A stretch of DNA of 47,565 bases from the NCBI RefSeq assembly GCF_900099935.1, contig NZ_FNEK01000035.1, positions 1 to 47,565 of the forward strand, read 5' to 3'. Origin of the DNA: Aliiruegeria lutimaris (lineage in GTDB: Bacteria; Pseudomonadota; Alphaproteobacteria; Rhodobacterales; Rhodobacteraceae). Positions 1 to 47,565 of this stretch are shown here, piece after piece (position 1 is the stretch's first letter; every line of letters begins with the position of its first letter). Position numbers and translations under genes: made by a program. A model generated the notes under the pieces. The model was not told the DNA's origin, ran no database searches, and was given only the letters and a program-made list of their open reading frames with translations.

Positions 1-165
1 CCCACCCGGCGAAGAAATTTCCGTTCGGGTCACGTTTTTGTGACGGAATCAGATAAAACATGCAGGCATTCAAATGTACGAAAACGGTGCGCAGAACGGT
101 GCGGACAGCTTCCAACAAGTTCGCGATCGATCTCCACCGTGTCACGGATCTGGAGGAAACGCACC

Positions 166-1488
166 ATGACAAAATCCGTTCGGAATCAGCGTGCCATCGC
201 AGGCATGGCAGGGCTGGTTCTTCTCGGAGCCGCCGCAGGCCCCGCGCAGGCAACCAACGGCTATTTCGCCAACGGCTATGGCGCAGCCTCCAAGGGGATG
301 GCAGGTGCAGGGGTTGCAGTACCGTCCGGCGTTCTCAGCCTCGCCCAGAACCCGGCCGCCGGGAACAAGATCGGCAACTCTGCCGGCTTCTGCATCACCA
401 CCTTCGCCCCCAGCCGGAGCATCGACATCGATTCGACCGACAGCTACGGCGGCATGCAGGCGTTGGTCCCCGGCAAGCATACCAGCGAAAACGACTACTT
501 CTTCATTCCCTGCGGTGGCGCCAACTGGCGCCTGAACGAGCGCATGTCGCTCGGGTTCGTCGTTTACGGAAACGGCGGCATGAACACCGAGTACGACACC
601 AACATCTTCGACAGCAGCCTGCTGCAATTCAATGGTTCACCCGCCGGGTTCTCATCCTCGCCGCTTGGCGTGAACCTCGAACAGGTCTTCATCGGCCTGA
701 ACGTGAGCTACCAGGTGAATGAACAACTCTCGCTCGGTTTCGCGCCGATCTATGCCGTGCAGCGCTTCTCCGCCACCGGGCTGGAACTCTTCCAGAGCAT
801 GTCCAGCGATCCCGCCAACGTGACGAATAACGACGATTCCTGGTCCCGCGGTTGGGGCTTCAATGTCGGCCTGCTCTACGAGCCCAACGAGGAATGGGAT
901 ATCGGCATCTCCTATCGCTCACGCATCTGGATGAGTGAGTTCGACAGGTATTCGGGGCTCTTCGCGGAACAGGGCGATTTCGACATCCCCGCGACGCTCC
1001 TGATCGGCGCCGCCTACACACCCGCCGCAGACCCGCGCTTCACTTTCACCGCGGAATATCAGCGGATCTACTACAGCCAGATCAAGGCCATCGCCAATGG
1101 CGGCTCGGTGATCGACCCGACCGACGCGCGCCTCGGCGAGGATGACGGCCCCGGATTCGGCTGGAAGGACATGGATATCTTCCGCGTCGGCGCCATCTAT
1201 CGCCACGACGAGAAATGGACCTTCCGCGGTGGCGTGAGCTACGCCTCCCAGTTCATCGACGACGAGGAAGTCCTGTTCAACACCCTCGCACCGGCGACGA
1301 TCCAGTGGCACGCCTCCGTGGGCGCCACCTACGCGGTCAACGACAACTGGAAGATCCACGGCGCATACACCCACGCCTTCAGCAACTCCGTCTCCGGCCG
1401 CAACGAGACCATCCCGTTCAACGAGCAGGACATCGAACTGCAGATGTCCCAGAACGAATTCGTCCTCGGCGCCAGCTACAGTTGGTGA
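166..1488 (+). CDS. FadL/OmpP1/TodX-family outer-membrane channel
   Basis: Outer-membrane beta-barrel of the FadL/TodX family, which moves hydrophobic or aromatic molecules across the outer membrane. The 440-residue product starts with a signal peptide that probably ends at AQA (residue 29). The mature N-terminus follows as TNGYFANGYG and then a KGMAGAG motif, the hatch-like start typical of FadL. The chain ends in an aromatic residue (...GASYSW), as needed for barrel insertion. I chose the ATG at 166 because a GGAGG sits at 152-156; an upstream in-frame ATG at 40 has no such site and would hide the signal peptide. A hairpin follows the stop codon. It lies upstream of sqr in the same direction but is separated by that hairpin, so cotranscription is uncertain. 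The substrate cannot be read from the sequence. Confidence 0.9.
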   Translation: MTKSVRNQRAIAGMAGLVLLGAAAGPAQATNGYFANGYGAASKGMAGAGVAVPSGVLSLAQNPAAGNKIGNSAGFCITTFAPSRSIDIDSTDSYGGMQALVPGKHTSENDYFFIPCGGANWRLNERMSLGFVVYGNGGMNTEYDTNIFDSSLLQFNGSPAGFSSSPLGVNLEQVFIGLNVSYQVNEQLSLGFAPIYAVQRFSATGLELFQSMSSDPANVTNNDDSWSRGWGFNVGLLYEPNEEWDIGISYRSRIWMSEFDRYSGLFAEQGDFDIPATLLIGAAYTPAADPRFTFTAEYQRIYYSQIKAIANGGSVIDPTDARLGEDDGPGFGWKDMDIFRVGAIYRHDEKWTFRGGVSYASQFIDDEEVLFNTLAPATIQWHASVGATYAVNDNWKIHGAYTHAFSNSVSGRNETIPFNEQDIELQMSQNEFVLGASYSW

Positions 1489-1495
1489 ACCACGC

Positions 1496-1522
1496 GGCTA
1501 CGCCGCCGCCGACGGCGTAGCC
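1496..1522 (+). terminator. Probable hairpin terminator after the FadL-family gene
   Basis: A perfect 10-bp stem (GGCTACGCCG at 1496-1505 with CGGCGTAGCC at 1513-1522) and a 7-nt loop lie 8 nt after the stop codon. Only a mixed C/T tract follows, with no clean U-run, so termination may be partial. Confidence 0.6.
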
Positions 1523-1653
1523 CGCTTCTCTCTCGTCCCCAATCCTTCGGGTTTGATTTCAGTCATGTCGCCATCCGGCGGCTGGTGTCATTCTTACCGG
1601 ATCAGAACCGGCATCTGGATGCCGGGCTGCTCACAACTCGGGGAGGAGATGTG

Positions 1654-2937
1654 ATGGCACATGTTGTCGTGCTCGGCGCCGGTCTTGGCGGCGTCATAAT
1701 GGCCTACGAGGTACAAGACCACCTCGGCCCGGGCCATAAAGTCACCGTGATCAACAAGGGGACAACCTACAGTTTCGTGCCATCGAACCCGTGGGTCGCC
1801 GTGGGATGGCGCGAAAGGAGCGACATCGAGGTCGATCTGATCACCACGTTGGCACGCCGCAAGATCCGCTTTCGTCCGGAAGGCGCGGCCCGTATCCATC
1901 CTGCGGAAAACCGTGTCGAGTTAACCGGCGGCGACAGTGTCCCCTACGATTACCTTGTCATCGCGACCGGTCCGGATCTCGCTTTCGACGAGATCGAAGG
2001 GCTTGGCCCTGAGGGGCACACACAATCCATCTGCCAGGTCGACCACGCCCTGCAAGCCAAGGTCGCCTTTGACAATCTTGTTGCCAAACCGGGACCGGTC
2101 GTCATCGGTGCCGTGCAGGGCGCAAGCTGTTTTGGCCCGGCCTACGAGTTCACCTTCATCGTGGATACGGCCCTGCGCCGGGCGAAGGTACGGGACCAGG
2201 TTCCGATGACTTTCGTAACATCCGAACCCTATATCGGCCATCTTGGGCTCGACGGTGTCGGCGACACCAAGGGGCTGCTCGAGAGCGAGATGCGCGAGCA
2301 CCACATCAAGTGGATCACCAACGCGCGGGTGAAATCCGTCGCGGACGGGATGATGCATGTCGAGGAGGTCGCCGGGGATGGCTCTGTGAAAGCAACCCAT
2401 GAACTTCCCTTCTCGTTCTCGATGATGCTGCCGGCCTTCCGTGGTGTGGAGGCGGTCCGCGATATCGAAGGGCTTACCAACCCGCGCGGCTTCATCCTTG
2501 TGGACAAGCATCAGCAGAATCCGACTTTCCGGAACATATTCGCGATCGGTGTCGGGGTTGCCATTCCGCCGACCGGTTCGACCCCGGTGCCGGTTGGCGT
2601 TCCCAAGACAGGCTTCATGATTGAAAGCATGGTAACCGCGACAGCAATGAACATCGCTTCGCTGGTCGAAGGAAAGGAGCCGCACGAGGTGGCCACGTGG
2701 AACGCCGTTTGCCTCGCCGATTTCGGAGATTCCGGTGTCGCTTTCGTCGCTCAGCCGCAGATCCCGCCAAGAAACGTCAATTGGTCGTCCTCCGGCAAAT
2801 GGGTTCACTATGCCAAGATCGGCTTCGAGAAGTATTTCCTGCGGAAGATCCGCATCGGGAAATCCGAACCTTTCTACGAGCGGCTTGCCCTGAAGGCACT
2901 CGGCATCGACAAGCTGAAAGTCACTCATACAGACTGA
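1654..2937 (+). CDS. sqr: Sulfide:quinone oxidoreductase (SQR)
   Basis: A 427-residue flavoprotein of the SQR family, which oxidises sulfide to polysulfide or sulfane sulfur and passes electrons to membrane quinone. The N-terminal FAD-binding fold shows VLGAGLGGV (residues 6-14). The three cysteines of true SQRs are all visible: Cys127 (QSICQVDH), Cys159 (GASCFGPAYEF) and Cys353 (AVCLADFGDSG). The last two flank the flavin and carry the polysulfide in characterised enzymes. The C-terminal part is amphipathic and basic, as expected for monotopic membrane attachment. The start at 1654 follows GGGAGGAG at 1641-1648; a GTG immediately before it (1651) is possible. It shares a terminator with the convergent ferritin-like gene. 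No persulfide dioxygenase or sox gene is nearby, so a role in detoxification or energy gain is open. Confidence 0.87.
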   Translation: MAHVVVLGAGLGGVIMAYEVQDHLGPGHKVTVINKGTTYSFVPSNPWVAVGWRERSDIEVDLITTLARRKIRFRPEGAARIHPAENRVELTGGDSVPYDYLVIATGPDLAFDEIEGLGPEGHTQSICQVDHALQAKVAFDNLVAKPGPVVIGAVQGASCFGPAYEFTFIVDTALRRAKVRDQVPMTFVTSEPYIGHLGLDGVGDTKGLLESEMREHHIKWITNARVKSVADGMMHVEEVAGDGSVKATHELPFSFSMMLPAFRGVEAVRDIEGLTNPRGFILVDKHQQNPTFRNIFAIGVGVAIPPTGSTPVPVGVPKTGFMIESMVTATAMNIASLVEGKEPHEVATWNAVCLADFGDSGVAFVAQPQIPPRNVNWSSSGKWVHYAKIGFEKYFLRKIRIGKSEPFYERLALKALGIDKLKVTHTD

Positions 2938-2951
2938 TACACTTGCATAAA

Positions 2952-2980
2952 ACAGCCGTGCGACTCCCTCGCACGGCTGT
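2952..2980. terminator. Bidirectional rho-independent terminator between sqr and the ferritin-like gene
   Basis: A perfect 12-bp stem (ACAGCCGTGCGA at 2952-2963 and its complement at 2969-2980) has a 5-nt loop. Read on the minus strand it is followed by TTTTATGC, a classical U-run for the ferritin-like gene. On the plus strand it lies 14 nt after the sqr stop codon and can serve sqr as well. Confidence 0.85.
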
Positions 2981-3011
2981 GATTCAAATCCCCACGGACG
3001 TCACCCCGGGG

Positions 3012-3497
3012 TCAAACCCCGCCGGAATGCACGACCTCGTAGTAGAGCGCTTCGAGATCCGTCTTGTGCTTGCTCTCCTCGTTCGCAAGGTAGCTGAACA
3101 CTTCATGCATCGGCCCCAGCGGCGTATTGGCGGCAAGCTCGGAATATTCCTCGATCGCGATCTGCTGACGAGCGAGCGCGTATTGCAGCACTTCCTGATC
3201 GTCAGGATCGTCGCCCAGTTCCGGCGTCTGGATGGCGTCCGAGAACCGCCGGTCAGCCTCCGGCCGCAGGATCGCGTCCATAAGGTGCTCCCGGATGTCG
3301 CTGGACTTCGAGAGTTCATAGAGCTTGATCACGTGGTCAAGTTCGTTACGCGCCAGATCTTCCACGATATAGCGTATCTTTTTTGAAACTTTCGGGATCA
3401 GGTCCGTGTAGAAACCATGCGCCTCGCGATCAAACTCGGCGACAACTTCCAGGACTTCCTCGACCGTGGTCATCTTGCTGAGTGTATCTGTTCTCAT
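3012..3497 (-). CDS. Ferritin-like/rubrerythrin-family four-helix protein
   Basis: A 161-residue, mostly helical acidic protein with spaced Glu/His motifs of ferritin-like di-iron proteins: ExxxH-type NELDH, and EEYSEL and NEESKH in the C-terminal half. Rubrerythrin-like and ferritin-like proteins store iron or reduce peroxide; which applies here is not clear. There is no C-terminal rubredoxin domain, because no CxxC pair is present. The ATG at 3497 is preceded by GGAGGAGGACG, a strong ribosome binding site, so the longer upstream reading frame is not used. It is transcribed divergently from the GlpC-like gene and converges on sqr, sharing the terminator at 2952-2980. A link to oxidative or sulfide stress is inference from the neighbourhood only. 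Confidence 0.75.
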   Translation of the reverse strand: MRTDTLSKMTTVEEVLEVVAEFDREAHGFYTDLIPKVSKKIRYIVEDLARNELDHVIKLYELSKSSDIREHLMDAILRPEADRRFSDAIQTPELGDDPDDQEVLQYALARQQIAIEEYSELAANTPLGPMHEVFSYLANEESKHKTDLEALYYEVVHSGGV

Positions 3498-3889
3498 CGT
3501 TCCGTCCTCCTCCCTTTTGTGAGCAGCATGTCCCATGCCCGTCATCAAATGAAGTGGGCAGATTGAACTGACTGCCTTTTGGAAGGCTTGACGCGTGGTT
3601 TTTCGCTGAGATTCGCAGTCCGGACCGAACAAGCTGCGTTTTTGGCTCGGAGTGCCGCTGCCGATGCGGCTCCCAAAGCCACTGCCAGAGCCGCACGGAT
3701 TCGCGGCAGAGACCCGCGCCGCGTTCGTGTAGCAGGTCCTGGACACTCCAGACCGGCACGGCGAAACCATGACTGCCGGAGCGTGCTGCTGCACTCAACT
3801 GTGTGCGTTCAGACAACGCACCTAGCTCTATTCTCTGATGTCCTTGCATGGGGTAACCTTGGCATGACAATTCAACAGCGGAGCCCCCC
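3498..3889. other. Divergent intergenic region, no gene recognised
   Basis: These 392 bases separate the divergent ferritin-like and GlpC-like genes and must hold both promoters. No open frame here has family-like sequence or a convincing ribosome binding site apart from the flanking starts. I could not identify a clear operator. Confidence 0.5.
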
Positions 3890-5185
3890 ATGAGCGCACA
3901 TCCTCGTGGCGATACCCTCGATTTTCTGAAAGTAGCCAAGGATCTGCTGCCCGCTGGCGCGAGCTACGACGCTTGCGTGGGCTGTGGCATCTGCGCTTCT
4001 GGCTGTCCCGCATCGGGCCTGCATGGGATGGATCCAAGGCGATTCATCAACATGGCGATGCTCGGCATGAACAAAGAGCTTTCAACCACGCCGTGGGTCT
4101 GGGCCTGCACGCAATGCAAACGCTGCGCGTATCTCTGTCCGATGGGGATCGACGTGTCGCAACTTGTCGGTGCCGCGCGCGGCGCATGGGCAACCGAGGA
4201 CAAGCCAAGCGGGATCGTGCGCTCCTGCGCGGCGCAGCGACTCGACGAAAGCACCAGCGCGATGGGCATCATGTCGGAGGATTTTGTCGAGATCGTCGAG
4301 GAGACGCTGGAGGAGATACAGGAGAACCAACCGCGTTTTGCCGATCTGAAGGTTCCAATCGACAAGAAGGGCGCGAAATTCGTCATCAACCAGAACTCGC
4401 GGGAGCCGGCGGTCGAGCCGGAAGAGATGGCGCCGTTGTGGAAGATCCTCGACTATGTCGGCGCGGACTGGACGTATTCCTCCAAGGGCTGGGCGGCTGA
4501 GAATTTCTGTATGTTCACCGGCGATCTGGATGCCTGGAAGGAAATGGTTGAAACCCGGGTCGATGCCATCAACGCGCTGGAATGCGAAACCTGGATCAAT
4601 ACCGAGTGCGGGCATTCCTTCTTCACTCTGTGGCAAGGCATCGAGAAGTTCGGACTGGAGGCCAATTTCGAAGCCGAGAGCCTGGTCACCTACTACGCCC
4701 AGTGGATCCGCGAGGGGAGACTGCCGGTCAACTCGGACTGGAACACGAACAACCTCAAGTTCACCGTTCAGGACCCTTGCCAGCTGGTCCGGAAGTCCAT
4801 CGGTGACAAGGCGGCTGACGACCTTCGCTTCGTGGTCAAGACGCTGGTCGGTGAAGAAAACTTCATCGACATGCAGCCGTGCCGAAGTGCGAACTACTGC
4901 TGCGGCGGTGGCGGCGGTTTCTTGCAAGCGGGCATGTCAAAGGAACGACGCGCCTACGGAAAGCGCAAGTTCGACCAGATCATTGCGACGGAGGCGGACT
5001 ACGTGCTGACCCCCTGTCACAATTGCCATTCCCAAATCGACGACGTGGGCGAGTATTTCGGGGGCGCCTACACCGTCACGCATCTGTGGACGCTGATCTG
5101 CCTGTCGCTCGGCATCCTCGGACCGGATGAACGGAAATATCTCGGCCCCGACCTGGCCGATATCAACCTGCCGGATGAGGAGTGA
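3890..5185 (+). CDS. glpC: Fe-S protein with two 4Fe-4S clusters and a CCG domain (GlpC/HdrD type)
   Basis: A 431-residue electron-transfer subunit. Two 4Fe-4S motifs are visible near the N-terminus: C29-x2-C32-x2-C35-x3-C39 and C73-x2-C76-x2-C79-x3-C83P. The C-terminal half carries one complete CCG domain: DPC297QLVR, C331, the pair CCG at 337-339 and CHNC at 376-379. This domain binds a noncubane Fe-S site in heterodisulfide-reductase-type proteins. The first CCG repeat is reduced to scattered cysteines (C207, C240). In E. coli, GlpC plays the membrane-anchoring and quinone-coupling role for the GlpAB dehydrogenase. The stop codon lies 5 nt before glpA, so the genes are cotranscribed. The glpC label rests on this context; DsrK/HdrD-like sulfur proteins share the architecture, and sqr is close by, so that alternative stays open. 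Confidence 0.72.
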   Translation: MSAHPRGDTLDFLKVAKDLLPAGASYDACVGCGICASGCPASGLHGMDPRRFINMAMLGMNKELSTTPWVWACTQCKRCAYLCPMGIDVSQLVGAARGAWATEDKPSGIVRSCAAQRLDESTSAMGIMSEDFVEIVEETLEEIQENQPRFADLKVPIDKKGAKFVINQNSREPAVEPEEMAPLWKILDYVGADWTYSSKGWAAENFCMFTGDLDAWKEMVETRVDAINALECETWINTECGHSFFTLWQGIEKFGLEANFEAESLVTYYAQWIREGRLPVNSDWNTNNLKFTVQDPCQLVRKSIGDKAADDLRFVVKTLVGEENFIDMQPCRSANYCCGGGGGFLQAGMSKERRAYGKRKFDQIIATEADYVLTPCHNCHSQIDDVGEYFGGAYTVTHLWTLICLSLGILGPDERKYLGPDLADINLPDEE

Positions 5186-5190
5186 GCGGA

Positions 5191-6786
5191 ATGCCTGCAC
5201 GGACTTACGAGGCCGACGTGCTCATCATCGGCGGCGGTGCGACCGGTTCAGGGGTCATGCGTGACCTCGCCTTGCGCGGCATCACCTGCCTTCTGATCGA
5301 CCGTAAAGACCTGAATGCGGGTGCTTCGGGTGGCAATCACGGGCTGCTGCACAGTGGCGGACGCTATGCGACCGCCGACGCGGAGACGGCAGCCGAATGC
5401 CGGCGCGAGGGAGATATCCTCAAGTGGCTCGCGCCGGAATGTATCGACGATTGCGGCGGGCTTTTCGTGGCTGTCGAGGGCGATGACGAGGAATTCGCGG
5501 GCGCCTTCCCCGAGCATTGCCGCGTCGCGGGCATTCCCTGCGAGCCACTGACGGCCGCTGAAGCACGCGAGCGCGAGCCGGATTTGCCAGAGGCTATCAT
5601 GGCGGCCTATGCGGTGCCGGATGCCACGATCGACCCGTTCCGCATCGTGCTGGAGAATGTCGGCCATGCCCAGCGATTGAACGATAGCGCCTACCTGCCG
5701 CATACGGAGATCGAAGAGTTCGAGATTTCGGATGGCGAGATCAGGAAAGCGGTTTGCCGGGATCGCCGCAGCGGCGAGCGCGTGGAGATCCGCGCCCGTC
5801 AATTCGTCAACGCGAGCGGCGCATGGGCGGAGAAGGTGGCGCGTCTTGCGGGCTGTCGCGATGTCAGCCTGCTCTATTCCAAGGGCACGCTGCTGATCAG
5901 CAATACCCGGGTGACGAACGGCGTGGTCAACCGGCTGCGCCTTCCCGATGACGGAGATATTCTCGTGCCCGGTGGCACGGTCTCGCTGCTTGGCACCTCG
6001 TCTGTCACGGTCGAAGACCCGGATGGGATCGCACCTACCATCCCGGAGGTGGACCGTATCCTCGCCGAGGGGGCGGCCATGTTGCCGGTGTTGAACGAAA
6101 CCCGCTTCGTGCGGGCTTTCTCGGGGGTGCGGCCGCTCCTGAAAGCCGCCGGCAGCGAGACGGATGGGCGCAAGGCCAATCGCGGCTTCGCGCTGTTCGA
6201 TCACGAGGACCAGGGGCTAGTGAATTTCGCGACTGTCGCGGGCGGCAAGTTTACCACCTTTCGGCTGATGGCCGAAAAGATGGGCGACCTTATTGCCCGG
6301 CGCCTCGGCAGTGCCGAGCCTTGCCGGACTGCACGGGAGCCGCTTCCGTCGGGCGAGGCGTTGCGCTGGACCGAACCGGGCGCCGCCGCGCGCGACTGGT
6401 TCAGGCGTGCCGATCCAGCCGACATGATCCTGTGCGAGTGCGAGATGGTCGCGCGTTCCGCCGTGGACACGATCATCGCCGACGCTCCGGGGGCCGAGGA
6501 TCACATGAGCCTGAAGGCCATCGCCCTGCGCAGCCGGATCGGCAAGGGCGCCTGCCAGGGGGCGTTCTGCTCGATGCGTGTCACCTCGTATCTGTACGAT
6601 CGTGGCGTCTATGACAGCCCCGATGGGCTGCGCCTGATGCGCGACTTCGTCAAGGAACGCTACAAGGGCGTTCGCCCGGTCCTCTGGGGCGCGCAGATGC
6701 CCCAGGCCGAATTGGCCGAGATCCTTCATTGCGGGCTGGCCGGGATGGACCTCGCCACCGATGCGGACGGAGGCGACGCCAAATGA
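5191..6786 (+). CDS. glpA: Glycerol-3-phosphate dehydrogenase, FAD subunit A
   Basis: A 531-residue flavoprotein that oxidises sn-glycerol-3-phosphate to dihydroxyacetone phosphate. It has an N-terminal dinucleotide fold (GGGATGSG at 14-21), the DAO-type substrate domain with the GGNHGLLHSGGRY region, and a C-terminal BFD-like [2Fe-2S] domain. The four expected ligands are seen: C415-x-C417 and C455-x4-C460. That C-terminal cluster separates GlpA from the single-subunit aerobic GlpD. Length is near the E. coli enzyme (542). I chose the ATG at 5191 over an in-frame GTG at 5182, because GAGGAG at 5177-5182 fits the ATG at normal spacing. The stop overlaps the glpB start by 4 bases (ATGA), so translation is probably coupled. 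Confidence 0.92.
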   Translation: MPARTYEADVLIIGGGATGSGVMRDLALRGITCLLIDRKDLNAGASGGNHGLLHSGGRYATADAETAAECRREGDILKWLAPECIDDCGGLFVAVEGDDEEFAGAFPEHCRVAGIPCEPLTAAEAREREPDLPEAIMAAYAVPDATIDPFRIVLENVGHAQRLNDSAYLPHTEIEEFEISDGEIRKAVCRDRRSGERVEIRARQFVNASGAWAEKVARLAGCRDVSLLYSKGTLLISNTRVTNGVVNRLRLPDDGDILVPGGTVSLLGTSSVTVEDPDGIAPTIPEVDRILAEGAAMLPVLNETRFVRAFSGVRPLLKAAGSETDGRKANRGFALFDHEDQGLVNFATVAGGKFTTFRLMAEKMGDLIARRLGSAEPCRTAREPLPSGEALRWTEPGAAARDWFRRADPADMILCECEMVARSAVDTIIADAPGAEDHMSLKAIALRSRIGKGACQGAFCSMRVTSYLYDRGVYDSPDGLRLMRDFVKERYKGVRPVLWGAQMPQAELAEILHCGLAGMDLATDADGGDAK

Positions 6787-8057
6787 AACGAGGACACCGC
6801 AGGATCGAGACACAACTGGCCGTGATCGGCACCGGGATCGCGGGTTTTGCCGCCAGTATCTTTGCCCTGAAACGAGGGCTCGACGTGGCACAATTCGGCC
6901 ATAGCGGCGCGATGGCCTATACGACCGGCTATCTCGACCTGCTCGGCGTGCATGGCCAGCGTATCCGGCAAGATCCCTGGGCGGCGCTGGACGAATTGCG
7001 CCGGGACGAGCCGCAGCACCCCATGAGCAAGCTTTCCAACCCGACGATCCGTACCGCCTTTGACGGGTTCACCGATGCGCTGTGCGACATGGGAATAGGC
7101 TACACCAAGGCGGGCGAGCAAAACCTGTCGGGGCTGCTGCCGAACGGCGTCGCCAAACCGACCTTGTCGGTTCCGAAGACGATGCTTCCCGGCATTGCGG
7201 CGCGCGAAGCGGGGGCAAGAACGCTGGTTCTGGATTTCGATGGGTTGCAGGGTTTCAGCGCCAAGGCGTTCGAAGTCAATTTCGCCGAACGCTGGCCGGC
7301 GCTGAAATCGGCGCGATTGACCTTCCCCGACATGGAAAACCGCCAGGTCTTTCCCGAGGTCCTTGCACGGTCGCTGGAGAACAGGGCTACGCAGGAGGCG
7401 CTTGCCGGCTTGATCCGGCCGCTGCTGAATGGAGCCGAATATGTCGGTGTTCCGGCGATCCTCGGCATGCATGCGCCGGATGAAATCCGGGCACGGATGG
7501 AGCATGCCATCGGGGCCACGCTCTTCGAGATACCCACCATTCCGCCCGCCGTTCCCGGGATCCGCCTCCGCGAATGCTTCGAGCGCGCTTTCCCGGACAT
7601 GGGCGTAAAACTGGAACCCCAGTTGAAGGTTTCCAACGTGGAGTTCGGACGCTCCGGCGCGACCCTGTTTCTGCACGGGCCGATGGAAGATCTCGAGATC
7701 GAAGCGTCAGCGGTCCTTCTCGCGACCGGCCGGTTCCTGTCCGGCGGCCTGAAATCCGACCAGCATCGCCTGTCCGAGCCCTTGCTGGACCTGCCGATCT
7801 TGCAGCCAGACGGCCGCCAGGAATGGTTCCGTCATGAATATCTCGACCCGCGCGGCCATCCGATCAACCGGCTTGGAATCGAGGTCGACAGCGCGTTCCG
7901 CCCGGTGATGCCAGATGGCGATCCGGTGAATGAGCGTCTCTTTGCGGCCGGCGCGATCCTCGCCCACCAGGATTGGGTTCGGCAGCGCAGCGGCGCCGGA
8001 TTGGCCATTGCCACGGCCTACGCCGCGACAGAAGCCGCAGCCGCAATGCTCGCCTGA
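6783..8057 (+). CDS. glpB: Anaerobic-type glycerol-3-phosphate dehydrogenase subunit B
   Basis: A 424-residue flavoprotein of the GlpB family (E. coli 419 residues), with an N-terminal nucleotide-binding fold (AVIGTGIAGFAAS) and the conserved GYLDLLG stretch. In E. coli, GlpB works with GlpA and GlpC to pass electrons from glycerol-3-phosphate to menaquinone or other quinones. The start overlaps the glpA stop in an ATGA. It is the last gene of the glpC-glpA-glpB run, and it converges with the M56 peptidase gene only 13 nt downstream, with no obvious terminator between. Confidence 0.9.
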   Translation: MKRGHRRIETQLAVIGTGIAGFAASIFALKRGLDVAQFGHSGAMAYTTGYLDLLGVHGQRIRQDPWAALDELRRDEPQHPMSKLSNPTIRTAFDGFTDALCDMGIGYTKAGEQNLSGLLPNGVAKPTLSVPKTMLPGIAAREAGARTLVLDFDGLQGFSAKAFEVNFAERWPALKSARLTFPDMENRQVFPEVLARSLENRATQEALAGLIRPLLNGAEYVGVPAILGMHAPDEIRARMEHAIGATLFEIPTIPPAVPGIRLRECFERAFPDMGVKLEPQLKVSNVEFGRSGATLFLHGPMEDLEIEASAVLLATGRFLSGGLKSDQHRLSEPLLDLPILQPDGRQEWFRHEYLDPRGHPINRLGIEVDSAFRPVMPDGDPVNERLFAAGAILAHQDWVRQRSGAGLAIATAYAATEAAAAMLA

Positions 8058-8070
8058 CCGGCGGAAGCGG

Positions 8071-9219
8071 TTAGTCGTTCGAAGAGAGGGTCTCGGCGTT
8101 GGATGCCGGCACGCCCGATGCCTGTGGCTGAGACGCGTTGCGTTGACCGAGGCGCTCCAGGTTCACGATCGTGCTCAGCATGATGCGGTCATGGCTCCAC
8201 CCCGTCGGGCTCCGCATGAGAACCGCTCCCACGGCGAGAAGCAGGCACAAGAGCAGTCCGATGGCTTTCCAGATCTGCTGCCCCGCAGGCGACGGCGTGT
8301 GGCCGGTCAACGCGACGATCCGGCGCCCGAGCTGGCTGTTGAGCGCCGTGTCACGTCGGGTTTCGACGAAGCCTACGGCGGGTCCCAACGGCGCGAAGAT
8401 CGTGCGCTCCGCCCGCGCGCGACCGCAGGCACGGATAAGGCTACGGCAATACCCGCCGAGTTCGTCCGGGCGGCGCAATGCCATGGCCTGATCGCAGGCC
8501 ATCTCGCGCAACTCGCGCATCTGTCGGCTGCACAGGTGAAAGGCCGGGTTCCAGAAGAAAAACGGTCGAAGCGCTTCGGCCGCGAATTCATGCAGGAGGT
8601 CGAGTTGGCGAAGGTGCTGGAACTCGTGCGACAGCGTGAAATGCAGGTCTCGCCCATGTGCAAGCGTAGCTGCGGGCAGCACGACGAAGCGGCGGCGCAA
8701 CCCGCAGGTGGAGAAAGGCACCGAGGTCTCGTCCGAGATCAGCAATTCCAGGCGGCCGAAACGGCGCCAGGGATGGGCATTTTTCAGCACCCGCCGCAGT
8801 TTCAGAGCTGCCAGGCAAAGGCGCGCCACCGACAGCACAAGGCCGAGAAGGAGAAGCGCAAGTACGCCCTGTGTCCAGGGAACGCGCTGAAGCAGGAAGG
8901 CGTCGGTCATCTCTGTCCGGAGACCGAGAAGGGATTCGAAACGCGACGCGCTCATCTCCACGTTGCCGTTCAGGTACTGCGCGAGCAGAATGTCCGAGAA
9001 ATTGAGATGTCCCGCCTCGGGTGCGGAGACCAACCGGGCAACGAATGGCGCCACGATGACGGCGATGAAGATCCATTCCATCGCGCGGGCCTGCCCCATC
9101 AGGGCCTGGCCAAACCGACCACGGGCGAAGGCACGGCGCATGGGCAGCCATACCGCCACGAGGACGAGGAGCAATATGTTTGCGTCTATCCACGCATTCA
9201 GGATGTCTTCAACCGCCAT
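8071..9219 (-). CDS. BlaR1/MecR1-like M56 membrane peptidase without a beta-lactam sensor domain
   Basis: A 382-residue integral membrane zinc peptidase of family M56. Predicted membrane segments lie around residues 12-30, 48-66, 115-140 and 292-312. The zinc site is visible as HEFQH at 198-202, with a third-ligand motif REMACD (Glu239). In BlaR1 and MecR1, this protease is activated by a C-terminal penicillin-binding sensor and then cleaves BlaI/MecI. Here only about 70 polar residues follow the last membrane segment, so the classical sensor is missing and the signal is unknown. The start overlaps the end of the BlaI-family gene by 11 bases, as in bla operons. The pair sits directly after the glycerol transporter genes and no beta-lactamase gene is nearby. 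Confidence 0.85.
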   Translation of the reverse strand: MAVEDILNAWIDANILLLVLVAVWLPMRRAFARGRFGQALMGQARAMEWIFIAVIVAPFVARLVSAPEAGHLNFSDILLAQYLNGNVEMSASRFESLLGLRTEMTDAFLLQRVPWTQGVLALLLLGLVLSVARLCLAALKLRRVLKNAHPWRRFGRLELLISDETSVPFSTCGLRRRFVVLPAATLAHGRDLHFTLSHEFQHLRQLDLLHEFAAEALRPFFFWNPAFHLCSRQMRELREMACDQAMALRRPDELGGYCRSLIRACGRARAERTIFAPLGPAVGFVETRRDTALNSQLGRRIVALTGHTPSPAGQQIWKAIGLLLCLLLAVGAVLMRSPTGWSHDRIMLSTIVNLERLGQRNASQPQASGVPASNAETLSSND

Positions 9220-9601
9220 CCCCTAGCCTCTTGTTCACCAGGTTTCGGATTTCTTCCAGGGCTTCATCCGACAGCGTATCATCATCCACCAATCTGGCAA
9301 CAAGCGCGGATGGGGTGGCATCAAAGAGCTTGTTGGAAAGGTTCTGCAACGTCTGCTTCTGGTAGGCGACCTTTGGCACGGCCGGGCGGTAAACAAGAGA
9401 ACGATCCACTTTCGTGGATGTGAGGTAGCCCTTCTTGTCGAGTATTTTCAGGATGGTCGCAACGGAGGTGTAGGCGCGCTCGGTCTCGCGATTGAGCGCC
9501 TCGTGAATGTCGCGCACCGTACCGCCGCCGATCTCCCAGACCACGTTCATGAATTCCAGTTCGACTTCCGTGAGCGTACCGCTGTCTTGATGTTTTCGCA
9601 T
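9209..9601 (-). CDS. BlaI/MecI/CopY-family transcriptional repressor
   Basis: A 130-residue winged-helix regulator. It has the BlaI hallmarks: LTEVELEFMNVVW at the start, a recognition region around TSVATILKILDKKGYL, and a C-terminal dimerisation helix region ending in LVNKRLGDGG. Family members bind operators as dimers and are inactivated by M56-protease cleavage or by metal. I start it at the ATG at 9601, where the conserved family alignment begins; the preceding GGAG is close. It is 65 nt downstream of glpU on the same strand and overlaps the M56 gene. I found no TACA-N-TGTA-type operator just upstream, so its own promoter and targets are unknown. It may be read through from the glycerol operon. 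Confidence 0.88.
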   Translation of the reverse strand: MRKHQDSGTLTEVELEFMNVVWEIGGGTVRDIHEALNRETERAYTSVATILKILDKKGYLTSTKVDRSLVYRPAVPKVAYQKQTLQNLSNKLFDATPSALVARLVDDDTLSDEALEEIRNLVNKRLGDGG

Positions 9602-9666
9602 AAGGGCTCCAAGTGCTGGCGGCCACCGGGAGGATGGGGCGCCGAAATCCTTTCTCCGATATACGC

Positions 9667-9942
9667 CTAAACCTTCCAGAAGCAGAAGACCGCCCAGGCA
9701 AAGGCGACCGCAAGCGGTCCCCACAGTGGCATTCCGAACAGCCCGAGACCGGCGAGAAGAATATAGATCGAGCCCAGGATCGTCATGAAAAGGCGATCGC
9801 CTCGGGTTGTGGTAAGTCCGAATACCCCTCTGCGCTCGTCTCCGCCGGGATAGCGCAGCTCCAGCAGCGTCAGAACACCCATGGCCGAGAAGATCGCGAT
9901 GAAAAACAGGGCCGTCGGTAAGGTCCATGCCATCCAGCTCAT
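9667..9942 (-). CDS. glpU: GlpU-like small membrane protein (DUF2160)
   Basis: A 91-residue hydrophobic protein with three likely membrane segments (around residues 6-26, 50-68 and 72-90) and a short basic loop. It matches the DUF2160-type proteins found next to glycerol ABC transporters, called GlpU in Rhizobium. Its function is not established; an accessory membrane role with GlpP/GlpQ is inferred from conserved position. Its start lies 2 nt after the glpQ stop codon. Confidence 0.8.
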   Translation of the reverse strand: MSWMAWTLPTALFFIAIFSAMGVLTLLELRYPGGDERRGVFGLTTTRGDRLFMTILGSIYILLAGLGLFGMPLWGPLAVAFAWAVFCFWKV

Positions 9943-9944
9943 GA

Positions 9945-10742
<798 letters not shown>

Positions 10743-10753
10743 CTTGCCCTCCC

Positions 10754-11617
10754 TCAGTTCAGGTCGTCCTTGGTCATCAGCGTGTAGAAGAGCCAGCTGA
10801 CACCAAGAGTGATTGCGAAATAGATCAGGGACATGGCCGCAGCCGGTCCGAGATCGAACTGCCCGAGCGCCATCTTCACGAGGTCGATGGACAAGAGCGT
10901 GGTGGAGTTTCCGGGCCCACCGCCGGTGAGCACGAAGGGCTCGGTATAGATGTTGAAGCTGTCCATGAAGCGCAGCAGGATCGCGATGGTCAGAACCGTC
11001 TTCATCTTTGGCAACTGGATGAAGCGGAACACGGCCCAGTTCGAGGCGCCGTCGATCTTGGCCGCCTGGTAATACGCGTCGGGGATCGACACGAGCCCGG
11101 CATAGGCCAGCAGCACGACCAGCGATGTCCAGTGCCAGACATCCATTGTGACGATGGTGATCCAGGCCGCGAGCGGGTCCTGGGTCATGTCATAGTTTAT
11201 TCCGAGCGTGTGATTCAGGAAATATCCCAGCAGGCCGATATCGGGCAGCGTGAAGATGTTCCACATCGCACCGACCACGTTCCAAGGGATCAGCATCGGC
11301 AGCGCCATGAGCACGAGGCAAACCGGCACCCATAAACCCTGTCGCGGCATCGAGAGCGCGATGGCGATGCCCAGCGGCACCTCGATCACCAGGATGAGAC
11401 CGGTGAAGAGGAATTGCCGCCCGAGTGCCGCGTGGAAACGCTCGGAGCGCAGGATCTGTTCGTACCAGTCCAACCCCTGCCAGAAGAAGAGGTTGTCGCC
11501 GAACGTTTCCTGCACCGAGTAATTGACCACCGTCATCATCGGGATCAGCGCGTTGAAGGCCACCAGCACAAGCACCGGCAGGACGAGAAGCCACGCCCGT
11601 TGGTTTTCGGTTTTCAT
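10754..11617 (-). CDS. glpP: Glycerol ABC transporter permease GlpP
   Basis: A 287-residue permease of the MalF/UgpA type. It has an N-terminal membrane helix (LLVLPVLVLVAFNALIPM) followed by a periplasmic stretch and five more helices. The EAA loop reads IPDAYYQAAKIDGASNWAVF. The ATG at 11617 overlaps the glpT stop as ATGA, giving translational coupling; the 11-residue upstream extension in the same frame is inside glpT and is not used. It forms the transmembrane heterodimer with GlpQ. Confidence 0.9.
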   Translation of the reverse strand: MKTENQRAWLLVLPVLVLVAFNALIPMMTVVNYSVQETFGDNLFFWQGLDWYEQILRSERFHAALGRQFLFTGLILVIEVPLGIAIALSMPRQGLWVPVCLVLMALPMLIPWNVVGAMWNIFTLPDIGLLGYFLNHTLGINYDMTQDPLAAWITIVTMDVWHWTSLVVLLAYAGLVSIPDAYYQAAKIDGASNWAVFRFIQLPKMKTVLTIAILLRFMDSFNIYTEPFVLTGGGPGNSTTLLSIDLVKMALGQFDLGPAAAMSLIYFAITLGVSWLFYTLMTKDDLN

Positions 11618-12699
11618 TGGGCCGCCTCCCCCGCGGTCGTTGCCAGCCAACCGTCGCGATAGAGCCGCGTGCGGTCCGGGCGGAAGTTGAGATGCACCGT
11701 CTCGCCCATCGCGGGCGCGTTTTCCTTGACTATGGCGGCAACGCGATCCTCTCCGATCACTGTTTCCACGACGATATGGCGGCCGACATCGGAGACCTTG
11801 CGCACGACGGCCTCGACACCGCTCTCGGCAAGGGTCACAAATTCCGGCCGCACGCCGATTTCGGTTCGTTTGCCCTCGCCCGGAACGATGTCTCCCTCGA
11901 GTGCAATCTGCTGGCCACGGAACATCGCGGCGCCATTCTGCGTTTCGCAGGGGAGGATGTTCATGCCCGGCGAGCCGATGAAATGGCCGACGAACGTGTG
12001 CGCGGGGCGTTCGAAGAGATCGACGGGCGTGCCAATCTGGACGATCTCGCCATCCTGCATCACCACCACCTGGTCGGCAAAGGTGAGCGCCTCGGTCTGG
12101 TCATGGGTGACATAGATCATCGTCGCGCGAACGCGCTGATGCAGCTCCTTGAGCTTGGAGCGCAGCTTCCACTTCAGATGCGGGTCGATCACGGTGAGCG
12201 GCTCGTCGAACATCACCACGTTGACGTCATCACGCACCAGCCCGCGGCCCATCGAGACCTTCTGCTTGTTGTCGGGCGAAAGCGCCGCGGCCTTGCGGTC
12301 GAGGATGTCGGTGACTTCGAGCATTTCCGCGATTTCCGCGACGCGGCGCGCAACCGTGGCCTCGTCCACGCCGCGATTTCGCAGCGGGAAGGCCAGATTG
12401 TTGCGCACGCTCATGGTGTCGTAGATCACCGGGAACTGGAAGACCTGGGCGATGTTGCGCTCCGTCGGTGCCAGCTCGGTCACATCGCGCTCGTCGAAAA
12501 GGATGCGCCCCTCGGAGGGCACAAGCAGGCCGGAGATGATGTTCAGCAGGGTGGACTTCCCGCACCCCGAGGGCCCGAGCAGCGCGTAGGCACCGCCATC
12601 GTTCCAGTCGAGGTCAATCATCTTCAGCGCGTAATCTTCCGGCGTTTTCGGGTCCGGGTAGTAGCTGTGGCGGAGCTTGGAGAGTGTGATCTTTGCCAT
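11614..12699 (-). CDS. glpT: Glycerol ABC transporter ATPase GlpT (degenerate signature motif)
   Basis: A 361-residue ABC ATPase with a C-terminal TOBE/OB-like regulatory domain, as in MalK and UgpC. Walker A is GPSGCGKST (42-50), the Q-loop Gln is at 88, Walker B is VMFDEP (Asp165, Glu166) and the switch histidine is His199 in VTHDQ. The signature motif is abnormal: LSGGQ is replaced by LSPDN at 140-144. GlpT therefore provides a normal ATP-binding and catalytic half, but a non-canonical signature to its partner. The start at 12699 lies 7 nt after the glpS stop, behind GAGGAAA. Together with GlpS it should form an asymmetric heterodimer that drives GlpPQ. Confidence 0.9.
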   Translation of the reverse strand: MAKITLSKLRHSYYPDPKTPEDYALKMIDLDWNDGGAYALLGPSGCGKSTLLNIISGLLVPSEGRILFDERDVTELAPTERNIAQVFQFPVIYDTMSVRNNLAFPLRNRGVDEATVARRVAEIAEMLEVTDILDRKAAALSPDNKQKVSMGRGLVRDDVNVVMFDEPLTVIDPHLKWKLRSKLKELHQRVRATMIYVTHDQTEALTFADQVVVMQDGEIVQIGTPVDLFERPAHTFVGHFIGSPGMNILPCETQNGAAMFRGQQIALEGDIVPGEGKRTEIGVRPEFVTLAESGVEAVVRKVSDVGRHIVVETVIGEDRVAAIVKENAPAMGETVHLNFRPDRTRLYRDGWLATTAGEAAQ

Positions 12700-12706
12700 A
12701 TTTTCC

Positions 12707-13771
12707 TCACGCCACCCGGTTGCCGTCAGAGCCAAAATAGTGGCAATGCGCCGGCTCCATAAAAAACTCATGTTCCTCGCCAACCCGGAACGGAAACACT
12801 CCGGCCGACAGTGAAACCCAGTTGTCGTTGCCAAAACTGAAATGCGCGCTGCTTTCCGAGCCGCTCAGCTCCGTGACCAATACCCGGCCGATCAGCCTGA
12901 CATTCGCGCTCTCGGAGCGCCGCGGCAGCACACGGTTCGGGCGGATCGCGACAGTATAGGGGCCGTCCGGAAGCGTCGCGGCCTCCCCCTCCAGCTGCCA
13001 GCGGATCAGATCGCCGAGCTTGGCTTCCGTTCCCTGCTTGGTGATCTGGCCGATATTGATCGGAGGATCCGAAAAGACATCCGCCGAGATGACGTTGGCC
13101 GGTTTGCGATAAATCTCAGCGGTCGGGCCGAACTGCGTTACGTGGCCGTCATGCATCAGCGCGGTCATGCCGCCGAGCAGCAATGCCTCCTCGGGCTCCG
13201 AGGTGGCGTAGACCACCACGGCCCCCCGCCCGGCGAAGAGCTCAGGCAACTGGTCGCGGAGTTCCTCACGCAGCTTGTAGTCGAGGTTTGCCAGCGGCTC
13301 GTCGAGGAAGACGGCGCGGCTTTCCTTGGCGATCGCGCGGGCAAGTGCCGTGCGCTGCTGTTGACCGCCGGACAACTCATGCGGGCGGCGGTGAAGCATC
13401 GGACGTAGCTGGAGAATATCGGCAGCTTCCTCGACACGTCCCTGGATCTCGGATTTGGCCATGCCGGCGACCTTGAGCGGCGAGGCGATGTTCTCGAAGA
13501 CAGTCATGTGAGGGTAATTGATGAAGAACTGGTGCACGAGGCTGATATTTCGCTTCTGCGTGTTCAGTTTGGAAATGTCCTGGCCATCCATCAGGATCTG
13601 GCCCGAAGCGAGCGGGTCCAGCCCGGCCATCAACTTGATCAGGGAGGTCTTGCCAGAGCCGGTCTCGCCAAGCAGCACGTTGAAATGTCCGGTTTCCAGC
13701 GTCAGGCTCGTCTCCTTGATGTGGAGATTGGCACCGACACGCTTGGTCACGTTTCTGAGTTCGATTGTCAT
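12707..13771 (-). CDS. glpS: Glycerol ABC transporter ATPase GlpS (lacks the switch histidine)
   Basis: A 354-residue ABC ATPase with a C-terminal OB-type domain. Walker A is GETGSGKT (35-42), the Q-loop Gln is at 81, the signature LSGGQQQR is intact at 133-140 and Walker B is VFLDEP (Asp157, Glu158). The H-loop is changed: the usual THDQEEAL reads TSEPEEAL, with Ser191 in place of histidine. GlpS thus gives a good signature motif to GlpT's catalytic site, but its own site lacks the switch residue. The start at 13771 is where the family sequence begins (MTIELRNVTK). It is separated from glpV by 141 nt containing two stable hairpins. Confidence 0.9.
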   Translation of the reverse strand: MTIELRNVTKRVGANLHIKETSLTLETGHFNVLLGETGSGKTSLIKLMAGLDPLASGQILMDGQDISKLNTQKRNISLVHQFFINYPHMTVFENIASPLKVAGMAKSEIQGRVEEAADILQLRPMLHRRPHELSGGQQQRTALARAIAKESRAVFLDEPLANLDYKLREELRDQLPELFAGRGAVVVYATSEPEEALLLGGMTALMHDGHVTQFGPTAEIYRKPANVISADVFSDPPINIGQITKQGTEAKLGDLIRWQLEGEAATLPDGPYTVAIRPNRVLPRRSESANVRLIGRVLVTELSGSESSAHFSFGNDNWVSLSAGVFPFRVGEEHEFFMEPAHCHYFGSDGNRVA

Positions 13772-13838
13772 GTTGTCCGTGCCCGTCCTGCGTCGGGGCC
13801 GCGCCCTTGCGGCGCAGGATGTTGAGGGAAAGGAAAGC

Positions 13839-13900
13839 GACCGCCCGCCCCATTGGCGGGCGGTCTTGGGGAGGGCGGGCCGGTCCATGGACCGGCCCGC
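13839..13900 (-). promoter_or_regulatory. Two tandem hairpins between glpV and glpS
   Basis: Two strong stem-loops lie in the glpV-glpS intercistronic gap. The first has an 11-bp stem (GACCGCCCGCC at 13839-13849 with its complement at 13855-13865) and a 5-nt loop. The second is a perfect 26-bp palindrome at 13875-13900 centred on CCATGG. Neither is followed by a U-run on the minus strand, so they look like mRNA 3'-end stabilisers or partial terminators, not full stops. This would keep glpV mRNA more abundant than the downstream transporter genes, as for malE. Confidence 0.7.
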
Positions 13901-13912
13901 GCAGGTGTCAGG

Positions 13913-15649
<1,737 letters not shown>

Positions 15650-15889
15650 CCTGGTCTCCTCCCTGATGAACGCGTTTCCGGTCGTTGCCGGTATTCAAAT
15701 GATGCTCACACGAAAATACCTCTTGTCAAACTATAATCTTAGTAATTGAACAGACCAGAATTATATCATTGTTTTTAAAGCAATAAATTTGTCATGAAAA
15801 TTGTTCGATTGACGCCCTTCGAACTTCAGACGAAAAACGATTTGATCATGGGTGCAGTTGGTGCGCTCTTCGAAGTGGTGTGATGCCTC
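15650..15889. promoter_or_regulatory. Divergent glpV/glpR promoter region with candidate GlpR operator
   Basis: A 240-base AT-rich gap. The minus strand carries a perfect TATAAT (plus-strand 15760-15765), about 110 nt before the glpV start; its -35 is weak. An inverted repeat GTTCGA-N10-TCGAAC lies at 15803-15824, and related CGAAAA half-sites occur near 15712 and 15831. DeoR-type GlpR proteins often bind TTCG-rich repeats, so this is a candidate operator. That assignment is inference. Confidence 0.5.
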
Positions 15890-16660
15890 ATGTCCGGAAC
15901 TGACAGGCTGCAAGCGATTCTAGATCTTCTGCGCGCGGAGGACTCGGTCGAAACAGAAGAACTCGCCCTGCGCTTCGCGGTGACACCACAGACGATTCGT
16001 CGCGACATGGCGGCCCTGGTCGAACGGGGGCTGGCGATCCGAACTCATGGCGGCGCACGGCGGATGGCCTCGACATCGACACTTGCCTACGAGGATCGTC
16101 GGCTGGAACATGCGCGGGAGAAAGAGGCGATCGGCAAGGTCGTCGCCGGTATGATCCCGAACGGCAGTTCGATCATGCTCAATATTGGCTCAACGACCGA
16201 ACAGGTCGCGCAGGCATTGAGCGACCACCACGATCTCGTGGTCATCACCAACAATATCAATGTCGTCCATATTCTGCGGATGTCGCAGGTCGGATCTCTC
16301 AAGATCGCCGGGGGATCGGTACGGCCATCAGACGGCGCGATCATTGGCGGCGATGCCGTTGCCTTCATGGACAAACACAAGGCCGACTTCGCAGTGATCG
16401 GCTGTTCCTCATTGGACTCCGACGGATCAATTCTCGACTTCGATGAACGCGAGGTCGCTGTTGCCCGTGCAATCCTGCGCAATGCTCGAAAAAAGATCCT
16501 CGTCGCCGACCGGTCGAAATTCGATGTCGACGCATCGGTCAGGATCGGCAATCTCGAAGAGATCGACATCTTGGTGACGGATGGCCTGCCACCAGAGAGC
16601 TTTCTGCAGGCGGCGAAATCTGCCCAAACTCAAGTTCTGTGCGCAAATCGCGCGCTATAG
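15890..16660 (+). CDS. glpR: DeoR-family repressor, GlpR type
   Basis: A 256-residue DeoR regulator. The N-terminal winged HTH is typical (SVETEELALRFAVTPQTIRRD at about 19-39, then RTHGGARR at about 51-58). The C-terminal DeoRC sugar-phosphate sensor domain has NIGSTTEQVA and TNNINVV. GlpR proteins repress glycerol genes and are relieved by glycerol-3-phosphate. Its divergent position next to glpV supports this role; it may also control the glpCAB set 7 kb away, but I saw no matching site there. The start at 15890 follows a weak ribosome binding region. No clear terminator follows. Confidence 0.87.
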   Translation: MSGTDRLQAILDLLRAEDSVETEELALRFAVTPQTIRRDMAALVERGLAIRTHGGARRMASTSTLAYEDRRLEHAREKEAIGKVVAGMIPNGSSIMLNIGSTTEQVAQALSDHHDLVVITNNINVVHILRMSQVGSLKIAGGSVRPSDGAIIGGDAVAFMDKHKADFAVIGCSSLDSDGSILDFDEREVAVARAILRNARKKILVADRSKFDVDASVRIGNLEEIDILVTDGLPPESFLQAAKSAQTQVLCANRAL

Positions 16661-16995
16661 GTTTTCAGTCCCGACGTCCGGTGGATCGGTTCGACGACGA
16701 AACTGTCTTGGTCTGAAGCTCAGATCTTGCAAGCTGTTCGCAGGGCGTCAGGCCCGTGAGGACCTCTCACCTTCTCGAAAATACCGAACGCATGCATGAG
16801 CGTTGATCGGGTCGGCTTTGAAGCAACGTCCGCCGGAGACGCCTGCACCGGCTCTGTCACGTCCATTGGAGCGACGTACAGAGCGTCAGTTGGTTCGACG
16901 TTCAAACGCCCGTCCGCTCGCTCTGCGCAGCCCCTGCCCGCCCCGCACCATTGCGTGTCCGATCTCGCGCGCTTCGTTCAATGCCTCAAGGCGGT
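16661..16995. other. Gene-free stretch after glpR
   Basis: About 335 bases between the glpR stop and the BASS remnant. Short open frames exist on both strands but none resembles a known family or has a ribosome binding site. No repeat or RNA gene was recognised. It may be decayed sequence, given the neighbouring gene fragment. Confidence 0.4.
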
Positions 16996-17367
16996 TCACG
17001 GTTCCTGAACGTGGGTTAGCCTGAAGCCGAGTGTGACCAGCGCAGAGGTAAAGACAATAAAGAGCGCATAGAGTGCGATCACCGCGAGGATCGCCTGATG
17101 GTCTTCGGCAGCGAAGTTCAGCACGACGACGGCAATGGCCAGTGGTGCGTTTTGAATGCCGGTCTCAAGTGTCACCGAGCGCACCATCGGTTGCGAAAGC
17201 CGTGCTGCTCGCGCGAGCATGCTGCCGAAGGCAAAACCGAATACGCCAAGCAAGATAGACGCGATGAAGTTTGTCGGCGCGGTCTCCCGAAGAAACGACA
17301 GGTTCCGCGGTATCCAGGACAGGGCGATGACGACGATAAACGCCACTCCAAGCGTTGCGCCAGCGGG
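16996..17367 (-). pseudogene. C-terminal fragment of a bile-acid:sodium symporter-family protein
   Basis: The open frame encodes about 124 residues, all resembling the C-terminal half of BASS/SBF transporters: hydrophobic helices and the family motif TLETGIQNAPLAIA (compare the usual EVGIQN...LA). The frame is closed upstream by a TAG at 17368-17370. The N-terminal half, including the first five or so helices, is absent: the next 240 bases on this strand show no BASS-like sequence in any frame. There is only a GTG start inside (17346) without a good ribosome binding site. This is best read as a 5'-deleted remnant. A complete BASS-like gene lies 4 kb away, but the two do not look like recent copies. 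Confidence 0.7.
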
Positions 17368-17611
17368 CTATCGCCATGAGACGGTCTCGAAAATCCTGCG
17401 CTTCTTCGGCCAGCCATCCGCTCGTCGACAAAGCGTGTTCGGATGTCAGGCTGACGCCGGATGCGTGTCTAAGCTTTCCAGTATGCATTTTGTGACAAAA
17501 ATATTGGTTTACCCGACGATAATAGCCAACTTGCGCAAGATGAAATAGCAGCTGCGCTGCGGCATAAAGCGTTTTCAAAAGTCACGACTTGTCGTATCGG
17601 CCGTCCGGATC

Positions 17612-18484
17612 CTATCCCTCAGGGCGTGGAAGAAGAACCGTCATTCCAAGGCGGAGCCCCCAATCCTGGGGGCCGAACTCGGGAGAGTCCGCCCAATACC
17701 GCACGCCGCCGAAGAGGCTCACGGGCAGCGGGCCGAGCCGGACGATCTTTGAGACCGAGCCATTGACGGGGACGGACCATTGCTCGGTTTCCCGGTTGTA
17801 GGTGCTCTCGCTCGACAGAGAGAAGGACCACGCATTCTCCGTTGTGTATGTCACGAAGGGCTGCAGCAAGCTTTGATTGATATCCGGCCGATCCTGGTCG
17901 CCGGCGACGGACCAGATGTGGTTTGCCAGGCCACCGACCGTCCATGGGCCACTCTGCCGGAGAGCGACGCCGGAGATCCCGGCCCCCCACTTGCCCGCGC
18001 CGAGCGTGTCTTCCGTCGCCGTCGGCAGAAGAAATACGGGTCCAACGCCCCAGATGACGCCGCGTTGGGTGGATGCCTTGGGCGAGAAAAAGAAGCTTTG
18101 AACGATGTCGCCAACGCCCGAGGTTTCGCCGGAGCCAGGCATGACGTCGTTCAGCTTGACGAATGGAATGATCGTCCGCGAGATGAGATTCCAGTCTTCT
18201 CCAATGGAGAAGGGAATGACAGGTTGAACATTCAGAACGCTGCGCGTTCCGTGGCCGTTCGGCCCGATGTTTTCGTCGAGATTGAACTGGAGAGGGACGC
18301 TCACCAGAGCAGCAACCGGGTTAGCCAATTGCTGTGCGAGATCGTCGTCGCCGGAAGTCGCGGGATTGGCCAATTCTGCTTCAAGGGCGCCGTAGTTTGG
18401 GGGGCCATCGTCCAGGGCAAAGAGTGGCGTCGACAGGGCCACGAACGCGGCGAGCGTTGCGGCGGTTTGAAATTGAGCTCTCAT
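17612..18484 (-). CDS. Outer-membrane transporter-like protein (MetA-pathway of phenol degradation family)
   Basis: A 290-residue exported protein: signal peptide to about residue 23 (STPLFA), then a beta-rich chain with the family's typical phrases (VSVPLQFNLDENIG, VQPVIPF, WGVGPVFLLPTAT, HIWSVAG, VPVNGSVSK, GVRYWADSPE). These proteins are often annotated 'neuromedin U' or MetA-pathway outer-membrane proteins; the transported molecule is unknown. The ATG at 18484 overlaps the stop of the upstream small gene by ATGA, indicating coupling in the alkylsulfatase operon. Confidence 0.8.
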   Translation of the reverse strand: MRAQFQTAATLAAFVALSTPLFALDDGPPNYGALEAELANPATSGDDDLAQQLANPVAALVSVPLQFNLDENIGPNGHGTRSVLNVQPVIPFSIGEDWNLISRTIIPFVKLNDVMPGSGETSGVGDIVQSFFFSPKASTQRGVIWGVGPVFLLPTATEDTLGAGKWGAGISGVALRQSGPWTVGGLANHIWSVAGDQDRPDINQSLLQPFVTYTTENAWSFSLSSESTYNRETEQWSVPVNGSVSKIVRLGPLPVSLFGGVRYWADSPEFGPQDWGLRLGMTVLLPRPEG

Positions 18485-19041
18485 GATCCAGTATCCATCG
18501 AGGAGAAATGACGAAGCGGTTCGGTTGGTCTTCCTGGAATGACGGGTCGGCCCCCGACGCAGATCCGACCAAAAGAGAGGAAGCTGCCCCAAAGGCGCTC
18601 CCTGTGTCTTGCAGCGATTGTGGCAACGGCTTCGATCAGTTCGACCGCGACGCGCTCTCCCGGCTGGCGCGCGGCCACGAAACGACGCAGTTCCACCGGG
18701 ACATTCGTTATCAGGAGGCGTGCGTCTTGCCGGTGCAATGTCGCGTCGTTAGTGCGCAGATCGTAGGTCCCAAAGGTGACCATGGCCGAGAGCGCCTGCC
18801 CTGAGTGGGTTCCGCGGCTCTGACCGGGTGTCCGGCCCGCGTCGGCGCTGACCACAACCGTTTGGCGGGTGTCGCCTGGAAACGCCATGGCAACTGAGGT
18901 CGACTGCGTGAAGGTCATGTTGACCCGGTCTCCGACTTCGATCTGGTCGAAACTCGCGATGCCGTCATTCGCGCGAATGCTGAAGCGGTCACCCCCGCCG
19001 GCAACAGCGAGGGCGCGGTTTTGGCGATCAATTTCGCGCAC
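18481..19041 (-). CDS. Hypothetical beta-rich protein, possibly 5'-truncated
   Basis: A 186-residue frame starting at GTG 19041, 4 nt after the stop of the alkylsulfatase gene. The beginning (REIDRQNRALAV, then DQIEVGDRVNMTF) resembles the repeated beta-rich segments of small exported proteins of unknown function, which normally begin with a signal peptide. None is present here, and the repeat-like sequence starts at residue 2. It could be a translationally coupled cytoplasmic version, or a gene whose 5' end was lost when it was joined to the alkylsulfatase gene. The end overlaps the next gene by 4 bases. Function unknown. Confidence 0.5.
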   Translation of the reverse strand: MREIDRQNRALAVAGGGDRFSIRANDGIASFDQIEVGDRVNMTFTQSTSVAMAFPGDTRQTVVVSADAGRTPGQSRGTHSGQALSAMVTFGTYDLRTNDATLHRQDARLLITNVPVELRRFVAARQPGERVAVELIEAVATIAARHRERLWGSFLSFGRICVGGRPVIPGRPTEPLRHFSSMDTGS

Positions 19042-19045
19042 GATG

Positions 19046-21148
19046 TCACTCAGGGATCACCGCGCCGATATCGCCCTTGAACGGGATCTCGGCCGTGACC
19101 ACCTCTGCGCGGGCGCCGGTTCCCGGCATGATTGGGAAGCGCGGATCGAATTCGACCATCAGGCCGGCGAGCTGGCCGAGGATCGAGATGTCGCCCTCGA
19201 AGGTGGCGCGCCCGTCGCCCAGCAGGTCCTCGAAGGCGGCTTCACCACCCATGACTGTCTCGAGGTCTGCGCGGTTCACCGATAGCGTCAGGTCCGCGTC
19301 GTCAGCTTGGTAGCCCTCGATACTGGTGAGCGTCGCGTTCGACAGTTCGACCACAAATCGTTCGCCATTGTCGGGCGTGGCCAGATTGATCTTGAACGCC
19401 AGCCCCTGGGCCCGGCGGGCGTTCATCCGGATGGCCAGGAAGTTGAGGAACAATTCGGTCGACATGGCGCGAATGATGTCCGGGCTGGAAGAACTGGCGA
19501 CGATTCCCTGCGGGATGCCCGAGCGAAGCTCGTAGGCGGCGGCGAGGAAGCTGTTGCGCAGCCCCGGGTTCTCCTGCTGATAGCCCAACTGTTCGAATGC
19601 GTCCGCCAAAGCCTCCTTGGCATCGGCATTCTCTGGCTCCGCATAAACCAGCTTGTCGAGAATATCGGTCGCGAGCAGGTATTCGCCCTCGTCGTGCAAA
19701 CTGCGCGCGCGCGAGAGAACCTTCTCGGCTCCGCCCATCATCTCGACATAGAGGGGGGCGCTCTCGGACGGCGACTTGGGAATCAGGGTGGTGGGATTGC
19801 AATCCCAGAAACCGAGATAGCGCTGGATCACCCCGCGGGCATTGTGCTGGGGCGAGCCGTGATAGCCGCGGCAGTGCCACTTCCGCTGCAGGCTTTCGGG
19901 CGTCTGGTAGACGTTGTGGATCTCGTTGATCGTGACGCCCTGGTTGGCGTAGTGCAGGACCTGGTTGTTGATGTTGGCGTAGAGGTCGCGCTGGTCGCGC
20001 AGCACTTCGCGGATGCGGTCATTGCCCCATCGCGGCCAATGGTGCGACTGGAACATTACCTCGGCCTCGTCGCCAAAGAGGTAGAGCGCCCGGTTGATGT
20101 ATCGCGACCAGTTGAGCGGATCGCGCACCGGGGCTCCGCGCAGCGTGTAGACGTTGTGGAAGGCCGCTATCACGTTCTCGGCCATCCAGAGCGCCCGCTT
20201 TTCGGGGATGTAGGTGTTCATCTCCACCGGCGCCTCGGTGCGGGGCGTGTTCTGGAAGATCATGCGCAGGCCATCGACCTCCAACTCTTCGACCGGCTCG
20301 CTGACGAGGCGCGTGGGCGCGATCAGGCTGGTGGAGCCGGCGGGAATACGGTGGCCGAGGCCCTGGGTGACAAAGCCGTGCGGCGCGACCGGCAGCAGAA
20401 GGCCATACTGGTAGAACAGGCGCCGGTTCATCGCGTTGCCCGCATAGACGTTTTCGGAGATCGTGTTCTCCATGAACCCGCCGGGCGCGATGATCTCCAC
20501 CCGGCCCTCGGCCATGTCTTCGTCGCTGACGATGCCCCGCACGCCGCCGAAATGGTCGCCATGGGTGTGCGAATAGATCACCGCGCTGACCGGCAGGCCC
20601 TCGCCCACATGCTCCTGCAACAGCTCCCACGCGGCGCGAGCGCTTTCACGCACGGTGCCGATGTCGATCACGATCCAGCCGGTTGCGCCGCGCACGAAGG
20701 TGATGTCCGACAGGTCGAATCCGCGCACCTGATAGATACCGTCCGTCACATTGTAGAGGCCGTAATTATTGTTCAGCCGGGCGATCCGGGTCATCGACGG
20801 GTGGATGCTGTCGAAGACGTCGTTGCCGTCCAGGAAATCGTATTCTGCACGGTCGAACGCGACGTTGCCGGCGTCGGCAATGATCTTCCGATTAGAGCGC
20901 TCGGCGATCAGGCCGCGCGCCTGCTCCTCGAAGTCCCGCGTGTCGTCGAATGGCAGGCCCTTCGCTGCCTCCGCGATGACCCGGCGGGTATGCTCGGAGG
21001 GCGCCTTTCCGCGCGGGTGGAAATGGCCAGCAAGCGGGTCGGACGCCCCCTGTGCCATGGCCGGGCCCTCGTCGAAGAAGGCGCCTCCGAGGGCAAAAGC
21101 CGCACCGGTCGTTGGAAGGGATGCAAGGAAGGTTCTTCGCGTGGTCAT
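19046..21148 (-). CDS. Tat-exported alkylsulfatase-type metallo-beta-lactamase-fold hydrolase
   Basis: A 700-residue enzyme of the SdsA1/BDS1 alkylsulfatase family, which hydrolyses alkyl sulfates to alcohol and sulfate using two zinc ions. The twin-arginine signal MTTRRTFLAS is followed by a hydrophobic stretch and an AQG cleavage area near residue 33. The metal motif HTHGDH is at 194-199; SHHWPRWGN and the EMNTYIP region are also present. After the catalytic domain comes an alpha-helical dimerisation part (YQQENPGLRNSFLAA) and a C-terminal SCP2-like domain. The ATG at 21148 is used, not the upstream in-frame ATG, because the Tat motif directly follows it. It is paralogous to the product of 24267-26276. 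It heads a three-gene run with 18481-19041 and 17612-18484. Confidence 0.88.
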   Translation of the reverse strand: MTTRRTFLASLPTTGAAFALGGAFFDEGPAMAQGASDPLAGHFHPRGKAPSEHTRRVIAEAAKGLPFDDTRDFEEQARGLIAERSNRKIIADAGNVAFDRAEYDFLDGNDVFDSIHPSMTRIARLNNNYGLYNVTDGIYQVRGFDLSDITFVRGATGWIVIDIGTVRESARAAWELLQEHVGEGLPVSAVIYSHTHGDHFGGVRGIVSDEDMAEGRVEIIAPGGFMENTISENVYAGNAMNRRLFYQYGLLLPVAPHGFVTQGLGHRIPAGSTSLIAPTRLVSEPVEELEVDGLRMIFQNTPRTEAPVEMNTYIPEKRALWMAENVIAAFHNVYTLRGAPVRDPLNWSRYINRALYLFGDEAEVMFQSHHWPRWGNDRIREVLRDQRDLYANINNQVLHYANQGVTINEIHNVYQTPESLQRKWHCRGYHGSPQHNARGVIQRYLGFWDCNPTTLIPKSPSESAPLYVEMMGGAEKVLSRARSLHDEGEYLLATDILDKLVYAEPENADAKEALADAFEQLGYQQENPGLRNSFLAAAYELRSGIPQGIVASSSSPDIIRAMSTELFLNFLAIRMNARRAQGLAFKINLATPDNGERFVVELSNATLTSIEGYQADDADLTLSVNRADLETVMGGEAAFEDLLGDGRATFEGDISILGQLAGLMVEFDPRFPIMPGTGARAEVVTAEIPFKGDIGAVIPE

Positions 21149-21300
21149 GTCTGTCTCCGCTGTGATCGGGTGGCTTGCCGCACGGACGGCCTCGACCCAC
21201 GTTTCCGTCCCGTCGGATGCTACCCGAGGCATTGCCTAGCGATTGCGACGTTTGACTCAGTCTGTCCTGGAAACGGGCGAGGAAAACCGTGGATCGGGGC

Positions 21301-22188
21301 TCAGCCAAGTCCATCCGGCGAGGCTGCCTGCCCATGCAGCAGGCGGCGCTTCGTCCAGCGTGAGTATGGCATCGCGAGCAGTATCGCGAGAAGGGCGTAG
21401 GAGAGGATCGTTGGAATCGCCAAAAGCGTGCCTGGCGTGCTTTCGGCGACATAGAGTGCGAGCCCGAGATTGCGTGCCACGGTCGCAATGGCAAGGCCCG
21501 CGCGCCTGTCCCCGCGCGGGCCACCGAGGGCATGGCCAGAAGCGAGGGCGAGCGCCGCGAGCGCCACGATGACTGAGACGCCAGTCCACCCGATCATGAG
21601 CTTGCCGCGCAGGTCCGGGACAAATGCGAGAGCGAGGACGATTGCGAACAGGAACGCGACAAAGAGAAGCTTGCTGACCTTCGACAGCAGAGTCGCCTGG
21701 CGTCGCAGGCACCCGGGCGCGGCGCGGGCGAACAGCCAACCGAGCGTGAGGGGCAGAAAGGTGACCGCCGCGACCTGACGTGCGATTTTCCCCGGTCCGA
21801 CCGATGGGAGATCGAGCGCCCCCATCTGCTGGAAGGTCGCGAAGACGAGCGGCATGTAAACCATTGCGAGCGCTGCCAGTATCGCCTGCAGCGCCGAAAC
21901 GAAGTGCCGGTCGCCCCCTGCCGCCTCGGATCGCCGCGTGGTCAGGGGGGCTCCGGGCGCCGCGGCGAGAATGACAAGGCCAATGGCGACCTCCGGCGGA
22001 AGCGGGAACAGCGCAATCAGCACAGACACCGCGAGCGGGACGACTAGCAGCGCAGCGGTGAGGGAGCGCGCCACGAGCCCTGGATCGCGCAGAAACTCCG
22101 CCGCACCCCCACGCTCCAGGCGCAGGCCTATGTCGAACATCTGCGCGAAGACGACGATGCCGGTGAAAATCACTATGGCTTCGGGCAT
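21301..22188 (-). CDS. BASS-like (bile-acid:sodium symporter) transporter
   Basis: A 295-residue membrane protein with about nine hydrophobic segments, organised like BASS/SBF transporters, which move organic anions with sodium. Markers are LVILAAAPGAPLTTRRS in the middle and GLAIATVARNLGLALYVA in the C-terminal half, where classical members have EVGIQN. I start it at the ATG at 22188, where hydrophobic sequence begins. It follows the SulP gene by 13 nt and precedes the Tat alkylsulfatase by 152 nt, so an organic or sulfated anion is a reasonable guess for its substrate. Confidence 0.75.
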   Translation of the reverse strand: MPEAIVIFTGIVVFAQMFDIGLRLERGGAAEFLRDPGLVARSLTAALLVVPLAVSVLIALFPLPPEVAIGLVILAAAPGAPLTTRRSEAAGGDRHFVSALQAILAALAMVYMPLVFATFQQMGALDLPSVGPGKIARQVAAVTFLPLTLGWLFARAAPGCLRRQATLLSKVSKLLFVAFLFAIVLALAFVPDLRGKLMIGWTGVSVIVALAALALASGHALGGPRGDRRAGLAIATVARNLGLALYVAESTPGTLLAIPTILSYALLAILLAMPYSRWTKRRLLHGQAASPDGLG

Positions 22189-22201
22189 TGCGCGTGCCCC
22201 T

Positions 22202-23884
22202 TCAGACCTGCTCCGCGCGGGCACCGCGTTTTTCGCGGGCCGCACGGATGGCGATATTCAGCGCGGCTCCCAACTCTGGCTGCTCGCGATAGATGTTATC
22301 CGCGCCAAGCCGCGCCAGAAGGCCCGTGCGCTCAAGCTGACCCCAGAGGTCCTCGTTGACGCCCGTCAGCTTCAGCGTGCCGCCCGCACGTTGCAGGTTC
22401 GTCGCATAGCGCGTCAGCAACCGGATCATCGTGCTACCCAGATCGTCGATGTCGCGCAGGATCAGGATGAGTGTTGCGCCGCGCGCGGTCTCGACCGCGG
22501 GCAACTGGGCCTCGAGCGTCTGGACCGTCGCAAAGAAGAGGGATCCGCGGATGCGCAAGACGCAGATCGTGTCCGGGCCGAGGCTGGCGGGCGCTTCCCT
22601 CTCTACTGGGAAGCCGCCTTCGATGAGCCGGAGCTCGCGCACCTGGATACGGTTCGACAGGCGCAGGATCGTCAGGAGGAAAGACAGAGCCACCCCGATC
22701 AGGATCGCAAATTGCAGAGGCAGGAACAGCGTGGCCGCAAAAGTTGCCCCCATCGCCAGCCGTGCCGGCAGTCCGATCGCCCAGACCGTGCGAATGTTGT
22801 CCGGCTGGATGTTCTGGTAACCCACGACCAGAAGCAGCCCGCCAAGCCCGGCCATCGGCACCATCTTCACAAGGTCAACAAGGGTGAAAACGATCAGGAC
22901 CACAATTGCACCGGCGAAGATGTTGGATCAGCGCGACCACGCCCCGGCCTGGTAGTTGACCGCCGTACCCGACACCGATCCGCCGCAAGGAATGGCGCCA
23001 AACGCCCCGGCCACCAGGTTCGCCACGCCCTGCCCGGTAAAGTCGCGCGATGGGTCGGGAAACCTGCCATCGGGGTTGGGATAGCTCTGGCCCACACCCG
23101 CGCCCTGGATCAGACCGATGATCGCGATGGCAAGAGCCGGCAGCGCGATATCGGGCAGCTTCGAGAGGTCGGGCAGGACAGGAGCAGGCAAACTGCGCGG
23201 GATGGTCGCAATGTTGCCGACCAGCACGACATTGCCGTCCCCGAAGGCCAGTGACATGGCATAGGCGAGCCCGGTCGTGACGGCCAGCGCGAGGATCATG
23301 GCGAACTTGGCCACCGCCGTGCGCTGGAAACCGAGGATCAGAAGCACGGTGGACACCCCGAGAAACAGGGTTTGCCGATCGAGGATGCGCCAGTTCAGCA
23401 CGGTGTCGGCGAGCCTGAGCAGGTGGTTGGGTTGCGTGCTGGAATACCCCGTGATGTCGGACACGGAACCGAACATGATGAGAACGGCGATCCCGGTGAT
23501 GAAGCCTGTCATCACCGAGTTCGAAACAAAGCGGAGCAGCCGACCGAACCGCAACAGTCCGAAGACGAGTTGAAAGGCTCCGACGAGAATGACCAGCGCG
23601 ACGAGGGCGCCCATCTTTGCGTCGCCTCCGAAGGGGGCCAGGGCTTCGCCGGCTGCGACAGACAGCGCCCCGGTCGTCGAGACGTTCATGAAGACGGAGC
23701 CGGTAAAGGCCGCCCCCACCGGCATCGCGATCATCAGCGCATAGAAACCTGCGACCGGGTTGACTGAGGCCAGCACCGCATTCGCCATGCCCTGCGGCAC
23801 ATTCACGATCGCGAAGGTCGCCCCCGCGACCAGGTCTGCTCCAAGGTTCTTGCGTTCGAGTTCAAGTCCGGGCGGCAGATTCAT
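22202..23884 (-). pseudogene. SulP-family anion transporter interrupted by one in-frame TGA
   Basis: Read through, the frame encodes about 560 residues of a SulP sulfate/bicarbonate-type transporter: the GATFAIVNVPQGMANA start, a long membrane domain ending in GGSVSGTAVNYQAGA, then FTLVDLVKMVPMAGLGG and a C-terminal STAS domain (about the last 130 residues). A single TGA (plus-strand 22928-22930, codon 319) cuts it after GAWSR. The reading frame is the same on both sides and SulP-like sequence resumes at once, so this is one substitution, most simply TGG to TGA. There is no frameshift. The ATG at 23884 overlaps the upstream small gene. Either this is a young pseudogene, a read-through case, or a sequence error. 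Confidence 0.85.
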
Positions 23885-24213
23885 GTGTCGCCCTTTCCAG
23901 CGCTCTCACAGCGGTTTGCGGAGGGGCCAGTTCCCGGCGCTGCAAGGCCGAAGCGGGAAACGAGCGTCGTCCGTCTGGAACGGGCACGTCTGAGATCGGT
24001 GACGTAGCGCTGCTGACCACGTCCAGCCTCGAGGAGCGCAATCGCTGCCATCTCGTCTTCGGCAAGATCGCCGCGAGGCTGCATCGGTTGTGGCTCCGCG
24101 CCACGCCCGTAGACGCTCCACCCGAGGAGCGGTTGCGTCTGCCAGGCCACAATCACGACGAGCCCGGCCGGCGTCGGAAAAGCCACTCGTGCCAGAAACT
24201 CTTCTCTACCCAT
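23881..24213 (-). CDS. Small hypothetical protein upstream of SulP
   Basis: A 110-residue frame whose stop overlaps the SulP start (ATGA) and which begins 53 nt after the second alkylsulfatase gene. It has a mildly hydrophobic N-terminal stretch (AGLVVIVAWQTQPLLGW) and an Arg-rich second half. I recognise no family. The tight coupling to SulP is the main reason to call it. Confidence 0.45.
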   Translation of the reverse strand: MGREEFLARVAFPTPAGLVVIVAWQTQPLLGWSVYGRGAEPQPMQPRGDLAEDEMAAIALLEAGRGQQRYVTDLRRARSRRTTLVSRFGLAAPGTGPSANRCESAGKGDT

Positions 24214-24266
24214 GCCGACCCCCGGAATTCTCCTGGAACAACCTGATGCAGCCTTTTGGTGTCGGC

Positions 24267-26276
24267 TTATTCCGGCACGACATCCTTCATCTCCCCGGTG
24301 TCGAACGGATCATGATCCACCGGAGCGGGCTGGGCGACCGGCGCGCCGGGAAACACCTCGAAGGTCGGCGTAAAATCGACCATCATGCCCGCGAGCGTCT
24401 TGAGGATCGCGGAATCGCCCTCGAACGTGGCCGTGCCATCTGCGATCTGCGCCTCCAATGGTTTGGCCCCGATGAGCGTTTCATCGAGTGCCGCCCGTGG
24501 GATTGTCAGCGTCAGGTCGGCATTCTCGGCCTGATAGCCCTTGATATTTGTGAGCGTCGCGTTCTCCAATTCCACGATGAACTGTTCGCCCGTGTCCGGA
24601 GTGCGCAGGTTCATTGTGTAGCGATGGCCGGCCGCCTTGGTGCTGTCGAGCCGAATGCCGAGGAAATTCAGGAACAATTCGGTCGACATGGCGCGCATCA
24701 CGTCCGCGCTGGATGTCTTGGGGATCGCGCCGGATGGGATACCCGAGCGCAGTTCGAAGGCGCCAGCGAGAAAGCTGTTCCGCAGACCCGGATTCTCCTG
24801 CTGATAACCGACCTGTTCCAAGGCATCGGCCATCAGGTCCCGCGCCTGCTGGTTCTCCGGTTCGGCGAGGACGAGCTTGTTCAGGATCTCGATCGCCATC
24901 TGGAAGTCACCGGCAGCGTAGAGTTGTTCCGCCTCGGGAAGGATTGTGGCCGCGCCCCCCATGATGCGAACATAGATCGGGGCGGAGTCTTCCGGCGAAG
25001 GCGGAATTAGCGTCGCCGGATTGCAGTCCCAATAACCAAGATAGCGTTGGATCACGCCCCGTGCGTTGTGTTCGGGCGAGCCATGATAGCCGCGCACATG
25101 CCAGTGCTGCTGGAGCGCTTCGGGCACCTCATACACGTTATGGATCTGGTTGATCGTCACGCCCTGGTTGGCGTGGTGCAGCACCTGGTTGTGCAAGTTG
25201 GCATAAATGTCCCGCTGCGCCCGCAGGACCTCCTGGATACGCGCGTTGCCCCAGCGGGGCCAGTGATGCGCGGCAAACATCACCTCGGCCTCGCCGCCAA
25301 AACGGCAAAGCGCCTCGGCGATGTATTTCGACCATTTGAGTGCATCACGCACGGGTGCGCCGCGCAGGGTGTAGATGTTGTGCAGGCAATGGGTGACGTT
25401 CTCCGCCATCCAGAGCGCTTTCATCGACGGGATCCAGGTGTTCATCTCTGACGGTGCTTCGGTGTCTGGCGTGTTCTGGAACACCATTGGAACACCGTCG
25501 ACCTCGAATTCCTCGTATGCTTCGCTGACAATCCGGGTCGGGGCGATGAGTGTGACTGCGCCGCGCGACGTGCCCTGCCCGAGGCCCTGGGTGACAAAGC
25601 CATACGGATCTACGGGCAGCAGGATGCCGTATTGGAAAAATGCCCTCCGGTTCATGGCGTTGCCGGCATAGACATTCTCGGCCACGGTGTTGTCCATGAA
25701 GCCTTCGGGCGCGATGATCTCGACCTTGCCGGCCCGCACGTCCTCTTCACTGACAATGCCTTTGATCCCGCCCCAGTGATCGACATGGTTATGGGAATAG
25801 ACAACCGCCGCGATCGGAAGATCGCCCCCGACATGCTCTCTGAACAGTTTCAGCCCAGCCCGTGCGGTCTCGGCCGAAATCAGGACGTCAAAAACGATCC
25901 AGCCCGTCTTCCCGCGTATAAAGGTCATCTGCGACAGGTCGAAACCCCGGATCTGGTAGATGCCCGGGATCACCTCGTAGAGCCCGTAATTCTGGTTCAG
26001 TTTGGCCTGCCGCAGGAGGGACGGATGGATGCTGTCGTAACTGTCGGCCGCATCAATGAAATCGAATTTCCCCATGTCCCAGGCATCATGGCCGGCATCG
26101 GCCTTGATCTGGTTGTCCTGCATCCGCGCGATCAGGCCACGGTCGCATTCCTCGAAATCGCGGATGTCGTGAAACGGCAGCGCGTTGCGTGCGGCCTCCA
26201 GAACGGCGCGGGTGTGCTTCGTAGGCAGCTTGCCCTTGCGATGGAAATGCTCGCTTGGAGTGGTAACAGAACGCAT
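24267..26276 (-). CDS. Alkylsulfatase-type metallo-beta-lactamase-fold hydrolase without export signal
   Basis: A 669-residue paralogue of the Tat-exported enzyme at 19046-21148, clearly similar along its whole length. The metal motif is HNHVDH (162-167), followed by WGG; AHHWPRWGN and the EMNTWIP region are conserved, as are the helical dimerisation part and the C-terminal SCP2-like domain. It starts (MRSVTTPSEHFHRKGK) at the point matching the mature N-terminus of the paralogue, so no signal peptide is encoded and the enzyme should be cytoplasmic. An AAGGGAAG stretch precedes the ATG at 26276. The C-terminus is longer by a Pro/Asp-rich tail. It leads the run into the small gene and SulP. 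Confidence 0.87.
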   Translation of the reverse strand: MRSVTTPSEHFHRKGKLPTKHTRAVLEAARNALPFHDIRDFEECDRGLIARMQDNQIKADAGHDAWDMGKFDFIDAADSYDSIHPSLLRQAKLNQNYGLYEVIPGIYQIRGFDLSQMTFIRGKTGWIVFDVLISAETARAGLKLFREHVGGDLPIAAVVYSHNHVDHWGGIKGIVSEEDVRAGKVEIIAPEGFMDNTVAENVYAGNAMNRRAFFQYGILLPVDPYGFVTQGLGQGTSRGAVTLIAPTRIVSEAYEEFEVDGVPMVFQNTPDTEAPSEMNTWIPSMKALWMAENVTHCLHNIYTLRGAPVRDALKWSKYIAEALCRFGGEAEVMFAAHHWPRWGNARIQEVLRAQRDIYANLHNQVLHHANQGVTINQIHNVYEVPEALQQHWHVRGYHGSPEHNARGVIQRYLGYWDCNPATLIPPSPEDSAPIYVRIMGGAATILPEAEQLYAAGDFQMAIEILNKLVLAEPENQQARDLMADALEQVGYQQENPGLRNSFLAGAFELRSGIPSGAIPKTSSADVMRAMSTELFLNFLGIRLDSTKAAGHRYTMNLRTPDTGEQFIVELENATLTNIKGYQAENADLTLTIPRAALDETLIGAKPLEAQIADGTATFEGDSAILKTLAGMMVDFTPTFEVFPGAPVAQPAPVDHDPFDTGEMKDVVPE

Positions 26277-26380
26277 CGTCGGGACTTCCCTTCATGCTGA
26301 GACGCAAACGGCCGGACATTCAAACGACCCTTCAAACCGCATCCTAACCGCGTCTCACTACGCGAAATGCGACGGATGGT

Positions 26381-27542
26381 TCAATCTGCCGGAGTTTTCC
26401 CCGAATGGCCTTCGGCCGGTTTTCCGCGCGGCTCTGGCCCGGGCCCCTGCGACAGGGTCTGGGGCGTGGCGGCAAGGTAGTGCCCCGCTGTCCCCGCGTC
26501 GGGGGAGCCCAGCGGGGGATAGTCGAGCGTGTCGTCGAGACCCGCCAACGCCTCTGGCGCGAATTCCGGGAACGGCAGCGAACCCTCTGCCCGCCAGGCG
26601 GCGACCGTCGCCTCCGACGCCGCCTTCCGATCAGGGTCGATGCCGCCTCCGTCACGCGCAACGTGAAGAACCTGCGCGGGCACAGCATATCTTGCGCCTG
26701 CCTGCTCGACGATGTCGCCGACCCTAAGTAGCGTATCCTCTCGGATCGCAAAGAACTCGTTCCACTCGCGTGTCTTGACATAGTAGCGCAGGTCGACCTC
26801 CCTGCCCGCGTCTGCCGTGCCCAGATAGCGAATCCTAATCGTGGCATCGCAATCCGTGGATGCGCGTGGAGCATCTTGCGTATCTCGGCGAGGACATATC
26901 GAAGCTGATCGCTCGAGGTCTCCAACCGCAGGCGCAGGGTGCGGTGGATCAGCATCATGTCACACGCCGCCCATTTGATCAGTTCCATGTCGGCGAAGCG
27001 GGCGTTGGGGATCGAGATCAGCGTCCGGTCGGAGCATCCGGGCCGGGGGTACTGCGCAACGCCACGACCGATTGGACTGCCGCCCAGAACAGCCATGCCA
27101 ATGCAGCAAAGCTGAGAAGCGTCACTGTGTAGGCAACGATTTCGGGCATCTGGGAAAACGGCATCAACTGGCCAGCAAACCCGGGCAACGAAAGGTGCAC
27201 GGCAATGAGCGCAAGCGCCGTGGCGTTGCCGACGCGCTGCCGGGCGGCTGCGGGAACGCCGTCGAGGTCAATCAGGCTGCGCAGGTCGGCGAGCAGGAGG
27301 TTGATCTGGACCACGCCCGCTCGGCTTGGCATCGCGGCGTGTGCGGCGACTGCAGCCTCAAGCGCATCGCGCAGTTCCGCAAAGGAGGCGACGGTCTCAC
27401 CGGCTCCATCCGTGCGAATGAGGGGTATCTCGACCGGCCCATCGAGCCCCTGCGCGGAACCCGGCAGCACCGATAGCGTAAAGCAAATCAACCCGAAGAG
27501 AATGATCTGGCAAACGTTGCGGCAGCTTGTCCGATAACGCAT
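26381..27542 (-). pseudogene. MscS-type mechanosensitive channel pseudogene in three frames
   Basis: Three adjoining segments in three different frames together resemble one MscS-family protein. Segment 1 (27542 to about 27030) has a signal-like start, the periplasmic-domain phrase DLDGVPAAARQRVG and a membrane helix. Segment 2 (about 27030-26850) gives RTLISIPNARFADMEL and LRYVLAEIRKMLHAHPRI, the MscS beta domain and following helices. Segment 3 (about 26850-26381) gives RYLGTADAGREVDLRYYVKT, then EWNEFFAIREDTLLRVGDIV and a C-terminal tail. The membrane and gating region with the glycine-rich pore helix and the first beta-domain part are absent between segments 1 and 2, so an internal deletion is also likely. 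This is a decayed gene. Confidence 0.82.
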
Positions 27543-27550
27543 GGCGGACT

Positions 27551-28294
27551 TCAGAACGATGCCTGCACACCGAGCATCGGACCGGCGAGGTCGAGCGTGA
27601 CGTTACGGCCACTGAACTCCCGCTCGATGGTCAGCGATCGATAGCCGACCTGCACGGACCAGGTCTCGTTGAAGCGATAACCGAGCCCGGCATAGCCCTG
27701 CCATGTCTTGTCGGAGGCATCTTGGAAGCCGAATCCGCCCATATCCACGAAGGCGTTGGCAAACCAGTTCTCGTCGATTGCGAACCGTATGCGCGCGCCA
27801 ACCAGCGGATCGATCCATGTGTCTCCAAGCGAGAAGTTGCGCGAGCGCAGGGTATTGCCCACGAGCCGGACGTCAATGCTGGCGTCGTTGTAACGAAAGC
27901 CCGGCCCCACCTCCAACCGGAAGTCGGCGGTATCGACAATCGCGTAGGCTGCATAGGCGCTTATGAGCGTCAGTCGCGCATCCACCTCTGCCCGACGAAA
28001 GGCAACGCCGAAGGGTGTGCCGATTTCCGAGCCGAGATCAGCGTAGACAAGGTCCGTGACCAACGCCCACCGTCCGTTCCGCGCTTCGAAGCTCCCAAAG
28101 AACGCGAAATCGAGTTTGTCCCAGACGTCGCCGAAATCGAGCTCGATCTCGACCGTACCGAGGCGGGTCTCGACGCTGCTACTGAGCCCGGTGAACCAAC
28201 CGAAAGCCGAACCGGTGTAGCGCCACTCCGATTGCTGTGCCTGCACAGGCACCGCACAACAGGCCAGCATCAATGCCAGAGCGCGCTTCTTCAT
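27551..28294 (-). CDS. Small outer-membrane beta-barrel protein of unknown role
   Basis: A 247-residue exported protein with signal peptide MKKRALALMLACCAVPVQA (19 residues) and alternating beta-strand pattern ending in Phe (GPMLGVQASF), as for an 8-10 strand barrel. Phrases such as GPGFRYND and GLGYRFNETWSVQVGYR are common in opacity-like porins of Proteobacteria. AAGGAGAAGGATC precedes the ATG at 28294. The stop is 8 nt before the MscS pseudogene start. No specific substrate can be proposed. Confidence 0.75.
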   Translation of the reverse strand: MKKRALALMLACCAVPVQAQQSEWRYTGSAFGWFTGLSSSVETRLGTVEIELDFGDVWDKLDFAFFGSFEARNGRWALVTDLVYADLGSEIGTPFGVAFRRAEVDARLTLISAYAAYAIVDTADFRLEVGPGFRYNDASIDVRLVGNTLRSRNFSLGDTWIDPLVGARIRFAIDENWFANAFVDMGGFGFQDASDKTWQGYAGLGYRFNETWSVQVGYRSLTIEREFSGRNVTLDLAGPMLGVQASF

Positions 28295-28986
28295 GATCCT
28301 TCTCCTTCGCTCAATGGATCGAGTGGTGTGTCCGTTGAGTGAGACTTCAGCACGGAGCCTTTGAGGCGACTGCTGCAAACGCAGCAATCTGGTCAGAAAA
28401 GTGGAAATTGCGCCGCAGAGCACCCTCAGCCGTCTCCGGTCGAAGATCCGCGCATGTTGGTTATGCCCCCACCGCATTGTTCTCGGTCTTCGCGACCGTT
28501 TTGGACGCGGCTCAGAGCAACGCGCCGAATGGCTGTTCAACGTGTCTGAAACGCGCGACCTTGGTTAGCATGAGGTCAGGAGAATAGCAGCCCTGAGAGA
28601 CTGCTTCCGGCCGTTCTGGGTGCGGGGGCGGCACCCAGCCCCTCCTCCTTAACGCTCGTTTTCAAAAACGGAGATTTCCGGCCGTAGCCGGATCGCGAGA
28701 ACCGTTATTCAGGGGCAAGTGGCGGAGCGGACGTGACCGGGGTCGAACGTTATCCTTTTCCATTGTATTGAGCGGCTTGCATCACGAACTTACAATCATC
28801 GATCGCGTGGTCATAGAACATGTCCACGACATTCCCGCGTGAAATAGGCAAGCGAACGCAGGTCTTCACGTTCCATCAAACGACCTACTCGTTTGTCGGA
28901 AAAATTCTAACCGCCGCACGTAACATCCAAACCACCGCTCGTACTCAAAGCAAACCGCGTCTTTCTGACAGCGCCAATTTTTGGCC
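28295..28986. other. 692-base gap between the outer-membrane protein and the decarboxylase cluster
   Basis: It must contain the promoter of the minus-strand outer-membrane gene. No open frame with family similarity or ribosome binding site is seen, and no RNA gene or strong terminator is obvious. It marks the left edge of the catabolic island. Confidence 0.45.
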
Positions 28987-29898
28987 TTATGCGCCAAGTT
29001 CGATCGTCAAGCTGTCGAAGAGCTCTTCCACATCGAACACACGGGGGATGATCTTCTGCTGAACCGCGTATTCGAGTGCCAGTTCGAGCCCCTTTCGGTT
29101 GGCTTCAACGCCAATGGGGGTGAAGTCGATGTCATCTTCGGCCATTTCGGACGCGGCCCGCTTGCTCTCCGAAAACAGCCTGAAGACCTCCTTCACGACA
29201 TCGGGCCTCGACCTCGCCAGTTCCTCAGTCACTGCGAGCATATGGTTGACAGGCACGATTCCATGCCGTCCGTGCCAATCCCGCGCCGCGTCATGTGGGT
29301 CCGGGATCAGGGGGCGCAATCGTTCATCCTTGGGAAGGTCCGCGCCCAGGATCGCCGCGTCGACCTCGCCCGAGATGAGCATGGATACAGGCCCCTTGCC
29401 GGCCGGTCCTCTTTCTACGAAACCGGGATCAGCGTACTCGGCCAGATGCCCATCGTCGAAACAGACCCATGTCACCTGATCGAGGTCGACACCGTAATCC
29501 TGCGCGAGAATACCACGAACCCAAACTCCGGTTGTTTGGGAGTAGGAGCGGATCGCGACGCGGCGCCCGTGGAGGTCTGCCGGGCCAATTTCTCCAAATT
29601 GCGAATTGTAGATGATGTTGTGGTGCTGAAATCGGCTCATGACGACGGCAGGAAGCAACACCAGTGGTTTGCCGAAAGCCTTCGCCTGCAGATAGGTCAT
29701 GATCGCCATTTCGCTGAGGTCGAACGCCTGCTCCCGCACCATGGCCTTGAATCCTTTGTGTGCGGGGTTCAGATCGGCATAGCCGAAATCGACCAGCGAA
29801 GAATGAATCTTGCCGTCCCGAAGCGCCCGCGTGACGGGATGGATATCGATGTTGGTCTTGAGAGTAATGCGACCCGAGCCGGTGTTCTCAGTGGCCAT
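28987..29898 (-). CDS. 4,5-dihydroxyphthalate decarboxylase (Pht5)-like protein, subtype A, copy 1
   Basis: A 303-residue protein of the Pht5 family, which has a periplasmic-binding-protein type II fold but is a cytoplasmic decarboxylase in phthalate degraders. No signal peptide is present. Family phrases: FDLSEMAIMTYLQAK, a FQHHNIIYN stretch, DLHGRRVAIRSY, then SQTTGVWVRGILAQDYGVDL and VTWVCFDDGHLAEY. The best relative in the window is the product of 40690-41589. The ATG at 29898 was chosen as the point where similarity starts. It follows the subtype B gene at 30046-31038 in the same direction with a gap of 147 nt, so they are probably cotranscribed. The true substrate is unknown; annotation as an ABC-transporter binding protein is possible but less likely without a signal. 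Confidence 0.78.
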   Translation of the reverse strand: MATENTGSGRITLKTNIDIHPVTRALRDGKIHSSLVDFGYADLNPAHKGFKAMVREQAFDLSEMAIMTYLQAKAFGKPLVLLPAVVMSRFQHHNIIYNSQFGEIGPADLHGRRVAIRSYSQTTGVWVRGILAQDYGVDLDQVTWVCFDDGHLAEYADPGFVERGPAGKGPVSMLISGEVDAAILGADLPKDERLRPLIPDPHDAARDWHGRHGIVPVNHMLAVTEELARSRPDVVKEVFRLFSESKRAASEMAEDDIDFTPIGVEANRKGLELALEYAVQQKIIPRVFDVEELFDSLTIELGA

Positions 29899-30045
29899 GC
29901 GACGGTTCCTCCGTTTCCATGTTTTCTTTTCCGGGCGCCGCATGCGGGCGGTTCGGCGGAGCAATTCCGTCGATTCAAGACCCGGTGCGCGGCGACGGGA
30001 GATCGTCCTGGTTGATGTCCGGGAGGATCCCGCCGTCCACGCTTC

Positions 30046-31038
30046 CTATGTGTCGAGTTCCACGAACAGTTCCTCCATCCGAAGTTGCCGCGGAACCAGT
30101 TGCTGCTCGAAGACGGCCCGCATCAGCGCCGCGATCGAAACCCGGTTGGCGGCGCTTCCATAGGGCAGCGGATCACCCTCCGCGAAGGTCATGAATTCGC
30201 GGTACCTTCGGTCATCCGCGGTCTGGGCGAAGCCGTCTGCGAGAAGGTCGACATAACGACTCTTGGCCTCGGTGAAGGCCGCGTACAGTTCACCGGCCAA
30301 CCAGGGATGTTCCGCAAGGATCTGATGTCGGACTACCACGACGCCGTGCATGGGATAGATTCCGGTCCGGCGATACCACTCGGCCTCAAGGGTGGCGGCC
30401 TCCCTGAACAGCGGTCGATACGGCGGAGCCTTGGCCCGCGGTTTTGTTTCCCAGCCGAGTTCCGGCGGCCCCTCCCGACCGATTCCCGCCGTTCCGACAA
30501 ATCCGGCGGAAATGTCCCCATGCGCCATCATGCTCGCCAGTGAATATCCCGGAGGGGCATGGACGACGTTCGATGGCAGGCGCAGACGTGGCTCATGTTC
30601 CTCGTCGTCAACTACCCAATTGACCTTCGAGGCATCAAGACCGAACTCGTTGACGAGGATGCTGCGTCCCCAGACCCCGCTGGTCGCCGAATAGGCCCGA
30701 ATACCGACTTTCCGTCCCTCGAGATCCTTCGGAATGCGGATTCCGGAATCTTCGCGGCACAACAGACCCGAATGATGAAACTGACGGGTAAGAAACACCG
30801 GCAGCGCTATGTACGGCGCGCCATGACATCGCGCGATCATGTAGGTTACCGGCGCCATTTGACAAATGTCGTACTCGACGTTCCGCACCATCCTGCGAAC
30901 GGCAGCAACCTGGGGCCGAACGTCGACGAATTTCAGCTGGACACCGGGGATGCCGATTTCGCCTCGCCGGAGGGCGGCCACGTGCTGAAGATCGCCGAGA
31001 GCAGTCTTCAGTTCCATCGCGAGGCTGGAGCCGGCCAT
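30046..31038 (-). CDS. Pht5-like decarboxylase family protein, subtype B, copy 1
   Basis: A 330-residue family member without signal peptide. It shows YDICQMAPVTYMIAR, FHHSGLLCREDSGI, KDLEGRKVGIRAYSATSGVW and VNWVVDDEEHEPRL, which match the classical Pht5 pattern (GI..P.DL.GK.VG.., W.RG.L..E.G) more closely than subtype A does. Its closest relative here is 33869-34855. Some positions differ from that copy (GRSILVNEFG in place of TRGILQNEYG). The ATG at 31038 follows a good GGAGGAGAA site. It is divergent from the tandem-HTH LysR gene, which probably controls it. Confidence 0.8.
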   Translation of the reverse strand: MAGSSLAMELKTALGDLQHVAALRRGEIGIPGVQLKFVDVRPQVAAVRRMVRNVEYDICQMAPVTYMIARCHGAPYIALPVFLTRQFHHSGLLCREDSGIRIPKDLEGRKVGIRAYSATSGVWGRSILVNEFGLDASKVNWVVDDEEHEPRLRLPSNVVHAPPGYSLASMMAHGDISAGFVGTAGIGREGPPELGWETKPRAKAPPYRPLFREAATLEAEWYRRTGIYPMHGVVVVRHQILAEHPWLAGELYAAFTEAKSRYVDLLADGFAQTADDRRYREFMTFAEGDPLPYGSAANRVSIAALMRAVFEQQLVPRQLRMEELFVELDT

Positions 31039-31248
31039 GTTTCTCCTCCACCTCCTGAGCCGCGGGGACGATGCCGAATTGAGTCACGGTGGCTTAATCT
31101 ATGGCTTGAGGGCAGCGCCCACCAAATCGAATTAGGTTCCAACTCCATAAGTTTCTTGCTAGTCTTTTTTTCATCGGATGAATTGCACGAAGCGGTTCGG
31201 AGGCCGCTCGGTTGCCCAAAACAACCGATGATACGGGGAGAAGAATTT
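31039..31248. promoter_or_regulatory. Divergent promoter region between the Pht5-like operon and the LysR gene
   Basis: A 210-base gap between divergent starts, the classical layout for a LysR regulator and its target. It contains AT-rich tracts around 31120-31180 but I could not assign a single T-N11-A box with confidence. Confidence 0.5.
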
Positions 31249-32493
31249 GTGCAGGGAACGCCGCAAAGCTCGCACTCTATCCGGAGCGATCTCCCAACTT
31301 TACGAAACCTAAGGATTTTTGAGGCTGTATCCAGGCTCGGAAGCATTACCGGAGCCGCGAGCGAGGTGCATTTGTCGCAACCAGCGGTGACGCAGGCAAT
31401 TGCGAATATCGAGAGCCAGATCGGGGCGCGGCTATTCGACAGGCGCAATCAGGGAACATTCCTCACCGCCGACGGGCTGATCTTCGAGAAGCGCGTTAGA
31501 CGATACTACGCACAAATCGAGCGGGGGTTGCGAGACTTCGGAAAACGGGACTACGGGAAGAACCTGGCGGTTCTGCTGAACCTGATTTCCGAACCACAGA
31601 TCCGCTGCCTCATCGCGATTTCCGAAGCTGAATCCTTCGCCCAGGCAGCACAGGCCATCAACCTTTCCGAGACGACCCTCTCGCGTTCGGCCCGCGACCT
31701 TCAGGGCACTCTGAAATCCCCTGCCCTATTTCGGCGTACTGCCACCAGCATGACATGCAGCCTTGCGGGGCGGGAACTGGCACGCCGATTCAAGCTTGCC
31801 CGTCGCGAAATCTCGCTTGCCTGCGAGGAAATCGACGCCTCGCGCGGCCATGCCCGCAGTCGCATCTCGCTCGGTGTGCTGCCTCTTGGCGGCACCTCGA
31901 TCACCGGGCACGCGGTCAGCGAGTTTTGCAGGAGGCACCCCGACGTCCGCTTCGAACTGGTTGAAGGACATTACGATGTCCTGCTGGGGATGCTGAGGTC
32001 AGCATCGATCGACTTCATTATCGGCATGCTGCGCAACCCGGCGCCGGAAAGTGACGTTGTGGAGGAATACCTATTGGCGGACCCCTACGTGGTCGCCGTG
32101 CGCAAAACGCATCCGTTGGCCGACAAGACAGATGTTTCGAAGGAGGCGTTGGCCGAATGCCGATGGATCCTGCCGAAGGGTGACACCCCCAGGCGGCGGG
32201 CCTTCGAGAAAGCGTTTTCCAACCTGTCCGAATTGCCCACGGTCGACATCGAAACCAGTTCGACACGTCATATCCGGACCATTCTGCGGCAAAGCGATCG
32301 GGCGTCGATCCTGACCCGGGTCGAGATGCTCGCGGAAAGTGGCGCCGAAGGCCTCGTCGGCATTCCCCTGGCTCTACCGCGCGCGACGGGGAAGGAACGC
32401 ATTATCGGCACGACACGGCTTCTGGATCAGCTAAGAACCCCATACCAAACCGAATTCCTGGATCTTCTGCGCGATATCGCGCGCACGATCTGA
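31249..32493 (+). CDS. LysR-type regulator with two tandem HTH domains
   Basis: A 414-residue regulator, about 100 residues longer than usual LysR proteins. The first LysR HTH is at about 16-75 (LRIFEAVSRLGSITGAASEV, then LSQPAVTQAIANIE and RLFDR). A second, weaker one follows at about 113-172 (CLIAISEAESFAQAAQAINL, ETTLSRSARDLQ, ALFRRT). A normal effector-binding domain occupies about 204-400 (ISLGVLPLGGTS, DFIIGMLRN). I chose GTG at 31249 because GGGGAG at 31235-31240 is at proper spacing; an in-frame ATG at 31228 has no such site. It is divergent from the subtype B decarboxylase gene and converges on the MFS gene, 2 nt away. It is the only regulator in the island and so the likely controller of both divergent operons. 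Confidence 0.87.
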   Translation: MQGTPQSSHSIRSDLPTLRNLRIFEAVSRLGSITGAASEVHLSQPAVTQAIANIESQIGARLFDRRNQGTFLTADGLIFEKRVRRYYAQIERGLRDFGKRDYGKNLAVLLNLISEPQIRCLIAISEAESFAQAAQAINLSETTLSRSARDLQGTLKSPALFRRTATSMTCSLAGRELARRFKLARREISLACEEIDASRGHARSRISLGVLPLGGTSITGHAVSEFCRRHPDVRFELVEGHYDVLLGMLRSASIDFIIGMLRNPAPESDVVEEYLLADPYVVAVRKTHPLADKTDVSKEALAECRWILPKGDTPRRRAFEKAFSNLSELPTVDIETSSTRHIRTILRQSDRASILTRVEMLAESGAEGLVGIPLALPRATGKERIIGTTRLLDQLRTPYQTEFLDLLRDIARTI

Positions 32494-32495
32494 CA

Positions 32496-33761
32496 TCAGG
32501 CACCATTTTCGCCGGGTTCGACCAGGTAGTCCCGCTGTCGCAATTGCGGAAACAGGAATGCCCACAATCCCGCCACGGCGATAGTCCCTGCCCCGCCAAG
32601 AACGATCGCCGGGACAAGACCAAACAGAGCGGCTGTCGCTCCCGACTCGAACTCCCCCAGTTCATTGGATGCGCCGATGAACAGGGAATTCACGGCGGAC
32701 ACGCGACCGCGCATCGCATCGGGCGTATCGCCCTGTACCAGCGTATGGCGGATCACGACGCTGACCACGTCAGAGGCACCGATCAGCAGAAGGAACAGAA
32801 GGGTCAAGTAGACGTAGCTCGACAGACCCAGGCCGATTGTTGCCAAGCCGAAGATCGCGGTCGCAATGAACAGCTTGCGCCCCGCGTGGCGCTGTATGGG
32901 AACGTAGGCCAATGTCAGACCAACGACCATCGCGCCAACCGCCGGGGCGGATTGAAGGACGCCCAGGCCCAGGGGGCCGACATGCAGAACATCGCGGGCA
33001 ATGATCGGCATGAGGGCAGTGGCGCCGCCGAACAGGACCGAGAAGAGGTCGAGCGAGATCGCTCCCAGAATGGGTTTCTGCTGCCACACGAACACCAGTC
33101 CGGCAAATGCGTCTGACAGCCTGACCGGCTCCTTTGAGCGCTCCAGTGGCTGACGGCGGATCATGAAGTTCATTACTGCGGCGACGAGGAAACCTGTCGC
33201 GGTGCAGGCGAAGGGAACCCAGGAGCCACCAAGATAGAGCAGCCCGCCCAGTGCGGGGCCGGTGATGGCGGCAAATTTCGTGACCGACGATGCCAACCCC
33301 ACAACCCGGCTGAAATGCTGGCGCGGCACGAGGCTCGCCACCAGGGCCTGCGCTGCAGGAACGGCGAAGCTCTTGGCGACGCCCAGTATGATCAGCAATG
33401 TGTATACGATGCTCATCTGGACGGGAGGCGAAATGACGGTGAACAAAAGCCCCACACTGACCGCGCCATTGATCGCCAGGCACCCGGCCAGGATCAGGTT
33501 TCTCTGAAAGCGGTCCGCGACAATGCCCGACACGAAAACCAGAAACAGCTTGGGCGCGAACGCCGCCAGACCGACCAGCCCCAACGCCATGGCACTGTTG
33601 GTCACGTCATAGACGAGCCAGCCGACTGCCACGGTGCTCATCTGGTTCGACAGGACCCAGAGGAACCGCGCGACCAGATACAGAAGGACATCCCGTTCGA
33701 GCAAGGGCGACTTCGGTTTCGGAATTGTCAGATCGTTCTCGCCGGGCAATGCCGTGGCCAT
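32496..33761 (-). CDS. MFS transporter (EntS/MFS_3-like)
   Basis: A 421-residue major facilitator with about twelve hydrophobic helices and the family motif GIVADRFQRNLILAGCL after the second helix. VTKFAAITGPALGGLLY in the fifth helix resembles the antiporter motif of exporters of the EntS/YbdA type. It is most likely an efflux carrier. The ATG at 33761 is chosen because the hydrophobic core begins shortly after it. It lies 107 nt downstream of the subtype B copy 2 gene on the same strand and may export a pathway intermediate; that is inference. Confidence 0.82.
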   Translation of the reverse strand: MATALPGENDLTIPKPKSPLLERDVLLYLVARFLWVLSNQMSTVAVGWLVYDVTNSAMALGLVGLAAFAPKLFLVFVSGIVADRFQRNLILAGCLAINGAVSVGLLFTVISPPVQMSIVYTLLIILGVAKSFAVPAAQALVASLVPRQHFSRVVGLASSVTKFAAITGPALGGLLYLGGSWVPFACTATGFLVAAVMNFMIRRQPLERSKEPVRLSDAFAGLVFVWQQKPILGAISLDLFSVLFGGATALMPIIARDVLHVGPLGLGVLQSAPAVGAMVVGLTLAYVPIQRHAGRKLFIATAIFGLATIGLGLSSYVYLTLLFLLLIGASDVVSVVIRHTLVQGDTPDAMRGRVSAVNSLFIGASNELGEFESGATAALFGLVPAIVLGGAGTIAVAGLWAFLFPQLRQRDYLVEPGENGA

Positions 33762-33868
33762 TCCGCAACCTCTTCGCCATTTCGACCGCAAGGATGTTCG
33801 ATTGTCCCGCGGCAAGGAGGAGCGAGGCACGAGGCGACACCCCGAGCCACGCGCCGCAGATCTGCGAC

Positions 33869-34855
33869 CTAGATGTTCTCCGGGTCGTGGAACAGTTCGC
33901 CCACCTCCATCGGAGACGGCATCAGCTTCTGCTGAACGGCATAGGTCATCAGCGCCTCGATCGACGGCATATTTGCCTCAAGCCCGTAGGGAACCGGGTC
34001 CGGACCCACGATTTCGGCCATTTTGCGCAGATTGTTATCGGCCTTCGCCGTCGCCTCGCCATTGTTCAGCTTTTCGAGATAGCGTTTCTTGGACTCGGCC
34101 ATCGCTTCGTAGAGAAGCCGTGGCACTTCGGGATGAGCGGCGACGACTTCATCCTTGATGACGATCGTCGGATGGAATGGATAGATGCCAGTCCGGGCGA
34201 ACCACTCGGCCTCGCGAGCCGACGCATCGGGAATGAGTTCACGGTAGTCGTCGGTCGAAAGGGTCGCTTTCGCCGACCAGTTCTCGGTCGGCGGGCCCTC
34301 GCGCCCGATGCCGGCATTGCCCTGCAGCCCGGCCTCGATCTCACCGGCGGCCATCATCCCCGCCAGCGACCGCCCCTCTGGAACATGGAGGACGTTTTCG
34401 GGCAGCTGAAGTTGCGCGACATGCTCTTCATCGTCGACCATCCAGGTCACCTTGCCGAGATCGACGCCGTATTCATTCTGAAGGATGCCTCGCGTCCAGA
34501 CGCCGGTCGTCACCGAATAGGCACGAACGCCGACCTTCTTGCCTTCGAGGTCCTTTGGTTCGTTGATCCCGGAATCCGGCCGGACCAGCAATCCGTGATG
34601 GTGAAACCGGCGATTGAGAAAGACCGGCAACGCCTTGAACGGCGATCCGTGCCCGCGCGCAACCATGTAGGTCGTTGCGGCCAACTCGCAGACATCGAAT
34701 TCCACCGAGCGAACCATGCGCCGGAAGGCAGCGACCTGCGGTTCCACCTCCACGAAGTGCAGTGTCACGCCCGGAATGGTGATTTCGCCGCTCTTGAGCG
34801 CGGCCGTTTGGCCGGAAGTGCGGAGCGAAACGGAAAGAGTAACGTTTTCCGCCAT
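33869..34855 (-). CDS. Pht5-like decarboxylase family protein, subtype B, copy 2
   Basis: A 328-residue paralogue of 30046-31038. It shows FDVCELAATTYMVARGH, FHHHGLLVRPDSGI, DLEGKKVGVRAYSVTTGVW, TRGILQNEYGVDLGKVTWM and VDDEEHVAQLQLP. No signal peptide. The end region ALMTYAVQQKLMP is shared with the other copies. The ATG at 34855 has GGAAGGAA upstream at slightly long spacing; an in-frame ATG at 34879 is possible. It is in the minus-strand arm with the MmgE/PrpD and TctAB genes, 252 nt after tctAB. Confidence 0.8.
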   Translation of the reverse strand: MAENVTLSVSLRTSGQTAALKSGEITIPGVTLHFVEVEPQVAAFRRMVRSVEFDVCELAATTYMVARGHGSPFKALPVFLNRRFHHHGLLVRPDSGINEPKDLEGKKVGVRAYSVTTGVWTRGILQNEYGVDLGKVTWMVDDEEHVAQLQLPENVLHVPEGRSLAGMMAAGEIEAGLQGNAGIGREGPPTENWSAKATLSTDDYRELIPDASAREAEWFARTGIYPFHPTIVIKDEVVAAHPEVPRLLYEAMAESKKRYLEKLNNGEATAKADNNLRKMAEIVGPDPVPYGLEANMPSIEALMTYAVQQKLMPSPMEVGELFHDPENI

Positions 34856-35107
34856 GAGTTGAGGTTCCTTCCAAGTCATGTTTTCGAGCGAATGCCGCCC
34901 CGGCACGCTTGCGCCGCTGTCGGGATCGACCTGATTTCTTTTTTCCTTCGCGGCCCCGGAAGAAATATCGGATCACCGGGACAGTCCATAAGTTTCAAGG
35001 GCTTCCATCGCTCACCCATCGGTGTCGCAAGTCTGCCCGGGGAAGAAAGAACGCGCACCATTTGCTTCTTTCTCCTGCTTTCGCACCGTCATGGCTCCGT
35101 TGAGGAT

Positions 35108-37138
35108 TCATTTGCCAAACAGCATCTCTCCGATGATCGGCCTTGGCCAATCAACATGAAGCACGTGGTCGAAAACGCCATAGATCAACGCCAAGACCGC
35201 CAGCGCGTAGACCGTGCTCAGGAGCCAGGATTCCCGCCCTTCCAGCCGCATGTAGGCGATGATGATGACCGGGATCGTGGGCAGCAGGCCGATGATCGAC
35301 AGCAGCAACAGGAACGCCAGGAACCATCCGAAGAACATTGCGGCCCGCAGCAAGATCGTCTTCTGCGTCAGGTGCTCGTCATTCGAAACGAGGTCCATAT
35401 GCATGCCACCGTTCTGAACATTGCCGCCTTCCTTGGCCTGTTCCCCCGAAAAGATGCTCGACATAAGGCTGATCGAAGCGGCGACCAGCAATGTCGAGGC
35501 AACTGCGGTCGGGCCAATTCGCGCGGCGAGTGGCCAGCCCTGCGCGGCGATCAGCATGTACGCGCCGATCACGATGAAGACGATGTAGAGAATGTCCGAA
35601 GCGTGAAACCTGGGCATGCCTTGCGGAAGCACGGTCTTCACTCCCTGGCTGCGCAACTCCCGAATGAAAGGCCGGGCGATGGTCAGCAGGGACAGGGACA
35701 AAAGAACGATCACCCCGGGGCGCAGCAGCCAGGCGGCATCGTAGCGCATAACCGAAATCGCCATGTAGCGTTCGATCATCACGCCGAGGATGAGGCCCAG
35801 AATGAGCGGCGGACGCGGCCATTTCAGGCGCTTCATCACCCAACCGAGCACACCGAAGAATAACAGAACCAACAGGTCTCCCCAGCTCCGGGACCCCTGG
35901 TATGCGCCAACATAGATGATGACCATGATCAACGGCAGCACCAGCGTGTAGCGAAGCATGGAAATCTTTGCGAACTGACCACTGAGCAGGAAACAGATGC
36001 CAGCCCCGAGTATGTTGGCGACCGCGATGCTCCAGACCATGGAGTAGGTAACGTCGAGGTTCCTTGCCAGCATGTCCGGTCCCGGGATGAAACCGTGGAT
36101 CATCAACGCCCCCATCAGGATCGCGAAGGCTGCTCCGTGTGGCACGCCGAAGGCGATCATCGTCACCAGGCTGCCGCCCTCCTTGGCGTTGTTGGACGAT
36201 TCCGGTGCAATTACGCCGCGCACGTCGCCCGTGCCGAAGGTCTCCGAGGCCCCCTTCTCCGTACGAATGGCGTGCCCGTAGGCAAACCAGTCGATGACCG
36301 ACCCGGTAATGCCGGGAACGAGTCCGAGCATGGAGCCAAGCATGCTGCATCGAATGACCAGAAACCAGTTTCGGAAAGTATCCTTCACCCCCTGAAGCAT
36401 GCCTTCGCGCGCGCTGAATTTCACGTCGTCCGTGATCGAGGCACGCTTGATGGCAAGGTCGCAAAGTTCAGGCAGCGCGAACACGCCGAGAAGTACCGGC
36501 AACATAGGAACGCCGTCCCACAGGTAGAGCTGTCCGAAGGTCCACCGCAATTCGCCGGTCTGCGAGTCGGTACCGATCATGCTGACCAACACTCCGAAAC
36601 AGGCCGCCGTAATCCCGCGCAGCGGAGCGCTTCCCGATAGCGCTGCGACCATAGCGATGCCAAAGATCATGATGCAAAGCAGTTCGGGTGTGCCGAAGGC
36701 GAGCACGAATGGACGAACTACCGGAATGGTAAGTCCAAGCAGCAACGCTCCCATCAGGCCACCGAGCAAAGATGCCGTGAAGGCCGCGGACAGGGCACGC
36801 CCCGCCTCGCCGTTCTTTGCCATGGCGTGGCCGTCCAGAATGGTCGCCTGTGACGCCGCTGTCCCCGGCACCCCGAACAGAACCGCAGGGATGGTATCGG
36901 ACGTCGTCGTCACCGAATGCATGCCCAGCAGCATCGCAAACGCTGCATAAGGATCCATCGTGTAGGTGAACGGAACGAGGATGGCGAAGCCGGTCAACCC
37001 GCCGATGCCAGGCAGCAGCCCGATCAACAGGCCGACAATGACGCCGAACCACAGGAACACAAGACGACTTGGGTCAAGAACGATCCCAAGCGCCGTCCAC
37101 GCGGAATCAAGCATGTAGGGAATGTCTAGAAATTCCAT
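35108..37138 (-). CDS. TctA-TctB fusion permease of a tripartite tricarboxylate transporter
   Basis: A 676-residue membrane protein. Residues 1 to about 505 are a TctA large permease, with the Gly-rich LLPGIGGLTG near residue 41, FGVPGTAASQATILDGH, GSVIDWFAYGHA and FGVPHGAAFAILMGALM. Residues about 520-676 form four membrane segments resembling TctB, the small permease that is normally a separate protein. A polar linker of about 40 residues (EGGNVQNGGMHMDLVSNDEH) interrupts the TctB part. TTT systems use a TctC-type binding protein; one is encoded by the divergent operon at 39444. Substrates in this family are carboxylates such as tricarballylate, citrate and terephthalate. The stop codon is 252 nt before the subtype B copy 2 gene; the MmgE/PrpD gene is 128 nt upstream. 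Confidence 0.88.
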   Translation of the reverse strand: MEFLDIPYMLDSAWTALGIVLDPSRLVFLWFGVIVGLLIGLLPGIGGLTGFAILVPFTYTMDPYAAFAMLLGMHSVTTTSDTIPAVLFGVPGTAASQATILDGHAMAKNGEAGRALSAAFTASLLGGLMGALLLGLTIPVVRPFVLAFGTPELLCIMIFGIAMVAALSGSAPLRGITAACFGVLVSMIGTDSQTGELRWTFGQLYLWDGVPMLPVLLGVFALPELCDLAIKRASITDDVKFSAREGMLQGVKDTFRNWFLVIRCSMLGSMLGLVPGITGSVIDWFAYGHAIRTEKGASETFGTGDVRGVIAPESSNNAKEGGSLVTMIAFGVPHGAAFAILMGALMIHGFIPGPDMLARNLDVTYSMVWSIAVANILGAGICFLLSGQFAKISMLRYTLVLPLIMVIIYVGAYQGSRSWGDLLVLLFFGVLGWVMKRLKWPRPPLILGLILGVMIERYMAISVMRYDAAWLLRPGVIVLLSLSLLTIARPFIRELRSQGVKTVLPQGMPRFHASDILYIVFIVIGAYMLIAAQGWPLAARIGPTAVASTLLVAASISLMSSIFSGEQAKEGGNVQNGGMHMDLVSNDEHLTQKTILLRAAMFFGWFLAFLLLLSIIGLLPTIPVIIIAYMRLEGRESWLLSTVYALAVLALIYGVFDHVLHVDWPRPIIGEMLFGK

Positions 37139-37266
37139 TCCGGGTCTCCTCCTGGCGCGCTGTCACCTTCTTGTTGTGCGAAGGTTTGAACGAACGCCCG
37201 TTTTATTTGCCGTCCCGACCGGAAGAGCCGACCGTTCAGGCGGCCTTTCCGCTCAGACGGACTGCT

Positions 37267-38691
37267 TCACCCGATCTCGCGAAGCGGATGCATAAGCGCG
37301 TTTGCGTCGCTGGCTTCGAAGCCCATCACTGCATCTTGGATCCGAAGGATGAGGTTCTCATCCATGCGAAAACGTGCAATTTCCTCGAATTTCTCGTTGA
37401 CGACCTCCTCGTCGAGCCCCTTGTCGGGGAAGGAATGACCGGGATGGAACAGGCATTCCTGCTCGACCGTTCTACCGTCGTCGAAGGACACCACAATGCG
37501 GCTCGGCATGCTTCCGGGAGCGCGTGCGGCGAGATCGGGATCAACGCTCAATTCCGTGACATCGATCAACCGGGTCATGTCCGCGTGCTCCCAACGACGG
37601 TCGCGGAACTGCGCGTCGGTCATCGCGCCTTCGGCCATGGCGACGGCCGGAAGGAAGGTGAAACTGTGATCGGCGGCTTCCCGGGTCTTGGGAAACTGAC
37701 GGTAGATCTCGCCCTGCTGTTTGCGGATCATCGGGAGGTCGGCCATGATGATCTGGATCCTCGCAATGCGGTCGACCCGGTCCTTGACCTTCGGATGAAG
37801 CGCAAGTGCCGCTGCAATGGTCGTCTGGGCCGTTCCGATGCAGGCATAAGGCTTTATGCAGGATGTCATGACGAAATGCGGGTCCGTCACAGGTGTCCAC
37901 AGGTTTTCGAAGCCGAGATCGGGATCGAATACCTGATGCATCCCCCCGCGGTGTTCCAGTACCTCTTGCGGACCGGTAATGCCAAGTTCCGCCAACAATG
38001 CTGCCTGCACACCGCTCTGTGCAATGAAGGCGTTGGCCAGGTTCTTGGCGCCGGACAGCTTGCCCCAACGCACGACCGATGGTGTCGCACAACGGATCGC
38101 GGCGAGCGCCAGGGCGTTTGCCTGTCGTTCCAGATCGAAACCGGCAAGCCTGCCATACATCGCCGCTGCGATCATGCCGGAAACGCTCGTGCCGTCCCAA
38201 GCTGAACTGAACGGCATCAGGTTCCGAAGACGTCCGAACATTTCGTAGCCCATGGCAATGGCCTCAATGGTCTTCAGACCCGAAACCCCAAGATGCTCGG
38301 CCGAAGCCAACGCGGCGGGAATATTGTCGCTGCAATGGCCGGCGACGCTGAGCTTGCCTTCCTTCAGGAAGAACTGGACGTCGTTGAAGTCCAGCGACCG
38401 AACAAGGGCGCCGTTCATCAGCACCGCAGAGAGGATCGACGTCTTCTCCGGCTTGCCAACGATCGAGCACATCGGGTTTCCCCCCAAGGTGTCGAGCATC
38501 GTGGCAACACGGCTTGGTGTCTGGACATCGAGCGCAGCGATTGCGCAAGCGATGGAATCAAGGATCAGCAGTTTGGTCTGCTTGACAATCAGCGGGGTAG
38601 TCCAGGCCGATTGATCCTCCAGTGTCCATCTTGCGAGTTCGCGGATTGGCGCAGTTCCATCCACGCCCTTTGGGTCGACTAAATTGTTCAC
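37267..38691 (-). CDS. MmgE/PrpD-family protein
   Basis: A 474-residue member of the family that includes 2-methylcitrate dehydratase and cis-aconitate decarboxylase. The N-terminal helical domain has LILDSIACAIAAL, LMNGALVRSLDFND and GHCSDNIPAALA; the C-terminal half has KPYACIGTAQTTI. Family members dehydrate or isomerise polycarboxylic acids. I chose GTG at 38691 with GGAGGAG just before it; the upstream 23 residues of the open frame look non-coding. In a LigJ-containing cluster, an isomerase or dehydratase acting on a tricarboxylic intermediate would fit, but this is inference. Confidence 0.83.
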   Translation of the reverse strand: MNNLVDPKGVDGTAPIRELARWTLEDQSAWTTPLIVKQTKLLILDSIACAIAALDVQTPSRVATMLDTLGGNPMCSIVGKPEKTSILSAVLMNGALVRSLDFNDVQFFLKEGKLSVAGHCSDNIPAALASAEHLGVSGLKTIEAIAMGYEMFGRLRNLMPFSSAWDGTSVSGMIAAAMYGRLAGFDLERQANALALAAIRCATPSVVRWGKLSGAKNLANAFIAQSGVQAALLAELGITGPQEVLEHRGGMHQVFDPDLGFENLWTPVTDPHFVMTSCIKPYACIGTAQTTIAAALALHPKVKDRVDRIARIQIIMADLPMIRKQQGEIYRQFPKTREAADHSFTFLPAVAMAEGAMTDAQFRDRRWEHADMTRLIDVTELSVDPDLAARAPGSMPSRIVVSFDDGRTVEQECLFHPGHSFPDKGLDEEVVNEKFEEIARFRMDENLILRIQDAVMGFEASDANALMHPLREIG

Positions 38692-39443
38692 AACTCCTCC
38701 TCGGAATGACGGGCAGCGGGGCCCTCCTGGGTTCAGGGTGCTGTCCGGATTGCCTCGCATCCATCCTTCGACCGATGGTGGATCGAAAATCCGGGAACGG
38801 GCAAATTGATTTCGAGGGCGAGGCCATAACTATTTTGTCACATACGCAATGGGCAGGAGGAGGATTTTCGGGAGGAGGTCCCGCGTCGATCGCTCTCGGC
38901 GGAGCAAAGGAATACTCCATATTTCGACGAGCCACCACCAGGGAGTGGCCAGCGGCCATTTTACGATCAGCATAATAATTCATTTAATAACAGATTATTG
39001 AAGGGGATTTATGAGCGGTGAACATCTTGCTGAACGACCAGGCAAACACTTCCTTGCCGCGCCGCAGCATGCTGATGACGTGTATCGAATTGCCGCCCTC
39101 ATCCATAAAATTTGCATCAGGTTAACTTGCGTGATGCCGGGAATGGACGCGAAAGTCGTACACGGCACGACACAGTCGGTGGCGAAAAAACTCGAAAGGG
39201 CTGATGGCAAGAAGGGCCATTTCGGTTCTGGGAGGTCCATCTCCTTGCGTGCTGGCCGCTCGGCAAAGCGGAGCGGGCATCGGGTCGCGATGGAGAGAGG
39301 GCGAAAGCCGCGCAAGACCCGGCGCTCGATACCGACGAATGAGAGGTTGGTGCGAAGGTTTGATTGGAAGTGGTCGCGCCCCGGTCGGGTCCGGAAGAAA
39401 GGATCGCGGTTCCGGGAAACAGAAGCAAACTTGGGAGGTTTCA
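38692..39443. promoter_or_regulatory. Long divergent promoter region of the two catabolic operons
   Basis: These 752 bases separate the MmgE/PrpD arm (minus) from the TctC arm (plus). The open frames in the right half do not look like proteins. The interval around 38965-39005 is unusually AT-rich and holds an inverted repeat AATAAT-N14-ATTATT at 38974-38999, a candidate regulator site or promoter element. The tandem-HTH LysR protein is the obvious candidate to bind it. The long leader before tctC (nearly 450 nt from this repeat) could hold additional RNA structure, which I could not define. Confidence 0.45.
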
Positions 39444-40478
39444 ATGAAATTCGGAAAAACTGCGGTGCTGATCGGCTTGACGGTCTGCTCGTCCCTGACG
39501 TGGCTGGGGTCCGCGACGGCGGATCCGGTCGAAGATTTCTACAAGGGAAAGCGGCTGACCTTGATCGTCAGCGCCTCTCCCGGCGGCGGCAGCGACTTCT
39601 TTGCACGCCAGTTCGCGCAATTTTACGGAAATCACATTCCGGGCAACCCTGAGGTCATCCCGGTCAACAAGAAGGGCGCCGGCGGCCTAGTTGCGGCAGC
39701 CCAACTCCAGAAGAACGAGCACGAAGACGGAACGGTGATCGCGCTTCTGCAGCGAAACAACCTGTATCGTCCCCTGTTGGAGGAAGCGCACGACAAGTTC
39801 GACCCGCGCGAAGTCCGGTGGATCGGAAGCCTCAACAAGGAAAAATACCTACTGGCCGCCTCCAAGGATTCGCCGGTGACGGCACCGGAGGACATGTTCA
39901 CCAAGACGATGATCCTCGGAGCGACAGGTTTCACCAACGAGAACCGCACGGTTCCCGCCATGATGAACAAGTATCTCGGGACCAAGTTCGACATTGTCCA
40001 CGGCTACGAAGGCAGCGAGGAAGCCGTCATCGCGATGGAACGTGGCGAGGTACACGGCAAGTTCGGTGCGGTGAACGGGTTCATCGCCGGCAACGAGGCC
40101 GAAATGATCAAGCGCGGCGAAATCGTCGTTCTGATGCAGGCGGGCTGGACGAACCACCCGGCGTTCCCCGACGTGCCGAACTTCTCGACCTACGTGAAGG
40201 ATCCCGAAGCCAAGGCAGTGGTCGATTTCTTCATCCTGCCCTTCGAGTCCGGTCGCCCGTTGGCCGCGCCCAAGGGTGTGCCTGCCGACCGGCTGGAAGC
40301 GCTGCGCAAGGCTTTCGACGAGACGATGACGGATCCGGCGTTCCTTGAGCACATGAAGAAAGTGAATTCCGAAGTCGACCCGATCTCGGGCGAAGAGGTC
40401 GAGGCGATCATCGAAACACTCTATGCAACTCCGGAAAATGTCCTCGCAAACGTCCGCGAGATCCTGAAGGCGGAGTAA
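39444..40478 (+). CDS. TctC/Bug-family periplasmic carboxylate-binding protein
   Basis: A 344-residue exported binding protein with a signal peptide ending at about residue 26 (SATA). The Bug/TctC pattern is clear: DFYKGKRLTLIVSASPGGGSD, with the binding loop PGGGSDFFAR, then IPGNPEVIPVNKKGAGG. Such proteins capture carboxylates and deliver them to TctAB. The ATG at 39444 follows GGGAGG at 39433-39438. It is first in the plus-strand operon and is divergent from the TctAB arm, so the transporter is split over both operons, a layout that would put all three components under one divergent promoter. Confidence 0.88.
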   Translation: MKFGKTAVLIGLTVCSSLTWLGSATADPVEDFYKGKRLTLIVSASPGGGSDFFARQFAQFYGNHIPGNPEVIPVNKKGAGGLVAAAQLQKNEHEDGTVIALLQRNNLYRPLLEEAHDKFDPREVRWIGSLNKEKYLLAASKDSPVTAPEDMFTKTMILGATGFTNENRTVPAMMNKYLGTKFDIVHGYEGSEEAVIAMERGEVHGKFGAVNGFIAGNEAEMIKRGEIVVLMQAGWTNHPAFPDVPNFSTYVKDPEAKAVVDFFILPFESGRPLAAPKGVPADRLEALRKAFDETMTDPAFLEHMKKVNSEVDPISGEEVEAIIETLYATPENVLANVREILKAE

Positions 40479-40493
40479 CCACTTGCCGTCCCA

Positions 40494-40533
40494 GGCCGAA
40501 CCAATCGCGTCGCTGGACGTGAACGGTTCGGCC
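40494..40533 (+). other. Hairpin between tctC-like and Pht5-like genes
   Basis: A perfect 9-bp inverted repeat (GGCCGAACC at 40494-40502, GGTTCGGCC at 40525-40533) with a 22-nt loop lies just after the TctC stop. No U-run follows. It could lower read-through or protect the binding-protein mRNA 3' end. Confidence 0.45.
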
Positions 40534-40689
40534 ATCCGGCGAGTTGCGCTGGCGATCATCAAATAAAACCGGGATGCCGCCAAAGGCCACATCCCACGGC
40601 CCTCTTTCGGCCTGCCATGGCGGCTCCTGCCAACCCCAGATCCCGGATTCGGGGTAACGCGACCAAGAACGATCAGGATGGAAACCAAG

Positions 40690-41589
40690 ATGTCTGATGG
40701 ATCGAGCAGCGCCTCTGCGACCACCAAGCTCAAGCTGAAAACCCTGCTTCAGGACCGGGCCTGGACGCCTCCCCTCAAGGACGGGTCCATCACCTCCGAT
40801 CTGGTGGAACTGGACTTTGATGACATCGCGGAGGCGAGCAAGCGGTTCAAGCCAATGGTCCGCGAGATGGCCTATGATTGCGGCGAACTGGCAATCGTGA
40901 CCTACCTTCAGGCCAAGAGTTTCGGCAAGCCGCTTGTCCTTCTGCCTTTCGTGGTTGCCGGACGATTGCAGCACAAGAATATCGCCTACAACACCGAACG
41001 CGGCGTGGTGACGCCGGAGACCCTGGAAGGCAAGCGCGTGGGCGTCCGGACCTATTCCCAGACCACCGGAGTCTGGGTCCGGGGCATCCTTCAGAACGAC
41101 TACGGCGTGGACCTGGGCAAGGTCACCTGGATCACGTTCGAAGACGGACATCTGGCGGAACATACCGACCCCGAGAACTGTGTCCGGGCCCCCGAAGGCA
41201 CGAAAGTGGCCGACATGCTGCTCGCGGGCGAACTGGACGCTGGCATGCTGGGCGGCAACATGCCCAAGGACTCAAGGCTGAAGACCGTCATCGCCGACCC
41301 CGATCAGGCTGACAAGGACTGGGTCGCCCGGAACAACGTGACCCCGATCAACCACATGTTCGTGGTGTCAAAGGAGCTTTGCGACACCAACCCGGACGCG
41401 GTACGCGCCGTCTTCGACATGCTCGCCGAGGCGAACAGGACGGCCCCGGGCCCATTTCCGGTCGGGTTCGAAGGCGACTGGACGGCGCTCGAACTGGTGA
41501 GCCTCTACGCCTACCAGCAAGGCGTTGTTTCCAAGAAATTTTCGGTCGACGAGCTCTTCGCCGAAGCGGCCGAAATCCTGCATCGGTGA
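40690..41589 (+). CDS. Pht5-like decarboxylase family protein, subtype A, copy 2
   Basis: A 299-residue paralogue of 28987-29898. Shared phrases are VREMAYDCGELAIVTYLQAK, FGKPLVLLPFVV, SQTTGVWVRGIL, DYGVDLGKVTWITF and EDGHLAEHTDP; NMPKDSRLKTVI matches DLPKDERLRPLI of copy 1. No signal peptide, so a cytoplasmic enzyme is more likely than a binding protein. An ATG at 40678 in frame is also possible; I prefer 40690 because AGGATGG lies just upstream. It is 211 nt after the TctC gene and 55 nt before the LigJ-like gene. Confidence 0.78.
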   Translation: MSDGSSSASATTKLKLKTLLQDRAWTPPLKDGSITSDLVELDFDDIAEASKRFKPMVREMAYDCGELAIVTYLQAKSFGKPLVLLPFVVAGRLQHKNIAYNTERGVVTPETLEGKRVGVRTYSQTTGVWVRGILQNDYGVDLGKVTWITFEDGHLAEHTDPENCVRAPEGTKVADMLLAGELDAGMLGGNMPKDSRLKTVIADPDQADKDWVARNNVTPINHMFVVSKELCDTNPDAVRAVFDMLAEANRTAPGPFPVGFEGDWTALELVSLYAYQQGVVSKKFSVDELFAEAAEILHR

Positions 41590-41644
41590 GCGGAGCCTTC
41601 CAGCACCGCGCCGCCCTGGAACGTGGAAAGAGTGAGCGGAATCA

Positions 41645-42673
41645 ATGATTATCGACTGTCATGGACATTATACAACCGCGCCGCAGGCCCAGCGGAGTTG
41701 GCGACAGAAGCAGGTTGAAGCCCTCGACAACCCCACAAGCGTTCCCGCAAAGGGCACGATCGACATCTCCGACGATGAGATCCGGGAGTCCTTGGAAGGC
41801 AAACAGCTCAAGCAGCAGCGCGATTGCGGGATCGACATGGCACTGTTCTCGCCAGGCGCAGGGAAGATGGCACACCACGTCGGCAATGCCACGACCAGCC
41901 AGCATTGGTCGGAGCATTGCAATGACATGATCCATCGAGTGTGCGGCCTCTATCCCGACAGTTTCATTGGTGTTTGCCAGCTGCCACAGTCGCCCGGCGT
42001 ACCGCCCGCGAATTGCATCCCCGAACTGGAACGCTGCGTTGAAGAGCTGGGCTTTGTTGGCTGCAACCTGAACCCCGATCCGACCGGTGCCTATTGGACC
42101 GACCCGCCCTTGACCGACCGGTGGTGGTATCCGCTCTATGAGAAGCTGGTGGAACTCGACGTGCCCGCGATGATCCATGTGGCGGCGTCCTGCAACCCGA
42201 ACTTCCACGGTACAGGCGCCCACTACCTCGCCGGCGATACGACCGCCTTCATGCAGTTTCTGCTGTCGGACCTGTTCAAGGATTTCCCGACGTTGAAGTT
42301 CGTTATCCCGCACGGCGGCGGCGCGGTCCCGTATCACTGGGGGCGTTTCCGCGGCCTGGCGCATGACCGGGGTCTGCCGCCCCTCGAGGAACTTCTTCTG
42401 GACAACGTGTTTTTTGACACCTGCGTTTATCACCAGCCCGGAGTTTCGCTTCTGACCGAGGTTATCCCCGTGAAGAACGTGCTTTTCGGCTCGGAAATGA
42501 TCGGTGCCATCAAGGGCAAGGATCCCCTGACAGGGCGACCGTTCGACGACACGAAGACTTTTGTCGATGGTTCCCCGTGGCTCTCGAAAGAGGACAAGGA
42601 GATGGTTTTCGAGAAGAACGCCCGCGCCGTCTATCCACGCCTCGACAAGATTCTCAAAAGCAGGGGTCTCTGA
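41645..42673 (+). CDS. LigJ-like 4-oxalomesaconate hydratase (amidohydrolase family)
   Basis: A 342-residue protein with strong resemblance to LigJ of the protocatechuate 4,5-cleavage pathway, which hydrates 4-oxalomesaconate to 4-carboxy-4-hydroxy-2-oxoadipate. Length agrees with LigJ (about 341). Visible landmarks are DCHGHYTTAP at the N-terminus (metal-ligand His6 and His8), LPQSPGVPPANCIPELERC, CNLNPDPTG, FVIPHGGGAVPYHWGRFRG and FFDTCVYHQPG. The start at 41645 has only a weak ribosome binding site. It is followed 39 nt later by the aldolase gene, which could use its product. No ligAB, ligC or ligI orthologue of the classical pathway is present. Confidence 0.85.
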   Translation: MIIDCHGHYTTAPQAQRSWRQKQVEALDNPTSVPAKGTIDISDDEIRESLEGKQLKQQRDCGIDMALFSPGAGKMAHHVGNATTSQHWSEHCNDMIHRVCGLYPDSFIGVCQLPQSPGVPPANCIPELERCVEELGFVGCNLNPDPTGAYWTDPPLTDRWWYPLYEKLVELDVPAMIHVAASCNPNFHGTGAHYLAGDTTAFMQFLLSDLFKDFPTLKFVIPHGGGAVPYHWGRFRGLAHDRGLPPLEELLLDNVFFDTCVYHQPGVSLLTEVIPVKNVLFGSEMIGAIKGKDPLTGRPFDDTKTFVDGSPWLSKEDKEMVFEKNARAVYPRLDKILKSRGL

Positions 42674-42712
42674 GGCACTCTAGCCGAAGACTCCACAAAG
42701 CGAGCAAACCTC

Positions 42713-43576
42713 ATGGAAACCATTCCCCGCCTCAACGGCGTCATTCGCGCCCTCGAGCAGAACCTTCCCGCCTTCACCTCCTTCGCGACCCCGGATCCCG
42801 CGACCGCGCTGTCTTTCGCCGGCACCCGGTACGACGGCGTCGTATTCGAGATGGAGCACAACGCTTATGACATAGCCAGTCTGCGCGACAGTTTTCAATT
42901 CATGCTGAACCGCGCACAGATCGCAAGGTCGGGCTCCATCGCGCCCGCCGTGACCCCCATCGTTCGCATCCCCCCGAATGGCAGTGAAATGAACCAGTTC
43001 CTCGCCAAGCAGGTGTTGGACATCGGCGCTTACGGGGTCGTCTGGCCGCATATCAGCACGGCCGAACAAGCCTATAACGCAGTGGCATCCTGCCGGTATC
43101 CGAGACCGAAGGACGCGCCGATTTACGAACCCGTGGGCGTGCGGGGCGACGGGCCGGCCCGGGCCATGCGCTACTGGGGGCTCAGCCAGGCCGAGTATTA
43201 CGCCCGCGCCGACGTCTGGCCCCTCGCCCCGCAAGGGGAAATCCTGGTGATCCTGATGATCGAGGATTGCGAAGGGGTCGATAACCTGGACGAAATCCTC
43301 GGGACGGTGGACGGCATCGGTGTCGTCCTGATCGGAGAAGGCGACCTGAGCCAGGAACTCGGTCATCCGCGCGAATTCGAACATCCGATCGTTCGCGAGG
43401 CGATGGGACATGTCGTGGCGACCTGCAAGAAGCACAAGGTCACCGTCGGCCACCCGCATGTCGGCCCGAAAAACGTCGAAGCGGTGCTTGAGGAAGGTTT
43501 TACTTTCCTGATGGCGAAACCGACCACAACCTATCCGGCCCTTGAAAAGGGACTCGCGTTGTCAGGGCGTCTTTAG
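42713..43576 (+). CDS. HpcH/HpaI-family class II aldolase
   Basis: A 287-residue member of the HpcH/HpaI aldolase/citrate-lyase beta family, which cleaves 4-hydroxy-2-oxo acids to pyruvate and an aldehyde or keto acid. Features: FEMEHNAYD (family MEHGxxD-type), a LDIGAYGVVWPHIS strand, MIEDCEGVDNLDEIL with the metal-binding Glu, and GEGDLSQELGHP with the metal-binding Asp. Cleavage of 4-carboxy-4-hydroxy-2-oxoadipate to pyruvate and oxaloacetate would fit its place after LigJ; the classical pathway uses a different (RraA/LigK-type) aldolase. That proposed substrate is inference. The start at 42713 is weakly supported by ribosome binding sequence. Confidence 0.85.
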   Translation: METIPRLNGVIRALEQNLPAFTSFATPDPATALSFAGTRYDGVVFEMEHNAYDIASLRDSFQFMLNRAQIARSGSIAPAVTPIVRIPPNGSEMNQFLAKQVLDIGAYGVVWPHISTAEQAYNAVASCRYPRPKDAPIYEPVGVRGDGPARAMRYWGLSQAEYYARADVWPLAPQGEILVILMIEDCEGVDNLDEILGTVDGIGVVLIGEGDLSQELGHPREFEHPIVREAMGHVVATCKKHKVTVGHPHVGPKNVEAVLEEGFTFLMAKPTTTYPALEKGLALSGRL

Positions 43577-43625
43577 CCGCCCTTCGCGCGCGCCCCGACA
43601 AACGGTATCAAGCAAGGAACGAAAG

Positions 43626-44492
43626 ATGACCGTCGTAGATATCCACCCGCACATAATCTCCGAGGATACCGACCGCTACCCGATCACTCCGCTGGCAGGC
43701 AAGCGCTCCGAGTGGTCGGCAAAGCGCTCGGTCACGGTTGAGAAGATGATCGAGAGCATGGATGCCGCCGGTGTGGACAAGGCCGCCATTGTGCATTCCT
43801 CGACGACGTATGGGTTCAACTGCGAATATGCAGCCGACGCTGTGGCCACCTATCCGGACAGGTTTACCGGCGTCTTCTCGGTCAACGTGCTCGAACCCGA
43901 TGCCACCGAAGCCATGCTGAAATGGTACGATCAGGGCATGACCGGCATGCGGATTTTCACCCGCGGGAGCACGTTCAAGGAGCCCTGGCTGGCCTTGGAC
44001 GATCCCAGGATCTTTCCCTGCTATGAGCTCGCGGGTGAGAAGCAGATTTCCGTCGCGATGAACCCCACCAACCACGAGTTCGATCAACTGGAAACCATCC
44101 TGAAAGCCTTCCCGCAGGTCTCTTTTGTCCTCGATCACCTCGGGAAGACCGACTTCACCGACGGGACGCCCTTCGCCGCGGCGGAACCGCTGTGGCGGCT
44201 GGCCCAATATGCCAACCTGCACCTGAAAGTAGCGACCAAGAACTTCGTACAGGCCAAAGACGGAAAGGCGACGTCGGAGTCGGTCTTCGGCAGGCTGGTC
44301 TCGGAATTCGGTGCCAACCGGATCGCGTGGGGGTCGAATTTCCCGGCGGCCAAGGGCAACCTGCCGGAACTGGTTGCAATCGCGCGTGATGGACTGTCGG
44401 CATTGTCGGATGTCGATCAGGAATGGATCCTCGGCAAGACTGCGCTGAAGCTGTACCCGGCGTTAGCCTCCGAAAAAGCGGCGGCAGACTGA
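43626..44492 (+). CDS. Amidohydrolase-2 family hydrolase, lactonase-like
   Basis: A 288-residue TIM-barrel hydrolase of the amidohydrolase-2 family, related in fold to 2-pyrone-4,6-dicarboxylate lactonase (LigI). It begins with the metal-site start DIHPHI (His7, His9) and has LDHLGKTDF in the middle. The late barrel motif is WGSNFPAAKG, so Asn occupies the place of the usual catalytic Asp of many members (WGSDFP); Asn is also seen in some subfamilies. The ATG at 43626 follows AAGGAACGAAAG. A lactone or similar ring hydrolysis step is suggested by family and context. Confidence 0.78.
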   Translation: MTVVDIHPHIISEDTDRYPITPLAGKRSEWSAKRSVTVEKMIESMDAAGVDKAAIVHSSTTYGFNCEYAADAVATYPDRFTGVFSVNVLEPDATEAMLKWYDQGMTGMRIFTRGSTFKEPWLALDDPRIFPCYELAGEKQISVAMNPTNHEFDQLETILKAFPQVSFVLDHLGKTDFTDGTPFAAAEPLWRLAQYANLHLKVATKNFVQAKDGKATSESVFGRLVSEFGANRIAWGSNFPAAKGNLPELVAIARDGLSALSDVDQEWILGKTALKLYPALASEKAAAD

Positions 44493-44733
44493 AATTCTCA
44501 AGCATCAGGGATAAGGCAACGGTAGTGGTCGGTCTGCTGGTCCTTTTTGCTCGGCTACGTGCAGCTTCTCACCGACGAAAATCGAACCCTCTCTCAAGAC
44601 CAAAGAGATGGCCCGAGTTTTCAGGGCAGCCCCTTGATCGAGGATTTTGTCGTTTGGGCTTCTTGTCGCGCTCGAGATCCGACCCAGAGCAGGTAAAGGG
44701 AAACGGCTTGCCAAGCCCTGAAAAGGAGAAAAA

Positions 44734-45561
44734 ATGACCAACAACTGGAGCGTATTTGTCCTCGAATATGCCTATTCCCACGAACCTTGGGTAGGTCTGG
44801 TGAAGGGGATGGAGAAAGACGGAATGGTCGACCTGCCATATTCGTTCGTACTCGCGACGAAGGGCGACCGGCGGATTCTCGTCGATGCGGGTTTCATGAA
44901 GACCGGCTCCGAGGAAGAATTCCCGCGGAAGTTCCAGGTCAAACAATGGATCTCGCCGCTTCGGATGTTGGCCGAGATGGATGTCCGCCCCGAGGACATC
45001 ACAGATATTGTCGTCACTCATGCGCATTTCGACCACATGGGGGCGATCGGCGAGTTCCCGGACGCGCATATCCATATCCAGAAGACGGAACTGCTGACCT
45101 GGTACGAGGCGATTGCGCTTCCGCGGCGCTTCAGCCATCTCACGCGGATTATCGATCCAGACACGCTGCGTGCGGCGCTCAATGCGTCGATCCAGCATCG
45201 CGTAACGCTGATCGACGGCGATCGAGATCACATCCTGCCCGGCATCCATGTCCGTCTGGCGGCCGGGCATACGGCGGGGCAGCAAATCGTTATCATCGAC
45301 ACCGAAAAAGGCGCGCACGTTATTTCGGGCGATTGCATCTACACGCGCCGGCAACTTACCGGTCATGACAATAACGGCGTCTATGTACCGCTGAACAACG
45401 CGACGGGCACCGTCTGGGATCAGCTGAAATCCATCGACCGGCTAAATGACGCGATCGACGGCGATCAGTCCCGGTTGGTCATCCTCCACGATGTCGATCG
45501 ATGGAAGGGGCGGCCCGTTGTTGCGGAAGTCGAGGGCTACCGTGTTGTCCAGATCGTATGA
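44734..45561 (+). CDS. Metallo-beta-lactamase-fold hydrolase, lactonase-like
   Basis: A 275-residue hydrolase of the metallo-beta-lactamase superfamily with the AttM/AiiA-like layout. The zinc motif THAHFDHMG is at 95-103 (His96, His98, Asp100, His101), then AAGHTAGQQ, the bridging SGDCIY and a late LHDVD histidine. It may hydrolyse a lactone or thioester. AAAAGGAG gives a good ribosome binding site before the ATG at 44734. It is 241 nt after the previous gene, so it may have its own promoter. Quorum-signal lactonase activity is possible, but the catabolic neighbours make a pathway lactone as likely. Confidence 0.8.
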   Translation: MTNNWSVFVLEYAYSHEPWVGLVKGMEKDGMVDLPYSFVLATKGDRRILVDAGFMKTGSEEEFPRKFQVKQWISPLRMLAEMDVRPEDITDIVVTHAHFDHMGAIGEFPDAHIHIQKTELLTWYEAIALPRRFSHLTRIIDPDTLRAALNASIQHRVTLIDGDRDHILPGIHVRLAAGHTAGQQIVIIDTEKGAHVISGDCIYTRRQLTGHDNNGVYVPLNNATGTVWDQLKSIDRLNDAIDGDQSRLVILHDVDRWKGRPVVAEVEGYRVVQIV

Positions 45562-45778
45562 TCGACGTTGGAGCGGCCAGGCGAATTCGAACCAGCCGTC
45601 GAAAATAGCGTTGTATTTGTGAACCCCGCCGCGCGGCCTGGTCCGAGGCCGCGTCCCCATTATTGGTCATCAAGGTCAACAAAACGACCGTCAGATGGAT
45701 CGGGGCAAGCTGCATCCCACAAGCTGCGATGGTATCTGCCGCGCCTGATCGCCGAAAAGGGTTCTCTGCGATTTCCGC

Positions 45779-46897
45779 TCATTCGATGAGCTGAAGGACA
45801 CCACCGGTTCCAACGATAAATCCCTGGCCCAGCAACGAAGGGTCTTTCGTGGTATGGCTATCCCCGGCCAAAATGCGCGCCCCGAGCAGCTGCACCACTT
45901 CAGGCGCATCGGTGAATTTCGAGTGATGGATAGAGCTCGTATCCTTTACCTGGCTCAGATCGATGACATTTACGCCCAGTTGCGTCAGACGATCCGCACC
46001 GACGTTGCCGACCCTGGGCCGGCGAGCGAGAAAACTTGACAGGCGAAGTGCCTCGTCATCATCGGAAATGAGAACGAAGAACCGGCGCTTCTCCGGCGGT
46101 ATGGAGCTGACCTGTGCGGCGAACAATTCGTAGTCGATGTCAGGCGCTGCCAGAATGACGTTCGCGAGCTTGCCGCTGGAATCGTAGATGTTTTGCTGGC
46201 TCCCGCCCCGGATCGCTTCCATGGCGAGAAAGTTCCCCATGGAATGGGCCACGATGTCTATGGAGCCGAACGACGACCGCCCCAGTGTCTTTGCAACGTC
46301 GGAAATCGCGTCCCGAGCGATCAGGGCACTGTTGATGTCGTAGACATAACTCGTCAGGCGCCCGGCGGATGCCCAGGAAAACAGCAGCGGAACGCCATCA
46401 AACCCGGTATCCTCGACGAACTGTGCAAGAACCATGACAGCATCGCTCAAGGTCGAATTGAACCCATGCACCCAGATCAACAGCTTCCGTTCGTCGCGCG
46501 GCATCTTACTCACGACTGCCTCTGCCTCCGAGAGCAGGCCTTTGCCGTCGAAGGTCTGCGGATTCGATATGACGAAGTGCCTGTCGGGATCAGGTGGCAG
46601 GCTGCGCGGTCGTTCCACTTGCCCCGCGACATGGTTCGGCGGGATCTGAACATCTACGCTCGCAAAACTTAGCTTCCCGCTGCGCTGCCCCGAGAAAAAG
46701 ACCCCCGATTCCGACGATGGCGCTCGCGTCGTTGCGATAAAGATCCTGTGCGAGCGGATCGCCCCGTCCGTCCCTGGGCCTTGCGTATCAGGTCCCACAG
46801 CGATCAGATGTCTCGGCGCAGAACATGCGGCTGCCGTTCCCGCCAGCAAAGTCGCCATCGCCGCTCTCCGAGTGAGAACGAACCTCGGTTGGCCCAT
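45779..46897 (-). CDS. Tat-type lipoprotein alpha/beta hydrolase (DUF900-like)
   Basis: A 372-residue hydrolase. The N-terminus has a twin-arginine LTRRAAMATLLAGTAAAC and a lipobox-like end at Cys27, so it is probably a membrane-anchored lipoprotein. The catalytic part shows the oxyanion-type WVHGFNST and the nucleophile elbow VAHSMGNFLAME, typical of DUF900 alpha/beta hydrolases; further residues VILAAPDID and a late HHSKF His follow. I start it at the ATG at 46897, because the export signal begins there; in-frame ATGs further upstream are possible and the ribosome binding site is weak. No functional link to the catabolic genes is evident. Confidence 0.78.
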   Translation of the reverse strand: MGQPRFVLTRRAAMATLLAGTAAACSAPRHLIAVGPDTQGPGTDGAIRSHRIFIATTRAPSSESGVFFSGQRSGKLSFASVDVQIPPNHVAGQVERPRSLPPDPDRHFVISNPQTFDGKGLLSEAEAVVSKMPRDERKLLIWVHGFNSTLSDAVMVLAQFVEDTGFDGVPLLFSWASAGRLTSYVYDINSALIARDAISDVAKTLGRSSFGSIDIVAHSMGNFLAMEAIRGGSQQNIYDSSGKLANVILAAPDIDYELFAAQVSSIPPEKRRFFVLISDDDEALRLSSFLARRPRVGNVGADRLTQLGVNVIDLSQVKDTSSIHHSKFTDAPEVVQLLGARILAGDSHTTKDPSLLGQGFIVGTGGVLQLIE

Positions 46898-47103
46898 GCT
46901 GTCATCTCGTCGGCGCTTCTCCTTCTGCCCCATCATTTGCCCGACTTCCATTTTCTTGACCAAGAGGTTGGCAGCTGCAGTCGCCTTCGCAAGAATCGCA
47001 TGCTGCCCCTCTTCATTTATCGTGGAAAAACATCCACGTCGTGTCCGGATATGCGTGCCCAACGCGTAGCATGGCGTTCTGCGACTTGTTAAGGGGCTGT
47101 TCA

Positions 47104-47166
47104 GACCGATGAAAACGCGCCTTGGCAAGGGCGAGGGGTGTCTGACCAGTGAGAACGCGTCTTTGC
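47104..47166. repeat. Imperfect 23-bp direct repeat upstream of the transposase
   Basis: Two copies with offset 40 (47104-47126 and 47144-47166) share GACC..TGA.AACGCG.CTT.GC, 18 of 23 positions. An 8-bp tandem GCCCTTAC follows at 47182-47197. They lie in the probable left end of the insertion element or its target. Confidence 0.5.
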
Positions 47167-47312
47167 GTGGAGGACCGCTTTGCCCTTACGCCCTTACGCC
47201 GCGCCTATCTTTCGCTGCTCGGCGAGATGGGATGGTTGCCGCCCTCCCCAGACGGCATCGCAATGTGCCAAGATTGTGGTGTTGAACGCCACGCGTAGAG
47301 GAGGACGGCGAG

Positions 47313-47565
47313 ATGAAGGATATGATGGTTGGAGTCGATCTGGCAAAGAGTGTTTTCCAGGTCCACGTAGCGTCGCGAACTGGAGAGGTGCAGTACCGTA
47401 AGAAACTGAGCCGAAAGCAATTTTGTGCGTTCATGGCGCAGCAAGAGCCAAGCCTGGTCATCTTTGAAGCCTGTGGGAGCGCTCATTATTGGGCGCGTGA
47501 AATGGAGGCGTTTGACCACGAGGTAAGGCTGATCGCACCGCAATATGTGCGCCCGTTCGTGAAGC
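47313..47565 (+). mobile_element. IS110/IS1111-type transposase, 5' part (runs off window)
   Basis: The first 84 codons of a DEDD-type transposase: GVDLAKSVFQVH at 7-18 with catalytic Asp9, and IFEACGSAHYWAREME at 50-65 with Glu52, followed by APQYVRPFVK. These are signature phrases of the IS110 family, most like the IS1111 subgroup. GAGGAGGA lies 8 nt before the ATG at 47313. No stop codon is reached before the window ends, so the gene is incomplete only because of the window edge. The 220 bases upstream (from about 47093) probably hold the element's left end. Confidence 0.88.

Follow-up and report, generated by a model that had tools for sequence, protein, structure and literature searches.

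The gene set encoded between positions 28987 and 45561 of the analyzed Aliiruegeria lutimaris DNA (the window, which is the whole contig NZ_FNEK01000035.1 of 47,565 nt) is a recurrent accessory module, found much alike in unrelated bacteria. Judging from sequence, this oxygenase-free module probably converts an imported polycarboxylate to 4-oxalomesaconate (OMA), then to CHA and finally to pyruvate and oxaloacetate. Gene content, recurrence, gene neighbours and residue conservation were observed, and from them we infer all the substrates, reactions and regulation of the model. Gene calls and Pfam confirmed the content and coordinates of the island, which stops 2 kb short of the contig end. All the genes listed by the first-pass annotation were present, but its inventory had omitted a LysR-type regulator (31228..32493, + strand; Pfam LysR_substrate and two HTH_1 stretches) and an MFS transporter (32496..33761, − strand; Pfam MFS_3/MFS_1), which has a 62% homologue in the Phyllobacterium locus.

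The comparative genomics proposed in that annotation revealed eight loci of the TTT type, defined by TctAB (at least 50%), TctC, both Pht-like families, LigJ and HpcH: the window and seven more, in alpha- and betaproteobacteria. Counting against the model, TPP enzymes were present in six of the eight and missing from the window, which carries PrpD and MBL genes instead. Loci were compared in a matrix of 34 rows, hand-picked rather than random, with stretches of about 9-36 kb; in the scan of relatives' contigs, many of which were short, 80 of 150 relatives were retained, and the neighbour counts contain no hpcH call for L039, L052 or L072. No description of this gene set surfaced in our searches of the open-licence PMC literature.

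The end of the proposed route is encoded by two adjacent genes. LigJ (41645..42673, + strand), of the 4-oxalomesaconate hydratase family, matched 2gwg at 500 bits and 6dwv/6dxq at 475 bits across 341-342 residues in the PDB search, which upholds the earlier suggestion that it points to OMA-type intermediates; among the solved OMA hydratases close to it, one is a complex with CHA. Residues H6, H8, H178 and H223, which we take to have active-site roles, were kept in 53/53 matches of at least 45% identity (some refetches included). No second LigJ was found in the strain's genome, the sole other match scoring 34 bits. The next gene (42713..43576, + strand) encodes an HpcH/HpaI-family class II aldolase (Pfam HpcH_HpaI, PF03328, 94 bits), the proposed CHA aldolase. 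Its H49, R85, E184 and D211, of which E184 and D211 are presumably the metal-binding Glu and Asp, were kept in all 92 matches of at least 50% identity (some refetches included). Less in keeping with the model, position 182, a Q in GarL, is M in the window protein and in 74 of these 92. Since the protein reached none of the curated equivalog cut-offs for HpaI, GarL and RhmA (at best 91 bits for a cut-off of 369), we consider it to represent its own subfamily. Also speaking against the model, this subfamily occurs without LigJ, which lay within 6 kb in 18 of the 41 loci having more than 5 kb of flank on both sides.

The fold of the classical CHA aldolase differs from that of HpcH, according to the accessible part of PMC5065237. 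No RraA-fold aldolase is encoded within the island, and five RraA-like matches lie elsewhere in the genome. We built a first LigJ tree of 48 rows (at least 45% identity, more than 250 residues) and a second of 45 rows, from which five long-branch rows were removed and to which two were added. In one LigJ clade of eight rows (100/99), six were linked to HpcH and two to a remote RraA-family gene. The order ligJ-RraA-cobW-ADH, with a Pht-like gene nearby, was found in L160/L161, where RraA is 60% identical to the RraA of contig C113 of the A. lutimaris genome; L042 has ligJ-hpcH-ADH-cobW, also with a Pht-like gene. The RraA proteins of L118, L130 and L128 share only 28-29% identity with the C113 protein and therefore may not be CHA aldolases. 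This alternation of HpcH and RraA beside related LigJ genes supports the substitution of the RraA-type aldolase by HpcH that had been noticed from the sequence. Additional evidence came from L159, where phtA (40%) and amh2 homologues adjoin an OMA tautomerase (71% identical to the one on C113), RraA and PIG-L, i.e., an OMA set that is not homologous to that of the island. Because of the alternation and of this neighbourhood, the most likely reading of the sequences is that LigJ and HpcH turn OMA via CHA into pyruvate and oxaloacetate, and that the Pht-like proteins and amh2 feed OMA into these steps from the imported polycarboxylate.

The four Pht5-like genes had been annotated as four decarboxylases. 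Their number was confirmed, but they form two paralogue families of two members each, neither of which falls inside the Pht5 clade. The A-type (clade 100/100) comprises phtA (28987..29898, − strand) and phtD (40678..41589, + strand), which are 50% identical; the C-type comprises phtB (30046..31038, − strand; Pfam NMT1/Phosphonate-bd) and phtC (33869..34855, − strand), which are 53% identical, phtC being placed as sister to Pht5. In this 64-row tree, which was limited to rows of 230-460 residues and thereby lost at least one, the Pht5 proteins of phthalate clusters formed a 100/100 clade of six, apart from both types. No further Pht-like gene was found elsewhere in the genome by homologue search. 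That the island is a fragment of an ordinary phthalate pathway was suggested by the fold of the Pht-like proteins and their distant sequence kinship to 4,5-dihydroxyphthalate decarboxylase (PDB 9jp7): phtC matched this structure at 138 bits, and the phtD model (AlphaFold2, pLDDT 85) has the same PBP-type fold, 9jp7 being its best Foldseek match (TM 0.81). However, conserved positions differ (for example, R111 of phtC is R in the A- and C-types and P in Pht5), and the four Pht5 genes inspected adjoin a Rieske oxygenase and a Gfo/Idh dehydrogenase, neither of which is encoded in the island. The Pht tree and the gene content thus contradict the phthalate pathway, which we regard as the most improbable of the alternatives. 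The accessible part of a review on phthalate degradation (PMC13040137) gives no mechanism for the decarboxylase.

Another possible function for the A-type proteins is that of the missing OMA tautomerase/isomerase, as an analogue of LigU/GalD. In favor of this, phtD, ligJ and hpcH are contiguous and could form a tautomerase-hydratase-aldolase cassette, and five loci of 11-21 kb (L041, L044, L067, L069 and L075) carry the A-type, LigJ and HpcH with neither C-type nor amh2. Likewise, seven of the 18 genomes with the core showed no PrpF-family match, although several of the seven are MAGs of unstated completeness. In L159, however, phtA adjoins a real OMA tautomerase, which weakens this reading. 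Moreover, a PrpF-family protein was found in the strain's own genome and in the other 11 of the 18 genomes. Overall, a tautomerase role is doubtful.

The first-pass annotation had also described two lactonase-like hydrolases. The first, amh2 (43626..44492, + strand), is a cog3618-type amidohydrolase that shares with LigI the TIM-barrel amidohydrolase fold, the HxH and the later His. This raised the hypothesis of 2-pyrone-4,6-dicarboxylate (PDC) scavenging, with amh2 acting as LigI, followed by LigJ and the aldolase, and the amh2 model indeed resembles PDC hydrolases (4i6k, TM 0.71; 4dia, TM 0.73). In addition, plasmid pRL12 of Rhizobium johnstonii combines LigJ, LigI and TctC with no oxygenase annotated nearby. 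Against it, the identity between amh2 and LigI is about 24%, the RFNFVRR stretch of LigI is missing from amh2, and the position of LigI Asp248, located by 4d8l/4dia alignments, is occupied by Asn (N238) in amh2, as it is in 24/24 matches of at least 40% identity (three being the same gene refetched). Furthermore, the LigI-like protein of the strain, 60% identical to LigI, is encoded on C113, and scavenging would leave the four Pht-like proteins unexplained. PDC scavenging is therefore very unlikely, and a route through amh2 was rejected on account of N238. As amh2 lacks the catalytic Asp of LigI, it is unlikely to be an ordinary lactonase. The second hydrolase (44734..45561, + strand) kept its description, being an AiiA/AttM-like MBL-fold protein (Pfam Lactamase_B; HAHFDH, AGHT, SGD and LHD motifs). 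No other row of the locus matrix matched it. In other comparisons, L156 gave a match of 23%, and Variovorax (L128) carries a gene annotated as MBL. We are unsure of its membership in the pathway.

The first-pass annotation had stated that no ring-hydroxylating or ring-cleaving oxygenase is encoded in the island. For Rieske ring hydroxylases and LigB-type enzymes, this extends to the genome within the searches made: no PF00848 match was found at E ≤ 0.001, and the only PF02900 match, on contig C111, lies beside a DoxX-like frame and is presumably YgiD/DODA-like. The LigB of sister operons had no match in this genome, in Phyllobacterium sp. 2063 or in G373, and it matched G091 at no more than 39 bits, which favors a non-aromatic substrate. 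The module could nevertheless be the lower part of a route for aromatic acids, with ring cleavage encoded elsewhere in the genome, since a classical-type OMA locus is present on C113, with PIG-L, RraA, an OMA tautomerase, the LigI-like protein and a catechol-2,3-dioxygenase-like VOC protein. Because of this second locus, OMA metabolism does not depend on the island, and an upper pathway elsewhere is possible. Sister operons carry LigB or a VOC-family protein in the same cluster, and Steroidobacter, with no LigB in the 21 kb of its cluster that were covered, has a 60% LigB homologue in its genome (contig C4 at 554 kb, possibly about 30 kb from the cluster), which shows that an upper pathway elsewhere in the genome also occurs. 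However, the C113 VOC protein belongs to a locus that has OMA enzymes of its own, lies over 30 kb from each contig end and contains none of the island's families. Among the loci compared, LigB never shared a locus with the TTT permease type: none of the eight TTT-type loci carried LigB or either of the two VOC dioxygenase types probed, and all 11 sister loci with LigB lacked an island-type TctAB. Overall, an aromatic lower half appears unlikely, although less so than the other alternatives. A classical lig or phthalate pathway owning these genes was looked for and not found, with no Rieske match, no extra LigJ or Pht-like genes, and the C113 OMA genes on a separate contig.

The TTT system is complete by Pfam, with a TctA-TctB fusion permease (35108..37138, − strand; TctA 421 bits, TctB 42 bits) and a TctC solute-binding protein (39444..40478, + strand; 44 bits). 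Carboxylate uptake by TTT transporters is also tied to catabolic genes in TphC-type phthalate/terephthalate systems, as described in the accessible part of PMC13040137, but the island encodes no ring-hydroxylating dioxygenase. The MmgE/PrpD family protein (37267..38691, − strand; Pfam MmgE_PrpD_N/C) had cis-aconitate decarboxylase as best PDB match (57 bits) and remained below the curated PrpD 2-methylcitrate dehydratase cut-offs (57-71 bits for 458-950). At the matrix thresholds it was matched in the Phyllobacterium locus only (71%). In Phyllobacterium sp. 2063, hpcH is followed by a FAD enzyme scoring as TcuA (552 bits, cut-off 369) and missing the TIGR02485 cut-off, a likeness to tricarballylate use; its best homologue in the A. 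lutimaris genome scored 57 bits.

Taken together, these results suggest that TctC and the TctA-TctB fusion would import a polycarboxylic acid, non-aromatic or already ring-opened, which phtA/phtD, phtB/phtC and amh2, perhaps joined by MmgE/PrpD in this strain, would convert to OMA, probably via decarboxylation. The identity of the acid and these pre-OMA steps are the least certain parts of the model. LigJ would then form CHA, HpcH, replacing the RraA-fold enzyme, would cleave it to pyruvate and oxaloacetate, and LysR would control the gene set. More tentatively, a joint reading of the sequences may be proposed: an undescribed O2-independent route from a TTT-imported non-aromatic polycarboxylate to OMA, via a PBP-fold lyase pair and an amh2 made non-hydrolytic by the Asp to Asn change, together with CHA aldolases of a second family that has the HpcH fold, LigB having been added only in lineages with an aromatic parent compound. 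The end-pathway of aromatic fission would in that case have a non-aromatic entry. The module shares with the lower pathway of protocatechuate 4,5-cleavage and gallate (LigI, LigU, LigJ, LigK; GalB, GalC, GalD) a LigJ-family hydratase and, presumably, the conversion of OMA to CHA, pyruvate and oxaloacetate. In contrast, its cluster encodes neither a dioxygenase nor LigC, LigI or a tautomerase, and it has additional Pht-like proteins, TTT and PrpD. Two other parent pathways were rejected: the flavonoid (fde/ifc) enzymes in the accessible part of PMC11069340 are of other kinds, and riboflavin catabolism, as far as PMC12746152 is accessible, is similar only in its order of pyrone hydrolysis, hydration and retro-aldol cleavage.

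If this model is true, the 4-oxalomesaconate pathway would not be bound to aromatic ring cleavage. HpcH would be a second fold for the CHA aldolase, and families annotated as "ABC transporter substrate-binding protein" and "amidohydrolase" would have an assayable catabolic role. The TTT solute-binding protein would gain a defined pathway end, and its substrate could therefore be searched for backwards.

The window is the complete contig C120 (47565 bases); the genome totals 5.8 Mb and is split into 193 contigs. The candidate oxygenase-free polycarboxylate island occupies 28987-45561 with 13 genes. Its left part comprises, in order, two Pht5-like genes, a LysR gene with two HTH_1 stretches, an MFS gene, a third Pht5-like gene, a TctA-TctB fusion (TctAB) and MmgE/PrpD; the right part, all in one direction, comprises TctC, the fourth Pht5-like gene, LigJ, HpcH, a cog3618-type amidohydrolase (amh2) and an MBL hydrolase, the last being a less certain member, matched in the window alone at the thresholds of our locus comparison. 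The genome yielded no Pht5-like gene beyond these four, and its sole close LigJ also lies in the island (other genome match, 34 bits). Such islands are uncommon in the family: 8 of its 394 genomes, this one counted, contain a phtD homologue (E ≤ 1e-40). Elsewhere in the window, a sulfate permease-family gene (22928-23884) and one for an SBF-family protein (21301-22245) have two alkyl sulfatase-type MBL proteins close by (19046-21232 and 24267-26276), a grouping that may serve sulfate-ester use. The Pfam matches at 3890-16660 can be read as a glycerol-type block: dehydrogenase subunits of the FAD and 4Fe-4S kinds, a DeoR regulator, and an ABC transporter together with a binding protein.

LigJ aligned over its whole length with solved 4-oxalomesaconate (OMA) hydratases (2gwg, 500 bits; 6dwv and 6dxq, 475 bits), and H6, H8, H178 and H223 were conserved in 53/53 matches. 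HpcH is a PF03328 member fitting none of the curated equivalogs (best score 91 bits, cut-off 369); H49, R85, E184 and D211 were conserved in 92/92 matches, while position 182 was M in 74 and Q, as in GarL, in 18. The island PrpD is far from the curated models (57-71 bits, cut-offs 458-950) and also from any solved member (top score 57 bits).

The first-pass annotation had described four Pht5-like decarboxylases. In a tree of 64 Pht-like proteins, phtA and phtD fell in an A-type clade of 23 rows (support 100/100), and a C-type clade of 19 rows (91/83) held phtB and phtC. Four Pht5 proteins encoded next to Rieske and Gfo/Idh genes belonged to a clade of their own, which has six rows and 100/100 support and is sister to the C-type. 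The predicted phtD model (pLDDT 85) matched 4,5-dihydroxyphthalate decarboxylase 9jp7 with a TM of 0.81. Taken together, the relation to Pht5 stands and the membership does not: the four proteins are PBP-fold relatives outside Pht5. The amh2 model (pLDDT 82) resembled 2-pyrone-4,6-dicarboxylate (PDC) hydrolases (4i6k, TM 0.71; 4dia, TM 0.73). Its identity to a LigI from one classical lig operon is about 24%, and Asn occupies the LigI Asp248 position, as set by alignments with 4d8l and 4dia (D248N), in 24/24 amh2 matches of at least 40% identity, three being refetches. The earlier description of amh2 as a lactonase-like hydrolase therefore loses ground, an ordinary lactonase being unlikely.

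Two comparisons between loci support OMA as the intermediate. Of the eight LigJ genes in one clade (100/99 in both trees), two were linked to RraA-family genes, RraA being the fold of the classical aldolase, and six to HpcH; those two RraA proteins share 28-29% identity with the RraA of this strain's own OMA locus on contig C113, so they may serve another function. Better support comes from two loci of the window's family (L160, L161) carrying ligJ-RraA-cobW-ADH with a Pht-like gene, the RraA being 60% identical to that of C113, compared with ligJ-hpcH-ADH-cobW and a Pht-like gene in locus L042, where HpcH takes the place of RraA. The two folds are unrelated according to PMC5065237. RraA and HpcH alternate beside related LigJ genes, which supports the proposal that HpcH stands in for the RraA-type aldolase. 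In genome G133 (L159), homologues of phtA (40%) and amh2 (44%) adjoin an OMA tautomerase (71%), RraA (74%) and PIG-L (77%), a non-homologous set replacing LigJ and HpcH for the same steps; PIG-L/GalB is the hydratase of that set. These swaps and neighbours support LigJ and HpcH acting on OMA, hydrated to CHA and split to pyruvate and oxaloacetate, with phtA and amh2 placed before OMA. An A-type Pht protein could itself be the OMA tautomerase, since a PrpF-family match was lacking in 7 of the 18 genomes that carry the core; this reading is weakened by G133, where phtA adjoins an OMA tautomerase.

A GTDB contig scan with the aldolase as query gave 150 relatives, 80 of them kept. Within five genes of hpcH we counted LigJ in 30, Pht-like genes in 30 and LigB in 8 of the 80 loci, at least three of which have no hpcH gene call. 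Where the flanks exceeded 5 kb on each side (41 loci), LigJ lay within 6 kb in 18, a Pht-like gene in 21 and LigB in 8, so HpcH of this type also occurs in other settings. The order phtC-ligJ-amh2-(MFS or TctC)-LigB-hpcH-(TPP)-phtA was observed in Sphingobium, Novosphingobium, Sphingomonas, Cupriavidus, Acidovorax and Diaphorobacter, and in Caballeronia grimmiae the same gene set includes a VOC-family protein that we interpret as a dioxygenase. In L042 (3629-6213), a Rieske protein carrying a LigXa_C domain adjoins the Pht-like gene, LigJ and HpcH, an arrangement read as a third upper-pathway type. A Rhizobium johnstonii 3841 pRL12 locus (L121:9001-12058) with LysR, LigJ, LigI (70% to classical LigI) and TctC, and no oxygenase annotated nearby, is likely a locus for PDC uptake and use.

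The TTT variant (TctC, LigJ, HpcH, a TctAB at ≥50% identity, and Pht-like genes of both the A-type and the C-type) was found in eight loci: the window, Phyllobacterium sp. 2063, Paracoccus denitrificans HAMBI_2443, two Paraburkholderia, a Burkholderia multivorans plasmid, and G091 and G373 of the window's family. Neither LigB nor the two VOC types probed occurred in any of the eight (0/8), and the variant's TctAB was in 0/11 LigB loci, two of which gave a weak TctA match (28-29%). MFS genes, present in several loci of each type, do not split them. One plasmid of Paraburkholderia sp. F2 carries both a TTT variant without LigB (L135) and a LigB variant (L162, among the 11). Searches with the dedicated LigB of these sister operons gave no match in the genomes of A. 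lutimaris, Phyllobacterium 2063 and G373 or, for P. denitrificans, in the plasmid sequence to which the search was confined; G091 gave a 39-bit match. In Steroidobacter, LigB is absent from the fetched 21 kb, yet a 60% homologue lies on contig C4 at 554 kb, possibly about 30 kb from the cluster, which counts against an oxygenase-free reading of loci lacking LigB. In A. lutimaris, PF00848 had no match at E ≤ 0.001, and the single PF02900 match, adjoining a DoxX-like frame, we take to be YgiD/DODA-like. The absence of a ring oxygenase from the island, noted at first pass, was thus borne out genome-wide for PF00848 and the sister-operon LigB, a VOC-type dioxygenase-like protein being encoded on C113.

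TPP enzymes occur in 6/8 TTT-variant loci (one in pieces); the window and Phyllobacterium carry PrpD instead. The Phyllobacterium locus also has a TcuA-like FAD enzyme (552 bits, cut-off 369), hinting at a tricarballylate-like imported acid there, a hint not transferable to A. lutimaris where the best homologue scores 57 bits. The G373 version (L155, L156), with transposase-like frames, a stop codon in a phtA copy and a fragmented TPP gene, is probably a decaying copy.

The second OMA locus of the strain, on C113 (L138:5604-16482) and more than 30 kb from each contig end, encodes a tandem-HTH LysR, PIG-L, RraA, an OMA tautomerase scoring 532 bits against a 440-bit cut-off, a VOC protein resembling catechol-2,3-dioxygenase, a LigI-like protein that shares 60% identity with the classical-operon LigI, and a TAXI-TRAP system; we read it as classical-type. 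A LysR with two HTH stretches is present at both loci (window 31228-32493; L138:6644-7903; 36% identical over 352 residues). No other island family matched there, so this locus is not a classical pathway with the island genes as ordinary members, the finding named at first pass as contrary to novelty. We found no description of this gene set in the open-licence literature and, as far as that literature shows, file the island as a previously undescribed variant of the OMA lower pathway. Overall, given the C113 locus, OMA metabolism in this strain does not depend on the island.
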